Shown here: positions 1 to 64,000 of the stretch, in pieces
Layout: the number at the start of each line of letters is the position of its first letter
Position numbering within the stretch: position 1 is the stretch's first letter
From: Acidimicrobiaceae bacterium
GTDB lineage: Bacteria > Actinomycetota > Acidimicrobiia > Acidimicrobiales > Aldehydirespiratoraceae
Reading direction: 5' to 3'
Assembly (NCBI GenBank): GCA_009837445.1
Contig: VXTM01000038.1
Location: forward strand, 63,920-127,919
DNA length: 64,000 bases
Program-made: the position numbers and the translations under genes
Notes under the pieces: generated by a model
What the model was told of the DNA's origin: nothing
The model's database searches: none
What the model saw: the letters and a program-made list of their open reading frames with translations, nothing else

Positions 1-71
1 AACCCGGACGCCTGACATTCGGAGGCCGGCGCTCCCCTGGACCTGACCCGGGTCGGGCAGGCCAGCTGCGG

Positions 72-683
72 TCACGGTTTGCCGGTCAGCAGGTCAAGAA
101 GCTCGTCGTAGGCGGTGCAGGCGGGATACTGCGGATACTCGGACCGCACGTTGGCCGGCGCCCGGAACAGCACCCCGGCGTCGGCTGCGGCCAGCATGGT
201 CATGTCGTTGTACGAGTCGCCGACCGCCACCACCCGGTAGTTGAGCGAGCGGAAGGCGTCGACGGCCTTCGCCTTCTGGTCGGGAAGCCGCAGCCGGTAG
301 TCGGCGAGGCGGTCGTCCTCCACCACGAGCGTGTGGCACAGCAGTAAGGGCCAGCCCAGCTGGGCCATCAACGGGCGGCCGAACTGCTCGAAGGTGTCCG
401 ACAGCAGCACCACCGGCACGCGCGACTGGAGCTCTCGCAGGAAGCCGAGCGCGCCGTCGAGCGGGGCGAGACCCTGGACCACCTCCATGATCGTGGTCAT
501 CCTGACGCCAGCTGCGTCGAGAGCCTCGATCCTGCCCTTCATCAGCACGTCGTAGTCGGGCTCGTCCCGGGTGGTGCGGCGCAGGAAGTCGATGCCGGTG
601 CGCTCGGCCACCGCGATCCACACCTCGGGTGTAAGCACGCCCTCCACGTCGAGCACAGCAAGGGACTGGTGCGTGGAGGGCAC
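72..683 (-). CDS. thrH: HAD-family phosphatase, ThrH-like (phosphoserine phosphatase/homoserine phosphotransferase)
   Basis: Translation starts LAVLDVEGVLTPEVWIAVAERTGI and contains VVAVGDSYNDMTML, typical of ThrH-type HAD proteins. Confidence 0.8.
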   Translation of the reverse strand: MPSTHQSLAVLDVEGVLTPEVWIAVAERTGIDFLRRTTRDEPDYDVLMKGRIEALDAAGVRMTTIMEVVQGLAPLDGALGFLRELQSRVPVVLLSDTFEQFGRPLMAQLGWPLLLCHTLVVEDDRLADYRLRLPDQKAKAVDAFRSLNYRVVAVGDSYNDMTMLAAADAGVLFRAPANVRSEYPQYPACTAYDELLDLLTGKP

Positions 684-689
684 TGGTGA

Positions 690-1157
690 TCAGCCTTCGC
701 CCATCATCGCGGCGGCGCGCCGGTCCAGCTCTGCGTCGTCGACGTCCTCGATGTGGGTGTGCACGCTCCACTTGTGGCCCCATGGGTCAAGGAACTGGCC
801 CATGCGGTCACCGTAGAACTGATCCTCGACAGGGCTCAGCTCCGTGGCCCCGGCCTCCAGGGCGGCTGCAAAGATCGCGTCGCAGTCTTCAACGTTCACC
901 GCCATCGACACCGGCGTCCCGCCGAGAGTCTTGGGGCCGACCACGCCCATTTCGGGCCACTCGTCGGACAGCATCACCAGCGAGTCACCGAGGCGCAGCT
1001 CGCAATGGCCGATGCGACCGGCGAAGGTCATACGGCGGCTCTCGGTGAGGCCGAGTACGCCCGTGTAGAAGTCGATTGCCTCGGCGGCACCGTCAACGCA
1101 CAGGTACACGCTGATCCTCGGATAGTCGTCGGGGATGGGCTTGACCATGGGGAACAT
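690..1157 (-). CDS. VOC family / PhnB-like glyoxalase-fold protein
   Basis: ISVYLCVDGAAEAIDFYTGVLGLTES...DRMGQFLDPWGHKWSVHTHIEDV pattern. Confidence 0.8.
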   Translation of the reverse strand: MFPMVKPIPDDYPRISVYLCVDGAAEAIDFYTGVLGLTESRRMTFAGRIGHCELRLGDSLVMLSDEWPEMGVVGPKTLGGTPVSMAVNVEDCDAIFAAALEAGATELSPVEDQFYGDRMGQFLDPWGHKWSVHTHIEDVDDAELDRRAAAMMGEG

Positions 1158-1271
1158 CCTTCCCGGTAGGCGGGCGGTAGGAGCCTGGCGGGTCCATCCG
1201 TCCGTGTCGGCCCTGCATTATCGCCGGACTGTGGCCAACTCGCCCACCTCCAGGCCCGGAGGCAGGGCGCC

Positions 1272-1604
1272 TCAGCCCTCCACTAGGGCGATCAGCTCTT
1301 CGTCGCTGGGGATCTCGACGCCGGGCACGTAGTAGGTGTAGAGGCTGGCGATCACCTCGCCGAGCCCCGAGTCGTCGCCGGCGGCCACCTCCGCGGTGAT
1401 AACCGAGCCGTGTATGTGGACCGACGACAGCTTGCCGGTGGCCAGCATCCGGCGGGCCAGCTCATCGGAGGGGCGGTCGCCGAGGATCTCCTCCCCCGCC
1501 AGATAGCGCTCGTGACCCATGCCGGTGAGGGTCCGGTTCAACTCGAACCGCACCAGCCCGGGCCGGGGCGACGAGGTGCGCAGGAAGGTGACGGGCTGGC
1601 CCAT
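1272..1604 (-). CDS. NifU N-terminal/Nfu-scaffold-like small protein
   Basis: 110 aa ORF resembling the NifU_N-like scaffold domain (VRFELNRTLTGMGHERY). Confidence 0.5.
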   Translation of the reverse strand: MGQPVTFLRTSSPRPGLVRFELNRTLTGMGHERYLAGEEILGDRPSDELARRMLATGKLSSVHIHGSVITAEVAAGDDSGLGEVIASLYTYYVPGVEIPSDEELIALVEG

Positions 1605-1616
1605 GGCGACTGCAGG

Positions 1617-2426
1617 CTACAGCCGACCGTTCGCCGCGGCTGCACCCCCGGCTGCAGGATCGAACAGCCGGGGCTCGGTGTCCTCGCACGGCGGGTGCAG
1701 GCGCGGGACGCCGCTCCAGCGCAGATCGTCCATGAAAACCCAACGCCGGCGGTGGATCGCGCACGGGCCCCAAGCGGCCAGCGCGGCGATGTGGCGGGGG
1801 CACGGATAGCCCTTGTTGGACGCGAACCAGTACGCCGGATAGCGCTGGGCGGCTTCGACCATGAGGCGGTCGCGGGTGACCTTGGCGACCACCGACGCGG
1901 CCGCGATGGAGAGGCTCGACGCGTCGCCCCTCACGATGGTGGTCACGTCCGGTCCGTCGCCGGGGTCCGCTCCGGTTCCGTCGGAATCGGTGGGGTCATC
2001 AGGGCGCGGCTTCAGGAAGTTCCAGGACCCGTCCACCAGGACATGGTCGACGTCCAGGCTCAGACCGTCGACGGCCCGGCGGGCCGCGAGGCGCTGGGCG
2101 TCCGCCATGCCCAGCTCGGCGCACTCGGCCACGGTGGCGTGGCCCACCGACACGGCCCGGGCCCATCCGATGATGCGGTCGTGCAGCACCTCGCGCTCGG
2201 AGGCGTTGAGCATCTTGGAGTCGCGCACCTTGTAGATCCGAGTGCCGGGATCGGCGACCACGGCCGCCACCGTGAGCGGCCCGGCCCACGATCCCCGACC
2301 CACCTCGTCCACCCCGGCCACGACGTCGGCGCCGCCGGACCACAGGCTGCGCTCCACCCGCAGCCCCGGGGCGCGTCCCCGTAGGGCGCGCCGCAGCGGG
2401 GCGGCGGCGGAGGCAGTGTTGGCCAT
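1617..2426 (-). CDS. rnhB: Ribonuclease HII
   Basis: VAGVDEVGRGSWAGPLTVAAVV motif and RDSKMLNASEREVL. Confidence 0.92.
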   Translation of the reverse strand: MANTASAAAPLRRALRGRAPGLRVERSLWSGGADVVAGVDEVGRGSWAGPLTVAAVVADPGTRIYKVRDSKMLNASEREVLHDRIIGWARAVSVGHATVAECAELGMADAQRLAARRAVDGLSLDVDHVLVDGSWNFLKPRPDDPTDSDGTGADPGDGPDVTTIVRGDASSLSIAAASVVAKVTRDRLMVEAAQRYPAYWFASNKGYPCPRHIAALAAWGPCAIHRRRWVFMDDLRWSGVPRLHPPCEDTEPRLFDPAAGGAAAANGRL

Positions 2427-2463
2427 CGGCGCGACCGTAGCCGCGCCGAGTCAGCTCAAAGAG

Positions 2464-2952
2464 CTAGAGGGTCCAGGTGGAGAGGACCAGGGCCCTGTCG
2501 CGCCAGGCCTGGATGTTGGCGTCGAGGACGTCGAGCGGGTTGAAGGGGGTCACGCCCTCCATCACGTCGTCCTCGCGCATGCCGTAGAGCGCGCCCATGG
2601 CGAAGCGGCAGCAGTACACCGTCGCGCCCTCGTTGATGAGAGTCTGGAGCTGGCGGTTGTACCCGAGGTTGCCGGGGAAGCCCTCCTGGCCGACGGCCGG
2701 GTAGCCGCGGGCGGCGTTGGCCATGAGCACAGCCGGGCCGTACAGCACGAACGTCAGCTTGAAGCCCTTGCGCTGCAGGCGGGTGGCGGTGAGCATGTTC
2801 ACCAGGCCGACCGAGCCCTCGAAGGGCACGGTGTGCATGAACACGTACGCCTGGTCGCCCTCCTCGGCCTTGTAATCGGGGAAGACCTTCTCCTCGATGT
2901 TGTGCATGACGTCGCCCTCTTGGGGCGGCGGGATGGTCACTGTCTTTGGCAT
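2464..2952 (-). CDS. DsrE-like protein of the MSMEG_0572/Sll0783 nitrogen-starvation family
   Basis: MPKTVTIPPPQEGDVMHNIEEKVFPDYKAEEGDQAYVFMHTVPFEGSVGLVNMLTATRLQRKGF; start chosen at the ATG preceded by AGGAGG rather than the longer ORF. Confidence 0.75.
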   Translation of the reverse strand: MPKTVTIPPPQEGDVMHNIEEKVFPDYKAEEGDQAYVFMHTVPFEGSVGLVNMLTATRLQRKGFKLTFVLYGPAVLMANAARGYPAVGQEGFPGNLGYNRQLQTLINEGATVYCCRFAMGALYGMREDDVMEGVTPFNPLDVLDANIQAWRDRALVLSTWTL

Positions 2953-3013
2953 TTCGCCTCCTTGTTGTCGATGCTGTCGATGTTGTCGATGTCTGGATCG
3001 GTTGCGGAAGGGG

Positions 3014-3274
3014 TCAGACGGCCGGTCCCCGGGGCCGGCCCGACCGGATGGGCCAGTCCCTCCGGTGCGAGCCCGGCAGGATAGCGATGATGCGGCGCCG
3101 GATGCCCCAAGGAAGCAGGCGGTACACCGGCGTGAACACGTGCCGCCAGAAGATCTCCCGAGCGCCCCGCGCCTTCTGGGGGGCCCGGGCGCCGTAACGG
3201 GCCCCGACACGCCGCTGAGCGTCGATGGCCAGGTAGCGCTCGGAGTTCGAGCGGAGCCAGTGAGCGAAACTCAT
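3014..3274 (-). CDS. Small basic hypothetical protein (86 aa)
   Basis: ORF fits between two co-directional cluster genes; contains TPVYRLLPWGIRRRIIAILPG; no family recognised. Confidence 0.55.
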   Translation of the reverse strand: MSFAHWLRSNSERYLAIDAQRRVGARYGARAPQKARGAREIFWRHVFTPVYRLLPWGIRRRIIAILPGSHRRDWPIRSGRPRGPAV

Positions 3275-3292
3275 GAGCGACTCTGCCGGCCC

Positions 3293-4615
3293 CTACAGCC
3301 CGGCCAGAAGGTTCTGCGCGGCCACCGAGATCGGCTCGTTGAGGGCGCCGATGGCGGGCGAGTAGACGTTCTCCATCGTGGCCAGCTCCTCGACGGTGAG
3401 CCCGACCCGCACCGCCATGGCCAGGAAGTCGGCCCGTTCTTTGATGCCCTCGCCGCCCACCATCTGGGCGCCGATCAGCCGGAGCGACCCCGGCTCGGCC
3501 AGCAGCTTCACGGTGATGGGCCTCACGCCCGGGTAGTAGCGGGCCCGGGTGATGCCCTGGGCCTTGCCCACCACGTGCTGGATGCCCAGCGCGGTGGCCA
3601 GCGTCTCCCCGAAGGACACCCCCCCGATCATCCACTCTCCGGCCAGCAGGCCCCACGGCACGAACACCGGCCGGTAGTGGCGGGTGCCGCCCGCCGCGTT
3701 GGTGCCGGCCGTCTTGCCCTGGGCGTAGGCGTGGGAACCGGTCAGCCCCTGGATCGGGATGTCGGTGACGCCGTGGGGGATCTCGGTGCAGTCGCCGGCC
3801 GCGTAGATGTTCGGGTCAGAGGTCTGCATCCTGGAGTCGACGACCAGCCCGCCGGTCGTACCTAGCTGCAGACCGGCGGCCTCGGCCAGCGGGTTGTTGG
3901 GCACCTTGTGGGTGCCGATGATGACGATGTCGGTGTCGATGGCGCCCTGCTCGGTCTCGACCCGGCTCACGGCGCCGTCGCCCTTGAAGGCGGTGACCCA
4001 GTTGCCCCACTGCATGTCGACGTCGGCGTCCTCCCAGGCCTGGCGGACGGGCTCGACGATGTCGGGATCGAGCACGTCGGCCATCGGCCACGGGGCCCGG
4101 TCGACGACGGTCACCTTGATCCCCCGGTGCAGCAGGGCAGCGACCATCTCCATGGCCACCAGACCGGCCTCGACGATGACCGCCGATTTGCAGGAGTCGA
4201 GGCGCTTGTCCCAGTCCATGGCCGCCCGGATGTACTTGACCTCGTAGATCCCGTCGAGGTCGGCCCCATCGACGTCCACCTTGGCGTAGTTCCAGCCTGC
4301 GCCGATGATGAGTCGGTCATAGGACACCACGCCCTCACCCGCGACGGTGAGGGTGCGCGCCTTCGCGTCGATGGCCTCGACGGTGGTCTCGTAGTGGACG
4401 TCGATCCCGGTGTTTACGTACTGCTCCTTGGTGGCCAGGAAGAGCCGCTCGAACGAGTCGATCTCGCGCCCGTGGACGTAGGGGATCCCGCAGGGGCTGT
4501 AGGCCACATCGGTGTCGGCGGTGTAGACCACCACCTCCGCGTTGGGATCGACCGCCTTGGCCGCGCCGGCGGCACCCAGTCCTGCGGCGCCTCCGCCGAT
4601 CACTGCGATCCGCAT
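3293..4615 (-). CDS. FAD-dependent pyridine nucleotide-disulfide oxidoreductase, CoA-disulfide reductase/Nox-like
   Basis: MRIAVIGGGAAGLGAAGAAKAVDP...AYSPCGIPYVHGREI (single-Cys active-site context), second Rossmann motif and YAAGDCTE. Confidence 0.85.
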   Translation of the reverse strand: MRIAVIGGGAAGLGAAGAAKAVDPNAEVVVYTADTDVAYSPCGIPYVHGREIDSFERLFLATKEQYVNTGIDVHYETTVEAIDAKARTLTVAGEGVVSYDRLIIGAGWNYAKVDVDGADLDGIYEVKYIRAAMDWDKRLDSCKSAVIVEAGLVAMEMVAALLHRGIKVTVVDRAPWPMADVLDPDIVEPVRQAWEDADVDMQWGNWVTAFKGDGAVSRVETEQGAIDTDIVIIGTHKVPNNPLAEAAGLQLGTTGGLVVDSRMQTSDPNIYAAGDCTEIPHGVTDIPIQGLTGSHAYAQGKTAGTNAAGGTRHYRPVFVPWGLLAGEWMIGGVSFGETLATALGIQHVVGKAQGITRARYYPGVRPITVKLLAEPGSLRLIGAQMVGGEGIKERADFLAMAVRVGLTVEELATMENVYSPAIGALNEPISVAAQNLLAGL

Positions 4616-4655
4616 TGTGCTCCTCTCGTCGCGGAACCGTCTCCCGGCCCGCTCA

Positions 4656-4695
4656 CCGACGTGTCGGATGAGATATCTACGTATCGGAACCTAAA
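4656..4695 (-). promoter_or_regulatory. Candidate operator/promoter type II copy A: CCGA-N4-TCGG palindrome + ATGAGA ... AACCTAAA (plus-strand reading)
   Basis: CCGACGTGTCGGATGAGA-N14-AACCTAAA upstream of the FAD oxidoreductase; shared with 9782-9822. Confidence 0.55.
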
Positions 4696-4744
4696 GCCGT
4701 CACCGCGCGGGTGTCAAGCCCGCGGAGCCTTGATCGCGCCGGCA

Positions 4745-5140
4745 TCAGACGGCCACCACCGACAGCTCGGGGGTGTTGCGGATGGTGTTGCTCACGTAGC
4801 ACACCCGGGCCGCGGCCTCCACCAGCGCGGCCTTGACGGACTCCTCGCAGCCGGCGTCGACCCGTATCTCCAGCGCCGAGAACCGGGGCCCGTCGTACGT
4901 GCCGGTCACCTCGACGTCGACATGGGACAGCTCGATGCCGCGCTTGCCGGCCGCGTGGGCCACCGCCAGCGTGAAGCACGACGACAGCGCGGCCAGGAGC
5001 AGCTCCGTCGGCTGAGGCCCCTCGTTGGTGCCGCCCACGCTCTCGGGCTCGTCCACCGGGATCGTGAAGTCGCCGGCGGTGACATCGCAGCGGTATGCGC
5101 CCAGCCACCGGGCCGAGACTGTGCGGGTAAGCGAACTCAC
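4745..5140 (-). CDS. OsmC family protein
   Basis: GTNEGPQPTELLLAALSSCFTLAVAHAAGKRGIELSHVDVEVTG; start moved to internal GTG at 5140 because a -10-like TATAGT lies inside the longer ORF. Confidence 0.8.
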   Translation of the reverse strand: MSSLTRTVSARWLGAYRCDVTAGDFTIPVDEPESVGGTNEGPQPTELLLAALSSCFTLAVAHAAGKRGIELSHVDVEVTGTYDGPRFSALEIRVDAGCEESVKAALVEAAARVCYVSNTIRNTPELSVVAV

Positions 5141-5173
5141 GAAGAAGTCGTCCTTCAGGCGGTGGCTCAGCCC

Positions 5174-5203
5174 GTGAACTATACGACAGCCACGGATCAC
5201 AAG
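5174..5203 (-). promoter_or_regulatory. Candidate promoter/operator type I copy 1 (minus: CTTGTGATCCGTGGCTGTCGTATAGTTCAC)
   Basis: About 22/30 identical to 11578-11607; contains TATAGT -10-like box; lies between OsmC and the divergent XRE regulator. Confidence 0.55.
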
Positions 5204-5234
5204 CGAAAGCCCGCACGTCTAGGATTCACGCCCT

Positions 5235-5837
5235 ATGCGCCGCGAGGCCGGCAACGGCAACGGAGGAGAGGACCTGAGCGCGGTCGTGAACTCGATCGGG
5301 CCCAAGGTCCGCCACCTGCGCAAGCAGTGGAACCTTTCGCTGCAGCAGCTCGCCGATCGGTCCAACGTCTCGACCGCGGCCATCCACAAGGTCGAGCAAG
5401 GCACGATGGTGCCAACCATCACGACGTTGCTGAAGCTGGCCGCGGCCCTCGAACAGCCGGTGTCGTACTTCGTGGAGGAGGACCAGGAGCCGCCGCTGTA
5501 CGCGGTCTTCACACCCGCCGCCGAGCGCCGGTCGATCTACACGCCCCATGAGGGTCTCTCCCTGGGCGGCATCTCGGGCCCCTACGGGCAGTACTTCGTG
5601 GCGACCGCCATCGCCGAGGTCGAGCCGGGGGCCGACAGCGGCGAGAACCCTCTGCGCCACGCCGGCGAGGAGCTCATCCACATGCTGTCGGGGCGGCTGG
5701 ACGTCGACGTTGGCGACCAGTCGTTCCAGCTGCGCCGGGGCGACTCGATCCACTTCCGGACCGACCAGGAGCACCGCTGGCACAACCCGTACCGGCACAC
5801 GGCACGGGCGGTGTGGACCGCTCTACGCCCCAGCTGA
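5235..5837 (+). CDS. XRE-family transcriptional regulator with C-terminal cupin domain
   Basis: VRHLRKQWNLSLQQLADRSNVSTAAIHKVEQGTMVPTITTLLKLAAAL helix-turn-helix; C-terminal cupin (GEELIHMLSGRLDVDVGDQSFQLRRGDSIHF). Confidence 0.9.
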   Translation: MRREAGNGNGGEDLSAVVNSIGPKVRHLRKQWNLSLQQLADRSNVSTAAIHKVEQGTMVPTITTLLKLAAALEQPVSYFVEEDQEPPLYAVFTPAAERRSIYTPHEGLSLGGISGPYGQYFVATAIAEVEPGADSGENPLRHAGEELIHMLSGRLDVDVGDQSFQLRRGDSIHFRTDQEHRWHNPYRHTARAVWTALRPS

Positions 5838-5851
5838 ACGGACCCGCTCGC

Positions 5852-7276
5852 CTATACGTTCGGCCTCACCGACAGGCGCTGGTCGAGGTCGATCAGGGCC
5901 TGCATGAAGCACTCGACGGGGGCGCGGGCCACGCCGGCGCCCACCTGGCCGGACCCGTCGGAGATGTGGAGGATCCCGGTGTTGACCGCCGGGGTGATAG
6001 AGGTCTCGACCACCCGACGGACGTCGACCCCCAGAGGGGTGCCGGCGTTGTCGAGCACCGGCAGCCGGAACCGGCTGCTGGTGCCGGCGCAGATGCGGCC
6101 CATGGCCTTGGTGACGGCCATGGCGTCGGCCATGCGGCCCCCGAGGAAACCGGCCACCGCAGGAGAGTTGGCCGCGGCCGGGCCACCCAGCCCCACCAGC
6201 TCCAGGACGGCGCTGTCACCGATGTCTCCGGCGCTGGTGTCGGGACCCTGGTCCGGGTAGTACAGGGCGTCCTGCACAGGGGGCGCCTCCGCTATGAACC
6301 AGGGCTCGGGCCGGCCAGGCAGGCGGATGCCGTAGGTGGTGCCGTTGCGGGCCATGGTGGTGACGATGCTCGAGTCCGGCACCTGGCCGGCCCACTCGAC
6401 CAGGGCGCGGGCACCGGCCATGACAATGTTGAGGAACATCAGGTGGTTGGTGCTCAGGAAGTCGGCTACCTCGCCGATGCTGGCGACATTCGAGCGGACC
6501 AGCTGCGGGAGCAGGTCGCGCAACAGCAGGTTGGTGGTGGCCTGGACCCGCATGTGCACGTCGTCGCCCATGGTGATGCCCTGGGCGGCCAGTGAGAACA
6601 CGTCAATCGGTCCGGTCCCGTCGAGAGCCTGGGCCAGGGCTGGACCGAGCGCGTCCCGCAGGAACCGGAGGCGCTCGATGGCCGCGTCGGAGTCGACCCC
6701 GAACCAGGCGACCGCCCCCGAACCCTGGTTCAGGCTGGAGTAGGCAGTGGTGCCGCCGGCATCGACCGAGACCACGTAAACGGGCGCGGTGGGACCGATC
6801 GCGGTGGCCATCGGCACCACTGTGCAGTGCTCGTTGGCCGGCTCCAGCCGGATCTCGCCAGCCTGCGCCATGCGGTCCGCGGCTTCGGTGTGGGGGGCCC
6901 AGTCCTCGGCCACGACCGCGGCCCTGACCGAGCGCCGGAGCGGGTCGCACATGTCGGCCCAAGCGATCCGCGGCCCGCAGTGCAGGATCGTCCCTTCGTC
7001 CATGCCGCTGATCACCGAGCCTGCCGTGTCCACCCCCAGCAGCATGGGCACGCCGCGGTCCAGACGGCTGATCACCTCGGCGTTGGCCGCGTCCACCCGG
7101 TCCGCGGCCGGGCCCAGCAGTCGGGCCAGCGCCGCCACCGCGTCGAGGTCGCCGCCGGCGGGGATGCGCCAGTCCACTCCGACCGCGGGGGCGCCCTGGT
7201 CCCGCACTGCGGTCTCGAACCGCTCCAGCCCGATGTTGACGACTTCCACCCTGTCGGGCAACTCAATGGCGCTCAT
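5852..7276 (-). CDS. allG: DUF1116 family protein (YlbE/AllG-like oxamate carbamoyltransferase component)
   Basis: SSLNQGSGAVAWFGVDSDAAIERLRFLRD...MARNGTTYGIRLPG...GVDVRRVVETSITPAVNTGILH typical of DUF1116. Confidence 0.8.
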   Translation of the reverse strand: MSAIELPDRVEVVNIGLERFETAVRDQGAPAVGVDWRIPAGGDLDAVAALARLLGPAADRVDAANAEVISRLDRGVPMLLGVDTAGSVISGMDEGTILHCGPRIAWADMCDPLRRSVRAAVVAEDWAPHTEAADRMAQAGEIRLEPANEHCTVVPMATAIGPTAPVYVVSVDAGGTTAYSSLNQGSGAVAWFGVDSDAAIERLRFLRDALGPALAQALDGTGPIDVFSLAAQGITMGDDVHMRVQATTNLLLRDLLPQLVRSNVASIGEVADFLSTNHLMFLNIVMAGARALVEWAGQVPDSSIVTTMARNGTTYGIRLPGRPEPWFIAEAPPVQDALYYPDQGPDTSAGDIGDSAVLELVGLGGPAAANSPAVAGFLGGRMADAMAVTKAMGRICAGTSSRFRLPVLDNAGTPLGVDVRRVVETSITPAVNTGILHISDGSGQVGAGVARAPVECFMQALIDLDQRLSVRPNV

Positions 7277-7358
7277 CGCAGCCGGCGTGCGTATCCGTTC
7301 CGCCCGAAGCCCCTAGAGGCCCCGCGGATTGAGGAGCAAACCCGGTCCACACGGGCGG

Positions 7359-7408
7359 GGCCGTGGCCCGAGCGGCCCGTGAGCGCAGCGAACAAGAGCG
7401 GGAATGAC
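7359..7408 (+). repeat. 50-nt intergenic repeat copy 1
   Basis: GGCCGTGGCCCGAGCGGCCCGTGAGCGCAGCGAACAAGAGCGGGAATGAC; reverse complement found exactly at 37495-37544. Confidence 0.85.
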
Positions 7409-7451
7409 CCCGCCGCATCGCGATCGACTGCCGAGCAATCCGCGCACGCTC

Positions 7452-7997
7452 TTACGACATCGTGACGAGCAGGGCGCTCGGCGCGTCGCGGGCGGCAGGC
7501 AGTCGCAGGTGAGCGTCTTCTGGGATGTCGGCCTCGACGAGCCTCCGGGCCTCAGCCAGCCGGAAGATCATCGGCTGGTGCGGCAAGCCGTAATAGGGCA
7601 CAGGCGGCCCGTTGTGCTCCCATCCGATGCGTTCGAAGAAGGTGACATTCTGGAGTTGCACGAAGGCGTCCATCACGGTGCCTCCTGCCTCGGCGGCAGT
7701 CGACACCGCGAAGCGCACCAGCCGGATCCCGACTATTCCCGCCCGGTAGCCGGGCAGCACGGCCAGGCGGTCGCCCTTCCAGCGGCCCGCGTCGTCGGTG
7801 CGGTACAGGCGGACCGTGCCGATCGCCTCCGGTCCCCGGCCGGCGACCACATGGATCGTGTCGGGGTCGGCGTCCCAGTCGTCGACGTCGGTGAGGGGAA
7901 TGACCCGCTGCTCCTCCACGAACACCCGGTGCCGGATACGCATGTGCCAGCTCCGGGCCTCGGGAGAGACAGCCCGCCAGCATTCGATTCGCTCCAC
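7452..7997 (-). CDS. GNAT N-acetyltransferase, MSMEG_0567/Sll0786 family
   Basis: RIRHRVFVEEQRVIPLTDVDDWDADPDTIHVVAGRG...IGTVRLYR...RIGWEHNGPPVPYYGLPHQPM; start taken at GTG (VERIECWRAV). Confidence 0.75.
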   Translation of the reverse strand: MERIECWRAVSPEARSWHMRIRHRVFVEEQRVIPLTDVDDWDADPDTIHVVAGRGPEAIGTVRLYRTDDAGRWKGDRLAVLPGYRAGIVGIRLVRFAVSTAAEAGGTVMDAFVQLQNVTFFERIGWEHNGPPVPYYGLPHQPMIFRLAEARRLVEADIPEDAHLRLPAARDAPSALLVTMS

Positions 7998-8011
7998 TGC
8001 CGCCCCCGCTG

Positions 8012-9130
8012 TCAGCCCAGGGCCTTCACGGGGATCAGCGTGCGCCCGTTGGACCCCTGAAGTTCCCGCTCCATCGCTCCCACCGGCGAGCAAGCCTGGC
8101 ATCGGGCGCAGCCGGCCGCGACCTTGTCCGCGGTCAGTCCCCGCTCCACCAGGTACGGCGCGACCTTGCGGGCGACCTGATCGACATAATCAGCGGCAGG
8201 GGGCGTCCAGTCGCCCATCAGCGAGCCCGGGACCGGCCGCAGGGGCACCACGAAGGGGTACACGCCGATGTCGGCAGCCCGCCGGCAGCCGTCCACGATC
8301 AGGTCCGGGTCCTCTCCCATGCCCAGGATCACATAGGTGGAGACCTGACCCTCGCCGAAGCGCTCCACGGCGTACTCCCAGGTCTCGAAGTAGCGGTCGA
8401 TGCCGGTGCGGTACTTGGGGGGAGCAACCCAGCGCAGCACCTCCGGATCGAAGGTCTCCACATGGATGCCGACCGAGTCGATCCCCCGGTCGGCCACCTG
8501 GTCGATCACGCTGAAGTCGTCGGGCGGCTCGAACTGGACCTCGACAGGAAGGCCCGAGGCCTCCTTCATGGCCTGGCCGCACTTGGCCACGTAGAGGGCG
8601 CCCTTGTCGCGGCCGTAAGTGGAGCCGGTCGTCAAGGTGATGTCCACCGCGCCGTCGAGTTCCTTGGCCGCCACCGCCACCTCGGCCAGCTGCGCCGGGC
8701 GCTTCACCAGCACCGTGCTGCCCGAGTCCAGCGACACCCCGATACCGCAGAAGCGGCACTGATCCTCGTTGCCCCAGTAGGCGCAGGTCTGCAGAACGGT
8801 GCTGGCCAGCGAGTCGAGGTGCATAAGGGCCAAGTGCCAGTACGGGACGCCGTCGGCGGTGGTAAGGCCGTAGAACCGGGGCCGGTCGGCGGGAGCCGCG
8901 CCGGCCAGCCGGACACCGTCGGCGTAGATCCCGAACCCGACGTCCTCGGGCTCGAGCGAGTACGGGGAGTCGGCCACGAATCCAGCGTCCACCGGCACCG
9001 TCACCGCAGTGCCCTCGATCCAGACCATGCCCGCGTCCGACGGTCCGGCTCCGCCCGGCCGTCGCTCGAAGGGGGCGTTTATCCGCAGACCCTTGAACTG
9101 GAGGTCAATGATGAGTTCGGCCAGGGACAC
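8012..9130 (-). CDS. Radical SAM protein, MSMEG_0568 family
   Basis: CAYWGNEDQCRFCGIGVSL cysteine cluster, TTGSTYGRDKGALYVAKCGQAMKEASGLPVEVQFEPP, C-terminal GCARCQACSPV. Confidence 0.8.
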   Translation of the reverse strand: MSLAELIIDLQFKGLRINAPFERRPGGAGPSDAGMVWIEGTAVTVPVDAGFVADSPYSLEPEDVGFGIYADGVRLAGAAPADRPRFYGLTTADGVPYWHLALMHLDSLASTVLQTCAYWGNEDQCRFCGIGVSLDSGSTVLVKRPAQLAEVAVAAKELDGAVDITLTTGSTYGRDKGALYVAKCGQAMKEASGLPVEVQFEPPDDFSVIDQVADRGIDSVGIHVETFDPEVLRWVAPPKYRTGIDRYFETWEYAVERFGEGQVSTYVILGMGEDPDLIVDGCRRAADIGVYPFVVPLRPVPGSLMGDWTPPAADYVDQVARKVAPYLVERGLTADKVAAGCARCQACSPVGAMERELQGSNGRTLIPVKALG

Positions 9131-9232
9131 TAGACAATTCCTACCACCGGATTGTTGGCTTCGTCGTGTCAGGCGCGGTTCGCCCGACCGTTGTCGCGAT
9201 CTGGAGCCGGGAGAACCCAGCAGTGGTCGCGG

Positions 9233-9760
9233 CTAGGGGATCTCGTTCCCCGTAGCGAGGATCAGAGCCGGCACCCAGAAGGTGTAGATCGCGGTTCCGG
9301 CCAGGATCAGGCCCAGGAGCTTGGCTTCGAGCTTGCCATAGGTGGTGAGGGCCACCGACCCGAACGCGACCAGCCACACGATCAGGATCGACTGGAACAT
9401 CCAACTGCCGTCGAAGAAGTCCCACCAGAACATCGGGAGGATGGCCGTCGGCACGGCGAGGTTCCCCACCACGCGCAGGTCCCATCCATTGGCCTCGGTC
9501 TTGCCGAGAACCACGAAGAACAGGCCGTAGAACGTGACCAGCCCGGCGAGGACAACCGAATTGTCGTCCAGCGGCCGGGCCCACATGATGTAGACGGCTT
9601 GGACCAGGTTCAGCAGACCGACGACCAGGCTCGCGTGCCCGATGCTGACGAGCGGGTTCGTTCCCCCCTCCTTCTGATCGGCGCCCACGCCGAGGAAGTA
9701 GAGGGCGTTCAACCACACGATCAAGCCGGTGGCTATGAACACGATGGTGATAGGAGGCAT
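9233..9760 (-). CDS. AmiS/UreI family amide/urea channel
   Basis: Multi-TM MPPITIVFIATGLIVWLNALYFLGVGADQKEGGTNPLVSIGHASLVVGLLNLVQAVYIMW; start set at internal ATG. Confidence 0.85.
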   Translation of the reverse strand: MPPITIVFIATGLIVWLNALYFLGVGADQKEGGTNPLVSIGHASLVVGLLNLVQAVYIMWARPLDDNSVVLAGLVTFYGLFFVVLGKTEANGWDLRVVGNLAVPTAILPMFWWDFFDGSWMFQSILIVWLVAFGSVALTTYGKLEAKLLGLILAGTAIYTFWVPALILATGNEIP

Positions 9761-9778
9761 GCCAAGCCCCTTCCTGTC

Positions 9779-9822
9779 CATCCGACATTTCGGATGAGAC
9801 ATAGTTATTTCCCAAACCTAAA
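9779..9822 (-). promoter_or_regulatory. Candidate operator/promoter type II copy B: perfect inverted repeat CATCCGA-CATT-TCGGATG followed by AGA-N15-AACCTAAA (plus-strand reading)
   Basis: CCGACATTTCGGATGAGA is 16/18 identical to 4656-4673, with AACCTAAA at nearly the same distance. Confidence 0.6.
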
Positions 9823-9896
9823 CCGCGGATGACCCAGCGGTCAAACCTGGCGCCAGGCACTACGGGACCGAGGCTGGCTAGTGCCCCGGCGCCATC

Positions 9897-10265
9897 TCAG
9901 TGGTCGTGATGATGGTGGTCGTCGCCGTGGTCGTGATCGCCGTGGTCGTGGCCCGGTGGGCGGGCCGCGTATGCCGCGGCCAGCGCGTCCACCTCGGGCT
10001 CCGAGACGATCGCCCGCTCCTCCACGATCGACTCGAGGGCCTCCTGCCAGCGCTCGTAGTACCGGTACTCCCCCACCGGGTCCGACTCCCAGCGCTGCAC
10101 GGCCGCGATCAGGTGGTCGCGGAAGTCGTCCCAGGTGAAGTGGCCGCCCTCCACCAGAGCCATGGCCATGGCGAAGCTGCGCCCCTCCCAGGGCGCGTCG
10201 AACACCAACTCGCCGTTGAGCCGGGGCGGCGCGGCCGGGCCTTCGATGTCGAGAGTGAGAGCCAC
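9897..10265 (-). CDS. Nitrile hydratase accessory protein with His/Asp-rich C-terminus
   Basis: LNGELVFDAPWEGRSFAMAMALVEGGHFTWDDFRDHLI (NHase beta-N-like accessory) ending GHDHGDHDHGDDHHHHDH; follows NHase alpha. Confidence 0.85.
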   Translation of the reverse strand: MALTLDIEGPAAPPRLNGELVFDAPWEGRSFAMAMALVEGGHFTWDDFRDHLIAAVQRWESDPVGEYRYYERWQEALESIVEERAIVSEPEVDALAAAYAARPPGHDHGDHDHGDDHHHHDH

Positions 10266-10275
10266 CGGCGCCCGT

Positions 10276-10875
10276 TCAGCCTGCGCTGACCTTGGCCACC
10301 CCCACCATGGCGTCGCGGGTCACGAGCGCAGCCAGTTCGTCCTCGGAGAGGTCCTCGGTGCCCTCGGGCCGCTGGGGCAGCACCAGATAGCGGTTCTCGG
10401 CGCTGGAGTCCCACACCTGGACCTCGACGCTGTCGTCGAGGTCGAGGCCCATCTCGCTCAGCAGGGTGCGGGGCTCGCGCACCATGCGGCTGCGGTAGGC
10501 CGGATCCTTGTACCACTCCGGCGGCAGACCGAGAACCGGCCACGGGTAGCAGGAGCACAGGGTGCAGACCACCACGTTGTGTACGTCGTCGGAGTTCTCG
10601 ACCACCACGATGTGCTCGCCCTGGGGTCCGGCGAAGCCGAGCTCCTTGATGGCCCCGGTGCCGTCGGTGAGCAGCTGCGCCCGGTAGTCGTCGTCGACCC
10701 AGGCCTTGGCCACCACCTTGGCCCCGTTCATGGGGCCCACGTCGTTGACGAAGCGGTTGATGAAGCCGTCGAGCACCTCGGACTTGACGAGGCCGCGCTC
10801 GGTGAGCAGCGACTCCAGAGCCTCGGCCCGCACTGCGGGCGATGGCCGGTCTGTGGTGTGGGAGTGGTCAGCCAT
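10276..10875 (-). CDS. nthA: Nitrile hydratase alpha subunit, cobalt-type
   Basis: Metal site [21 protein letters not shown]; Thr in VCTLCSC is the Co-type signature. Confidence 0.93.
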
Positions 10876-11535
10876 CTAGGTCGCCTCCAGGTAGCTCTCG
10901 AACAGATCGATCCGCAGCTTGGCTGCCTCCGCGTCCGGACCCCACAGTTCGGTGGAGTCGAACTCCACCGTGTAAACGTGCTGGGGGTTCTCGCCCGCGA
11001 AGTGGGCGTTGGTGTCGGGCAGCAGCGCCGCGGGGCGCAGAGCGTGCACCGTGCCGGTACGGCCCCGGATGTATCCGGGCATGCGGGTGTGGCCGCCGGT
11101 CCGGATGTCCTTGGCCCTTACCTCGTCCCCGACTGAGAAGGCGTGCGGATCGTCGATCTCGCGCAGCGACCCGGCGCCGCCCCGCTCGTAGACGGGCTTG
11201 TTCTCCTCCACGTCGGCCGGCTCATCGACCGACTCCCCGGACAGGTTCCGGGCCCGGGCCTCCACCGCGCCCGGCGGGATCACGCCGCTGTCGACCAGCA
11301 GCGTCTCGGCGCACGCCAGCCAGCGGCCGTAATAGCCGTCGGCCAGGTAGTCGTAGGGATGCAGGCGCTCGAGGCCGTGACGGAAGGCGTCGAGGTTGGT
11401 GCCCGACAGACCCATCGACATCGCTCCCATGGCGAAGGCGCGGCCGTGCCACCACTCGCGGAACACCGGCTCGTCGGGGTCGACGGTCACCGTGCCCCAG
11501 CCCTGCATTCCTCCCATGTCGTGGATGCCGTCCAT
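10876..11535 (-). CDS. nthB: Nitrile hydratase beta subunit
   Basis: MDGIHDMGGMQGWGTV...PGYIRGRTGTVHALRPAALLPDTNAHFAGENPQHVYTVEFDSTELWG. Confidence 0.93.
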   Translation of the reverse strand: MDGIHDMGGMQGWGTVTVDPDEPVFREWWHGRAFAMGAMSMGLSGTNLDAFRHGLERLHPYDYLADGYYGRWLACAETLLVDSGVIPPGAVEARARNLSGESVDEPADVEENKPVYERGGAGSLREIDDPHAFSVGDEVRAKDIRTGGHTRMPGYIRGRTGTVHALRPAALLPDTNAHFAGENPQHVYTVEFDSTELWGPDAEAAKLRIDLFESYLEAT

Positions 11536-11577
11536 CGGAGCCTCCCAGTCAGCGGATACGTCGGCCGTGGCCGGTGC

Positions 11578-11607
11578 GTCAACTATAAGACAGCGGCCAG
11601 TCGCAAG
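11578..11607 (-). promoter_or_regulatory. Candidate promoter/operator type I copy 2 (minus: CTTGCGACTGGCCGCTGTCTTATAGTTGAC)
   Basis: About 40 nt upstream of nthB; about 22/30 identical to 5174-5203. Confidence 0.6.
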
Positions 11608-11668
11608 GGAAACGCGGAACGGCCGGGTTCCAGTCCCGGTCGGTGCCTGAGAGCCGAACCGGCAGGGA

Positions 11669-13201
11669 TCAGGAGGCGCCGGCCAGCTCGCGGGCCCGGG
11701 CCAGGAGGCGCTCCTCAGCCTCGGCGTAACCCTTGAGAGCCTCGACCGCTGCGGCCCGCAGCCGAGCCGCGTGGTCGGAGAACTCCTCGGCCAGCGACCT
11801 CACCTCGCCGGGCGCGGCCCCGCCCACAGCCCGCCGGGTGGCCACGATCCGGCGCGGGTCCAGCGCTTCGGCCAGCTCGGCTGCGTCGAGCCCGAGCCGC
11901 CGCCCGCAGACCTCCGCCGCGGCGTCGTCGAGCATCTCGGGCGTGATGTCCAACCCTCGCAGCCCGCGGCCGCTGGCAGCCCGAACGGCCCGGCCCACCA
12001 CGTGGTAGGCGGTGCGGTAGTCGACCCCGGCGGCCACCATCACGTACTCGGCCAGGTCTGTGGCCTGGGTGAAGCCCCGCTCGAGCTCGGACCACATCCG
12101 CTCGGCGTTCACCGTCAGCGTTCTCACCACCCCGGTCGTCAGGGCACTCACCCTGATAGTGAAGTCGAGCGCCCGGGGGATCTCGCCGTAGGCGAAGATC
12201 AGGTTGTCGCTGCGGGCCGACGGGCTCTTGACCACGGCCAGGAATCCGCTCATCCGGCCGATCAGCACCCCGCTGGCCCCCCTGATGATGGACAGGGAGT
12301 AGGGGTTGCGCTTCTGGGGCATCAGCACCGACGCCCGGGTGAACGGCCCGGCCAGGTCGACGTAGTCGAACTCCTGGCTCGACCAGATCTCGAGGTCCTC
12401 GGCCAGCTTGGCCTGGTTGGCGATCATGCTCGCCGATGTGGCCAGCAGGTCGATGAACACGTCGGTCTGCCACATGGCGTCGCGGGTGTGGGCGATCACG
12501 CCGTCGAACCCGAGGTCGGCGGCGATGGCTCCCCGATCGTCGAGCAGCCGGCTGCCGTTGACGCAGCCCGCGCCGCCGGGACTGGTGTTGACCTGCTCGA
12601 GTGCGGCCAGGAACCGCTCGCCGTCGCGCAGGGCCGGTGCCACGAATGCCAGCAGGTAGTGGCCGAAGGTCGACGGCTGGGCCTGCTGGAGGTAGGTCTG
12701 GTCGCCCATGAACGTCTCGGCGTGCTCGGAGGCGATCTCGGCCGCGGTCGACGCGAAGTCGGCTCCGACCTCTATGAGCCGGGCGGTCTGGGATCGCAGC
12801 AGCAATCGCAGCGCCACCCGGGCGGCCTCCCGGCGGGGACGGCCGGCGTGGAGCCATCCGGCCGAGTCGCCGATGCGCTCCACGAAGTGGCGCTCACGCG
12901 AGTTGTACACCTCTCCTGCGGCCGAGTCGTAGGGGAAGTCGGCCGGGTCGGTGCCGTAGGCGTCGAGCAGCACCCCCAGCAGGTCGGCCGCGGCCGCCTC
13001 GGGGATGAGGCCCCTGCTCCGCAGGTCGAGCACATGGCCGATGTCGGCGAGGTTCAGCCCGTGGTGCAGCAGCGGAGCGTCGGCGATCTCCCACGCGAAC
13101 CCGGCGTCAACCAGTTCGGGCGCGGGCGCCTCGGCCGACGGCCCCGCCACCCGCGCGCCGCGGGCCTCCGCGGGGCCCGGGTCCGGCCTAGATCCACTCA
13201 T
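11669..13201 (-). CDS. Aspartase/fumarase-superfamily lyase (argininosuccinate-lyase-like)
   Basis: TYLQQAQPSTFGHYLLAFVAPALRD, VLMPQKRNPYSLSIIRGASG signature loop. Confidence 0.8.
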   Translation of the reverse strand: MSGSRPDPGPAEARGARVAGPSAEAPAPELVDAGFAWEIADAPLLHHGLNLADIGHVLDLRSRGLIPEAAAADLLGVLLDAYGTDPADFPYDSAAGEVYNSRERHFVERIGDSAGWLHAGRPRREAARVALRLLLRSQTARLIEVGADFASTAAEIASEHAETFMGDQTYLQQAQPSTFGHYLLAFVAPALRDGERFLAALEQVNTSPGGAGCVNGSRLLDDRGAIAADLGFDGVIAHTRDAMWQTDVFIDLLATSASMIANQAKLAEDLEIWSSQEFDYVDLAGPFTRASVLMPQKRNPYSLSIIRGASGVLIGRMSGFLAVVKSPSARSDNLIFAYGEIPRALDFTIRVSALTTGVVRTLTVNAERMWSELERGFTQATDLAEYVMVAAGVDYRTAYHVVGRAVRAASGRGLRGLDITPEMLDDAAAEVCGRRLGLDAAELAEALDPRRIVATRRAVGGAAPGEVRSLAEEFSDHAARLRAAAVEALKGYAEAEERLLARARELAGAS

Positions 13202-14537
13202 CGGTTTCGGTGGCCCGGCGCTTCGCCGCGGCGGCGATCACGGTGTCGACCATCTGGCCGGCCGCGCCCGTTGCGGGGTGGTCCAGGTCTTCGAGCTCGG
13301 AGGGCGTGGCGATGCCTTCTAGGACCTCGGCTAGCGGGCGGCCGCTGGCACGGGCCGTCCGGTAGGCCTTCTGCAGTTCGTCGTTGGCCCGGTGCTTGCC
13401 CATCCTCGCCGAGAGGCGCCTCAGCAGCTCCTGGGACCCGTAGTCGCCCATTGCCTCAAGGTTGGCGGCCATCGCGCCGGTGTCCACCTCGATGTTGGCG
13501 GCCAGACCGCGGGCCAGGCTGAGCTGCGAGAGCAGGTAGTGGCCCATCTCCGGCAGCAGCACCCACTCGGTCTTCCAGGTGCGACCGTCCCGCTCGTGGT
13601 CGCCGACCATGGTCTCGGTGAGCACACCCGCGGCCGAGCGCACCAGCCTGGCGAGGGTGACGATCTGCTCGCTGCGCTCCGGGTTGCGCTTGTGGGGCAT
13701 GGTGATACTGCCCATGGTGGCCTCGGATGCCGCCTCGGCGACCTCGCCGATCTCGCGCCGCTGGAGGTTGTACACCTCGTTGGCCATCCGGGCCATGGTC
13801 GCCGAGACCAGAGCCGAGTTGTTGGCGAACTCGGCGATCCGGTCCCGTGCCGTGAGCCAGGAGACGGCCGGCTCGCCCAGTTCGAGGCGCTCGCAGAGGC
13901 GGCGGCGCAGTTCGGGTCCGAGCTCGCCGTAGAAGCCCAGGGCCCCCACCGCGCCGGCCAGCTGGCCCACCACGAGGCGGGGACGGCACTGGCGCCACCG
14001 CTCCAGGTGGCGGGCGGTCTCATCGGCCCAGGAGGCCACCTTGAGCCCGAACGTCACCGGAGCGCCGGGCTGGCCGTGGGTGCGGCCCAGCATCGGCGTG
14101 TGACGGTGGCGCTCGGCCAGCTCCAGCAGCGAGGCCTCCACGGCCCGCAGGTCTCGCCACACGATGGCGCCGACGTCGCGCATCTCCAGCGCCGCGGCGG
14201 TGTCGGTGATGTCCTGCACGGTGGCGCCGTAATAGACGTGCTCGCGGGCCTCGACGGGCAGCAGGGCTTGCAGCTCACGCACCAGCCCGATGGTGGAGTG
14301 CGACGTCCGGCGGGTCTCCGCGCCCACCGCGGCCGGGTCCAGCCGGCTCGCGTCGAGGTCCTCTATCAACGCGGCGGAGGCGGCCGGGATGATCTCGAGG
14401 TCGGCCTGCGCGGCGGCGAGAGCCTTGAGCACCCGCACCCAGCGGGACAGGCGAGCGCGCTCGGAAAACAGGGCCAGCGACTCCGGGGTGGACCACCCGT
14501 GGCCGTAGACGGCCGAGTCGATCAGATGGGCGTCCAC
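13188..14537 (-). CDS. Aspartase/fumarase-superfamily lyase (adenylosuccinate-lyase-like)
   Basis: GSITMPHKRNPERSEQIVTLARLVRS signature; start at GTG 14537 overlapping the upstream stop. Confidence 0.8.
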   Translation of the reverse strand: MDAHLIDSAVYGHGWSTPESLALFSERARLSRWVRVLKALAAAQADLEIIPAASAALIEDLDASRLDPAAVGAETRRTSHSTIGLVRELQALLPVEAREHVYYGATVQDITDTAAALEMRDVGAIVWRDLRAVEASLLELAERHRHTPMLGRTHGQPGAPVTFGLKVASWADETARHLERWRQCRPRLVVGQLAGAVGALGFYGELGPELRRRLCERLELGEPAVSWLTARDRIAEFANNSALVSATMARMANEVYNLQRREIGEVAEAASEATMGSITMPHKRNPERSEQIVTLARLVRSAAGVLTETMVGDHERDGRTWKTEWVLLPEMGHYLLSQLSLARGLAANIEVDTGAMAANLEAMGDYGSQELLRRLSARMGKHRANDELQKAYRTARASGRPLAEVLEGIATPSELEDLDHPATGAAGQMVDTVIAAAAKRRATETDEWI

Positions 14538-15469
14538 GCGCCGTCCCCGGTCCCGGTCAGCGTGTGGAGGGCGTTGCGCACCTCTTCGAGGGTCGCGCCC
14601 CACGGCACCATGACGGTGTCGCCGTGCCGCTCCATTCCCTCGTCCAGCATGCAGCAGCGGCTCAGGACAAGCCCCGAGCCGGCTGCGTCGCTGGCGGCGT
14701 CCATGAGACGGCGGGGGCACCAATCGATGGTGCGGGGAGCGTCGGTCCCGTAGAACCAGCGATGGATCTGCTGGGAGCGCTCGCAGCCGAGCAGGGTCGA
14801 GCCGGCGAACGACGGGCGCTCATCGAGATGCGACACCGACACCCCCTCGAGTTCGATTCCCCCGCCGCGGCAGGGAACGATCAACCCCTCCGACGGTTGC
14901 GAACCGGCCTCGGCCACCAGCGAGCGGCTGTCGACGATCCACTCGCTCACCGATATGGGAGGCAGGTCCTCGGCCGAGTCCAGGACCCTGGCGACCTGGT
15001 CCGACAGCTTGGAGGGCTCCGGCGGCACGACGTCCATCACCGTCACCCGGATGGGAGCGGCGTTGAGCAGGAAGCTCACATGGCGGTACCGGCCCTCCAC
15101 CACCACGCACCGGTGATCGGGGCGCTGGGCTGCGGCCCGGGCCAGGTGGGACCCGACGCCCAGGTCGAGGCTGTCGTCGCGCACGTAGGCGCACTCGGCG
15201 GCCGTTGCCAGCACACGGGCGGCGACCGCCACGGAGAACAGGTCGTCGCTGCCGTCGCGGGCCAGTTCCACCAGCGCGCAGCGTCCGGGGTCGCCGTCCC
15301 GGCGGGCGATCACGAATCTGGTCCGGTGGTACGCCTCGCGTCCGGTGAAGCGGGCCACCAGATCGTCGGGCGCCAGGCTCGGAACCGACGCCACCGACAC
15401 CTGCCGGTAACGGGCCGGCATCACGTTGGGCGCAGCCGGATCTAGCTCGAACACGGCCTCATGGGCCAC
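14522..15469 (-). CDS. Hypothetical protein in ComA/lyase operon
   Basis: In-frame GTG at 15469 overlaps the ComA stop; N-terminal part of the 14522-15952 ORF is out-of-frame ComA sequence; no family recognised. Confidence 0.65.
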   Translation of the reverse strand: MAHEAVFELDPAAPNVMPARYRQVSVASVPSLAPDDLVARFTGREAYHRTRFVIARRDGDPGRCALVELARDGSDDLFSVAVAARVLATAAECAYVRDDSLDLGVGSHLARAAAQRPDHRCVVVEGRYRHVSFLLNAAPIRVTVMDVVPPEPSKLSDQVARVLDSAEDLPPISVSEWIVDSRSLVAEAGSQPSEGLIVPCRGGGIELEGVSVSHLDERPSFAGSTLLGCERSQQIHRWFYGTDAPRTIDWCPRRLMDAASDAAGSGLVLSRCCMLDEGMERHGDTVMVPWGATLEEVRNALHTLTGTGDGAWTPI

Positions 15470-16262
15470 GAAGCGACCCCGCGGTATGGGTGGGAAGGCT
15501 GGTTCGGAGGGTGTCGGAGCGCAGCCCCTGCCTGAGCGCCTCCACGCCGAGCACCTCTTCGGGGGCGATGTTGGCGAGGTTGACGTTCGCGCCCAGATGG
15601 TTGACGAGCCAGGCCTGCTGCTGGCGCAGCGGCGCCTCATAGACGACCGGCGCGTCCTCGCCGAGGCGTCCGAGGGCCTCCACGAGGTCGGCTCGAACCG
15701 ATCCGTCGGCGGCATAGAGGCCCACCGTTCCGCTCTCGCGGCCCTCGGCAACCAGCCACGCCGCGCCGCAGTCCAGGTCGCTGCGGGCCTCCTCGAGCCA
15801 TTCCGAGGCCAGGGCGGGCTCATGCGGATCCTTGCTGCCCACCTCAGCGAACACTTCGAAGTCGCGGTCGCGGGCCGCGCCGATGAGGCCGCGCTTGGAC
15901 GAGGCCGGCAGGCCGGTGGCGCCCCGAGACACCTCCACGCAGTCGAAGCCAACCCGTTCGGCCCACGTGAGGAACTCCGAGCTCCGGCCCTGCCACCAAG
16001 CCGCCTCCATCAGAGTGCCTCCCGGACAAGCCCTCACCTCGTGACCCCGCAGCAACTCGACCTTGGCGCCAACGGTGCCGTCGACGTAGGCGGTGCCGAA
16101 GCCGAACTTCCAGACGTCGACCAGGGGCCCGTGGGCCTCGAGCAGCTCTTTCATGACGGCCAGGGGCGTGCCCTTGTCGATGACATGGGTGATCCCGCGG
16201 CGGCGCGGCTTCGAGGTTCGAGCGGCAGTCTCGAGGAACCGCGGAGACTCGGAGATGGGCAT
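15459..16262 (-). CDS. comA: Phosphosulfolactate synthase (ComA-like)
   Basis: RRRGITHVIDKGTPL...VDVWKFGFGTAYV...KVELLRGHEVRACPGGTLMEAAWWQGR...FAEVGSKDP...YEAPLRQQQAWLVNHLGANVNLANI. Confidence 0.82.
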   Translation of the reverse strand: MPISESPRFLETAARTSKPRRRGITHVIDKGTPLAVMKELLEAHGPLVDVWKFGFGTAYVDGTVGAKVELLRGHEVRACPGGTLMEAAWWQGRSSEFLTWAERVGFDCVEVSRGATGLPASSKRGLIGAARDRDFEVFAEVGSKDPHEPALASEWLEEARSDLDCGAAWLVAEGRESGTVGLYAADGSVRADLVEALGRLGEDAPVVYEAPLRQQQAWLVNHLGANVNLANIAPEEVLGVEALRQGLRSDTLRTSLPTHTAGSLRGP

Positions 16263-16284
16263 CGGGATGATCTCCTGACCGGCG

Positions 16285-17121
16285 TCACACCACGATGGGC
16301 CGAGACACCATTGTACGGGTCACTTCAGTACGGGCCAGTTCGGTGGCAGCCAGAGCCATGCCGGCCATGAGCGCCCGGCCCGACGTCGCTCCCACTTCGG
16401 CCAGCGACCGGGCGGCCTCAACCATTGCGGTCGGATCGCCGGCGGCGGCCGCGTCGAGCAGGGCGTGCGCGGGCTCGATGCTCTGGCCCGCCGCGGCCCA
16501 CCTCAGGAAGGCGCGGCTTAGCGTGGTCGTGCGGGCCGAGCCGGCCAAGCGCCCCAGGGTTCTACGACATGTTGGATCCATAGCGAGCACCAGCAGGATT
16601 CCGGCGAGCACGTCGTCGCCACTGGGCGTGAGCCCGGGGCCGCGCCCCGCCAGCCGACCGAACACCGCGGCCAGATCCCCGCGCCGAAGGTCATCCGTCA
16701 CCGCTTCCCACACGGGCGCCAGCTCAATGTCCACACCAGCCGCGAGACCATGCCAAGCCTCCGGGTCGGCCTTGAGGCGCTCAGGCAGGCTCGGTACCCA
16801 GCGTCGGCATCCGTCGAGCGGGACGCAGACCGGGCCAACCACAAGGGTGCCGTCGGTGACACGCGCCCTCTCGTGAACCGCAGGCAGCTCAGCCATCCTG
16901 CCGGCGACGAGGTGCAGGGGCCCCGGCCAGTGCCGGGGACCCATCACCGCGAAGAACTCCTCCGAAGGGCCTGAGACATAGAAGCCGTCGTCGAAGGTGC
17001 CCTGCACCCGGCCGACGAATCCGGGACGGGCCGCTTCGAGAACCCCGGCACCGCACCAGCGCGCCGGGACCGGCTCCGCCGCTGCTGTACCGTGCGGCCG
17101 TGACCCCGCCCGAGTCGTCAT
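16285..17121 (-). CDS. allH: DUF2877 family protein (YlbF/AllH-like); start uncertain
   Basis: GRGPGLTPSGDDVLAGILLVLAMD motif; chosen ATG overlaps the divergent gene start by about 22 nt. Confidence 0.75.
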   Translation of the reverse strand: MTTRAGSRPHGTAAAEPVPARWCGAGVLEAARPGFVGRVQGTFDDGFYVSGPSEEFFAVMGPRHWPGPLHLVAGRMAELPAVHERARVTDGTLVVGPVCVPLDGCRRWVPSLPERLKADPEAWHGLAAGVDIELAPVWEAVTDDLRRGDLAAVFGRLAGRGPGLTPSGDDVLAGILLVLAMDPTCRRTLGRLAGSARTTTLSRAFLRWAAAGQSIEPAHALLDAAAAGDPTAMVEAARSLAEVGATSGRALMAGMALAATELARTEVTRTMVSRPIVV

Positions 17122-18059
17122 CGCTGGACCGGCTGGTGGACGCGGTCCGCACCCATGGAGGCTTGCGGGCCAAGCGGGCGATCGGAGCCGTCGGGCGCGT
17201 CCTCGGTGCCGCCGATCCGCTGAGCGGTCCCGGTGACGACGGCGCCGCGGTGGAGATGTCCTCCGCCGGCTCGGTGATCGTGTGCGGCGAGGCGCTCCTT
17301 CCCGGCTTCGTGGCATCGGATCCCCGGGGCGCGGGGATCGCGGCGGTGCTCGCCAACGTCAACGATCTCGCGGCCATGGGAGCGGTCCCCAGAGGGATCG
17401 TGAACACTGTCGTGGCGACGGCACCGGTGGCGGCTGAGGCCCTGCGGGGAATGGCCGAGGCCGCGGCCCTCTACGACGTGCCCATCGTGGGCGGTCACCT
17501 GACCGAGCACCAGGGCGAACCGGCGCTGTCGGCGTTCGCGGTCGGGGACGCCGACCGGGTCCTGTCGGCCAACCGAGCCCGTGCCGGCCAGCATCTCGTA
17601 TTCGCCTGCTGTCTGGACGGCAGGATGCGGACCGACTTCGACTTCTTCACCACCCTCGAATCGCAGGGACCCCGCCTCGCTGCTGATGCGCGCCTGCTGG
17701 CCCGGGCGGCCAGCGAGGGTCTCGCTTCGGCGGCCAAGGATGTCAGCATGGCCGGAGCGATCGGTTCGCTGGCGATGCTGCTCGAGCCTCAACGCCTCGG
17801 TGCCGAGATCGACCTCGACGCGCTGCCGGCGCCTGAGGGGGTGGCCCTGGACCGCTGGCTGGTCTGCTTCCCGACCTACGCCTTCTGGCTGACCACGGAC
17901 AGACCCGAAGCCTGTGTGGACCTGTTCCGATCGGCGGGACTGGCCGCCAGCGTCGCCGGGACCGTCACGGACGGCGGCGTCCTGGCGCTCCGGCAGGGCA
18001 CCGAGAGCCGGGATGTGATCGATCTCAGGCGAGAACCAGTCACCGGTCTCTGGGATTGA
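17100..18059 (+). CDS. AIR synthase-like (PurM/SelD fold) protein, Sll0787 family
   Basis: GPGDDGAAVEMSSAGSVIVCGEALLPGFV...ANVNDLAAMGAVP...AKDVSMAGAIGSLAMLLE...DRWLVCFPTYAFWLT. Confidence 0.8.
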   Translation: MTPPESSSLDRLVDAVRTHGGLRAKRAIGAVGRVLGAADPLSGPGDDGAAVEMSSAGSVIVCGEALLPGFVASDPRGAGIAAVLANVNDLAAMGAVPRGIVNTVVATAPVAAEALRGMAEAAALYDVPIVGGHLTEHQGEPALSAFAVGDADRVLSANRARAGQHLVFACCLDGRMRTDFDFFTTLESQGPRLAADARLLARAASEGLASAAKDVSMAGAIGSLAMLLEPQRLGAEIDLDALPAPEGVALDRWLVCFPTYAFWLTTDRPEACVDLFRSAGLAASVAGTVTDGGVLALRQGTESRDVIDLRREPVTGLWD

Positions 18060-18090
18060 ACTAACCGGCTCGGTCGGTGGCGCCCCCATG

Positions 18091-18750
18091 TCAGGCTCCG
18101 GCCGCCTCGATCCGGCTCTTCATCGTCAGCCGGTGATCCTCGAAGAGCTCACGGTCGCCGGTCTCCACATCTCCGAAGGAGGCCGCGTCCAGCTCCGCCG
18201 TCCGGCCGTGCTCGTCGCCCAGTGCGGCCACCATCACCACATAGGTGGGCGCCATCGTCGAGGGATCGGGCTCGACGGTGCTGACCACCGCCAGGCCGGT
18301 GGCCAGGTGCAGCTCGATGCACTGGTAGGGATCGACGAGGCCCGCACCCAGGTCGCCCTGCTCGTGGACCACCGCCCACGCCTCGCCGGCCTCGCGGGCC
18401 GCGGCGATGCGGTCCCGGCGCTCCCGCTCGGCCCGCTCGGCCAGCAGCTCGCGGCGGCGAATCGCGAACCCAGCCCCGGCGATCTCCGCCTCGGGTAGCC
18501 GGTACCCGGCGATGTCGCCGGACGCCCGCAGCGCCCCGTCCACCAGATCGGACCGGCGCTCCCACCACTCCACCAGCCCGTCCAGGTCCTCGACCTCGGC
18601 CAGGGCGTCGGCCACCGCTCTCACCAGCCTCACCGCGGACTGGTACGCGTCCGGGTTGGTGGTGGCCACCGGATAGAGCCGGCGCTCGCTCTCGTCCCAA
18701 TGGGCGGCCAGCACCGCCGTGGGGTCTGTGGCCGGAGAGCGGTTGCTCAT
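18091..18750 (-). CDS. Hypothetical protein
   Basis: 219 aa, MSNRSPATDPTAVLAAHWDESERRLYPVATTNPDAYQSAVRLVR; candidate promoter at about 18831. Confidence 0.6.
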   Translation of the reverse strand: MSNRSPATDPTAVLAAHWDESERRLYPVATTNPDAYQSAVRLVRAVADALAEVEDLDGLVEWWERRSDLVDGALRASGDIAGYRLPEAEIAGAGFAIRRRELLAERAERERRDRIAAAREAGEAWAVVHEQGDLGAGLVDPYQCIELHLATGLAVVSTVEPDPSTMAPTYVVMVAALGDEHGRTAELDAASFGDVETGDRELFEDHRLTMKSRIEAAGA

Positions 18751-18921
18751 GGTGCCGACTCCTCGTCGTAGGCACACCCGTCGTTCAGCACGGGACATTG
18801 TGGCTTGGCAGGGCCTTGAACGCGTCATCTACTATAAGAAAGTCGGTTCTGCTATCGGCAGGTCCGCCAACTGGGGCCGGCTCCGCCGGACCCGATCAGG
18901 CCTGACGAGAGGGAGTGCGCC

Positions 18922-19902
18922 TTGGCCGAGACCGCAGTCCTCGCTCTCGGTGGAAACGCGCTCATCCGTGAGGACCAGCGGGGCACCCTGGAGGAGCAGT
19001 ACGCCAACGCGCTGGCCATGGCCCTGTCGGTTCGCTCGCTGATCCGCAAGGGCTGGAACGTGGTGATCGTGCACGGCAACGGTCCCCAGGTCGGCAACCT
19101 GGCCATCCAGCACGAGGGCTCGATCGATCTCGTCCCCGCCCTGCCCCTGTTCACGCTGGGAGCCATGACCCAGGGGCAGTTGGGAAGCCTGATCTGCCTC
19201 GCCCTCAACGAGGTGTGCAAGCAAGAGATCGCCGGAGCGGTGTCGGTCATCACCCACGTCGAGGTTGACTCGGGCGATCCCAGACTGTCCGAGCCCACCA
19301 AGCCGATCGGCCCGTTCTTCGACCGGTCCGAAGCCGAGTCCCTGGCGGCCAACAGGGGCTGGACAATGGCCGAGGACGCCGGACGCGGCTACCGGCGGGT
19401 GGTGCCGTCACCGCGGCCGATGGCGCCCATCGAGGCCGACGCCATCTCGGCGCTCATCGATCTGGGCTACATCGTGGTGGCCGGCGGCGGGGGCGGGATC
19501 CCCGTAGCCCGGTCGGCCGACGGCGCCTACCGGGGAGTCGATGCGGTCATCGACAAGGACTTCGCGGCCGAGCGCATCGCGGACGCGGTGGCGGCCCAGG
19601 CTCTGGTTATGGTCACCGGTGTGGCCGCGGTTCAACTCCATTTTGGCACTCCCCGCCAGCAGGCGGTGACCGAGATGACGGCTACCGAGGCCCGGCTCCA
19701 TCTGGCCGACGGCCAGTTCCCTCCAGGAAGCATGGGACCCAAGGTCGAGGCGGCGATCGAGTTCGTGGAAGCTACGGGACGGATCTCAGCCATCACCACT
19801 CCCGAGTTGGTGTACGGGACCCTCGACGAGCCCGCCGGTGTGATAGCAGGCCCGCGGGGCACCCGGATAGTGCCCGATCCGGTTCCCGCGCTGATCTCCT
19901 GA
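18922..19902 (+). CDS. arcC: Carbamate kinase
   Basis: AETAVLALGGNALI...VIVHGNGPQVGNLAIQ...PVARSADGAYRGVDAVIDKDFAAERIADAV...PGSMGPKVEAAIEF. Confidence 0.93.
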   Translation: MAETAVLALGGNALIREDQRGTLEEQYANALAMALSVRSLIRKGWNVVIVHGNGPQVGNLAIQHEGSIDLVPALPLFTLGAMTQGQLGSLICLALNEVCKQEIAGAVSVITHVEVDSGDPRLSEPTKPIGPFFDRSEAESLAANRGWTMAEDAGRGYRRVVPSPRPMAPIEADAISALIDLGYIVVAGGGGGIPVARSADGAYRGVDAVIDKDFAAERIADAVAAQALVMVTGVAAVQLHFGTPRQQAVTEMTATEARLHLADGQFPPGSMGPKVEAAIEFVEATGRISAITTPELVYGTLDEPAGVIAGPRGTRIVPDPVPALIS

Positions 19903-19914
19903 CGGATCCAGGCC

Positions 19915-21465
19915 ATGACCGCCACAGCCAAGGTCGTCGCAGACTGCTACGTCGACAGTGTGCGACTGCTCGAGGCAACCCGCGCCATGCGCGAGGCTCC
20001 CGGTGTCGACTGGGCCTGGGCGCTCATGGCCACGCCGGCCAACCTGGAGGTCCTCTTCGACGAGGGTGTGACCGAAGGGCTCGACAGCGCCGCGGCCAAC
20101 GACCTCGTCCTGGCGGTCAAGGGCACCGACGAGAACTTGCCGGCAGCCCTGTTGAGAGCCTGGGCGGTGCTGTTCGAGGATACCGGTTCAGCCGGTGCCG
20201 GCGCCCCGCCTGACGCACGCCCCGCCGGCCTGGACGACGCTCTGGTCTCGGCACCGGAGGCCAACGTCGCCATCGTCTCCGTGCCCGGCCCGTACGCAGC
20301 CCTCGAGGCCCACAAGGCCCTCACCCGCGGTCTCGACGTGCTGCTGTTCAGCGACAACGTGGACTTGGCCGACGAGATCGACCTGAAGCGCCGGGCCCGC
20401 TCTCTCGGTCGGCTGGTCATGGGACCGGGCGCGGGCACCGCGGTGCTGGCCGGTGTGGGGCTCGGCTTCTCTAACCGGGTGGCTCCTGGGCCGGTAGGGG
20501 TGGTGGCCGCGGCCGGCACCGGCGCTCAGGAAGTGATGACGTTGCTCGACCGTTGGGGATCGGGCGTGTCCCATGTCATCGGCGTGGGCGGCCGGGACCT
20601 CTCGGCCGCGGTCGGAGGGGCCATGGCCGAGGCGGCCATCGAGGCGCTCGACCGCCACGAGGGGACCGAGTTGACGCTCCTGGTGTCCAAGCCGCCCGCG
20701 GCCGAGGTCGCCGAGCGCCTGCTGGGCGCTTCCCGCAGCAAGCCGCTGGTGGCCGCATTGATCGGGTTGGACCGGCCGGTGGATGCCGCGCCCGGCGTCA
20801 CGGTGTGCGGCACGCTCGAGGAGGGAGCCGTGGCCGCGCTGGGCGCGCTCGGTTCGGCGGAACCCGACCCGGTCGGCTCCCTCGACGCCGAGGTCGCCAG
20901 GCTCACCACCGCCCTCAGCCCATCCCGCAGGCGCATGGTCGGGCTGTTCAGCGGGGGCACGCTGGCCTACGAGGCCATGGTCGTCGCCAGCCGCCACATC
21001 GGACCGGTGTACTCGAACACGCCGCTCGAGCCCTCCTGGGGGCTGCCCGGTCCCGGAGATGGTCACGTGTGCCTGGACCTCGGCGAGGAGGAGTACACGC
21101 AGGGCAGGCCCCACCCCATGATCGACCCCGAGGCCAGGGTCGAGCTGCTGCGCCAGCAGGCCTCGGATCCGAGCGTGGCCGTCGTGCTGCTCGATGTGGT
21201 CATCGGCGACGGGGCCCACCCCGACCCGGCCGCGGTGCTGGCTCCGGTCGTGGCCGAGTTGGTGGCGGAGGGCGCGGCCGTGGTGGCCTACGTCCTGGGC
21301 ACCGAGCGCGACCCGCAGGGCTTCGAGCGCCAGCGCGACGTGATGCGCCAGGCCGGCTGCGTCGTCGCCGACACCAGCGCCCGGGCGGCCCTGGCCGCGG
21401 CCGCTCTCATCAACCGCGACCCTGCGCTCCTCCACTACGACCTGTCGGCGCACCTGGCGACGTGA
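19915..21465 (+). CDS. fdrA: FdrA-like acyl-CoA-synthetase-fold protein (AllF-like oxamate carbamoyltransferase component)
   Basis: DCYVDSVRLLEATRAMREAPGVDWAWALMATPANLEVL; LGRLVMGPGAGTAVLAGVGLGFSN; LFSGGTLAYEAM. Confidence 0.83.
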   Translation: MTATAKVVADCYVDSVRLLEATRAMREAPGVDWAWALMATPANLEVLFDEGVTEGLDSAAANDLVLAVKGTDENLPAALLRAWAVLFEDTGSAGAGAPPDARPAGLDDALVSAPEANVAIVSVPGPYAALEAHKALTRGLDVLLFSDNVDLADEIDLKRRARSLGRLVMGPGAGTAVLAGVGLGFSNRVAPGPVGVVAAAGTGAQEVMTLLDRWGSGVSHVIGVGGRDLSAAVGGAMAEAAIEALDRHEGTELTLLVSKPPAAEVAERLLGASRSKPLVAALIGLDRPVDAAPGVTVCGTLEEGAVAALGALGSAEPDPVGSLDAEVARLTTALSPSRRRMVGLFSGGTLAYEAMVVASRHIGPVYSNTPLEPSWGLPGPGDGHVCLDLGEEEYTQGRPHPMIDPEARVELLRQQASDPSVAVVLLDVVIGDGAHPDPAAVLAPVVAELVAEGAAVVAYVLGTERDPQGFERQRDVMRQAGCVVADTSARAALAAAALINRDPALLHYDLSAHLAT

Positions 21466-22613
21466 GGCGACCGGGCCGGATCGCGATCGTCACCTTCTCG
21501 GTCAAGCCTCGCGGCGGCGCCGTGCACAGCGTGGAACTGGCGGAGGCTCTGGCCGCCGAAGGCGTCGACGTGACCCTCATCGCCCTGGGCGATCCGGCGG
21601 AGGGCTTCTTCAGGGCCGCGACGGTGCCGGTGCACATCATCGAAGCCCCCCGGCGTGCCCCAACGCTGACCGAGCGGGTCTTCTCACACATCGACGCCCT
21701 CGAGTCGGGCCTCGCGGACCAGCGCGGCCGGTTCGACATCGTGCACACCCAGGACTGCATCTCGGCCCGGGCCGCGGCGCGGGTACGGGACCGCGGCGGA
21801 GGCTTCCGGCTCTTCCGGACGGTTCACCACATAGACGACTTCACCACGCCCGCGCTCATCGAGTGCCAGGACGCGGCCATCCTGGAGCCGGACCGGGTGC
21901 TGGTGGTTAGCGACCCCTGGAGGCGGCGCCTTCTCGACGAGTACGGCGTGGAGGCGGCGGTGGTCACCAACGGGGTGAGGGTCGAGCGGTTCGCGGGCGC
22001 AAGGCCGCCCGGCGAACGGGACCGGCTACGGGCCCGGATCGGCGCCGCCGACCGCCACGTGTTCCTGACGGTGGGAGGGATCGAGCCCCGCAAGGGCTCG
22101 CAGTACCTGGTCGAGGCGCTGGGCCTGCTCAAGGCCATGCCGGGACGGGCCCCGATGCTGGCGGTGGTGGGCGGGCACTCCTTCCAGGACTACCGGGCCT
22201 ACCGGGACGGGGTGCTCGACTCGCTGAGGTCCCACGGCCTGCGGCTCGACGACGACGTGGCGCTGGTCGGGACGGTTCCCGACGCCGAGCTGCCCGGCTG
22301 GTTCGGTGCTGCCGACAGCTTCGTGTTCCCGTCGGTCAGCGAGGGCTGGGGCCTGGCGGTGCTGGAGGCCCTGGCCGCCGGGCTGCCGGTGGTGACCTCC
22401 GACATCGAGGTCTTCAAGGAGTTCCTGACCCACGACGTCGATGTGGTGATGACCGAGACGGCCAACCCGGCCTCGGTGGCCGCCGGCATGGCCCGGGTGA
22501 GAGACGAACCCGACCTCGTGCAGCGGCTGCGGACCAACGGCGCGGCCACCGCCGGCCGCTACTCGTGGTCGAGCACGGCCCGGCGCCACCTGGAGCTCTA
22601 CACCGCGGATTGA
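21462..22613 (+). CDS. Glycosyltransferase, MSMEG_0565 family (GT4-like)
   Basis: IAIVTFSVKPRGGAVHSVELAEALAAEG...FDIVHTQDCISA...GGIEPRKGSQYLVEALGLL...PSVSEGWGLAVLEALAAGLPVV; GTGA overlap with fdrA stop. Confidence 0.8.
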   Translation: MRRPGRIAIVTFSVKPRGGAVHSVELAEALAAEGVDVTLIALGDPAEGFFRAATVPVHIIEAPRRAPTLTERVFSHIDALESGLADQRGRFDIVHTQDCISARAAARVRDRGGGFRLFRTVHHIDDFTTPALIECQDAAILEPDRVLVVSDPWRRRLLDEYGVEAAVVTNGVRVERFAGARPPGERDRLRARIGAADRHVFLTVGGIEPRKGSQYLVEALGLLKAMPGRAPMLAVVGGHSFQDYRAYRDGVLDSLRSHGLRLDDDVALVGTVPDAELPGWFGAADSFVFPSVSEGWGLAVLEALAAGLPVVTSDIEVFKEFLTHDVDVVMTETANPASVAAGMARVRDEPDLVQRLRTNGAATAGRYSWSSTARRHLELYTAD

Positions 22614-23317
22614 GCGTCGCTCGAGTCTCGGGCCGGCGCACGCGACAGCAGCGTGCCGGTCGCGAGGGCCATCACGGCCCATGCCACCGCCAGCGCGCCC
22701 AGGGAGGCCAGCCGGAAACGCCACACGAGGTCGGCGGGGGCCTCGACGGTGTCGGGACTGGCCGGCAGCGCCAGGAAGATCACGACCAGGCCCGCGGCGT
22801 AGAGCGCGGCCGTTGCCCAGGTCTGCGCCGCCGGTGCCAGCCGGGCGGTCCGATGGAACCTCCAGACCGCCCACGCCAGCAGGATCGACAGCGCCAGCAC
22901 CGCAAAGTACAGCATCGTGCGCTCGTTGACGGTGGAGGGATCGCCGACCGCCGGGGGGTTGGCCGGGTACTTGAGGAAGGGCACGACCACCACTGCCACG
23001 AACCCCACGCATCCGAGCCGGACCGAGGCAGCCAGGGGTGTGGGTGCGGCCAACCGGGGCCCGACCGCGCCGAGCACCACCGCGAAGATCACGCCCAGAG
23101 CCAGCCCGAAGACGATCAGCCCGACCGCCCCGCCGATCTCCTGGGTGCCCCGGGTGAAGAGGTCCTCGTGATGGGCGCCGCTGGTGGCGTGGCTGAGGCT
23201 GTCCTCGAGGGCGATGGCGTCGCGGATCGGCCCGCGGCCCGCGGTCGCTGCGAACAGCGCGGAGGCGGCACCGGCGGCCAGTCCCGCCAGGCTGCCGGCG
23301 GCCAGTAGTCGCTTCAT
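22598..23317 (-). CDS. cbtA: Cobalt transporter CbtA-like
   Basis: Multi-TM; MKRLLAAGSLAGLAAGAASALFAATAGRGPIRDAIALED...VVPFLKYPANPPAVGDPSTVNERTMLY. Confidence 0.8.
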   Translation of the reverse strand: MKRLLAAGSLAGLAAGAASALFAATAGRGPIRDAIALEDSLSHATSGAHHEDLFTRGTQEIGGAVGLIVFGLALGVIFAVVLGAVGPRLAAPTPLAASVRLGCVGFVAVVVVPFLKYPANPPAVGDPSTVNERTMLYFAVLALSILLAWAVWRFHRTARLAPAAQTWATAALYAAGLVVIFLALPASPDTVEAPADLVWRFRLASLGALAVAWAVMALATGTLLSRAPARDSSDAQSAV

Positions 23318-23386
23318 CGGCGCGGGTTGGGAGCTAGCTCGCTCGCCAGCGCCGGTACGGGCGGCACATCCGGCGGCCTCCGGGCG

Positions 23387-23593
23387 TCAGTGGCAGGGCA
23401 CGCCAACGAAGTGCCGGCCGTCGTGGAAGAACTCGTGGAGGGTCTCGGCGGCGCCGGCGAGCACCGTGCCGTTCTCGAGCATCACGAAGTACGACACCAG
23501 CGCGGCCACCGCGACGAGAGCCCAGGCCCAAACCGGTACGTCGATCTCCTCGAATGCCGGAGCCGCCGGCGCGGGCAGAGCGTGAGTCTCCAT
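23387..23593 (-). CDS. cbtB: Cobalt transporter CbtB-like
   Basis: One TM followed by TLHEFFHDGRHFVGVPCH, a His-rich C-terminus typical of CbtB; adjacent to cbtA. Confidence 0.78.
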   Translation of the reverse strand: METHALPAPAAPAFEEIDVPVWAWALVAVAALVSYFVMLENGTVLAGAAETLHEFFHDGRHFVGVPCH

Positions 23594-23643
23594 GGACGCA
23601 GTGTCGCACACGCCTGGTGCGAGAACCAACATCGACGGCGCGT

Positions 23644-25134
23644 CTAGGCCACCGGACCCAGCAGAGCCTCACCCGCAAGTTCGGACGTCGACCAGGACGG
23701 GTCGAGCCCGCAGCGCAGCGCGACCGGCGACCGGGCCCCCAGCATCGGCGGCGCCAAGTCCCACAGCAGAGCCGGGCGCGAGCCGTGCCAGCGCACCGAG
23801 AACGACAGCGTGCCGTGACGGGTCACAAGCGAGAGGGCGTCAACTGACGACCCTCTCCAGGCTGCGGGCAGCCCGGCGGCCATCACGATGTGATCGGCCG
23901 CCTCCGTCACGAGGCAATCCAGCAGGGCCTCCAGCCCGACTAGGCCATCGCCGCCGAACTCAGCGCTATGACGAAGAGCGGCGCCGAGGCCGTCACCCGA
24001 TGTGGCAGGCGCCGAAACCGACGATCGGGATGCGATCTCGGCGAGCAGGCGGCGCGCGTCGCGGGCCGCGGCGGGCGCCTCCGGCTCCAACGCGGCTGCA
24101 ACCTGCTCCAGCGTGAAGGCGTCGAGGTGGTCGCCGGCGGCGTCGACCAGCGGTCCGGCCCATTCGGCCAGACCCGAAACCCGGCCGCTGCGCAACCGGC
24201 GAGATGCCAGGGCCCGCAATGCGACGGGAGCGGCTACTGGGGACAGGGAGGACTGCTGATAAGCGTGAGCCACCGCAGCCCTGGCCCTGTCGGCCTCCTC
24301 GACCAGGCCCACTTGGTCGAGCACGACAGCCGACCGGGCCGCATCTTCCGGCTCAAGGCCGCCAGCAGCCAGGATCGCGGCCGCGACGCCCCTGTCCCAC
24401 GCCCGCGACGCCGCTTCATCGGGTAGTTCCACAGAAGCGGCCCGGCCCACCACCGCCCGCCATCCGGAAGCGACATCCTCCGGCGAGCCGCGGCCCGCCG
24501 GTTCACCCTCGATGGGCACGACGACCCGCAACGGAGTCCGGGGCGTCAGCGGAACCAACGCCGCCGCCCCGACCCGGCCCCCGCCGCTGGAGGCCTCGCA
24601 GTCCCCGGCCTCCGGCCCGGCCCGAACCGCATCCCAGACCTCACCGTCGGCAACCGCGACCGCGCCGCCCGGGATCCGGTCCAGCTCGGCCGCGATCCGG
24701 TCCCCGACCACTAGCCGAGAGCCGCGGACCGCGGCTCTCTCGACGAACCCGAGCACGGAGACGGCCAGGCTCACCGCCGTAGGAGTCTCGTTGACGAACT
24801 CCACGACCACAGCACGGCCGGACGGGTCACTGACGGCCGCCGCCCGCTGCACCACATCTCCGCCCCGAACTCTCATGGCGGTCGCCACCACGGGCATGCC
24901 GTCTACAATCCGGGAGCGGACCGCGGCCTCGTCGGAGGCGATGTGCCAGCGATCCCCGGTCCCGACGGCCCATCGCAGGCCCCACTGGGCTCCGAGCGGC
25001 TCGACCGTGCCGGCGGGGCTGACCACGGCGGCCGGTCCATCGATATCGCCGATCAGTTCCCCGTCCCTTCTCCGGGGTGGCGCGGCTGCCGTGCGGGCGA
25101 GTGACCGCTCGCTGCCGGCTCGGGGCCAGATCAC
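23644..25134 (-). CDS. Hypothetical protein (possibly glycoside-hydrolase-like alpha-toroid)
   Basis: 496 aa from GTG overlapping gpsA stop; N-terminal extension of the track ORF is out-of-frame gpsA. Confidence 0.5.
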   Translation of the reverse strand: MIWPRAGSERSLARTAAAPPRRRDGELIGDIDGPAAVVSPAGTVEPLGAQWGLRWAVGTGDRWHIASDEAAVRSRIVDGMPVVATAMRVRGGDVVQRAAAVSDPSGRAVVVEFVNETPTAVSLAVSVLGFVERAAVRGSRLVVGDRIAAELDRIPGGAVAVADGEVWDAVRAGPEAGDCEASSGGGRVGAAALVPLTPRTPLRVVVPIEGEPAGRGSPEDVASGWRAVVGRAASVELPDEAASRAWDRGVAAAILAAGGLEPEDAARSAVVLDQVGLVEEADRARAAVAHAYQQSSLSPVAAPVALRALASRRLRSGRVSGLAEWAGPLVDAAGDHLDAFTLEQVAAALEPEAPAAARDARRLLAEIASRSSVSAPATSGDGLGAALRHSAEFGGDGLVGLEALLDCLVTEAADHIVMAAGLPAAWRGSSVDALSLVTRHGTLSFSVRWHGSRPALLWDLAPPMLGARSPVALRCGLDPSWSTSELAGEALLGPVA

Positions 25135-26135
25135 CTTCGGGTTTCGCTGGTGAGCGGGCGGTCGAGCAGCGCCCGGTAGGCCGCCGCGGCGGTGCGGCCG
25201 TCCTCGATCACGGCCCGCACCTCCTCTGTGATGGGCATGTCCACCGCCAGCGAGCGGGCGAGCGACGCGACTACCGGGGTGGACTTCACGCCCTCGGCCA
25301 CCTGGTCCATGGACGCCACGATCTCGTCGATGGGCTCTCCCCGGCCCAGACGCTCGCCCACATGGCGGTTGCGGCTCTGAGCGCTCACGCAGGTGGCCAC
25401 GATGTCGCCGATGCCGGCCAGACCCGCGAAGGTGAGCGGCTCCCCGCCGAGGGCCATGCCCAGTCGGGTGACCTCGGCCAGGCCCCGGGTGATGAGCGTT
25501 GCCCGGGTGTTGTCCCCCGACCCGAGCCCGTCCGCGATTCCTGCCGCGAGGGCGATCACGTTCTTGGTGGCTCCGGCAATCTCGGCCCCGACGACGTCGG
25601 TGTTGGTGTACACCCGGAAGTCGTTGGCGCACAGCACGTCCCGGAGCATCTCGGCCGTCGGGGTGTCCGGGGGCGCCATGGCCAGAACCGCGGCGGCGGC
25701 GTGGCCGGCGAGGATCTCCTTGGCCAGGTTCGGCCCGGTGAGGACCCCGGCCGGCCGACCGGGCAGTTCGTCGGCCACCACCTCGGTCATCCGCTTGCGA
25801 GTCTGGGCCTCGAGGCCCTTGGTCAGCGATACGACCGGCGTCCGGTCTCCGATATGGGGGCGCAGTTGGCGCAGCGTGTCGCGGAATCCGTGCGAGGGCA
25901 CGCCCATCACCACCGCGTCGGCTCCGCCGGCCGCCTCGGCGATATCAGAAGTGGCCCGCAGGTCGGGATGCAGCCGCCGGCCGGGCAGGTAACGGCTGTT
26001 CTCGCCGGTCGCGTTCACCCCGTCGGCCACGGCCGGGTCGCGGGCGTAGAGCACCGTGGCAGTGTTGTGAGCGCACAGATGGGCGACAGTCGTGCCCCAC
26101 GATCCGCCGCCGATCACCGCGACCCGGACGTTCAC
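25131..26135 (-). CDS. gpsA: NAD(P)H-dependent glycerol-3-phosphate dehydrogenase
   Basis: VAVIGGGSWGTTVAHLCAHN...VSLTKGLEAQTRKRMTEVV...GATKNVIALAAGIADGLGSGDNTRATLITRGLAEVTRLG. Confidence 0.93.
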   Translation of the reverse strand: MNVRVAVIGGGSWGTTVAHLCAHNTATVLYARDPAVADGVNATGENSRYLPGRRLHPDLRATSDIAEAAGGADAVVMGVPSHGFRDTLRQLRPHIGDRTPVVSLTKGLEAQTRKRMTEVVADELPGRPAGVLTGPNLAKEILAGHAAAAVLAMAPPDTPTAEMLRDVLCANDFRVYTNTDVVGAEIAGATKNVIALAAGIADGLGSGDNTRATLITRGLAEVTRLGMALGGEPLTFAGLAGIGDIVATCVSAQSRNRHVGERLGRGEPIDEIVASMDQVAEGVKSTPVVASLARSLAVDMPITEEVRAVIEDGRTAAAAYRALLDRPLTSETRR

Positions 26136-26190
26136 AGCCGCAACCCTAGACTCGGCCCAGCCCCCGAACTCCAATGCCCGGAGCCGCCCA

Positions 26191-26817
26191 GTGGCGTTGC
26201 CACCAGTCCCTGAAGAGCCCGCGACGGCGGTGATCGTTCCCATCCGATCCTTCGACGGCGCCCTGTCACGGCTCGCGGGCATCCTCGGTGATGCCCGCTG
26301 CCGCGAGCTGATGCTCCTGATGGCGCACCGGGTGGTGGCCGCGGCCGAGCGGCTGCCCGTCCACGTCGTCACCGACGACGCCGAGGTGGCGGCCTGGGCC
26401 ACGGACCTGGGCGCGGCGGTCGTGGCGGCCGGGCGCCCCGGGCTGACTATCGCCGTCACCACGGCCGTGGATCAGCTGGCCGGCGCCGGAGCCGAGCGTG
26501 CCGTGGTGGCCCACGCCGATCTGGCCCTCGCCCGAACGCTGCAACCCGCGGTCGGTCCGGGGCTGACCATCGTCGGCGACCGCCGGCGGGACGGCTCCAA
26601 CGTGGTGTGCGTGCCCACCGCGGCCGGTTTCCGGTTCTCGTACGGGCCGGGCTCCTTCGGACGGCACGTCGCCGAGGCTGAACGGCTCGGGCTCGAAGTG
26701 AACATCGTCGACGATGCCAGCCTCTCGGTGGACATAGACCATCCCGAGGACCTGCGCCACCTGCCCGAAGACCTGCGCAGGGCGCTGGGGCTCGATGAGT
26801 TGGTGACGAGCCGGTGA
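26191..26817 (+). CDS. cofC: 2-phospho-L-lactate guanylyltransferase (coenzyme F420 biosynthesis)
   Basis: AVIVPIRSFDGALSRLAGILGDARCRELMLLMAHRVVAAA...DRRRDGSNVVCVPTAAGFRFSYGPGSFGRHVAEAERLG. Confidence 0.85.
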   Translation: MALPPVPEEPATAVIVPIRSFDGALSRLAGILGDARCRELMLLMAHRVVAAAERLPVHVVTDDAEVAAWATDLGAAVVAAGRPGLTIAVTTAVDQLAGAGAERAVVAHADLALARTLQPAVGPGLTIVGDRRRDGSNVVCVPTAAGFRFSYGPGSFGRHVAEAERLGLEVNIVDDASLSVDIDHPEDLRHLPEDLRRALGLDELVTSR

Positions 26818-27545
26818 CCACTGTCGATGTGGCCGTTCCGGGCCGGGCGCTGGCCATCGGCGCCCATCCCGACGACATCGAGTTCGGCTGCGGCGCGACC
26901 CTGGCCAAGTGGGCCGAGGCCGGCTGCGAAGCGAGCCTGCTGGTCTGCACCGACGGCTCAAAGGGCACCTGGGACGCCAGCGCCGACATCGCCGCCCTGG
27001 TCGAGCTGCGCCAGGCGGAGCAGGCCGAGGCGGCCCGAAGGCTCGGCGCCACCGGCGAGGTCCGCTTCCTCGGTGAGGTGGACGGGGAGCTGGAGGTGAC
27101 CATGGCCTGGCGCAGCCGGATGGCGAGGATCATCAGGGAACTGCGCCCCGAGGTGGTGCTGGGCCATGACCCCTTCAAGCGCTGGAGGTTGCATCCCGAT
27201 CACCGGGCGGCTGGGTTCCTGTGCATGGACGCGGTGGTGGCCGCCCGCGACCCCCATTTCTTCAAGGAGCACGGCGTGCCGCACCACCGGCCCGTCGAGC
27301 TGCTGCTGTTCGAGTGCGAGGACCCGGACCACCTCGAGCAGGTGGCCGACGACCACATGGAGGCGAAGGTGAACGCCCTGCTGGCCCACCAGAGCCAGTT
27401 CCGCAGCACCCATGGCATCGGCCCCGACGACGACGGCACGGACCGGGCCGCCTTCCGCTCCCGCGTCCTCGACAAGTGCCGGGCCGCCGGGCGCCGGGCC
27501 GGTCTGCCCTACGGCGAGGCCTTCAAGCGGGTCGAGCGGGTGTGA
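26814..27545 (+). CDS. PIG-L/LmbE family deacetylase
   Basis: ALAIGAHPDDIEFGCGATLAKWAEAGCEASLLVCTDGSKG. Confidence 0.9.
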   Translation: MTTVDVAVPGRALAIGAHPDDIEFGCGATLAKWAEAGCEASLLVCTDGSKGTWDASADIAALVELRQAEQAEAARRLGATGEVRFLGEVDGELEVTMAWRSRMARIIRELRPEVVLGHDPFKRWRLHPDHRAAGFLCMDAVVAARDPHFFKEHGVPHHRPVELLLFECEDPDHLEQVADDHMEAKVNALLAHQSQFRSTHGIGPDDDGTDRAAFRSRVLDKCRAAGRRAGLPYGEAFKRVERV

Positions 27546-27554
27546 CCAGCTCCG

Positions 27555-29990
27555 GTGACCGCCGATAGCCCCGATCCCACCCCCGCAACCGGCGTGCCCG
27601 ATCTGACCACCGCGCCCCGGGGACTCAGCGCGGCCGAGGTGGACCAGCGCCGGCGCGATGGCCTCACCAACGATGTGCCCGACGCGCCGGTGCGCACGGT
27701 GGGCCAGATCGTGCGGGCGAACGTACTCACCCCGGTCAACGCCATCATCGGCTCGATGTTCGTGCTCATCATGGTGGCGGGCTACCCGGCCGACGCCCTG
27801 TTCGCCGGGGTCGTGGTGTCCAACAGCGTCATCGGCATCGCCCAGGAGCTCAGGGCCCGCCGCACGCTGCACAGGCTGGCCGTGCTGTCGGCACCCCGGG
27901 CCCGGGTGGTGCGCGACGGCCGGGCGCTGGAGATCGACACCAGCGAGGTGGTGGCCGACGACGTCCTGGAACTCCGGCCCGGCGACCAGGTGGTGGTGGA
28001 CGGCGACGTCGTTGCGGCCCGGGGACTCGAGGTCGACGAGTCGCTGCTGACCGGCGAGAGCGATCCCGTGGACAAGGCCCCCGGCGACGGGGTGATGTCG
28101 GGGTCGTTCGTGAGCGCCGGCGCGGGCTGGTACCGGGCCACCGCCATCGGAGCCGAGTCCTACGCGGCCCGGCTGTCGGAGGAGGCCCGCCGCTTCAAGC
28201 TGGCCGGCAGCGAGCTCAAGGGCGGCGTGAACGTGATCCTGCGCCGCCTCACGTGGATCATCCCGCTGGCCACGGTGCTGCTCCTGGCGAGGCTGCTGGC
28301 CGCTGAGGACCGCTGGCAGGACGCACTGCAAGGCATGGTGGCGGCGGCGGTGGCCATGGTGCCCGACGGGCTGGTGCTGCTGACCAGCCTGGCGTTCATC
28401 ACCGGTGTCGTCGCCCTGGCCCGCCGTAAGGCGCTGGCCAAGGAGCTGGCGTCGGTGGAGCTGCTGGCCAGGGTGGACACGCTGTGCCTCGACAAGACCG
28501 GGACCATCACCACCGGCGACATCTCGTTCGGGCGGACCGAACCCATGGGCTCGACCACCGAGGCCGAGGCGACCGAGACGTTGGCCGCACTGGCCTCGGC
28601 CGACCCGGCTCCCAACGCCACCCTGTCCGCCATCGCAGCCGCCGTCGGCGACCGGCCCGACGGGTGGGATCTGAGCAGCAGTGTGCCGTTCTCGTCGGCC
28701 CGCAAGTGGGCCGCGGCCAGTTTCGAGGGCCGGGGCACGTACCACTTGGGTGCTCCCGACGTGCTGCTGGGGACCGGCCAGGCCAGCGACGCGACCCGGG
28801 CCAGAGCAGCAGCCGCGTCCGCCGAGGGCGGCCGGGTGCTGGTGGTGACCCGCTCCGCTGCGGCCGCGTCATCGGACGACAGCCTTCCCGACGACCGGGA
28901 GCCGGTCTGCCTGGTGCACCTCGGCGACACGATCCGCTCCGACGCAGCGGAGATCTTCGCCTTCTTCCGCGATCAGGGCGTCGACCTGAAGGTCATCTCC
29001 GGTGACCACCCCGCCACGGTGGCTGCGGTGGCCCATCGAGCGGGAATCACCAGCAGCCCGGACGGCAAGCGAGAGGACCGGGTCGCTGCGCCAGCCTTCG
29101 ACGCCCGCCGGCTTCCCTCCGAGCCCGAAGAGCTGGCCGACACGCTGGAGTCGAACACCGTGTTCGGCCGGGTCGACCCCCACCAGAAGCGGGCCATGGT
29201 CCACGCACTGCAGTCACGGGGACGCACGGTGGCCATGACCGGCGACGGCGTGAACGACGTGCTGGCCCTGAAGGACGCCGACATGGGCATCGCCATGGGC
29301 ACCGGATCCTCCGCAGCCAGGGCCGTGGCCCAACTGGTGCTGCTGGACAACCGGTTCGCGACCATGCCCCGGGTGCTGGCCGAGGGCCGCAGGGTGATCA
29401 ACAACATCGAGCGGGTCGCCAACCTGTTCATCACCAAGGCGGCCTACGCGGTGCTGCTCACCGTGCTCATCGGGATCGTGGGCTCGCCGTTCCCCTTCCT
29501 GCCCCGCCACCTGACTCTCATCGGAACGTTCTCCGTCGGCGTGCCCGGATTCTTCCTGGCCCTGGCCGCCGACGACCAGCTCGTGCGGCCCGGATTCCTG
29601 GGCCGGGTGCTCCGGTTCTCCCTGCCGGCGGGGACGGCCGCCGCTGCGGTGACCTTCGCCCTCTATGAGGTCGTGCGCCGCCTTGACGGCATCAGCCTCT
29701 ACGAGGCCCGCACCTCGGCCACCATGACGCTGCTGGGGATCGGCCTGGTCATCCTGGTGCTGATCAGCCGGCCTCTCAGACCGTGGAAGGTGGGTTTGGC
29801 CGCATCCGGGGCCGCCTCCTACGGCGCGACGATGGCCCTGCCCTTCGTCCGTGAGTTCTTTCAACTCGACAGCCCGTCGCTGGTCGCGTGGCTGTGGGTG
29901 CTGGGCGCAGTGGCGGTGGGCGGTGTCTTAGCCTGGGGCGCGGTCGAGGCGAGGGCGCGGATCGGCGACGACAAGCAGGCGGACGCATGA
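27555..29990 (+). CDS. P-type cation ATPase, CtpE-like
   Basis: LTGESDPV, VPDGLVLLTSLAF, CLDKTGTITTGD, MTGDGVNDVLALKDADMGIAMGTGS. Confidence 0.9.
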   Translation: MTADSPDPTPATGVPDLTTAPRGLSAAEVDQRRRDGLTNDVPDAPVRTVGQIVRANVLTPVNAIIGSMFVLIMVAGYPADALFAGVVVSNSVIGIAQELRARRTLHRLAVLSAPRARVVRDGRALEIDTSEVVADDVLELRPGDQVVVDGDVVAARGLEVDESLLTGESDPVDKAPGDGVMSGSFVSAGAGWYRATAIGAESYAARLSEEARRFKLAGSELKGGVNVILRRLTWIIPLATVLLLARLLAAEDRWQDALQGMVAAAVAMVPDGLVLLTSLAFITGVVALARRKALAKELASVELLARVDTLCLDKTGTITTGDISFGRTEPMGSTTEAEATETLAALASADPAPNATLSAIAAAVGDRPDGWDLSSSVPFSSARKWAAASFEGRGTYHLGAPDVLLGTGQASDATRARAAAASAEGGRVLVVTRSAAAASSDDSLPDDREPVCLVHLGDTIRSDAAEIFAFFRDQGVDLKVISGDHPATVAAVAHRAGITSSPDGKREDRVAAPAFDARRLPSEPEELADTLESNTVFGRVDPHQKRAMVHALQSRGRTVAMTGDGVNDVLALKDADMGIAMGTGSSAARAVAQLVLLDNRFATMPRVLAEGRRVINNIERVANLFITKAAYAVLLTVLIGIVGSPFPFLPRHLTLIGTFSVGVPGFFLALAADDQLVRPGFLGRVLRFSLPAGTAAAAVTFALYEVVRRLDGISLYEARTSATMTLLGIGLVILVLISRPLRPWKVGLAASGAASYGATMALPFVREFFQLDSPSLVAWLWVLGAVAVGGVLAWGAVEARARIGDDKQADA

Positions 29991-30655
29991 GTCGCGACAT
30001 CCTCGTCGTGGGTGGAGACGACCCGGCCACCGCGCTGGCGTCGGAGTTGTCGGGGAACGTGCTGCATGTCGCACCCGGAGCCGAAGAGGTCGACGACGGC
30101 TTCGTCGACGGCGTGCGACGCGCCGACGGCACCGCGGTCAACGGACTCGATCTGGTGGTCCACGCCCTCTACCCGCAGCAGAGCCGCACTCCCGCACGCA
30201 TCGACGAGATGACGGAGCGCGAGTGGGCCGCGGCCTGCGACGATCCGCTGGAGGCCGCCATCCGGCTGGCCCGCGGCTCGCACCGGCACCTGGCCGCCCG
30301 GCAGGGGACGATCGTGTTCTGCGTGCCGCTGGTCGGCGCAGCCGGTGCGGCGAGCTTCGTGGCTCTGTCGGCGTTGGCCGAGGGGCTGCGAGTCCTGGCC
30401 AGGTCGCTGGCCAGGAGTTGGGGGCCGGAGCAGATCCGGGCCCACGCCGTGACCCTGCACCCCTCGATGTTCCTGGCGCCGGAGCATGCAGCCACGGCCG
30501 CGGCGGCGACCGCGTTGCACGACCCGGCGCTGGGCCGCCTGCCGTCGGCGACCGAGATCGCCGCGGTGATCGATGCTCTGGCCGACGACCGGGTCACCGC
30601 CGGCCTCACGGGTGCCTCCCTGGTGATGGACGGCGGAACCTGGATGGTCGGATGA
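29987..30655 (+). CDS. SDR-fold oxidoreductase-like protein
   Basis: Rossmann-like; ATGA overlap with upstream ATPase; C-terminal LVMDGGTWMVG. Confidence 0.65.
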   Translation: MSRDILVVGGDDPATALASELSGNVLHVAPGAEEVDDGFVDGVRRADGTAVNGLDLVVHALYPQQSRTPARIDEMTEREWAAACDDPLEAAIRLARGSHRHLAARQGTIVFCVPLVGAAGAASFVALSALAEGLRVLARSLARSWGPEQIRAHAVTLHPSMFLAPEHAATAAAATALHDPALGRLPSATEIAAVIDALADDRVTAGLTGASLVMDGGTWMVG

Positions 30656-31431
30656 CCGCAGCGCACAGGGGCAGGGTGCTGGAGGGCCAGGTGGCCATCG
30701 TCACCGGGGCCGGGCAGGGTGTCGGGGCTGGGATCGCGTCGGCGCTGGCCGCCGCGGGAGCCTCCGTCGTGATCGCCACCCGTCGGGCCGCCAACGGGGA
30801 GCCCGCGGCTGAGTCGATCCGGGCCGCCGGTCACGAAGCCGCCTTCGTGCGCTGCGATGTCACCGAGGCCGACGATGTGGAAGGCACCGTGGCAGAGGCA
30901 GTGGATCGCTTCGGCGGTCTCGACATCATGGTCCACAACGCGGTGGCCCACGCGGGACGGCCCGGAGGGGTGCACCTCACTGGCAGTCACAGGATCCGGC
31001 CCCAGATCGCCACCGCCACCACCGCCAGCTTCCTGTGCGCCCGGGCGTCGCTGCCCCACCTGCGGCGACGGCCCGGGACGTTGATCCTGCTCACGTCGCC
31101 CGCCGGGGTGGAGGGATCGGCCAACCTGCCCGTCTACGCCGCGGTGAAGGCCACCCAGCGCGGGATCCTCAAGAGCCTGGCCAGGGAGTGGGGTCCCCAC
31201 GGCGTGAGAGTCAACGCCATCGCCCCGGTGGCCCGCACGCCGGCCATGGACGCGGCCGTTTCCGCCAACCCCGACCTGGAGACCCGCCTCGTCGCCCGCA
31301 CTCCGCTGGGCCGCTTGGGCGACGCGGCCGCCGACATCGGCCCCGTCGCCGTGTTCCTGGCGTCCGACGGCGCCCGCTACATCACCGGCCAGACCATCGT
31401 GGCCGACGGCGGAGGCTTCCTAGGCCTTTAG
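30652..31431 (+). CDS. SDR family oxidoreductase
   Basis: VAIVTGAGQGVGAGIASALAAAGASVVI...YAAVKAT...GQTIVADGGGFLGL. Confidence 0.9.
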   Translation: MTAAHRGRVLEGQVAIVTGAGQGVGAGIASALAAAGASVVIATRRAANGEPAAESIRAAGHEAAFVRCDVTEADDVEGTVAEAVDRFGGLDIMVHNAVAHAGRPGGVHLTGSHRIRPQIATATTASFLCARASLPHLRRRPGTLILLTSPAGVEGSANLPVYAAVKATQRGILKSLAREWGPHGVRVNAIAPVARTPAMDAAVSANPDLETRLVARTPLGRLGDAAADIGPVAVFLASDGARYITGQTIVADGGGFLGL

Positions 31432-31468
31432 AGGCCAAGCCCCTTCGGCGGGTGCTATACCGAGCCCC

Positions 31469-32344
31469 ATGGCCGAAGTCCATCTTCTGGTGAGCCCCCG
31501 GGGAGGCCGGGGCCGGGCTGCCGCAGCCGCGCCAATCGTGCGCTCCGTGATCGAGCGGGCCGGCCACACGCCCGTGGACATCAGCGGGGACTCCGCGGAG
31601 GCGTCGGCCGAGGCGGTCCGGGCCGCGGTGGCCGCCGGCGCCGAGCGGGTGATCGCGGTGGGTGGCGACGGCACGCTGCACCTCGCCCTCCAGGGAGTTG
31701 TCGGCACTGACGCGGTGCTGGGAGTGGTACCGGTGGGAACCGGCAACGACTACGCCCGGGCATTCGGCCTGTTCGGGCTCAGTGTCGAGGAGGCTGCGGC
31801 CAGGGCTCTGGGGCCGTCGCGGCCGGTGGACGCCATCAGCACCGACCGGCAGAGGTGGGTGGCGTTCAGTGTGACCGGCGGCTTCAGCGTGGACGTCAAT
31901 GTTCGGGCCGACCGGATGCGCTTCCCCAGAGGGCCCAGCCGGTACACCGCGGCCACCCTGCTGACCATGCCCGGTCTGCGGCATCGCGAGCTCGTTGTCA
32001 CCGTCGACGGGCAGCGCACCGAGTTGCGCAGTGCTCTGTTCGCGGTGAACAACACCCCTACGTTCGGTGGTGGCATGGCGATCTGTCCCGACGCGGACCC
32101 GGGCGACGGGATGCTCGACGCATGCGTCGTCGGCCCGGCGAGCCGGACCACCATGCTGCGCCTTCTGCCCAAGGTGTTCGACGGCGGCCATGTGGGCCAC
32201 GGGCACGTGCACATGCTGCGGGGGCGGACCGTCACCATCGAGGGCGAGCCCACGGACCTCGTCGGTGACGGCGAGCCGATCGGCGCGACGCCGATCACGC
32301 TGGAGGTTGTTCCCGGCGCGGTCAGTTTCGCCGGCGGCGGGTGA
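31469..32344 (+). CDS. Diacylglycerol kinase family / YegS-like lipid kinase
   Basis: VIAVGGDGTLHLALQGVVGTDAVLGVVPVGTGNDYARAFGL. Confidence 0.9.
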   Translation: MAEVHLLVSPRGGRGRAAAAAPIVRSVIERAGHTPVDISGDSAEASAEAVRAAVAAGAERVIAVGGDGTLHLALQGVVGTDAVLGVVPVGTGNDYARAFGLFGLSVEEAAARALGPSRPVDAISTDRQRWVAFSVTGGFSVDVNVRADRMRFPRGPSRYTAATLLTMPGLRHRELVVTVDGQRTELRSALFAVNNTPTFGGGMAICPDADPGDGMLDACVVGPASRTTMLRLLPKVFDGGHVGHGHVHMLRGRTVTIEGEPTDLVGDGEPIGATPITLEVVPGAVSFAGGG

Positions 32345-33083
32345 CGGGGGCGAGGGCGCCTAGCAGTTCGTCCGCGAAGTCGGGGCGGCAGATCACCAGG
32401 CCGGGTGTGTGCGGGCGGGCGTTGTTGTACCTCAGGGGCGAACCGTCCACGCACGAGGCGTGCATGCCGGCGGCCAGCGCCACCGCGGCCGGCGCGCACG
32501 TGTCCCACTCAAAGAGGCCGCCCGCGTGCACGTAGGCGTCCACCTCGCCGCGCACCACCGCCATCGCCTTGACCCCCGCGGAGCCCATGGCCACGACCTC
32601 GACGTCCAGTTGCTGGGATAGGCGGCGCCCGTCGCTGTAGCCCCGCGACCGGGCCACCACCACCCGGCGGCGGCCGACCCGGCACATCGTCGGCTCGGGA
32701 GGCGGATCGGTGGCGAATGTCGTGCCCCACGCAGGGACCGCCACCGCAGCGGCGGCGGGCACGCCTCGCTCACACAGCGCCACATGCACCGACCACGCCC
32801 CGGACACGCCGAAGTCGCTGGATCCGTCCAGCGGGTCGAGGATCCAGACCCGTTCGGCGTCCAGACGCCGGCGGTCGTCGCGGCCCTCCTCGGACAGCAC
32901 GGCGTCGCCGGGCCGGTGACGCCGCAGCTCCTCCACCAGGAACTCATGCGCCTGCCGGTCTCCTGCCATCTCCAGATCCCAGCCGTGAGGCCCGGACGGG
33001 TCGTTCAGCAGGTCGAGCAGGAGCCGGCCGGTCCCCTCCGCGAGGCGGGCCGCGAGCGCGTGATCGTCGCTGGCCGCGTTCAC
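32322..33083 (-). CDS. Inositol monophosphatase family protein / CysQ-like
   Basis: VLSEEGRDDRRRLDAERVWILDPLDGSSDF...GLFEWDTCAPAAVALAAG. Confidence 0.85.
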   Translation of the reverse strand: MNAASDDHALAARLAEGTGRLLLDLLNDPSGPHGWDLEMAGDRQAHEFLVEELRRHRPGDAVLSEEGRDDRRRLDAERVWILDPLDGSSDFGVSGAWSVHVALCERGVPAAAAVAVPAWGTTFATDPPPEPTMCRVGRRRVVVARSRGYSDGRRLSQQLDVEVVAMGSAGVKAMAVVRGEVDAYVHAGGLFEWDTCAPAAVALAAGMHASCVDGSPLRYNNARPHTPGLVICRPDFADELLGALAPVTRRRRN

Positions 33084-33676
33084 GCGGCCGGCGGTCGGCG
33101 GTGCACCGTCACCGCGTAGCTGCCGCCGTCGTAGGGCTGGCGGTCCCAGGTGGTCCAGCGGTGCTCCAGCTCAAGGCCGGCGCCGGCCGCGAACCGGTCG
33201 TAGTCGGCGAAGGTCAGAGGAGTGAGCCCCAGCCGGAAGCCGGTCACCAGCCGGCCGCCCGGAGCCAGGTGCCGGGCCATGTTGGCCACTATGGCGGCCT
33301 CCGTCCCGACCTCGACGAACACCATCACGTTCCCCGCCATCACGACCAGGTCGAACAACCGCCGGGCCTCACCCGGGCCGGTCACCTCGACATCGGCCAG
33401 GTCGTCCAGGACCCAGCCCACGTTCGGGGCCTTGGCCCGGGCCTCGTCCAGCATGCGCTGGTCTATGTCCACGCCTACGACATCGATGCCCCGGCGATCG
33501 AGCTCGATGGCCACCCGGCCGGTCCCGCAGCCCGCGTCCAGCACCGAGGCCGGCTCGAACCAGCTCACCAGGTCGGCCTCCCCGTGGACCCACTCACCCC
33601 GTTCCTCCATGCGACGCCAGCGGTCGTCGTAGACATCGCCCTTCGCGGCTCCGCCGATCTCCCACCACCGGTTCAT
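33080..33676 (-). CDS. Class I SAM-dependent methyltransferase
   Basis: VLDAGCGTGRVAIELDRRGIDVVGVDIDQRML. Confidence 0.88.
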   Translation of the reverse strand: MNRWWEIGGAAKGDVYDDRWRRMEERGEWVHGEADLVSWFEPASVLDAGCGTGRVAIELDRRGIDVVGVDIDQRMLDEARAKAPNVGWVLDDLADVEVTGPGEARRLFDLVVMAGNVMVFVEVGTEAAIVANMARHLAPGGRLVTGFRLGLTPLTFADYDRFAAGAGLELEHRWTTWDRQPYDGGSYAVTVHRRPPAA

Positions 33677-33776
33677 CCCGCCGACCCTAACCAGAGCAGT
33701 CACCAGTGGGGGGCGCGGCCCGTTAGCCTCGGCTTCGACAGCCGCTTGCTCCGGCCACGCACCACAGGGAGGGCTC

Positions 33777-34991
33777 ATGGAGTTCGGGATCTTCCAGAAC
33801 GGCTACATCCCCGGCCCGTCGGCGCACATACCCGAGCACGAGCACCTGATGCTGATGCGGGAGGCGTCGTACCCGATCCTCGGCGACAAGCACAACTGGA
33901 AGTTCGCCTGGTTCGGCGAGCACCACTGCCTCACCGAGTACAGCCACATGTCCGCTCCCGAGGTGGTGATGGGCTGGGTCGCGGCCCAGACCGACTACAT
34001 CCACCTAGGCACGGCCATCACCAGCCTGCCCACCACCAAGGAGCACCCGGTTCGAATCGCGGAGCGGGCCGCCATGCTCGACCACTTCTGCGAGGGCCGC
34101 TTCGAGTTCGGCACCGGACGGGGCGCGGGCAGCCACGAGGTGGCCACCTTCAACGGCACGGTTACGTCCGAAACCAAGGCGATGTGGAACGAAGCCGTCG
34201 CCGAGATCCCCCGGATGTGGGCCCAGCGGGACTACTCCTACGAGGGTGAGCACTTCCGGGTGCCGCCCAACCACAACATCCTCCCCAAACCCCTCAACGG
34301 CACCCACCCGCCGCTCTGGGTGGCCTGCGGCAACCTGGCCACCTTCGCCACCGCCGGGCAGATGGGCATCGGAGCGATCGCATTCAACTTCGAGCCCGCA
34401 CCCGCGCTCAAGGGCCGCATCGACAGCTACAAGGAGGCCATCGCGGAGTGCTCCGAGCCTCTCGGCTCGTACATGAACGACAACGTGATGATGACCAACT
34501 CGCTGATCTGCCTCGAGGACCGCGACCGGGCCCGGGAGATCGCCCTGATGCACGGCCGGGGCTACCTGTACTCGATGGTGTGCCTCTACCACGACACCAT
34601 CCCCAAGCGCGAGGGCGCCCCCACCTGGCCCGAGCCCGCCCAGGGCATACCCGACGAGGCCACCCTCGACTTCGCTATCGACGCGGGCTACATGCTGTGC
34701 GGCACGCCCGAGGAGGTCTGCGAGCAGCTGGAGAGGTCCTACGTGGCCGTGGGCACCGACCAGCTGGTGTTCGGCCTGCCCAACGAGGGCTTCGAGTACG
34801 AGGAGATCCTCGAGATGATCGAGATCTTCGGCGACCAGGTGATCCCCGAGTTCGACAAGGACAGGGTGCACTCCACCGAGAAGTACCGGGCCGGCGCGGT
34901 GCGCAAGTACCCGGAGTGGAACGCGCCGCCGCCCGACATCAAGACCAGCCTTCCGCCCAGCGCGTCGATGCCGATCCCCTACCACCACTGA
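33777..34991 (+). CDS. LLM-class (luciferase-like) flavin-dependent oxidoreductase
   Basis: MEFGIFQNGYI...WFGEHHCLTEYSHMSAPEV...IAERAAMLDHFCEGRFEFGTGRG. Confidence 0.9.
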   Translation: MEFGIFQNGYIPGPSAHIPEHEHLMLMREASYPILGDKHNWKFAWFGEHHCLTEYSHMSAPEVVMGWVAAQTDYIHLGTAITSLPTTKEHPVRIAERAAMLDHFCEGRFEFGTGRGAGSHEVATFNGTVTSETKAMWNEAVAEIPRMWAQRDYSYEGEHFRVPPNHNILPKPLNGTHPPLWVACGNLATFATAGQMGIGAIAFNFEPAPALKGRIDSYKEAIAECSEPLGSYMNDNVMMTNSLICLEDRDRAREIALMHGRGYLYSMVCLYHDTIPKREGAPTWPEPAQGIPDEATLDFAIDAGYMLCGTPEEVCEQLERSYVAVGTDQLVFGLPNEGFEYEEILEMIEIFGDQVIPEFDKDRVHSTEKYRAGAVRKYPEWNAPPPDIKTSLPPSASMPIPYHH

Positions 34992-35008
34992 GCGACCGCG
35001 TTGGCGGT

Positions 35009-36031
35009 TCAACCCTTGACGAGCTCCACGGCCTGGCGGCACTCCTGCTCGGATCGGGCGGCCACGTTCAGCATGGTGACCGGAGAGTCCTTCCAGGCCT
35101 GGAGCCGATCGCGAATCCGCGCGGCCGGCCCCACGAGGGAGATCTCGTCGGCGAACTCCTGCGGCACAGCCGCGATCGCCTCGTCCCTGAGCCCCTCCAG
35201 GAACAGCCGCTGCACCTTGTAGGCGGCCTCTTCGTACCCCATCCGGGCCATGAGCTGGGTGTGGTAGTTCTGGCCTTCGGCCCCCATCCCGCCGATGTAG
35301 AAGCCGAGGCTGGCCCGCACCGGCCACAGGGCCTCGGCGATCCCGTCGGAGTCGCACACCTGCAGCGTGGTGTGCACCGCGATCTCAAATCCGTTGGGGG
35401 CGCCGGACAGCTGGGACGCGTAGACCTCGGGTCGCAGCGGCGAGTAGTACAGCGGCAGCCAGCCGTCGGCTATCTCGACGGTCTGGGCCACGTTGCGGGG
35501 CCCTTCGGCGCCGATCCAGATCGGGATCGGGCGCAGCGGATGGGTCATGATCTTGAGCGGTTTGCCCAGGCCCTCCGCCCCCTCGCCGGAGTAGGGATGC
35601 TGGAAATGGTCGCCTTCGAAGGTGAGGTGGTCGGCGCGCTCGAATACCCGTCGCAGGACCTCCACGTACTCGCGGGTGCGGGCCAGGGGCCGGGCCGAGG
35701 GGCGGCCGTACCAGCCCTCCACCACCTGGGGCCCGGAGACCCCCAGTCCGAGGATGGCCCGCCCGCCGGAGATGTGGTCCAGGGTCACCGCGTGCATGGC
35801 TGTGGCCGTGGGTGTGCGGGCCGCGATCTGCGCCACGCCCGTTCCCAGCCGGATGCGCTCGGTGGCCGCCGCGATGAGAACGAGGGGCGAGAACGCGTCG
35901 GAGCCCCACGACTCGCCGGTCCACGCCGCGTCGAACCCTGCCCGCTCGGCTGCGGTGGCCAGCTCCACCAAACCGTCGGGCATCGCCCGGCCCCAATATC
36001 CCAGCGTCAATCCGAGTTGCACGGACGGCAC
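35009..36031 (-). CDS. LLM-class F420-dependent oxidoreductase
   Basis: VQLGLTLGYWGRAMPDGLVELATAAERAGFDAAWTGESWGSDAFSPLVLIAAATERIRLGTGV. Confidence 0.88.
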   Translation of the reverse strand: MPSVQLGLTLGYWGRAMPDGLVELATAAERAGFDAAWTGESWGSDAFSPLVLIAAATERIRLGTGVAQIAARTPTATAMHAVTLDHISGGRAILGLGVSGPQVVEGWYGRPSARPLARTREYVEVLRRVFERADHLTFEGDHFQHPYSGEGAEGLGKPLKIMTHPLRPIPIWIGAEGPRNVAQTVEIADGWLPLYYSPLRPEVYASQLSGAPNGFEIAVHTTLQVCDSDGIAEALWPVRASLGFYIGGMGAEGQNYHTQLMARMGYEEAAYKVQRLFLEGLRDEAIAAVPQEFADEISLVGPAARIRDRLQAWKDSPVTMLNVAARSEQECRQAVELVKG

Positions 36032-36092
36032 GCTAACGCCGGTGGCCTGGGCTGGTAGCGTGTCCGCGGTTCTTGGCGGGCGGAAAACCACC

Positions 36093-37433
36093 ATGACTGT
36101 GAGATCCTCCCACCGCCGCTTCCCTTCATTCGACCGCCGCTTGGGCGTGCTCGGGCTGTTGCTTGCGATCGCAGTGGCGGGTGCGGCCGGTCCGGTGGCC
36201 GCCCAGAGCGATGAGGAGATCATCGACAGGAGCAGAAGGATTGTCGAGGAGCGCGAGGCGCAGCGCGAGGAGTCGCAGCGGGCGGCTGAGGCCGCCACCG
36301 AGAACCTCGATGCGGCCACAGCCGATGCCGCGGAACTAGTCGACGCTCTCAACAAGGCGCAGGCCGCGGTGGACGCCCAGCAGACCGCCCTCAATGAGAC
36401 GGAGCGGGCCGTAGCCGACGCCGAAGCCGTCGTGGCCGAGGCCGAGGCCAGAATCGCCGAACTCGAGGAGGAGCTGCGCGCCACGCAGGCGGGGCTGCTG
36501 AAGGCGGTGGTCGAGTCCTACGTCTCGTTTCAGGCCCCGACCGGGACGTTGAGCGTCCTCGGCGCCGATCCGTGGGAGAACGCCCGCGAGGAAGCCCTGG
36601 CCGGGTTTGCCACCGGCAGCGGGATCGACGACCTCGACGATCTGCGCCGGCTGGGCGAGGAACTGGAACGCTGGCGACTTCAGGCCGCCGAGGCAGCCGC
36701 CGAAGCAGAGACTCGCCGCCTGGAAGCGAACCTCGTCCTGGCCGATCTGCTCGAGGCCGTAGACCTCGAGGCCGCGTTGTCGGTGGAGGCCGAGGCGCGG
36801 GTCGAACGGCGCCTCCTGGAGGTTCAGCTGATCAGGCAGCAGGACGCCGAGTTGGCCGCCGAGATCGAGGCCGCCGAACGCGAGATCGCGGCGGCCCTCG
36901 CCCGCCAGCGGGCTGCGGAGGAGGCCCGGCGCAGAGCAGAGGAGGAAGCCCGGCGCAAGGCCGAGGAGGAGGCCCGGCGCAGAGCCGAGGAAGCAGGCCG
37001 GGCAGAGGAGCCGGTCCCGACGGTGGGCCCCGACGGCGTCAACTTCACGCTCGTCTGGGTGCGCGGCTACGAGGTCAACTCACAGATCGCGGACGACGTG
37101 GACGGGCTGGTCGCGGCCTTGGAAGCGGAGGGCTTTGACATGGGCGGCTGGGGATACCGCAACCATCAGGAGCAGATCAACCTTCGCAGGGGCAACTGCG
37201 GCACGTCGGAGTGGGCCATCTGGCACCAGCCGTCCAGCACCTGCCGTCCCCCGACGGCCCGGCCGGGCCGGAGCAATCACGAGAAGGGGCTGGCCATCGA
37301 CTTCACCGAGTCGGGGCGCCTCATTACCAGCCGCAGCAGCGCCGTCTTCCAGGCGCTTCAACGCCTAGCCCCCCAGTTCGGCCTCATCAACCTCCCCAGC
37401 GAGCCCTGGCACTGGTCGGTCGACGGCCGCTGA
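36093..37433 (+). CDS. Secreted coiled-coil protein with C-terminal VanY-like D,D-carboxypeptidase domain
   Basis: Signal-peptide-like N-terminus, long Ala/Glu/Arg coiled coil, C-terminal SNHEKGLAIDFTESG...EPWHWSVDGR. Confidence 0.85.
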   Translation: MTVRSSHRRFPSFDRRLGVLGLLLAIAVAGAAGPVAAQSDEEIIDRSRRIVEEREAQREESQRAAEAATENLDAATADAAELVDALNKAQAAVDAQQTALNETERAVADAEAVVAEAEARIAELEEELRATQAGLLKAVVESYVSFQAPTGTLSVLGADPWENAREEALAGFATGSGIDDLDDLRRLGEELERWRLQAAEAAAEAETRRLEANLVLADLLEAVDLEAALSVEAEARVERRLLEVQLIRQQDAELAAEIEAAEREIAAALARQRAAEEARRRAEEEARRKAEEEARRRAEEAGRAEEPVPTVGPDGVNFTLVWVRGYEVNSQIADDVDGLVAALEAEGFDMGGWGYRNHQEQINLRRGNCGTSEWAIWHQPSSTCRPPTARPGRSNHEKGLAIDFTESGRLITSRSSAVFQALQRLAPQFGLINLPSEPWHWSVDGR

Positions 37434-37494
37434 GCCTCCGCGCCGCTGCTTAGAACGAGCGCGAATTGGCGGAAACGCGGCGCGTCGAAGCGGT

Positions 37495-37544
37495 GTCATT
37501 CCCGCTCTTGTTCGCTGCGCTCACGGGCCGCTCGGGCCACGGCC
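37495..37544 (-). repeat. 50-nt intergenic repeat copy 2
   Basis: Exact reverse complement of 7359-7408. Confidence 0.85.
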
Positions 37545-37601
37545 TCGCTCTCGCAGGCCGTTCGCGTCCGACCTCTTGCTCGGCCTCTGGGTGGCGGGCC
37601 G

Positions 37602-38381
37602 CTAGTGCGTGTGGGTCCAGACGGCGGGACGCTTCTCGATGAAGGCCTTGGGCCACTCGGCGCCATCGCCCCGGGCCGCGTTGGACGCCATCACGTCGGT
37701 GGCGAACTTGTAGGCCTCACCGAGTCCCATGTCCATCTGGGCGTAGAGAGTCTGCTTGCCGATGCCCTTGGCGTAGCGGCTGCCCCGGGTGGCCCGGCCC
37801 AGCAGGTCCATGGTGGCCTCGTCGAGCTGCTCGGGGGGAACGACCCGGTTGACAAGACCCCAGTCCAGCGCAGTGGCCGCGTCGATCACGTCGCCGGTGA
37901 GGGCCAGCTCCACGGCCCGCTTGCGGCCGAGTGGCCGGGCCACCGCCACCATCGGGGTGTGGCAGAACAGGCCGCCCTTGCCGCCGGGGGTGGCGAATCC
38001 GGCCTCGCTGCTGGCCACGATCAGGTCCGCGCTGGCCGCCAGCTGGGCGCCGGCCGCGGTGGCCAGGGCGTGCACCTTGGCCACCACCACCTGCGGGACC
38101 TCGGCCATCGCGGTCATGGCCGAGCTGCAGAGCGTGAACAGCTCGTGAAGCTCGGGTTCGCCCATGTCTGCCATCTCGGCCAGGTCGTGCCCCGATGAGA
38201 ACACCGGGCCGTTGGCGGCCAGCACGACGCCGGCCACGTCGCCGTCGCCGCCGGTGGTGCGAAACGCGTCCTCGAGCTCGCCGAGCATCTCGGACGACAG
38301 GCAATTGCGCCGCTCGGGCCGGTTCAGCGTGATGGTCACATACCGGTCATCACGCTCGTACAGCAGGTTGCGATATTCCAT
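37602..38381 (-). CDS. Enoyl-CoA hydratase/isomerase family protein
   Basis: VTITLNRPERRNCLSSEMLGEL...GPVFSSGHDLAEM. Confidence 0.9.
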   Translation of the reverse strand: MEYRNLLYERDDRYVTITLNRPERRNCLSSEMLGELEDAFRTTGGDGDVAGVVLAANGPVFSSGHDLAEMADMGEPELHELFTLCSSAMTAMAEVPQVVVAKVHALATAAGAQLAASADLIVASSEAGFATPGGKGGLFCHTPMVAVARPLGRKRAVELALTGDVIDAATALDWGLVNRVVPPEQLDEATMDLLGRATRGSRYAKGIGKQTLYAQMDMGLGEAYKFATDVMASNAARGDGAEWPKAFIEKRPAVWTHTH

Positions 38382-38396
38382 GGGATCCTCCGGTCT

Positions 38397-39383
38397 CTAT
38401 GAGTCTGCCAGAGCGGGCAGCACTTGTTCGGCCGTCAGCTGGACGCTGGACCAGGCCTGGTCTATGGGCATGCCGCCCACCAGGGGGTGCAGGGCCAGCG
38501 TGCCGGTGCTGCGGGCCAGGTCGACGGCCTCGGTCGGGGTGAGGACCCGGTAGATGCCCTCGGCCCGCAGCTCCTCGACGGTGGTGGCCTTGGAGCACAC
38601 CGCCGAGGTCTGGCCGGGCGGCTGCCAGCCCTTGTAGGTCATGGCCTCCAGCATGAAGCAGTCGCCGTGCTCGGCCCACACCCGGTCGGGGTCCTCGGCC
38701 ACGTTGAGCATGACGACGTTGTCGGGGGCGATGCAGAAGCCCTGGGTGCCGTGGCGCTCGCACTCGGCGTAGTAGAGGGTCTCGATATCCGGGAACTGGC
38801 CGGGTAGCTGCATGGGCAGGCCCAGCCGGGCCGCCCGGCGGGCCGCCGCGGGGGACGATCCGCCCACCAGCACCATGGGATGGGGCCGGGTATAGGGCAT
38901 GGGCAGCACCTGGACCGTCTCGCCGTTGTGCTCGAAGGGCTCTCCCTTCCAGGCGGTGAGCATCACCTCGAGGGCCTCGTCGAGGACCTTTCCCCGGCGC
39001 TTGTACTCTTTGCCCATCGCGGCGTACTCGACCGGCCGGTAGCCCAGGCCGGTCACGATCACCAGCCGGCCCGGGCTCACCAGGTCGATGACCGCGATGT
39101 CCTCCGCGGCCCGGATCGGGTCGTGCAGCGGGAGCAGCAGGGCCGAGATCGTGACCATTAGGTTGTCGGTGCTCGACAGGATCATGGCCGCGTTCAGCAG
39201 CGGGGTGGGGCACCACGCCATGGGTGAGCTGTGGTGTTCCTCCAGGGACACGGCGTTGAAGCCGTGACTGTCGGCGTACCGGGCGATCTCCAGGCCGGCC
39301 CGGTAGCGGTCGCTCATCGCCTGAGCGTCCGTGGGGTCCGGCGACACGAAGTTGAAGCGGATCAGCGAGAAGGCCATGGCCAC
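38397..39383 (-). CDS. LLM-class flavin-dependent oxidoreductase
   Basis: GFNAVSLEEHHSSPMAWCPTPLLNAAMI...LVSPGRLVIVTGLGYRPVEYAAMG. Confidence 0.88.
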   Translation of the reverse strand: MAMAFSLIRFNFVSPDPTDAQAMSDRYRAGLEIARYADSHGFNAVSLEEHHSSPMAWCPTPLLNAAMILSSTDNLMVTISALLLPLHDPIRAAEDIAVIDLVSPGRLVIVTGLGYRPVEYAAMGKEYKRRGKVLDEALEVMLTAWKGEPFEHNGETVQVLPMPYTRPHPMVLVGGSSPAAARRAARLGLPMQLPGQFPDIETLYYAECERHGTQGFCIAPDNVVMLNVAEDPDRVWAEHGDCFMLEAMTYKGWQPPGQTSAVCSKATTVEELRAEGIYRVLTPTEAVDLARSTGTLALHPLVGGMPIDQAWSSVQLTAEQVLPALADS

Positions 39384-39414
39384 AGTCTGCCCGCCGTTCC
39401 GGGATGCTGCGTGC

Positions 39415-41278
<1,864 letters not shown>

Positions 41279-41379
41279 AGCCGCACAGGTTAGCCGAACC
41301 GTCGTCTCCGTCCAACGCCCCAACGCCCGGGGCGTGGTGCGGGGTGCGATCGGGGTTCGATCCGCGCCATGCTTGGGGG

Positions 41380-42237
41380 GTGAGCTATCTGGTTTGGGAG
41401 GCGACCCTGCCCGAGCTCCGGTCGCCGATGCTGGTGACCGCCTACCAGGGCTGGTTCGACGTGGGCGGCGCGGCCACCGGCGCCCTCGAGTGGTTGAGCG
41501 AGCGCAGCGACTCGATCCGGGTGGCGCACATCGACCCCGAGGAGTTCTTCAACTTCGCCGAGCAGCGGCCCACCGTCAGGCTGCAGGACGAGCGCAGGGA
41601 GATCGTGTGGCCCTCCAATGACGTTCATGTGCTGCGCCCGCCGGACGGGCAGCACGACCTGGTGTTGGTTGTGGGCGCGGAGCCTCAGTTGAGCTGGCGA
41701 AGCTACGCGGACGTCGTGGTCGAACTGGCGTCGCGCACCGAGGCGTCCACGCTGGTGACCGTGGGCGCCCACATCGCCGACATCCCCCACACCCGGCCCT
41801 TCCTGGTCACCGGCTCCACCACCGACGCCGGCCTGGCCAAGGCGTGGGGACTGGACCGGCCCAGCTACGAGGGGCCGACCGGGATAGTGGGCGTGCTTCA
41901 CGAACGATTCGACAGGCTCGATGTTCCGGCGGTGTCGCTGCGGGTGGCCGTGCCCCACTACGTCTCGGGCGCCCCCAACCCGAAGGGGGCCCGGGCGCTG
42001 CTGGAGCGTTTCGAGCGGGTGACGGGCATCCCCACTGGCTGGTCGGAACTCGATGAGGCCGCCGAGGAGTGGGAGCAGCGGGTCAACGACGCCATGAACT
42101 CTGACGACGACGTGGTGGCCTACGTGCGGCGCCTCGAGGCCCGCGCCGACGCCCGGGCCAAGCGCAGCGTCCCCAGTCCCGACGACCTGGGCGCCGAGTT
42201 CGAGCGCTTCCTGCGCCAGCAGGACAACTCCGACTGA
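41380..42237 (+). CDS. PAC2 family protein
   Basis: PMLVTAYQGWFDVGGAATGALEWL...GAHIADIPHTRP...VPHYVSGAPNPKGARALLERF. Confidence 0.88.
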   Translation: MSYLVWEATLPELRSPMLVTAYQGWFDVGGAATGALEWLSERSDSIRVAHIDPEEFFNFAEQRPTVRLQDERREIVWPSNDVHVLRPPDGQHDLVLVVGAEPQLSWRSYADVVVELASRTEASTLVTVGAHIADIPHTRPFLVTGSTTDAGLAKAWGLDRPSYEGPTGIVGVLHERFDRLDVPAVSLRVAVPHYVSGAPNPKGARALLERFERVTGIPTGWSELDEAAEEWEQRVNDAMNSDDDVVAYVRRLEARADARAKRSVPSPDDLGAEFERFLRQQDNSD

Positions 42238-42255
42238 GAATCGAGGGAGAGGTCG

Positions 42256-42726
42256 ATGACTGCAACCGCCGCCACCGCACCCGCCGCCGCCATTCACCGT
42301 GGTGACGAGGAGTTGCCGTGGGCGGACGCCGGGGGCGGCATCGAGCTCAAGGTGATGATGGTGCGCGAGGACGAGGGACTGTGGATCCTGCGCAACCGGT
42401 TCGCTCCGGGCGTGGTCATCCAGACCCACCGCCACACCGGTCCGGTCTACGCCCACACCCTGAGCGGCGCCTGGAAGTACCTCGAGTATCCGGAGGTGAA
42501 CCGGGCCGGGTCGTTCCTGTTCGAGCCGGCAGGCAGCGTCCACACCCTCACCACCCCGGCCGACAACACCGAGCCGACCGACGTGTGGTTCCAGATCCAC
42601 GGCGTGAACCTCAACCTCGACGCCGACGGCAACGTCGAGTCGATAACCGACGGGCCCGGCGTGCTGGCCGCCTACTACGCCATGTGCGAGGCCCAAGGCC
42701 TGCCCCGCCCGAACGTCGTCACCTGA
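42256..42726 (+). CDS. Cupin, 2,4'-dihydroxyacetophenone dioxygenase-like
   Basis: FAPGVVIQTHRHTGPVYAHTLSGAWKYLEYPEVNRAGSFLFEPAGSVHTL. Confidence 0.78.
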   Translation: MTATAATAPAAAIHRGDEELPWADAGGGIELKVMMVREDEGLWILRNRFAPGVVIQTHRHTGPVYAHTLSGAWKYLEYPEVNRAGSFLFEPAGSVHTLTTPADNTEPTDVWFQIHGVNLNLDADGNVESITDGPGVLAAYYAMCEAQGLPRPNVVT

Positions 42727-42747
42727 GGCGGCCGCCGCGCCGAGGCG

Positions 42748-43551
42748 CTACAGGCCGAAGGAGCCGTCGAGGCGGGTCTTCCAGTTGCCGGAGGCGATGG
42801 TGCCGCCGTCCACTGGGATCGACGTGCCGTTGACGAAGCTGGCCATACCGGAGGCGAGGAACACGATGACCGCCGCGCACTCCTCCGCCGCGCCCATGCG
42901 CCGCAGCGGCGTGGGGTAGGTGCCCTCGATGAGGTGGGTGCCGCCCTCGGCCAGGGCCGCGTCGCCGGGGGTGGGCATCATGTCGGGGGCCACGCAGTTG
43001 ACCCGGATGCCCCGGTGCCCGTACTCGACGGCCAGGGTCTTGGTGAACTGCTCCACCGCAGCCTTCATGGCTGCGTAGACCCCGAAGGCAGGGGCGGAGT
43101 GGTACGCCTCCACCGAGGTGACGTTGATGACGGCGCCGCCGTCGGACATCAGCGGGATCCCGTGGCGCACGCAGTTGGTGACCGTGGAGAAGTTCTCCCT
43201 GATCAGGGCGTGCTCACCCTTGGGCGACACGTCAGCGAAGCGGGCCCTGAAAGTGCCGCCGGCGTTGTTGACGAGCACGTCGATGGGGCCGAGTTCGCCA
43301 TGAACCCGCTGCAGGAACGCGGCGACCGCGTCGTCGTCGCGGGCGTCGAGCACATCCGAGAGGCACCGGCGCCCGGCCCCTTCCACCTCATTGACGGTGT
43401 CGGGCAGGAGTGTGGGGTCCATGTCGAACACGGCCACATCGGCACCGAAGCGGGCCAGGGCCACCGCGGTGGCCGCCCCGATGCCGCGGCCCGCGCCGGT
43501 CACCACCGCCACACTGTCCGTGAGCAGGATGCTGTCGGGGGCGAGGTCCAC
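42748..43551 (-). CDS. SDR family oxidoreductase
   Basis: VAVVTGAGRGIGAATAVALARFGADVAVFD...VYAAMKAA...FVNGTSIPVDGG. Confidence 0.9.
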   Translation of the reverse strand: MDLAPDSILLTDSVAVVTGAGRGIGAATAVALARFGADVAVFDMDPTLLPDTVNEVEGAGRRCLSDVLDARDDDAVAAFLQRVHGELGPIDVLVNNAGGTFRARFADVSPKGEHALIRENFSTVTNCVRHGIPLMSDGGAVINVTSVEAYHSAPAFGVYAAMKAAVEQFTKTLAVEYGHRGIRVNCVAPDMMPTPGDAALAEGGTHLIEGTYPTPLRRMGAAEECAAVIVFLASGMASFVNGTSIPVDGGTIASGNWKTRLDGSFGL

Positions 43552-43632
43552 GGATCTCCCTTCGGTGGCGCGTGACGATACTGCCGCGTCTGCACAACTA
43601 GGGTGGCCGGCCGGCGACAGGAGGAGACAGCC

Positions 43633-44409
43633 GTGGGTGAGTTCGTTCGAGTCGAGACCGGCGGGGGCGTGGCCACCATACGCATCGACCGGCCCAAGAT
43701 GAACGCCATCAACCCGCAGATGCTGGCTGAGTTGACCGAGGCGGCGAACACGATCGCGGCCGACGGCGACGTGAGGGCGGCGGTGGTGTGGGGCGGCCCG
43801 CGAATCTTCGCGGCCGGCGCCGACATCGGCGGCTTCACCGGCCTCGACGCGGGGGAGGCCCAGGCGCTGTCGCGTGTCTTCAACGACGCTTTCCTCGCGG
43901 TGGAGAACATGCCCCAGATCACGGTGTCGGCCGTGAACGGCTACGCGCTCGGCGGGGGCATGGAGCTGGCCATGGCCACCGACTTCCGGGTAGCGGCAGA
44001 CGACGCCACCTTCGGGCAGCCCGAGATCCTGCTGGGAATCATCCCCGGCGGCGGGGGCACCCAGCGGCTTCCCCGCCTGGTGGGCGTCACCAGAGCCAAG
44101 GAGATCATCTACACCGGCCGCAACGTGCTTCCGGACGAGGCCCTCGCCATCGGCCTCGTCTCGGCGGTGCATGCGCCCGAGGAGACCTACGACGCGGCGG
44201 TGGAGATGGCCGCGGGCTACGCCGCGGGCCCGGCCGCGCTGCGGATGGCCAAGCAGGCAGTGATGGACGGCCTGGCACTGTCCCTGGCCGATGCGGTGGC
44301 CTGCGAGACCGAGCAGTTCGGCGCCTGCTTCGACACCGACGACGCCGCCATCGGCGTGGCCAGCTTCCTGGAGAAGGGCCCGGGCAAGGCCACCTTCACC
44401 GGCCGCTGA
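43633..44409 (+). CDS. Enoyl-CoA hydratase
   Basis: [21 protein letters not shown]...[11 protein letters not shown]...[47 protein letters not shown]. Confidence 0.92.
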
Positions 44410-44433
44410 GCAGATCCGGACTGCGGCAGCCGC

Positions 44434-45219
44434 TTAGTCGACTTCGAGGCGGTTGAGCCTGATCGCGGCCAGAGCCAGGCCCACGACCGACACCGCGGCC
44501 AGCACCACCAGCGAGGTGGTGGTCGTGTGGGGTTCGAAGCCGTAGTCGACATCGGCGACTCGGCTGAGCACGGACCGGGTGTAGCCCCTCAGCGACAGCC
44601 GGGCGGCGAAGTCCCCGAGCCCGACGGCGAGGCCCTCCCACAACAGCACGTAGCCGAGGCCCCACATGATCGGCTTGCGCACCAGCAGCCCCAGGAGCAC
44701 GAATAGTGACGAGTAGGCAGCCGTGCCCAGGGCGGCCGCGGCTGCAGCCGCGAGCGCCAGATCTGCGGATCCGTCGACGCCGTTGGCGGCCAGCCACCCG
44801 CCCACCGCGGTCGGGATCACCGTGAGGGGCAGTGCGGCGGTGGCAGCCGCAGCTGCAGCCCCGGCCACGATGGGGGTGCGGCCCATGGGGCGCAGCCACA
44901 GGTAGACGAGGGTGCCGTCCTCGCGGGTCTCGCCCAGCACCGACGAGCCGAACACCAGGGCGACGATGGGCACGATGATGATCAGCCCGAAGCCGTCGGC
45001 GTAGCCGGCACCGTCCCTCAACAACCCGGCCGCGCTTCGTTCAGCTTCAGCGGTGAAGCCGACCAGCCAGCCCACCAGCATCATCAGAGCGCCCAAGGCG
45101 CCCAGCGCGGCGAGTTTGCCCGGGGTGATTACCTGGCGGACCAGCACCCGGTACGTCAGAACCGCGGCACGGATACCGGGCACATTGCGTCGGGCCCCAA
45201 TCGACTGCGGCGCGGTCAT
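44434..45219 (-). CDS. ABC transporter permease
   Basis: Multi-TM ORF; GSSVLGETREDGTLVYLWLRPMGRTPI; adjacent to ATPase gene. Confidence 0.8.
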   Translation of the reverse strand: MTAPQSIGARRNVPGIRAAVLTYRVLVRQVITPGKLAALGALGALMMLVGWLVGFTAEAERSAAGLLRDGAGYADGFGLIIIVPIVALVFGSSVLGETREDGTLVYLWLRPMGRTPIVAGAAAAAATAALPLTVIPTAVGGWLAANGVDGSADLALAAAAAAALGTAAYSSLFVLLGLLVRKPIMWGLGYVLLWEGLAVGLGDFAARLSLRGYTRSVLSRVADVDYGFEPHTTTTSLVVLAAVSVVGLALAAIRLNRLEVD

Positions 45220-46172
45220 CGCTTCTCCAGCAGATAACGGAACACCGACTCGAGATCCTCGTCGAGGGGGGACACCCGTGACAGGCGAGCCTCAAGCCGC
45301 TGCGCCAGCGGTGCGACCTCCCGGCCGAGACGGTCGACGTCGCGGGTGTCGACAACGATGGAGCCCGCACCGACGCTCACGCCCACGGCGGTACCCGACT
45401 CCACCAGAGCGGCTGCAAACTGGCGGGGACGGTCCACCCCGATGCGGATGCGGTGGGGTCGGTCGTCCATCAGCTCGCGCAGCTCCCGGTAGTCACCGGT
45501 GGCGGCCAGACGTCCCTGGGCGATCATCAGGATCCGTGATCCGAGGCGGGCGACCTCTTCGAGGACGTGGCTCGACACCAGCACGCAGCGGCCCTCGTCG
45601 CCCAACCCGTGGAACAGCTCGATCATCCGGCGCCGCTGCACGGGATCAAGGCCGGTCAGGGGTTCGTCGAGGATCAGGACTTCAGGGTCGTGCACCAGGG
45701 CAGCGGCCAGCTTCACCCGCTGGCGCATGCCCTTGGAGAACCCCGACACCGGCCTGGAGTCGTCAGCGTCGAGGTCCACCAGGCCCAAGGCCCGCCGGGC
45801 GGCGGGCTCGGGATCGGGGACAGCCTCGGTGGCCGCGGCGAAGGAAACGAACTGCAGGGCGCTGAGCCGGTCGAACAGGCCGTCCTGCTGGGGGACGAGA
45901 CCGATGCGACCCCGCACATTGCGGTCGCGACGGGCATCGGCGCCCAGCACCCGGACGGTGCCCTTGGTAGGCGGGGTGAGCCCGCACATCACCCTGAACA
46001 GGGTGGACTTGCCCGCTCCGTTGGGACCAAGCAAGGCGGTGACTCCGGCCCGCACCGAGAAGCTCACGTCGGACACCGCCACCACGTCGCCGAACACCTT
46101 CGACACGCCGTTCACCTCGACCATGGCCGAACCATTGGTAGGCGGCGCGGGAGGGGGCGGGATGGCGCTCAT
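45216..46172 (-). CDS. ABC transporter ATP-binding protein
   Basis: Walker A GPNGAGKSTLF; GFSKGMRQRVKLAAALVHDPEVLILDEPLTGLDP. Confidence 0.93.
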   Translation of the reverse strand: MSAIPPPPAPPTNGSAMVEVNGVSKVFGDVVAVSDVSFSVRAGVTALLGPNGAGKSTLFRVMCGLTPPTKGTVRVLGADARRDRNVRGRIGLVPQQDGLFDRLSALQFVSFAAATEAVPDPEPAARRALGLVDLDADDSRPVSGFSKGMRQRVKLAAALVHDPEVLILDEPLTGLDPVQRRRMIELFHGLGDEGRCVLVSSHVLEEVARLGSRILMIAQGRLAATGDYRELRELMDDRPHRIRIGVDRPRQFAAALVESGTAVGVSVGAGSIVVDTRDVDRLGREVAPLAQRLEARLSRVSPLDEDLESVFRYLLEKR

Positions 46173-47134
46173 CGGCTCAGCGCCAATCGCCGGTAGCGCC
46201 ACCACACCACACTCGTCCCGAGTGCGACCCACGCGAGGTTGGCCGCCACCACGAACCGGGTGGACAGCAGGCCCCGGCTGGCGCCAGGCAAGAACTCGCC
46301 TTCTTCAGAGAGGTCCGGATCTCCGAGGGGATCCAACCCCTCAATGCCGTAGATGCGGTTCTTGAACTCGTCGGCGATGCCGCCGAGATCGAAGGCGTAG
46401 ATCTGCTCGCTCAGCTCAGCGACCTCCACCAGCGCAGCCGTGATGAACTGGCTGCCCCAAAGCAGCAGGATCACGCCCACCGAGGCGAATGCTCTGCGGT
46501 CGGTGAGGCTGGCCGCGGCCAGGCTGGCCGCCGTGAACGCCGCCGAAATGGCTGCGCCCGACGCAATGATCCGGACCAGAATCTTTAGCCACTCCACCAG
46601 CCCGTCGGGTCCGGAGCCCTCAATGGTGTAGGCCACCAGCAGGAACAGCACCGGGCCGATGGTGAGGACGGCCAATGTCAACGCCACCGAGAGCGCCTTG
46701 GAACTCAGGTAGCTCCAGCGCTCCAGCGGGGTCGACAGGTACAGCGACAGCATCCCGTTGCGGCGATCCGACACCAGGATGTCGGGCACGACGATGCCGC
46801 AGTAGAAGAACAATGCCGTGGTGATGAAGCCGTAATACTCGTGGTAGTCGGGCAGGATCTCGTCCTCGATCATGTCGACGTTGAGCACCACCGCCAGCCC
46901 GACGAAGACCACCGCGGGCACCAGCGCGATGACCACGGCCAGCCAGGGCAGGATCTTGTGTCGGGCCGGGCGGCCGAGGCCCAGGGTGTGGCGCACCGAG
47001 TAGCGGACCACCGAGCGGACAGAGCCCGGCAGCCCAGTGCGCGGGCCGTCGTATGACCGGTAGCCCTGGTCGATGATGCGAGCGGTGTCGGCGGTGTCGC
47101 CGGCGGATACCTCGGGAGCCACGGGGTCGCTCAT
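46169..47134 (-). CDS. ABC transporter permease
   Basis: Multi-TM ORF with VSDRRNGMLSLYLSTPLERW; adjacent to ATPase gene. Confidence 0.82.
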   Translation of the reverse strand: MSDPVAPEVSAGDTADTARIIDQGYRSYDGPRTGLPGSVRSVVRYSVRHTLGLGRPARHKILPWLAVVIALVPAVVFVGLAVVLNVDMIEDEILPDYHEYYGFITTALFFYCGIVVPDILVSDRRNGMLSLYLSTPLERWSYLSSKALSVALTLAVLTIGPVLFLLVAYTIEGSGPDGLVEWLKILVRIIASGAAISAAFTAASLAAASLTDRRAFASVGVILLLWGSQFITAALVEVAELSEQIYAFDLGGIADEFKNRIYGIEGLDPLGDPDLSEEGEFLPGASRGLLSTRFVVAANLAWVALGTSVVWWRYRRLALSR

Positions 47135-48054
47135 CGGGGGGCGTCCTCGAACAGGTCCTCAAGCGTTCGGCGCCGGGTATCGAGCCGGCGGATGCGGGCG
47201 CCGGCGGCGGCAACCGCATCGCGGGACCGGTCACAGAGCTCCTCGAATTCCGCGCCCTGCAGAGCCAGCGTGGCTTGGTGGCGGCGCACATCGAGACCGC
47301 CGGCTCGCAGTGCAGCCTCGACCGCGTCGACCGATCCAGCCGGTTCGGCCACGTCCACCAACTCAAGGGTGATCCCGTCGCCCGCTCCGACGAGTTCGCT
47401 CATGGGCCCGCAGGCCACGAGACGCCCCCCGTCGAGGGCCACCACGTTGTCGCAGACTCTCTCGACCTCCTCGAGCTGATGTGACGACAGCACGACGTTG
47501 ATGGAGAAGTCCTTGCTGATCTGGCCGATCAGGGTCAGCATCTCGCTGCGCTGCACGGGGTCGAGACCGTCGGTGGGCTCGTCGAGCAGCACCAGTTTGG
47601 GATCCGAGGCGATGGCCTGGGCCAGCTTCACCCTCTGGCGCTGGCCGGTCGACATGGTGCCCAGAGTCCGGAGGCGCTCCTCCCCGAGGCCGACGAGCCA
47701 CAGCGTGTCGGAGGCCCGGTTGCGGGCCTCGCCGCGGGGCAATCCACGCACTTCAGCGAGGTGGCGGACGAAGTCGACGGCCCGCATCTCGTCGGGCAGC
47801 ACGTTGCGCTCGGGCGCGAACCCCACCATGGCCCGGAGCCGGTGGCCCGCCTTCTGCGGGTCGAAGCCCATCACCGTCACCGACCCCGATGTGGGGATAC
47901 GCAGGCCGAGCATGGCGTTGAGCAGGGTGGTCTTGCCCGCGCCGTTGGCCCCGACGAGCCCGGTCACGCCGGGCTGCATCTGCAGGTCGAGAGCGTCGAG
48001 GGCGACGGTCGGGCCGAAACGCTGCGTCAGCGCCTGCGCTTCGACTATTGACAC
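47131..48054 (-). CDS. ABC transporter ATP-binding protein
   Basis: Walker A GANGAGKTTLLNAMLG; MSTGQRQRVKLAQAIASDPKLVLLDEPTDGLDP. Confidence 0.93.
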   Translation of the reverse strand: MSIVEAQALTQRFGPTVALDALDLQMQPGVTGLVGANGAGKTTLLNAMLGLRIPTSGSVTVMGFDPQKAGHRLRAMVGFAPERNVLPDEMRAVDFVRHLAEVRGLPRGEARNRASDTLWLVGLGEERLRTLGTMSTGQRQRVKLAQAIASDPKLVLLDEPTDGLDPVQRSEMLTLIGQISKDFSINVVLSSHQLEEVERVCDNVVALDGGRLVACGPMSELVGAGDGITLELVDVAEPAGSVDAVEAALRAGGLDVRRHQATLALQGAEFEELCDRSRDAVAAAGARIRRLDTRRRTLEDLFEDAPR

Positions 48055-48255
48055 TGCATCAGCCCCTGCGCTCCGACTATTGACACCGCGGCAGCATAGG
48101 AGCCGCCAGGCGCGACACCGCTAGTTGACCGCTGACCGGTCGCCGTCGGATTCACAATCCCATCGTGAGCCCAGCCGCCGCCTCACCAAATGGGGGATGT
48201 CCCTGATCTTCCCCCGAGCGCCCGACAATCATCGGGGCGGCTACAGCCCAGTCGA

Positions 48256-50274
48256 CTAGACGAGCAAGGGGTCGGTGAGGATCTCGACCAGGGCGGGGCC
48301 CTGGTGGTCGAAGGCTGCCTCGACGGCGTCGTCGAGCTGGTCGGCGGAGGTGACTCGGAAGCCGCGGGCGCCGCACAGTTCGGCGAAGGCCGCGAAATCG
48401 GGATTGTGAAGCGAGGTCTGCCACACGTCGAGTTCGGCGGCCCGCTGCTCCTTGGAGATCTTGCCCAGCTCGTTGTTGTTCAGCAGCACGTGGGTGATGT
48501 CCATGCTGTGCTTGGCCGCGGTGGTGAGCTCCATGGCGTACTGGCCAAACCCGCCGTCGCCCGACACCGACACCACCGCCCGGCCGGCGTGCTCACCGTC
48601 GCTCTGGGTGGCGGCCCAGCAGCCCATGGCTGCGGGCAGCGCGAAACCGATGGAGCCGAGGTAGCCCGACATGAGCACGGTCTGTCCCCTGGTCTCGAAG
48701 TAGCGCCCGAAGGAGTAGGCGTGGTTGCCCACGTCGACCGGCACGATGGCGTCGGCCGGCACCAGCCGGCTTAGGGCGTCGAACACTGAGGCCGCGTTGA
48801 GGCCCTCTCCCCGGTCGTCGGCCCGCCGACGGGCCTTCTCGTCACGCCAGATGGCCCAGCGCTCGGCCACCTCTCCCCGCAGGTCCCGGCACCGGCGATC
48901 CGCTGGCATGGCCCCGGCCAGCGCCCGGGCGGCCACCCCCACCTCGGCCAGCACCGGCACGTCCACCGGGTGGAACCGGCCGAGGGCCATGGGATCGAAG
49001 TCCACCTGCACGGTCGGCTTGTAGTCGGCGATGCCGGTGTGGTTGGCGAACGACACCCCGAAGGTCATCAGCAGGTCGGCCTCGTTCATGAACCAACTGG
49101 CGATGGGCGTGCCCGAGCGGCCCAGCACGCCGCAGGCCAGCGGATGGCGGTCCCCGATCAGTCCCTTGCCCTTGAACGTGGTGGCCACCGGCGCCCCGAT
49201 CAGCTCAGCAAGGGCGACGATGTCGGCCATGGAGCCACGGGCGCCGTGACCGACGATGATCAGCGGCCGGGCCGCTCCGGCCACCGCATCGACCGCCGCG
49301 GCCAGCGCCTCGGCCGGAGGCTCGACGGCCCGCGAACCGGTTCGCCCCTGCGGAGAGCCCGGTGAGCCGGGCGCGCCGGAGGGAGCGGGCAGGACCTGCA
49401 CCTCGTCGGGCAGCACCAGGTGGCCCACGTCCCGCTCGACCAAGGCCGTCTTGCAGGCCAGGGTCATCAACTCGGCGTAGTTGGAGCCGGACTGCACCGT
49501 CGCCGAATAACGGGCCACATCCGCGAAGGCGGCCGACAGGTCGGTGTCCTGGAAGGCGCCCCGCCCCCTCACCGCGGAGGGCACCTGGCCGGACAGAGCT
49601 AGCACCGGGGCACGGTCCATCTTGGCGTCGTAGAGGCCGGTGAGCAGGTTGGTGGAGCCGGGCCCGGCGATAGCGAAGCAGGCGGCCAGACCGCCGGTGA
49701 GCTTGCCGTAGGCGCAGGCCGCGAACGAGGCCGCCCCCTCGTGACGGATGCCGATATAGGTGAGGTCGCCGCGGGCCTCGGCGGCCCGCACGGCGTCGGC
49801 GAAGCCGAGGTTGGAGTGCCCGACCATGCCGAAGACGTGGGTGACGCCCCATGCCACCATGGTCTCCACCAGCACGTCGGAGACGGTGCGTTCCCGGGGT
49901 TGCTCAACCGGCAGGGCCGCGTACACGCCGTCGGCGCGCACCTCGGTGCGGTACGCCGCCGGCGCGTCGTCGAAGGGTGGCGGCGGCCGGCCGTTCTTGG
50001 GTGAGTAGTCATAGCCGTGCCACGGGCAGCGCAGCCAGCCGCTCTCGATCGACCCCTCCCCCAGCGGGCCGCCCTGGTGGGGGCAGGCGTTGTCGAGACA
50101 GCCGTAGCCGCCCTCGGCCGTGCGGGTGACGCACAGGCTCTCGTGGCCGACGGTCACCGTCATGACCCGGTCCTCGCCGAGTTCGCCGGCATCGATCAGC
50201 TTGTGCCAAGAGAACTCACCGTCGGGCAGCGCCGGCTCGGCAACGCTCGGCGCAGTGTCGTCAGTGGGGGGCAA
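48256..50274 (-). CDS. Fusion protein: N-terminal Rieske [2Fe-2S] domain + thiamine-diphosphate-dependent enzyme (acetolactate synthase/pyruvate oxidase-like)
   Basis: N-terminal NACPHQGGPLGEGSIESGWLRCPWHGYDYSP; then VTHVFGMVGHSNLGFADAV...GPGSTNLLTGLYDA...VSVSGDGGFGQYAMELTTAAKHSMDITHVLLNNNELG in one uninterrupted 672-aa ORF. Confidence 0.9.
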   Translation of the reverse strand: MPPTDDTAPSVAEPALPDGEFSWHKLIDAGELGEDRVMTVTVGHESLCVTRTAEGGYGCLDNACPHQGGPLGEGSIESGWLRCPWHGYDYSPKNGRPPPPFDDAPAAYRTEVRADGVYAALPVEQPRERTVSDVLVETMVAWGVTHVFGMVGHSNLGFADAVRAAEARGDLTYIGIRHEGAASFAACAYGKLTGGLAACFAIAGPGSTNLLTGLYDAKMDRAPVLALSGQVPSAVRGRGAFQDTDLSAAFADVARYSATVQSGSNYAELMTLACKTALVERDVGHLVLPDEVQVLPAPSGAPGSPGSPQGRTGSRAVEPPAEALAAAVDAVAGAARPLIIVGHGARGSMADIVALAELIGAPVATTFKGKGLIGDRHPLACGVLGRSGTPIASWFMNEADLLMTFGVSFANHTGIADYKPTVQVDFDPMALGRFHPVDVPVLAEVGVAARALAGAMPADRRCRDLRGEVAERWAIWRDEKARRRADDRGEGLNAASVFDALSRLVPADAIVPVDVGNHAYSFGRYFETRGQTVLMSGYLGSIGFALPAAMGCWAATQSDGEHAGRAVVSVSGDGGFGQYAMELTTAAKHSMDITHVLLNNNELGKISKEQRAAELDVWQTSLHNPDFAAFAELCGARGFRVTSADQLDDAVEAAFDHQGPALVEILTDPLLV

Positions 50275-50432
50275 GGCAGTCGCTCCTGGCTCGGTTGACG
50301 TTCCAAACCTACATTGGCCGAAGGCTCGGTCTGATTGCTCCCAATCTCCGCTCTGCGTTCTCTCCGCGGCCGCTCGCCACCTATCGTTGCTCCGATTCTC
50401 GGACCGTGAACGCGATCAACCCGGAGAAGCCC

Positions 50433-51305
50433 ATGACCGTGCCGACCTACCAGCTTCACCATCTGTGCATCTTCGAGAAGCAGCCCCGCGACGCCATGTG
50501 GAACTGGCTGCGCTGGTACCACGCCATACCGGCCTATTACTGGGAGGGGATCCCCGACCTGCACCACACCGGCGAGGGGGGCGTGGACTACACCTTCCTG
50601 GCCTGCGGCGCCCCCTTCCAGATGCAGCTGGAGTCGCCGCCCTACCAGTTCGAGTACGAGCGCAACTGGTTCGCCGAGCACGACTCGGGCATCAACCACA
50701 TCTGCTGGATCGTGCCCAGCGCCTACGACACCGTCGACCACCTCCAGTCCAACGGAGCCACTGTGGCCATGCCCTACGAGGAGTTCGGCGACACCTACCA
50801 CGGCTTCGTGGCCATCGATCCCGAGGGTCGCTGGGTGGAGATCATGTCGTACCCCGGCGAGTTCAAGACCCCCGACGTGGAGTTCCGCCCGGTGGGGCAT
50901 CCCGGCCTGCAGACCCTGGGCGTGGTGCAGCTGTGCCGGGATCTCGACAGCCAGGTCGAGTGGTACACCGAGGTGCTGGGCCAGCGGATCATCCTCGACG
51001 CCCGCAGCGACAACGACGGGCTCGTGTACCTGGCCGACCACACCTATGAGGGCCGTCAGTGCGTGAGTGTGCTGGCCACCCCCAGCACCGAGGCCGAGCA
51101 CGCCCTGATGGAACGTCACGGGCCGGTGATCTCCACCATCCTGTACCAGGCCGGTGACGTGGACGCGGCCTGGCGCGACGCGGTGGCCGCCGGCTTCGGA
51201 GAGGTGGCCGCCCCTGTGCACGACGACCGCATCGGGGCCCGCACCGGGTACCTGCGCGAGCCCAGCGGAAACCTCGTCCAGGTGCGCGAGCGTCTGGCTG
51301 CCTAG
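50433..51305 (+). CDS. VOC family protein, two-domain dioxygenase-like
   Basis: TYQLHHLCIFEKQPRDAMWNWL...INHICWIVPSAYDTVDHLQSNGA...LGVVQLCRDLDSQVEWYTEVLGQRI. Confidence 0.75.
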   Translation: MTVPTYQLHHLCIFEKQPRDAMWNWLRWYHAIPAYYWEGIPDLHHTGEGGVDYTFLACGAPFQMQLESPPYQFEYERNWFAEHDSGINHICWIVPSAYDTVDHLQSNGATVAMPYEEFGDTYHGFVAIDPEGRWVEIMSYPGEFKTPDVEFRPVGHPGLQTLGVVQLCRDLDSQVEWYTEVLGQRIILDARSDNDGLVYLADHTYEGRQCVSVLATPSTEAEHALMERHGPVISTILYQAGDVDAAWRDAVAAGFGEVAAPVHDDRIGARTGYLREPSGNLVQVRERLAA

Positions 51306-51773
51306 GTGCGAATACGAGGGATCCACCACGCGGGGCTGGTGGTCCGCGACCTCGACGCCGCGGTCGCCTTCTACGGGGCGCTGCTCGACATGGAGATCAT
51401 CGGGCGGGACCGGTGGCGAGCCCCCGACCCCGGCGCTGACAGCGCGGTGGGGCTGGTCGGGTCCTCCGCCGACGGCGTGATGATGCGGGGATCGAGCAGC
51501 TACCTGGAGCTGTGGCAGTACCACGCCCCGACCCGGGTCGGCGACGACCCCGCTGTTCGGGGCGCCCACGAGCTGGGGCTGCGCCACCTCGCCATCGAGG
51601 TCGACGACGTGCACGCCGCCCTCGACCGGCTCGTCGAGTTGGGCGGCACCCGCATGGGCGATCCACTCCGCTTCGATCACGGCGGCGACGCCGTCTACTG
51701 CCGCGACCCTTTCGGCACCATCATCGAGTTCATGTCAGTCGTGGGTACCCAGGACTCGCTCGACCACCTGTAA
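51306..51773 (+). CDS. VOC family protein
   Basis: RIRGIHHAGLVVRDLDAAVAFYGALLDMEIIG...GLRHLAIEVDDVHAALDRLVELGG. Confidence 0.88.
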   Translation: MRIRGIHHAGLVVRDLDAAVAFYGALLDMEIIGRDRWRAPDPGADSAVGLVGSSADGVMMRGSSSYLELWQYHAPTRVGDDPAVRGAHELGLRHLAIEVDDVHAALDRLVELGGTRMGDPLRFDHGGDAVYCRDPFGTIIEFMSVVGTQDSLDHL

Positions 51774-51785
51774 CCCCGGACGCTG

Positions 51786-52856
51786 TCACCCTTCCAGGAG
51801 GGGCATCACCTCGACCGCGAAGCGTTCCACCAGGTCAGCCTGCGCGGCCACACAGGAAGGCTCCCAGGAGCGGAGCATCCCGTGGGGCCACACGACCACC
51901 TCCGCGATGCCTAGCTCCGACACTCCGGCGAGGATCTGCTCAGCGACCTGCTCGGGAGTTCCCACGCAGTGGAACTCGGTGACGTCATAGAAATCCTCGA
52001 ATGTGTAGACGGCGGGCACATCGTCGGGCCACTGCGGGTGCAGGATGTCGCGCCAGTACTGACCGACAGCGTCCATCACCTGCCGGGTGCGGGCGTCGGC
52101 AGTCGCCAGCAGCCGGCGCTTGGCCTCCGTCGGCTCGACCGCGGTGTCAGTGAGGGTCACGCCCACCAGCCGGTTGCTGAGCAGCGACATCGGATCGCGG
52201 CCGATGTCCTCGCAGGCCCGCTGGACCCGCTCGATCTGCGACCTGACCATGGCTGCCGGCGCCAGATGCGGGGCGACGGAGAAGCCGTCGGCCCATCTCG
52301 CGATCACCGAAGGCATCCGACGCTTACCCCAGGCCAGCGGGATCCACAGGGGGATGGGCGTCTCCGGCTTCGGCTCGCAAACACCGTCAGTGATGTCGTA
52401 GAAGGAGCCGTGGTACGTGGTGCGAGGCTGGGTCCACAGGCTGCGCATGATCGTCATCTCCTCGACCATCTGGTCGATGCGCTGTCCGGGCTCCAGCAAA
52501 GGCTGGCCCATCAGCTCGTACATCTGGGGCTCGTCGCCCGCTCCCATCGTCAGTTCCACCCGACCGCCGCTTATGCGGTCGGCGGTGGCGATCTGGCGAG
52601 CCAGGATGGCCGGGTGGCGCCGTCCGGGCGGCGTGGCCAGCGTGCCGAGGGCGATGCGGTCGGTCGCCTCGGCCAGGGCCGGGATGGCCGCCCACGGCTC
52701 CAGCAGCGGCGTCTCGTGGGGAGCGCCAGCCCATCCGGCGGTGTTGTCCATCAGCCACGCTGCCCGGTACCCCAGGCGCTCGGCAGCCACGGCCAGCGAC
52801 CGGGTCTGATCCCAGTCGCCGCCTGCGGTCGACAGATACAGCGAGCAACTCGTCAT
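51786..52856 (-). CDS. LLM-class F420-dependent oxidoreductase
   Basis: SLAVAAERLGYRAAWLMDN...RQIATADRISGGRVELTMGAGDEPQMYELMGQPLLEPGQRIDQMVEE. Confidence 0.88.
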   Translation of the reverse strand: MTSCSLYLSTAGGDWDQTRSLAVAAERLGYRAAWLMDNTAGWAGAPHETPLLEPWAAIPALAEATDRIALGTLATPPGRRHPAILARQIATADRISGGRVELTMGAGDEPQMYELMGQPLLEPGQRIDQMVEEMTIMRSLWTQPRTTYHGSFYDITDGVCEPKPETPIPLWIPLAWGKRRMPSVIARWADGFSVAPHLAPAAMVRSQIERVQRACEDIGRDPMSLLSNRLVGVTLTDTAVEPTEAKRRLLATADARTRQVMDAVGQYWRDILHPQWPDDVPAVYTFEDFYDVTEFHCVGTPEQVAEQILAGVSELGIAEVVVWPHGMLRSWEPSCVAAQADLVERFAVEVMPLLEG

Positions 52857-52905
52857 GGAGCCGGTTTCTACAGTAGAGAGACGGGCCGCGACGAAGGGAG
52901 CCTCC

Positions 52906-54048
52906 ATGAACGAGCCCGATCCCACCCGGGGCGGGGCGATGCTGCTCGAGGACCCGGACTTCCTGGAGCACTGCTACCGCCGGGTTCTGAGCGAGCTGGG
53001 GTTCTCGGCCGAGCACGCCGAGGTGGTGGCCCGCTGCGTGTCCGACGGTGACCGCAACGGGAAGCTCACCCAGGGAATGGGCGTGTTCGAAATCCCGGTG
53101 CTGCTGGCCCGAACCGGCACCATGGACGTGACCGCGGTCCCCGAAGTGGTGGACGAAGGACCGGCCTGGCTGGTGATCGACGCCCGCCGGTCCTCCGGCC
53201 AGTGGGCGATCACCGTGGCCACCGAGGCAGCCATCGCCAAGGCTCGGGAGCACGCCATCGCCATCGCCTTCGTGCGGGACTTCAACGACGCCGGCGCCTT
53301 CGGCACCTACGTCCGGATGGCGGCCCGGGAGGGCATGATGGCCATGGCCACCAACAACAGCCTGCCGCTGGTCTCGCCGTGGGGCGGGATGGAGAACGTG
53401 CTGTCGGGTGCGCCGTTCGCGGCCGCGTCGCCCGGCGGTGAGCACCCGCCCATCGTCAGCGACATCCAGGCCATCGAGGTCCACGACGGCGACTTGAGCG
53501 AGGCGTACTTCCAGGGCAAGAGGCTGCCGGGACCGTTCCTGGTCGATCCTGACACCGGCGAGCTCACCGACGACCCAGCCCCTTACTTCAAGCAGATGGA
53601 GGACTACGGCCGGATATCGGACTGCGAGGCACCATCGGTATTCGGCTCGCCCCGCCTGTACGCCTTCAACCTGTTCACCGAGATGCTGGCCGGGATCATC
53701 AACCCCGGCGCCCGTCTCAGCCCCGAGATCGCGGGACCCCCGTCCTACTGGCTGGAGCCCCGGGACGAGGCCCTCACCGGCGGCGCCTGCGTTATCGTCA
53801 TCGACCCGTCCCACTGGATGCCGGCCGATGAGGCCGGCCGCAAGTCGGACCGGCTGGTCGAGGCGGTGAAGGGGGCCAAGCGGCGCCCCGGAGTCGAAGA
53901 GATCTTCCTGCCCGGCGAGCGGGGCTGGCGAGCCATGGACTCCGACGGCCCGGTGGAGATCCTGCCGGCCCACTGGGAGTCGTTCGTGCAGATAGTCGAG
54001 AGCGTCGACTTGGACATCGACCGCCTCCGAGCCGAGTTCGCGGACTAG
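52906..54048 (+). CDS. Ldh2-family (malate/L-lactate/ureidoglycolate dehydrogenase-like) oxidoreductase
   Basis: FNDAGAFGTYVRMAAREGMMAMATNNSLPLVSPWGG and overall Ldh_2 architecture. Confidence 0.85.
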   Translation: MNEPDPTRGGAMLLEDPDFLEHCYRRVLSELGFSAEHAEVVARCVSDGDRNGKLTQGMGVFEIPVLLARTGTMDVTAVPEVVDEGPAWLVIDARRSSGQWAITVATEAAIAKAREHAIAIAFVRDFNDAGAFGTYVRMAAREGMMAMATNNSLPLVSPWGGMENVLSGAPFAAASPGGEHPPIVSDIQAIEVHDGDLSEAYFQGKRLPGPFLVDPDTGELTDDPAPYFKQMEDYGRISDCEAPSVFGSPRLYAFNLFTEMLAGIINPGARLSPEIAGPPSYWLEPRDEALTGGACVIVIDPSHWMPADEAGRKSDRLVEAVKGAKRRPGVEEIFLPGERGWRAMDSDGPVEILPAHWESFVQIVESVDLDIDRLRAEFAD

Positions 54049-54072
54049 GGCTGCAGCCGCTATGAAGGTCAG

Positions 54073-55068
54073 GTGATGGACTTCCGCTTCGACCACGTCG
54101 GTTTCCTGACCCCCGACGTGGACTACGGCGTCGGCGTGTACCGGGCGCTTGGCTGCCAGCTGACCGAGCGGACCTACCGCCGAGGCAGCCACGACGTGGC
54201 CTACGGCGGAGCCGGAACCGACGTGCTGCTCGAGTTCCAGGGCCCGCCGCTGCTGCCCGAGTCCGAGGACTACCTGGCCCGCCAGCCGTGGAGCATCGAG
54301 CGGGTGGCGCTGGTTTGCGACGACGTGGAGGCGGCCTATGCCCGGCTCATGGAGGCGGGTGTGCCGTCGGCCTGGACCCCGGAGCCGTTCGTGGTCGACG
54401 GGGTGACGCTGGCGATTGCCGCCGGGGTGTGGTCTCCGGAGGGGCTGATGATCGATCTGGTCGAGCACCGCGACGTGGCCGTGCCCCGGCCGGTCCGGGG
54501 TCCCCGGGACGACCTGGCCCTGCACCACGTGTGCTTCGTCACCCCGGATCTTGCCCGGGCCGAGGCCTTCTGGGTCGACCACTTCGGGCTGGTCAAGACC
54601 TACGACTTCACCGCACCGCTACCGGACGGCCGCAGGCAGGGGTTCGTGATGCTGAGCGACCCGTTCTTCGACGCGGCCGGCCACGAGTTCAGCCTGGAGA
54701 TCATCGGCGGCGCCTTCGACACCATCGACGGACCGGTGTTCGAGCGGCGGGGCAGCTGCTACGACCACATCTGCTTCACCACCGGCGACGTGGCCGGGAC
54801 TTGGCAGCGGGCCGTCGACCGGGGCGTGGAGCCGCTGAGCGAGCCGGCCTACTACCCCGAGTACGACAGCACCATCGCCTGGCTCTACGACGCCGACGGC
54901 ACCCACATCGAGTTGATGAGCCCGGTGCCGGCCGATCTAATGGTCGACGCCCACCGCCTCGGCCGGTGCGCCAACGGTTGGGTGGACGACTGGCAGCGCA
55001 ACCCGACCGTGCTCCCCCGCCGGGGAGACACCGCTCTGCAGGTCCGCCGCGACCCCAGCAGCCGATGA
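54073..55068 (+). CDS. VOC family protein, two-domain
   Basis: FRFDHVGFLTPDVDYGVGVYRALGCQLTER...LALHHVCFVTPDLARAEAFWVDHFGLV. Confidence 0.85.
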   Translation: MMDFRFDHVGFLTPDVDYGVGVYRALGCQLTERTYRRGSHDVAYGGAGTDVLLEFQGPPLLPESEDYLARQPWSIERVALVCDDVEAAYARLMEAGVPSAWTPEPFVVDGVTLAIAAGVWSPEGLMIDLVEHRDVAVPRPVRGPRDDLALHHVCFVTPDLARAEAFWVDHFGLVKTYDFTAPLPDGRRQGFVMLSDPFFDAAGHEFSLEIIGGAFDTIDGPVFERRGSCYDHICFTTGDVAGTWQRAVDRGVEPLSEPAYYPEYDSTIAWLYDADGTHIELMSPVPADLMVDAHRLGRCANGWVDDWQRNPTVLPRRGDTALQVRRDPSSR

Positions 55069-55105
55069 CCGCCCGCACGGCACAACCCGAAGGAGACCAT
55101 CGCAC

Positions 55106-56140
55106 ATGAAAGCCGCCATCTACGACGCTCCTGGCCAGCCACTGCGCATCGCCGAGGTCCCCGATCCCCGGCCCGGACCGGGTCAGGCGGTGATCAGGGT
55201 GTCGGCCTGCGGCGTCTGCGGCTCCGACCTGCACGCCACCACCGCGGAGGGCGACCTGGCCCGCCGCGGCGCCGTGTTGGGCCACGAGGTAACCGGCAAG
55301 ATCGTCGAGATCGGTCCCGAGCCAGTAGGCGACTGGGCGGTGGGCGACAGGGTGTATGCCATCCCGATCGGGTCGTGCGGGCGCTGTCCCTATTGCCTGC
55401 TCGACCGCCCCGAGGCGTGCCCGGAACAGCTCACCTTCGGGGCGCTGGGCCCCGACGAGCCCGACGGCGCCTACGCCGAGTACCTGACCGTGTCGCTCTC
55501 GGACCTGCTGGCGGTGCCCGACGGCGTCTCCATGGACGTGGCCGCGCTCTGCGAGCCGCTCGCCACCGGGCTGATGTGTGTACGCCAGGCCGCGCTGGAG
55601 ATCGGCGATCGGGTGCTGATCCTGGGCGGAGGCCCCATCGGCCTGGCCATCACCGTCTGGGCCCGGTTCTTCGGCACGCGCCGGGTGGTGGTGTCCGAGC
55701 GGGTCGAGCACCGGCGGCAGCTGGCTGTGCGCCTCGGGGCGACCGACACCATCGACGCCGGAGCCGACACCGACGTCGCCGCCCGGTTCGTTGAGCTGAC
55801 CGGGGCCGAGCCCGACGCGGTGATCGAGGCGGTGGGACGGCCGGGGATGCTCAACGCGGCCATCGCCGCAGTGAGGCCCCACGGCACGGTGGTCACCGGC
55901 GGGGTGTGCATGGAGCCGGACTCCTTCGACCACCTGCTCGCCTATTCCAAGGAGCCGGTGGTCCGCACGGCTCGCGTCTACACCAAGGCCGACAATGAGT
56001 TCATCCTGGAGATGATCGCGACTGGCCGTATCGACCCCACGCCGATGATCTCGCATCGCATCGGGCTGGATGCACTACCCGAGACCTTCGAGGCACTGCG
56101 CAGGCCTACCGACCAATGCAAGGTAATGGTGATGCCGTAG
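55106..56140 (+). CDS. Zinc-dependent medium-chain alcohol dehydrogenase
   Basis: VSACGVCGSDLHATTAEGDLARRGAVLGHEVTGKIVEIG...GSCGRCPYCLLDRPEAC. Confidence 0.92.
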   Translation: MKAAIYDAPGQPLRIAEVPDPRPGPGQAVIRVSACGVCGSDLHATTAEGDLARRGAVLGHEVTGKIVEIGPEPVGDWAVGDRVYAIPIGSCGRCPYCLLDRPEACPEQLTFGALGPDEPDGAYAEYLTVSLSDLLAVPDGVSMDVAALCEPLATGLMCVRQAALEIGDRVLILGGGPIGLAITVWARFFGTRRVVVSERVEHRRQLAVRLGATDTIDAGADTDVAARFVELTGAEPDAVIEAVGRPGMLNAAIAAVRPHGTVVTGGVCMEPDSFDHLLAYSKEPVVRTARVYTKADNEFILEMIATGRIDPTPMISHRIGLDALPETFEALRRPTDQCKVMVMP

Positions 56141-56177
56141 TGGACCACCCCGTCCTGCAGATCGCGGCGCGCTAGCC

Positions 56178-57821
56178 ATGACGGCAGAGCGAGGCTCCTC
56201 CGAAGGTCAGTGGCTCACCTGGCTTGAGCGGATCACCGCCGAGGGCCCCAGCGCAGACCCGGAGGCGCTTGAGATCTGGGGCTACACCGACCGGCCGAGC
56301 TACGCCCCCGGCGAGACGGTCAGCCTGCACGTGTCCACCACCGCGCCGAGCTGGGGCTTCGAGGTATGGCGCGACGGGCACGCTTTCGAGAGGGTCCACG
56401 AGCAAGGCGGACTCGCGGGCGCGCGCCATCCGATCCCTGGTGACGTGGTTGCCTCCGGCTGCGGCTGGCCCCAGGGCGTCTCGTTCGAGACTCCGGCCGA
56501 TTGGGCCTCGGGTGGCTACATCGTGGTTCTGCGGGGTGAGCGGGACGGCCGGGAGGTCACTCAGGACGCCTTCTTCGTGCTGCGACCCTCGGTGCCTGGC
56601 CAACGTTCGAAGCTGGCCATGGTGGCGGCCACCTACACCTGGCAGGAGTACAACGACTGGGGCGGGGGCTGCGGGTACTTCTCCGACGAGTACGTCGACC
56701 ACACCGCCGACCCGCTGGAGGTACGCGAGAAGAGCTTCAAGCCACGTCTGAGCTTCGACCGGCCGTGGTCGCGGGGCTTGATCCGCACCCCGGTCGGTGC
56801 TCCCCGCATCGCCCAACCTCCCCCGCCGGTGGGCGCAGCAGTCGGAATCCCGGCTGCGGACTGGGCCATCAGCAACGGCTACTCGGTGTGGACGGTGGCG
56901 GCCGGCTGGGCCCGCTACGACGCGCTTACGTTCCGCTGGCTGGAGGCCAACGGATACGAGCCCGAACTGCTGTCGCAGTGGGACCTCGACCGCGACCCCG
57001 GAGTGCTCGACGCGTACCGTACGGTTGTCACCACCGGCCACGACGAGTACTGGACGGCCGCCGGCCGTGCCGTACTGGACCGGTTCACCGAGCGGGGCGG
57101 CCGCTACGCCCGCCTCGCGGGCAACATCGTCTGGCAGGTGCGCATGGAGGACGACCTGCGCACCCAGGTGTGCCACAAGTACGCCGCCCACGCCGACCCC
57201 GAGCGCCACAGCGACGACATCGACCGGCGCACCGGGGCGTTCGAGGCCCACTACATCGACCGGCCCCCGGTCACCACCTTCGGCGCCAACGGCTTCCGGG
57301 GCGTGTACTCACGGATGGGTGGCCTGTCGCCCCGGGGCGCGGGCGGGTTCATCGTCTACCGGCCCGGCCACTGGGCCTTCGATGGAGCCGACGTCTACTA
57401 CGGCGACGTCCTAGGCGCCGGCGTGCCCCTGGTGGGCTACGAGACCGACGGCGTGGCCTACACCTTCCGCCAGGGGCTCCCCTATCCCACCGGCGACGAC
57501 GGTGCCCCTGAGGGTCTGGAGATCCTGGCGTTGACCCCGGTGACTCTCGAGGAGGAGGACCACGGCCAGGCCGGGAACCTGATCTCGATCGCCGACGGCG
57601 ACCTAGCCTTCGCGGCCGAGGCCCTCTTCGGCGAGGACACACCCGAGAACCGCCACTGCATCCGCTACGGCAGCGCGGTGATCACCGCCATGGCCAAGGG
57701 CTCAGGCGAGGTCTTCTGCGCGGGAACCACCGAGTGGTGCCACGCCCTGGCCCTAGGCGACCCCCAGGTACAGACCATCACCCGCAACGTCCTCAACCGC
57801 TTCCTCAACAGGGCCGGATAG
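56178..57821 (+). CDS. N,N-dimethylformamidase large-subunit-like protein
   Basis: LEIWGYTDRPSYAPGETVSLHVSTTAPSW...TYTWQEYNDWGGGCGY...VVTTGHDEYWTAAGRAVLDRFTERGGRYARLAGN. Confidence 0.75.
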   Translation: MTAERGSSEGQWLTWLERITAEGPSADPEALEIWGYTDRPSYAPGETVSLHVSTTAPSWGFEVWRDGHAFERVHEQGGLAGARHPIPGDVVASGCGWPQGVSFETPADWASGGYIVVLRGERDGREVTQDAFFVLRPSVPGQRSKLAMVAATYTWQEYNDWGGGCGYFSDEYVDHTADPLEVREKSFKPRLSFDRPWSRGLIRTPVGAPRIAQPPPPVGAAVGIPAADWAISNGYSVWTVAAGWARYDALTFRWLEANGYEPELLSQWDLDRDPGVLDAYRTVVTTGHDEYWTAAGRAVLDRFTERGGRYARLAGNIVWQVRMEDDLRTQVCHKYAAHADPERHSDDIDRRTGAFEAHYIDRPPVTTFGANGFRGVYSRMGGLSPRGAGGFIVYRPGHWAFDGADVYYGDVLGAGVPLVGYETDGVAYTFRQGLPYPTGDDGAPEGLEILALTPVTLEEEDHGQAGNLISIADGDLAFAAEALFGEDTPENRHCIRYGSAVITAMAKGSGEVFCAGTTEWCHALALGDPQVQTITRNVLNRFLNRAG

Positions 57822-57860
57822 CCGCCCCCACATCAAGTTCCCCGTCTCGGAGCTTGTGAT

Positions 57861-58769
57861 CTAGGCGGCCAGGCGCAGGAACGTCTCGGCGTTGCGACCC
57901 AGAATGGCCGCCTTCTCCTCGTCGGCGAGACCGGGGATGGACATGACCCGTTCGATGGTGTCGTCTAGCCGGTACCAGGGGAAGTCTGTGCCGAACAGCA
58001 CCCGGTGGCTGCCGATGCTGGCTATGAGCCGTCCGAGGTCGGCGAAGGTGGGCGCGTTGGGCGCGCCGGCGTACTGGATGATCTCGCACAAGTCGAAGGC
58101 AACGTTGGGGCAGGCTTCGGCGAGGGCGGGGGCGGTTCGCCATTCGGCACCGCCGAGATGGGCCACCACCGTCCGCAGCGCGGGATGGTTCTGGAGCACC
58201 CCGGTGAAGCGGAGAGGCTCGCCGTGATGGACCCGGCTGTCGTGGGTCCGGCCGCCGTGGGCCACGACCGGCAGGTCGAGGTCGGCGCAGGCATGCCAGA
58301 TGTGAGCTACCCGGGGGTCATCCACCGCGATGCGCTCGATGCTGGGGTGGATCTTGACGCCGCGGGCGCCGAGGCTCTTGAGTTCCTCCAACTCGCCATG
58401 AAACCCGGCCGAGTCGGTGCGGTGCATGTCCGCGCCAACGAAGGCGATGAGTTCCGGCCGCGCGCCGGCGGTGGCGCAGACCTGGCGGTTCTGGGCGGCG
58501 AGCTTGGCTGCGTGCTCCTCCTCGCCGGCGCCGGGATGGACCATGCGCTCCAAGCCGCCGAGCCAGGTGTGCAACAGGATCGCCCTGGAGACCCCGGCGG
58601 CGGCCATGGCGGCGAGCAGCCCGTCGACTGTTCCGGGCTGGGCCGGCGGGTCGATCAACCCGGGCGGAGCGCCGTACTCTGCCGGGGCGTAGCCGTCGAC
58701 CAGCGTCCGGGCATCCTCGGCGGTGTCGAAGGCATGGGCATGAGAGTCGATGACCAGGGGACCGGCCAC
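57861..58769 (-). CDS. Amidohydrolase family protein
   Basis: VIDSHAHAFDTAED...VKIHPSIERIAVDDPRV...VLFGTDFPWYRLDDTIERV. Confidence 0.88.
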   Translation of the reverse strand: MAGPLVIDSHAHAFDTAEDARTLVDGYAPAEYGAPPGLIDPPAQPGTVDGLLAAMAAAGVSRAILLHTWLGGLERMVHPGAGEEEHAAKLAAQNRQVCATAGARPELIAFVGADMHRTDSAGFHGELEELKSLGARGVKIHPSIERIAVDDPRVAHIWHACADLDLPVVAHGGRTHDSRVHHGEPLRFTGVLQNHPALRTVVAHLGGAEWRTAPALAEACPNVAFDLCEIIQYAGAPNAPTFADLGRLIASIGSHRVLFGTDFPWYRLDDTIERVMSIPGLADEEKAAILGRNAETFLRLAA

Positions 58770-58770
58770 C

Positions 58771-59496
58771 TCAGCGTCCCTTGTGCATGCCGCCGGACAC
58801 GTTAAGGATCGCTCCGGAGATCCAGTCACCGCCCGGGCCGAGCAGGTACTCGACCATGTCGGCCACTGGCTGCGGCCCGACGATGCCGAGGGGGAACATC
58901 GCCTCGATCTGGTCGATCTCCTCCCTGCTCATGGGCTGGCCCGTTCCGATGGCACCGGGGGCGATGGCGTTGACGAGGATGCCCCGACCCTCCAGCTGCT
59001 GGGCCATGGCCACCACCAGCCCATGCAGCCCCGCCTTGGCTGCGTGGTAGGCCGGCGTGATCCCGTCAGAGACGACGTAAGCCGACGCCGAGCTGATGAT
59101 CACGATGCGGCCACCGCCGTGGTCGACCATGTGGTCGGCGGCGGCCTTGGCCACCCACCACGGACCCGACAGGTCCACATCGACCACTCGCCGCCACAGG
59201 TCCTCGCCGGTGGTCAGCGCCGTGCCCGGAGGAGCATCGAGTCCCGCCACCTGCACCACTGCATCGAGACCGCCGAGTGTCTCCACTGCGGCTGCCACCA
59301 TGGCCCGGCAGGAATCCGGATCGGAAATGTCGACGGCCACCGACTCGGCACCGAGACCGGCCGCCACCGCTGCAACCTTGTCGGACTGGATGTCAGCCAG
59401 CAGGAGCGTGGTGCCGGACCGGCGGGCCAGCGTCTCGGCCACCGTCCGGCCGATGCCCTGAGCAGCCCCCGTGACAACTACATTCGCTACGCCCAC
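58771..59496 (-). CDS. SDR family oxidoreductase
   Basis: VVVTGAAQGIGRTVAETLARRSG...AYHAAKAGLHGLVVAMAQQLEGRGILVNAIAPGAI. Confidence 0.9.
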   Translation of the reverse strand: MGVANVVVTGAAQGIGRTVAETLARRSGTTLLLADIQSDKVAAVAAGLGAESVAVDISDPDSCRAMVAAAVETLGGLDAVVQVAGLDAPPGTALTTGEDLWRRVVDVDLSGPWWVAKAAADHMVDHGGGRIVIISSASAYVVSDGITPAYHAAKAGLHGLVVAMAQQLEGRGILVNAIAPGAIGTGQPMSREEIDQIEAMFPLGIVGPQPVADMVEYLLGPGGDWISGAILNVSGGMHKGR

Positions 59497-59552
59497 GCCC
59501 GCAATCTAGGTACTCGCTGCCACCGACCACGAACTAAGGAGCAGCTGCCCGG

Positions 59553-60680
59553 ATGACCGCAATCGACGTCAGCCCTGCCGATCTGGCCGCCGCCCGGGAG
59601 CCGATCGCCACCGCCACCACGCTGCCCCCGTCCTTCTACACCGACCAGGCCGTCTACGATGAGATCGTCGACCGGGTGTTCCGGCACTCCTGGCTGCCCG
59701 TCGCCCACGTGTCACAGCTGGCCCACCCTGGCGACTACGTGGCTCTGGAGATGGCGGGCGAGCCGATCGTCGCCACGGTCGACCGCGACGGCGAGATGCA
59801 TGTGCTGTCGAACGTGTGCCGGCACCGGTGGGCGAGCATCGTGGAGGGCCGCGGGTCCGCCCCGGCGCTGCAGTGCCCCTACCACCTGTGGACCTACAGC
59901 CTCGACGGGCGCCTGTCGGGCGCGCCCCGCATGGACAGGGTCGACTTCGACAAGTCCGGCTGCCGGTTGCCGGAGTACCGCCACGAGGTCTGGAACGGGT
60001 TCGTGTTCATGACATTCGACCCGGGTATCGAGCCGCTCGCTCCCCAGATCGCAGGCCTCGATGCCATGGTGACCAGCTGGCGCCTCGACGAGCTCGTCGT
60101 CTCAGCCACGCTCTCCGAGACGGCCGACTGGAGCTGGAACGCGATGGTCGACAACTGGGCTGAGAACTATCACGTCACCAGCGTGCACCCTGACTCGCTG
60201 GAGCAGATGACGCCGGCGTCTCTGACCGAACCCATCGACAATCGCGGCGAGCCATGGTGCTACGCCCGTATCGGAAACACGCCGGAGTACCAGGCCACCA
60301 TCGACCGGCCCATCTCGACGCTCGACACCGATCAGACCACCTACTCGGCAGCCGGCGTGGTCTTCCCGCTGCTATGCTTCTTCACGTTCCCCGACCTGGC
60401 AGCGTGGCTGCACGTGAGGCCGACCCGGCGGGTCGACGAACTCGACATCGAGCTGTTTCTGCTGGTGGAGCCCGAGTTGGCCGAGTCCGAGCACATCGAG
60501 GAGATCCGGGAGGCTCAGCTCAAGCTGGGGCGATCGGTTTGGGAGCAGGACGCTGAGATGTGCCGCCGGTCCTATGCCGGCCTCAGGTCAGCGTCGGCCC
60601 GACCGGCCCGGCTGTCGCATCTCGAGCTGTCGGTGTGGCAGACCCAGAACTGGCTGCTTGACGCCCTCGGCCTGGACTGA
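59553..60680 (+). CDS. Aromatic ring-hydroxylating dioxygenase subunit alpha-like Rieske oxygenase
   Basis: Rieske CRHRWASIVEGRGSAPALQCPYHLW; catalytic MVDNWAENYHVTSVHPDS. Confidence 0.9.
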   Translation: MTAIDVSPADLAAAREPIATATTLPPSFYTDQAVYDEIVDRVFRHSWLPVAHVSQLAHPGDYVALEMAGEPIVATVDRDGEMHVLSNVCRHRWASIVEGRGSAPALQCPYHLWTYSLDGRLSGAPRMDRVDFDKSGCRLPEYRHEVWNGFVFMTFDPGIEPLAPQIAGLDAMVTSWRLDELVVSATLSETADWSWNAMVDNWAENYHVTSVHPDSLEQMTPASLTEPIDNRGEPWCYARIGNTPEYQATIDRPISTLDTDQTTYSAAGVVFPLLCFFTFPDLAAWLHVRPTRRVDELDIELFLLVEPELAESEHIEEIREAQLKLGRSVWEQDAEMCRRSYAGLRSASARPARLSHLELSVWQTQNWLLDALGLD

Positions 60681-60730
60681 GGACGCGCCCGGGCTAGCAG
60701 CCTCCAGGGTTAGGACCGGGCCCGGACCGC

Positions 60731-61231
60731 CTATAGCTGGTCGAAGAGGGTGAGGTGCTCGACCAGGCCCTCGTCGAAGCTGGTCATCCAGCGGCCGGCG
60801 GCGTGGACCCTCGAGAACAGCCACTCACCGTCGACCCTGCGGTACTCCTCGGTGTAGGTGCCCGCGGCCCACAGCATCTGCTCGTCGCCATCGATGCGCT
60901 GGATCGACAGCAGCAGCACCTGCCAGCGTCCCGAGGCGCTGTCGCCGTCGACTTCGATGAGCGGGGTCACCGCGTAATGGCGCGACCAGATGCAGGTGCG
61001 GGAGTACTCCTCGTTCCACTCGATGATGGCGTCGCGGCCTACGAGATGGTCGATGGGCTCCTCGATGAACACCGCGTCGTCGGTGAACAGCTCCGGGAAG
61101 CGGTGGTGCTGGTCCGGGTCGTCGCAGTACCAGCAGTAGCGAGCCTTGAGCGCCTTGATGGCCTCGATGTCGAGCAGCCGTTGCACTTCGGGGTGAGTCA
61201 CGTGGCCGGTGTCCTTCGAGTCGCTCATCAC
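60731..61231 (-). CDS. SnoaL/NTF2-like (ring-hydroxylating dioxygenase beta-like) protein
   Basis: VQRLLDIEAIKALKARYCWYCDDPDQHHRFPELFTDDAVFIEEP. Confidence 0.75.
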   Translation of the reverse strand: MMSDSKDTGHVTHPEVQRLLDIEAIKALKARYCWYCDDPDQHHRFPELFTDDAVFIEEPIDHLVGRDAIIEWNEEYSRTCIWSRHYAVTPLIEVDGDSASGRWQVLLLSIQRIDGDEQMLWAAGTYTEEYRRVDGEWLFSRVHAAGRWMTSFDEGLVEHLTLFDQL

Positions 61232-62022
61232 TCGATGATGGAGGATCCGTCGCGGATGGACTCACCGATCGCGGCCTCGATCATCTCGATGCTCATCCCG
61301 GCACCGAGCCCGCCGTCGATGTTGAGGGCGTGGCCGTTGACCATGGCTGCTTCGTCGCTGGCGAGGTAGTGGATGGCGGCAGCCACCTCGTCGGCGGTGG
61401 CGAGCCGGTTGGTGTGCTGGTGGGCCAGCGCCTGCGACCGCGCCGCCCAGTGGTCTTGGGTGTCGCCCGCCAGCGGAGTGGCGACCCCGGTGGGGCAGAC
61501 GCAGTTCACCCTGATCCCGAGCGGGCCGAACTCGATGGCCCCGTACCGGGTGAGGCCGACCACGCCCCATTTGGAGGCGCCGTAGGTGCTGAGGCCGGGG
61601 AAGCCGACGATCCCGGCCATGGAGGCGGTGTTGACGATGGAGCCGCCCCGTTCCATGGCCCGCGACGCGTGCCTCATGCCGTACAGGACCCCGAACAGGT
61701 TCACGTCCATCATGCGCCGAACGTCCTCGGTCGAATCTGCGTCGATCCCCTTGGACGTCAGGAGCACGCCCGCGTTGTTGACCATCACGTCGAGGCGGCC
61801 GTGGGCCTCGACCACCGAGGCCACCAATGCGGCGACCGAATCCTCCTCGGACACATCGACGGCCACGAACTCGGCGTCCATCTCGGCCGCGAATGCAGAA
61901 CCGTCGACAATGTCGCTCAGCACCACCGTGGCGCCTGCTTCGGCGAAACGCCGCGCCGTGGCCAGGCCGATTCCCGAAGCCGCGCCGGTGACCACGGTGA
62001 CCTTGCCGGTTAGCGAGAACAC
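61228..62022 (-). CDS. SDR family oxidoreductase
   Basis: VTVVTGAASGIGLATARRFAEAGATVVLSD...YGASKWGVVGLTRYGAIEFGPLGIRVNCVCP. Confidence 0.9.
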   Translation of the reverse strand: MFSLTGKVTVVTGAASGIGLATARRFAEAGATVVLSDIVDGSAFAAEMDAEFVAVDVSEEDSVAALVASVVEAHGRLDVMVNNAGVLLTSKGIDADSTEDVRRMMDVNLFGVLYGMRHASRAMERGGSIVNTASMAGIVGFPGLSTYGASKWGVVGLTRYGAIEFGPLGIRVNCVCPTGVATPLAGDTQDHWAARSQALAHQHTNRLATADEVAAAIHYLASDEAAMVNGHALNIDGGLGAGMSIEMIEAAIGESIRDGSSIIE

Positions 62023-62075
62023 TGCGCAACCCTCAGTAGCGGCACGAGACGGCACCATAGCTACGGTGTGGCGCC

Positions 62076-63542
62076 GTGAGGAAGCCCGACGACCGCACCG
62101 ACCGGTGGCTGGTCGTGGGGGCAGGGCCGTCGGGCCTGTCGGTGTCGCTTGCACTGCGGCGGGCCGGTGTGGCCTTCGAGGGCGTCGAGGCGGGGTCCGC
62201 GGTCGGCGGGATGTGGAACATGGACAACCCCGGCAGCGGCATGTACGAGTCGGCCCACTTCATCTCGTCGGCGGCCCGATCGGGTTGGGCTGACCTGCCG
62301 ATGCCTGACCACTACCCCGTGTACCCACGCTGGTGGGAGATCCGCGACTACATCCACGGCTGGGTCGCCCATCACGGCCTGGCCCGCCACTACACCTTCG
62401 ACACGCGGGTAACCGGGGCAGTACCGGTCGATTCCGGCGACGGGGAGTGCTGGGAGGTCACGCTGTCCACCGGCGAGGTTCGCCGCTACCGGGGCCTGGT
62501 GGCGTGTCCCGGCTTCCAGAGGGTGCCGAACGTGCCGACCTATCCGGGGACGTTCCGCGGTGAGGCCCGCCACAGCCAGACCTACAAGTCGGCCCGGGAG
62601 TTCCAGCGCAAGAGAGTGATGGTCGTTGGCGCCGGCAACTCCGCGGTGGACATCGCGGTGGACGCCGCCATCGCAGCCGAGCGGGCTGTGATCTCTACCC
62701 GGCGGGCCTACTGGTTCTTCCCGAAACTGATCGGGGGCGTCCCCCTGGACTGCTTCGCTATCAACTCGGTCTCAAGCCAGGAACGGTTGCGCCGCTTCCT
62801 GGAGATCCACGTGGGTGACATGAGCAGGGTGGGGTTCGGCCCGCCCGACCATCCGCCGCTGGCCCACCACCCCATCCTCAACGACCAGATACTGCACCAC
62901 CTGTCCCACGGCGACCTGATGGCCCGGCCCGAGATCGAGCGCTTCGACGGCGCCACTGTCCGCTTCGTCGACGGCGCTGCCGAGCAACTCGATCTGATCA
63001 TCTGGGCCACCGGCTACTACGACCGGGTGCCGTTCGTTGCCGACGAGGACTGCAGGATCTCCAGCAACGATGCCGACAACGACCTGTTCATCTGGACGTT
63101 CCACCGGCGTCACCCGCAGATGATGGTGCTGGGCCCGGCCAACCTGGCTGCCGGCGGCTACTGGGCGCTCGCAGCCACGGCTGACCTGATCGCCAACCAC
63201 ATTCGCGACCAGGACCAGGACCCGGAGCGCTGGCAGCGGATGCGTAGCATCGTCGAGGGGCCGGAGCCCGACCTGAGCGGCGGGTACAGCTACTACCAGA
63301 AGCCCGGTCATCTCAACTACGTGAACGCGGCCGCCCTCGACCGATACGCAGACGCGCTGGCCACCGAGTTGGGGTACAAGCCGCTGGCCCACCCCGCCGA
63401 TTACAAGCCGCCGGAACAGATCGACATCGACGAATGGCTCGGCAACCCGCGTCCTCTGTCGATGCCCTCGCACGGCTCGCTGACCCCGATCCCCTACCAG
63501 CCACAGGACCTCATCGCGAGACAGTCGGAGGAGCAATGCTGA
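62076..63542 (+). CDS. Flavin-containing monooxygenase (FMO/BVMO-like)
   Basis: WLVVGAGPSGLSVSLALRRAGVAFEGVEAGSAVGGMWN...VMVVGAGNSAVDIAVDAA. Confidence 0.88.
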   Translation: MRKPDDRTDRWLVVGAGPSGLSVSLALRRAGVAFEGVEAGSAVGGMWNMDNPGSGMYESAHFISSAARSGWADLPMPDHYPVYPRWWEIRDYIHGWVAHHGLARHYTFDTRVTGAVPVDSGDGECWEVTLSTGEVRRYRGLVACPGFQRVPNVPTYPGTFRGEARHSQTYKSAREFQRKRVMVVGAGNSAVDIAVDAAIAAERAVISTRRAYWFFPKLIGGVPLDCFAINSVSSQERLRRFLEIHVGDMSRVGFGPPDHPPLAHHPILNDQILHHLSHGDLMARPEIERFDGATVRFVDGAAEQLDLIIWATGYYDRVPFVADEDCRISSNDADNDLFIWTFHRRHPQMMVLGPANLAAGGYWALAATADLIANHIRDQDQDPERWQRMRSIVEGPEPDLSGGYSYYQKPGHLNYVNAAALDRYADALATELGYKPLAHPADYKPPEQIDIDEWLGNPRPLSMPSHGSLTPIPYQPQDLIARQSEEQC

Positions 63543-64000
63543 AGCCAGTGCCGCCGGGACCGGACGGCAACCAGTTGGAAGCCATCGCCGCCGGCATGTA
63601 CCCGTACCTCGTCGATCTCCAACAACACGGCGAATTCGTCGCCATCGATCTGGGTGAGATCCGAACGGCGGTGGTCTACGACCTCGACGCCATCTACCGC
63701 ATCCTCGGCGACAAGCTCCAGCACATCGGAATGGCTGCATTGCTGCAGCGCCTGAGCCACGCCACCGGCTCGGGCCTCCTCACCAACTACGACTGGGCCA
63801 CCTGGCATCCCCGCCGCCGGCGGATTGTGAAGCCCTTGGGAGCCCGAGCCGTGGGCCGGTTCCATGAGCGCATGGTCGCCATCATCACCTCCGAGCTGGA
63901 CGCCTGGCCGATGGGCTCCGAGTTCGACCTCCACACGGCGGTGCGACGGATGACGCTGCGAGTGGTGGCCGATCTGCTATTCAGCACCGACCTCGACGAC
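63536..64000 (+). CDS. Cytochrome P450, N-terminal part (truncated by window end)
   Basis: PPGPDGNQLEAIAAGMYPYLVDLQQHGEFVAI...WATWHPRRRRIVKPLGARAVGRFHERMVAI; ORF open at window end. Confidence 0.8.
   Translation, partial: MLKPVPPGPDGNQLEAIAAGMYPYLVDLQQHGEFVAIDLGEIRTAVVYDLDAIYRILGDKLQHIGMAALLQRLSHATGSGLLTNYDWATWHPRRRRIVKPLGARAVGRFHERMVAIITSELDAWPMGSEFDLHTAVRRMTLRVVADLLFSTDLDD

Follow-up and report, generated by a model that had tools for sequence, protein, structure and literature searches.

Cyanide assimilation by Pseudomonas depends on the Nit1C gene cluster (PMC11049912), which is represented by nitABCDEFGH in that genus, sll0783-0787 in Synechocystis and MSMEG_0565-0572. The coenzyme M (CoM) operon xcbA-E has been described in Xanthobacter Py2 (pXAUT01), M. 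chubuense NBB4 and Nocardioides JS614. To our knowledge, bacterial CoM is known only from alkene and epoxide degraders. In E. coli, which also carries the uncharacterized yahEFG-yahI set, the activity of AllFGH, the oxamic transcarbamylase encoded in allFGHK, and the role of the accompanying carbamate kinase are known and catabolic (PMC11326118). Cobalt nitrile hydratase operons of the nhlBAE type have the gene order beta, alpha, accessory protein. In the window analyzed here, a stretch of 64,000 nucleotides from an Acidimicrobiaceae bacterium, Nit1C-family homologs, a cobalt-type nitrile hydratase, oxamate-carbamoyltransferase genes and CoM genes form a single block of about 20 genes bounded by rnhB and gpsA:

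1617-2426: rnhB, boundary gene
2464..2952, minus strand: MSMEG_0572/Sll0783 DsrE-like nitrogen-starvation protein (TIGR04044, 200 bits, cut-off 110; conserved Cys112)
3014..3274, minus strand: small conserved protein of 86 aa, between the MSMEG_0572 and FAD reductase genes (54% identity to the Pseudonocardia copy)
3293..4615, minus strand: CoA-disulfide-reductase (CoADR)-like FAD oxidoreductase (TIGR03385, 269 bits, under the cut-off of 579; single active-site Cys42)
4745..5200, minus strand: OsmC-family thiol peroxidase-like protein (PF02566; conserved Cys75 and Cys134)
5235..5837, plus strand: XRE-cupin transcriptional regulator (HTH_3 and Cupin_2)
5852..7276, minus strand: AllG-like (DUF1116) carbamoyltransferase subunit (PF06545, 223 bits)
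7452..7997, minus strand: MSMEG_0567/Sll0786 GNAT-family protein (TIGR04045, 87 bits, cut-off 68)
8012..9130, minus strand: MSMEG_0568 radical SAM protein (TIGR04043, 367 bits, cut-off 304)
9233..9802, minus strand: AmiS/UreI-like channel (PF02293, weak, 27.6 bits against 25)
9897..10265, minus strand: nitrile hydratase accessory/activator protein (TIGR03889, 70 bits, over cut-off)
10276..10875, minus strand: nitrile hydratase alpha subunit (TIGR01323, 301 bits, over cut-off; VCTLCSC motif)
10876..11535, minus strand: nitrile hydratase beta subunit (TIGR03888, 209 bits, over cut-off)
11669..13201, minus strand: XcbC-like lyase, argininosuccinate-lyase fold, assigned to phosphate elimination in CoM synthesis (NF052535, 430 bits)
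13188..14537, minus strand: XcbD-like lyase, adenylosuccinate-lyase fold, CoM synthesis (NF052536, 507 bits)
14522..15454, minus strand: XcbA/DUF7714, CoM-operon protein (NF052538, 290 bits, cut-off 150; conserved cysteines)
15459..16262, minus strand: ComA/XcbB phosphosulfolactate synthase (PF02679, 247 bits; TIGR03849, 240, cut-off 280)
16285..17121, minus strand: AllH-like (DUF2877) carbamoyltransferase subunit (PF11392, 76 bits)
17100..18059, plus strand: Sll0787-like AIR-synthase/PurM-superfamily protein (TIGR04049, 244 bits, best family, under the cut-off of 321)
18091..18750, minus strand: conserved protein of unknown fold
18922..19902, plus strand: AllK-like carbamate kinase (NF009007, 315 bits, over cut-off)
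19915..21465, plus strand: AllF/FdrA-like carbamoyltransferase subunit (NF004760, 404 bits, cut-off 433)
21462..22613, plus strand: MSMEG_0565-family glycosyltransferase, similar to MshA and BshA (TIGR04047, 369 bits, cut-off 260)
22598..23317, minus strand: CbtA cobalt transporter subunit (PF09490, 171 bits)
23387..23632, minus strand: CbtB cobalt transporter subunit (PF09489, 26 bits, just under the cut-off of 27)
25131-26462: gpsA, boundary gene

Proteins of the 0572, 0567, 0568 and 0565 families and an Sll0787-like protein are grouped in the window as they are in Nit1C. An earlier sequence-only reading had named these five families; on HMM assignment of the ORFs, four exceed their NCBIfam cut-offs and the Sll0787-like protein has its own family as the best, sub-cut-off match; nitrile hydratase, AllG, AllH and ComA were matched as well. 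The radical SAM protein carries an unusual CX8CX2C cluster motif with C116, C125 and C128 conserved, and the PDB matches of the Sll0787-like protein are ThiL, PurL and HypE. Unlike Nit1C, the window contains a nitrile hydratase instead of Nit1, and adds the CoM operon, AllFGH with carbamate kinase, the CoADR-like reductase, OsmC and two uncharacterized core proteins. One of the latter, the 86-aa protein, has no Pfam match; the other (18091..18750) usually adjoins the radical SAM gene, is present in many further loci and is modeled by AlphaFold with a pLDDT of 90, yet has no PDB match. An Rfam scan of positions 1-34000 detected no riboswitch or other RNA.

Counterparts of the block occur in numerous actinomycetotal families, and the proteobacterium Methylocystis has one as well, giving more than 40 loci from different phyla; many carriers of the intact form are soil, sponge or methane-oxidizing bacteria. 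Detailed gene counts were obtained from 24 loci selected as near-complete, with MSMEG_0572 present in 24/24 by selection. Across these loci, there is little variation in the presence of the CoM genes, AllF/G, the CoADR-like protein, OsmC and the Nit1C core; the 86-aa protein occurs in all 24, OsmC in 22 and the XRE-cupin regulator in 20. A radical SAM gene scoring over the cut-off was found in 7 of the 8 genomes with XcbA compared to 16/247 overall (Fisher p ~9e-9, uncorrected for kinship). In the XcbA, XcbC and AllG trees, Methylocystis groups with Kribbella, Ilumatobacter and Acidimicrobiia, and it holds the block by transfer. Thus, the genes belong together, as the sequence-only reading had it; its description of a hybrid to which modules had been added understated the case, given that the Nit1C, CoM and AllF/G parts are conserved together across many families. 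The block is one co-inherited metabolic supercluster rather than a local mosaic, and our search of openly licensed papers yielded no description of it as one pathway.

The nitrile hydratase is the variable part of the cluster and not its hallmark. The 24 near-complete loci contain, in the same slot, a nitrile hydratase (8), an amidohydrolase (11), a true Nit1 (2), two enzymes (1) or none (2), so that exactly one of the three is present in 21/24; the amidohydrolase, found in 12/24 in total, is the commonest slot enzyme. Nit1 was judged by the TIGR04048 profile and by searches with the Methylocystis Nit1 protein as the query; no protein in the source genome of the window exceeds 48 bits for Nit1 (cut-off 503), consistent with the reported absence of a nitrilase. 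The Methylocystis version does retain a Nit6803-type Nit1 within the homologous locus, but there it substitutes for the hydratase, an arrangement that favors exchange. The hydratase, proposed earlier to replace Nit1 together with AmiS/UreI, does occupy the position of Nit1 or the amidohydrolase in other versions; the AmiS/UreI-like channel is a lineage-specific addition present in 2/24 near-complete clusters. The hydratase shares with the nhlBAE-type operons the gene order and the motif C104-T105-L106-C107-S108-C109 of the alpha subunit, which is kept in the cluster copies and is of the cobalt type; in contrast to those operons, the block lacks an amidase and has CbtAB nearby, and its hydratase belongs to a dedicated clade inside a larger pathway. 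The cluster copies form a single clade in the hydratase tree, and in two genomes with the amidohydrolase version, the hydratases encoded elsewhere fall outside it. CbtA was detected in 5/9 hydratase clusters against 0/15 of the other near-complete clusters. The slot amidohydrolase is not known to hydrate nitriles, and the reaction at the slot may thus be something other than nitrile hydrolysis.

The ComA gene had been read previously as part of a sulfonate module; ComA is indeed present, but together with the two lyases and the DUF7714 protein it makes up, specifically, a predicted bacterial CoM operon, xcbB-A-D-C, which had escaped recognition. Motifs of ComA/XcbB are conserved in comparison with the solved ComA structure 1qwg, whereas XcbA, modeled with a pLDDT of 92, yields no PDB fold match. 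For XcbC and XcbD, the NCBIfam Xcb families score best, albeit under their cut-offs; we do not take this as evidence against CoM synthesis because the same holds for the proteins of CoM plasmids from M. chubuense and JS614 (actinobacterial CoM operons reach 378-396 on NF052535, against 430 bits here). The cluster and the xcbA-E operon share ComA, XcbA, XcbD, XcbC and, in part, XcbE, in the gene order of the actinobacterial ethene-degrader plasmids, and the CoADR-like oxidoreductase is a neighbor in both. The cluster differs in lacking epoxide:CoM transferase, in its tie to nitrogen genes, and in the XcbA tree, where its copies form a clade of their own; among plasmids, XcbA was found in only six records, from Methylocystis, Mycolicibacterium, Nocardioides and Xanthobacter. 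Most relatives carry an XcbE-like gene between XcbD and XcbC, a call that rests on position and order given that unlinked paralogs score alike by HMM; several genomes have a second XcbE-like match. In the window, xcbD runs into xcbC at this very point, and the source genome (94% complete) contains no match to the PLP enzyme XcbE, an enzyme missing from two lineages in which the rest of the cluster is retained. The lineage of the window may therefore not finish CoM; a PatB-like lyase scoring below the cut-off is only a possible substitute.

All three AllFGH-type subunits and carbamate kinase are encoded in the block, in agreement with the earlier proposal of an oxamate-carbamoyltransferase module. 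However, the cluster AllG proteins form their own clade (support 99) apart from E. coli AllG and YahG, so that oxamate is not established as the substrate, and the block lacks the allantoin genes. In two clusters, the CoM genes are missing although AllG, carbamate kinase and the Nit1C core are present; hence AllFGH need not depend on CoM. Among the thiol-redox genes, the CoADR-like protein (conserved C42, Y360, Y361 and Y418) has homologs of 30-32% identity adjoining three alkene CoM operons, and is a candidate CoM-disulfide reductase.

Taken together, and mostly on the strength of synteny, these observations lead us to propose, with an expectation slightly short of even, a pathway, inherited as a unit, that would combine a CoM-type thiol, an exchangeable hydrolyzing step and a carbamoyl-phosphate exit to obtain nitrogen from a cyanide- or nitrile-derived substrate. 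A dedicated CoM-type sulfonated thiol would be synthesized and would capture the cyanide- or nitrile-derived group. Once captured, the C-N group would be hydrolyzed or hydrated by the slot enzyme, giving an intermediate with a carbamoyl group, from which AllFGH would release carbamoyl phosphate for conversion by carbamate kinase to ATP, ammonia and CO2. Recycling of the thiol would fall to the disulfide reductase and OsmC and, in the window version, CbtAB would supply the cobalt for the hydratase; the purpose may be nitrogen scavenging or detoxification during nitrogen stress. This single pathway is suggested by the occurrence of the same ~20 genes across families and in Methylocystis, the shared operon order, the slot exchange, the single hydratase clade, the skew of CbtA to hydratase clusters, the known cyanide role of Nit1C, the known activity of AllFGH, and the absence from the genomes searched, except that of Methylocystis, of an epoxide:CoM transferase ortholog. 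It assigns no role to the radical SAM, GNAT, PurM-like and glycosyltransferase proteins, which counts against it. A specific cyanide-assimilation cycle can be envisaged, but we consider it unlikely: cyanide and CoM disulfide or persulfide would give CoM-SCN, which, having no amino group, would not cyclize, unlike cysteine thiocyanate; nitrile hydratase would convert it to S-carbamoyl-CoM, and phosphorolysis by AllFGH would yield CoM and carbamoyl phosphate, the latter processed by carbamate kinase to ATP, ammonia and CO2, with the CoADR-like enzyme restoring the thiol balance.

Alternatively, the block may be biosynthetic. It would build a complex cofactor or small thiol from a CoM-like unit, drawing on the GNAT, radical SAM and PurM-like proteins, on the glycosyltransferase and on a carbamoyl group; the slot enzyme would perform a tailoring step. 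The resemblance of the glycosyltransferase to MshA and BshA, the core status of the CoADR-like, OsmC and DsrE-like thiol-redox genes, the lack of the known CoM-using epoxide enzyme and the presence of HypE among the PurM-like relatives all fit this alternative; HypE dehydrates an S-carbamoyl group to S-cyano. Nevertheless, AllFGH and carbamate kinase are catabolic in E. coli (PMC11326118), the role of Nit1C in cyanide assimilation is demonstrated (PMC11049912), and neither a transporter nor a product-specific gene was identified; we regard biosynthesis as the less probable option, although a serious one. The core position of OsmC and the disulfide reductase would also suit plain CoM serving stress protection, with Nit1C and AllFGH linked solely through shared induction by nitrogen starvation, and genes for CoM overproduction shield a methanogen from oxidative stress (PMC12713407). 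This appears improbable given the interleaved gene order, the fact that Methylocystis received AllG, XcbA and XcbC together, and the absence of XcbE from two lineages that retain the rest.

The catabolism of small alkenes or epoxides (or of sulfonates) with CoM as in Xanthobacter, the nitrogen genes being mere neighbors, would account for the operon order shared with the alkene CoM plasmids. However, no epoxide:CoM transferase ortholog was found in 19 of the 20 genomes searched, on which ground we reject a true epoxide pathway; in the exception, Methylocystis, the transferase lies with a separate alkene-type XcbE on another contig, and the cluster XcbA is a clade apart, making this explanation very unlikely. 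Chance assembly of unrelated genes in one sponge symbiont, for which nothing speaks beyond the functional variety of the genes, is refuted by the synteny and the recurrence across phyla and retains practically no probability.

Because CoM genes reside in a conserved block of many unrelated bacteria, mostly without the epoxide enzyme, an unrecognized function in bacteria is probable for CoM or a closely related compound. Nit1C gains new partners, namely, the carbamoyltransferase, carbamate kinase and thiol redox proteins, and the natural swaps of the hydrolytic enzyme constrain its chemistry. The existence of cultured hosts, including Kribbella, Pseudonocardia, Nonomuraea and Methylocystis, makes the block testable.

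The window has a G+C content of 70% and belongs to contig C42 of a 3.9 Mb genome; in a scan of public genomes, its closest relatives are Acidimicrobiaceae/Acidimicrobiia MAGs. All the elements that the sequence-only reading assigned to a Nit1C-like cluster with a nitrile hydratase are present, and rnhB (1617-2426) and gpsA (25131-26462) delimit the block as proposed. Among the five Nit1C families named, MSMEG_0572, 0567, 0568 (radical SAM) and 0565 (glycosyltransferase) exceed the NCBIfam cut-offs, and for the Sll0787-like protein the Sll0787 family is the best match, at a score under the cut-off. The cobalt nitrile hydratase is encoded by intact beta, alpha and accessory genes, with a cobalt-type motif in the alpha subunit; the oxamate-carbamoyltransferase module comprises AllG, AllH, an FdrA/AllF homologue and carbamate kinase; and the reported lack of a nitrilase extends to the whole genome (94% complete), in which no Nit1 was found. 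Of the proposed ComA module, the ComA homologue was recognized, but the genes that follow it on the same strand, namely, XcbA (DUF7714), XcbD (adenylosuccinate-lyase-type) and XcbC (argininosuccinate-lyase-type), were overlooked. By sequence, these four proteins are enzymes of the bacterial coenzyme M (CoM) pathway. The radical SAM protein (8012-9130) contains a conserved CX8CX2C motif instead of the usual CX3CX2C, along with a C-terminal CX2CX2C motif. A BshB1/MshB-like PIG-L deacetylase is encoded just outside the block (26814-27545), past gpsA and a CofC-like gene.

The gene order in the window matches that on the plasmids of M. chubuense NBB4 and Nocardioides JS614 (ComA-XcbA-XcbD-XcbE-XcbC), except for the missing XcbE. 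The window XcbC scores 430 bits, above its counterparts from NBB4 (396) and JS614 (378), with all three under the curated NCBIfam cut-off of 575 bits. XcbA is found in only six PLSDB plasmid records (Methylocystis, Mycolicibacterium, Nocardioides and Xanthobacter). The structural model of the window XcbA (14522-15454) is confident (pLDDT 92) and has no counterpart among solved structures at E 0.001; cysteines 188, 217, 239, 260 and 261 are retained and could form a metal site. XcbD and XcbC overlap by 14 bases, with no XcbE in between, and no XcbE family member was detected in this genome at E 0.001. In most relatives, the gap between XcbD and XcbC holds a PLP enzyme of the XcbE/D-cysteine desulfhydrase group, which HMM score alone cannot tell from unlinked paralogues; a second genome set (G168, G190, G093) contains distant XcbE matches only. 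The window lineage may employ another C-S lyase, for which a PatB-like protein (301 bits vs a cut-off of 340) is a candidate, or may end at a different product. On Xanthobacter pXAUT01 (L139:11938-16546, L203:16386-22081), the first xcb copy includes XcbE (Xaut_5055), and the second (Xaut_5067-5070) lacks an adjacent XcbE, as in the window.

Scanning species genomes with an XcbA alignment yielded 51 loci, and nearly all of the full-length loci share the same gene set. Once the flanks had been extended, 24 loci were classed as near-complete, in all of which the radical SAM, glycosyltransferase, CoA-disulfide-reductase-like (CoADR-like), 0572 and AllG genes occur because these were the selection criteria; XcbA, the scan query, is likewise present in 24/24. 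Outside the criteria, XcbC, XcbD, AllF, GNAT, the Sll0787-like protein and an 86-aa protein are found in 24/24, ComA and OsmC in 22 each, and an XcbE-like enzyme, carbamate kinase and a regulator in 20 each. Among the hosts are Kribbella, Pseudonocardia, Actinomycetospora, Nocardioides, Terrabacter, Nonomuraea, Microbispora, Ilumatobacter and Methylocystis, and MAGs labelled Dormiibacterota, Acidobacteria and Bacillota. Annotation of the Methylocystis iwaonis plasmid gives the gene order CoADR-like, small ORF, 0572, DUF1116, glycosyltransferase, AllF, regulator, Sll0787, 0567, 0568, Nit6803 nitrilase, OsmC, ComA, XcbA, XcbD, PLP enzyme, XcbC. In Pseudonocardiaceae, LarC/LarB/LarE look-alikes (nickel-pincer cofactor synthesis; judged by eye) repeatedly adjoin the cluster (L028, L045, L051 and other Pseudonocardia-type loci).

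One position in the block is exchangeable. Among the 24 loci, this slot holds only a nitrile hydratase in 8, only an Amidohydro_2 protein in 11, only a true Nit1 in 2 (both Methylocystis), both hydratase and Amidohydro_2 in 1, and none in 2, both short-flanked. The same position adjoining 0572 is occupied by the hydratase in L046/L054 and by the amidohydrolase in L053/L061/L062. The cobalt transporter subunit CbtA accompanies 5/9 hydratase clusters vs 0/15 others, a comparison uncorrected for shared ancestry.

In quick gene trees (SH-aLRT support only), the cluster XcbA proteins form one clade (support 100), separate from the alkene-plasmid XcbA, and the cluster AllG proteins form another (support 99), separate from E. 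coli AllG, YahG and other actinobacterial copies and including those of L098 and L099, loci devoid of CoM genes. The cluster nitrile hydratases are one clade with two further members, one adjoining an AllG of the cluster clade (G104) and one in another XcbA-bearing genome (G125); the hydratases encoded elsewhere in two genomes with amidohydrolase clusters (G028, G043) fall outside it. In the trees of AllG, XcbA and XcbC, Methylocystis nests with Kribbella, Ilumatobacter and Acidimicrobiia, consistent with the block having been transferred whole. In Solirubrobacter (L066), an alkene-type XcbA adjoins an early-branching AllG and a Nit1C set, which may represent a second, independent joining.

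In Xanthobacter, CoM is used by epoxide:CoM transferase, and no orthologue of this enzyme was found in 19 of the 20 cluster genomes searched; the exception is Methylocystis, in which a different contig carries both this transferase and a separate XcbE. The single cysteine of the active site is retained in the CoADR-like protein, and three alkene CoM operons have similar proteins next to them, so that a role on CoM-disulfide is plausible. Pseudomonas needs Nit1C to assimilate cyanide (PMC11049912), and AllFGH catalyses the reversible reaction of oxalurate with phosphate that gives oxamate and carbamoyl phosphate, from which carbamate kinase yields ATP (PMC11326118). From this evidence, we infer a pathway in which a dedicated CoM-type thiol would capture a cyanide- or nitrile-derived group, the slot enzyme would hydrolyse it, and AllFGH with carbamate kinase would form the outlet that yields ATP and ammonia. 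In its most specific form, as a CoM-thiocyanate cycle, the scheme makes chemical sense but is hypothetical and, in our judgement, improbable. Two points weaken the inferred pathway: to our knowledge, the amidohydrolase is not among the known nitrile enzymes, and in L098 and L099, AllG and carbamate kinase accompany the Nit1C core in the absence of CoM genes.

Both these loci also encode the amidohydrolase and, by carbamate kinase, a fold-I PLP enzyme; L098 additionally encodes AllF and an SsuD-like monooxygenase. The uncharacterised E. coli yahE-yahJ set (DUF2877/FdrA/DUF1116/carbamate kinase/amidohydrolase; L202:1426-8001) parallels the AllFGHK and amidohydrolase part of the cluster. A Mycobacterium-like Nit1C locus (L100) carries two carbon-nitrogen hydrolases (7339-8211, 11939-12790) that resemble N-carbamoylputrescine amidase, along with NtaA- and SsuD-like monooxygenases.

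Nit1C, the xcb operon, AllFGHK and cobalt nitrile hydratase are each already known separately; we found no description of their combination in the openly licensed literature. If its joint chemistry were demonstrated, the combination would count as categorically new.
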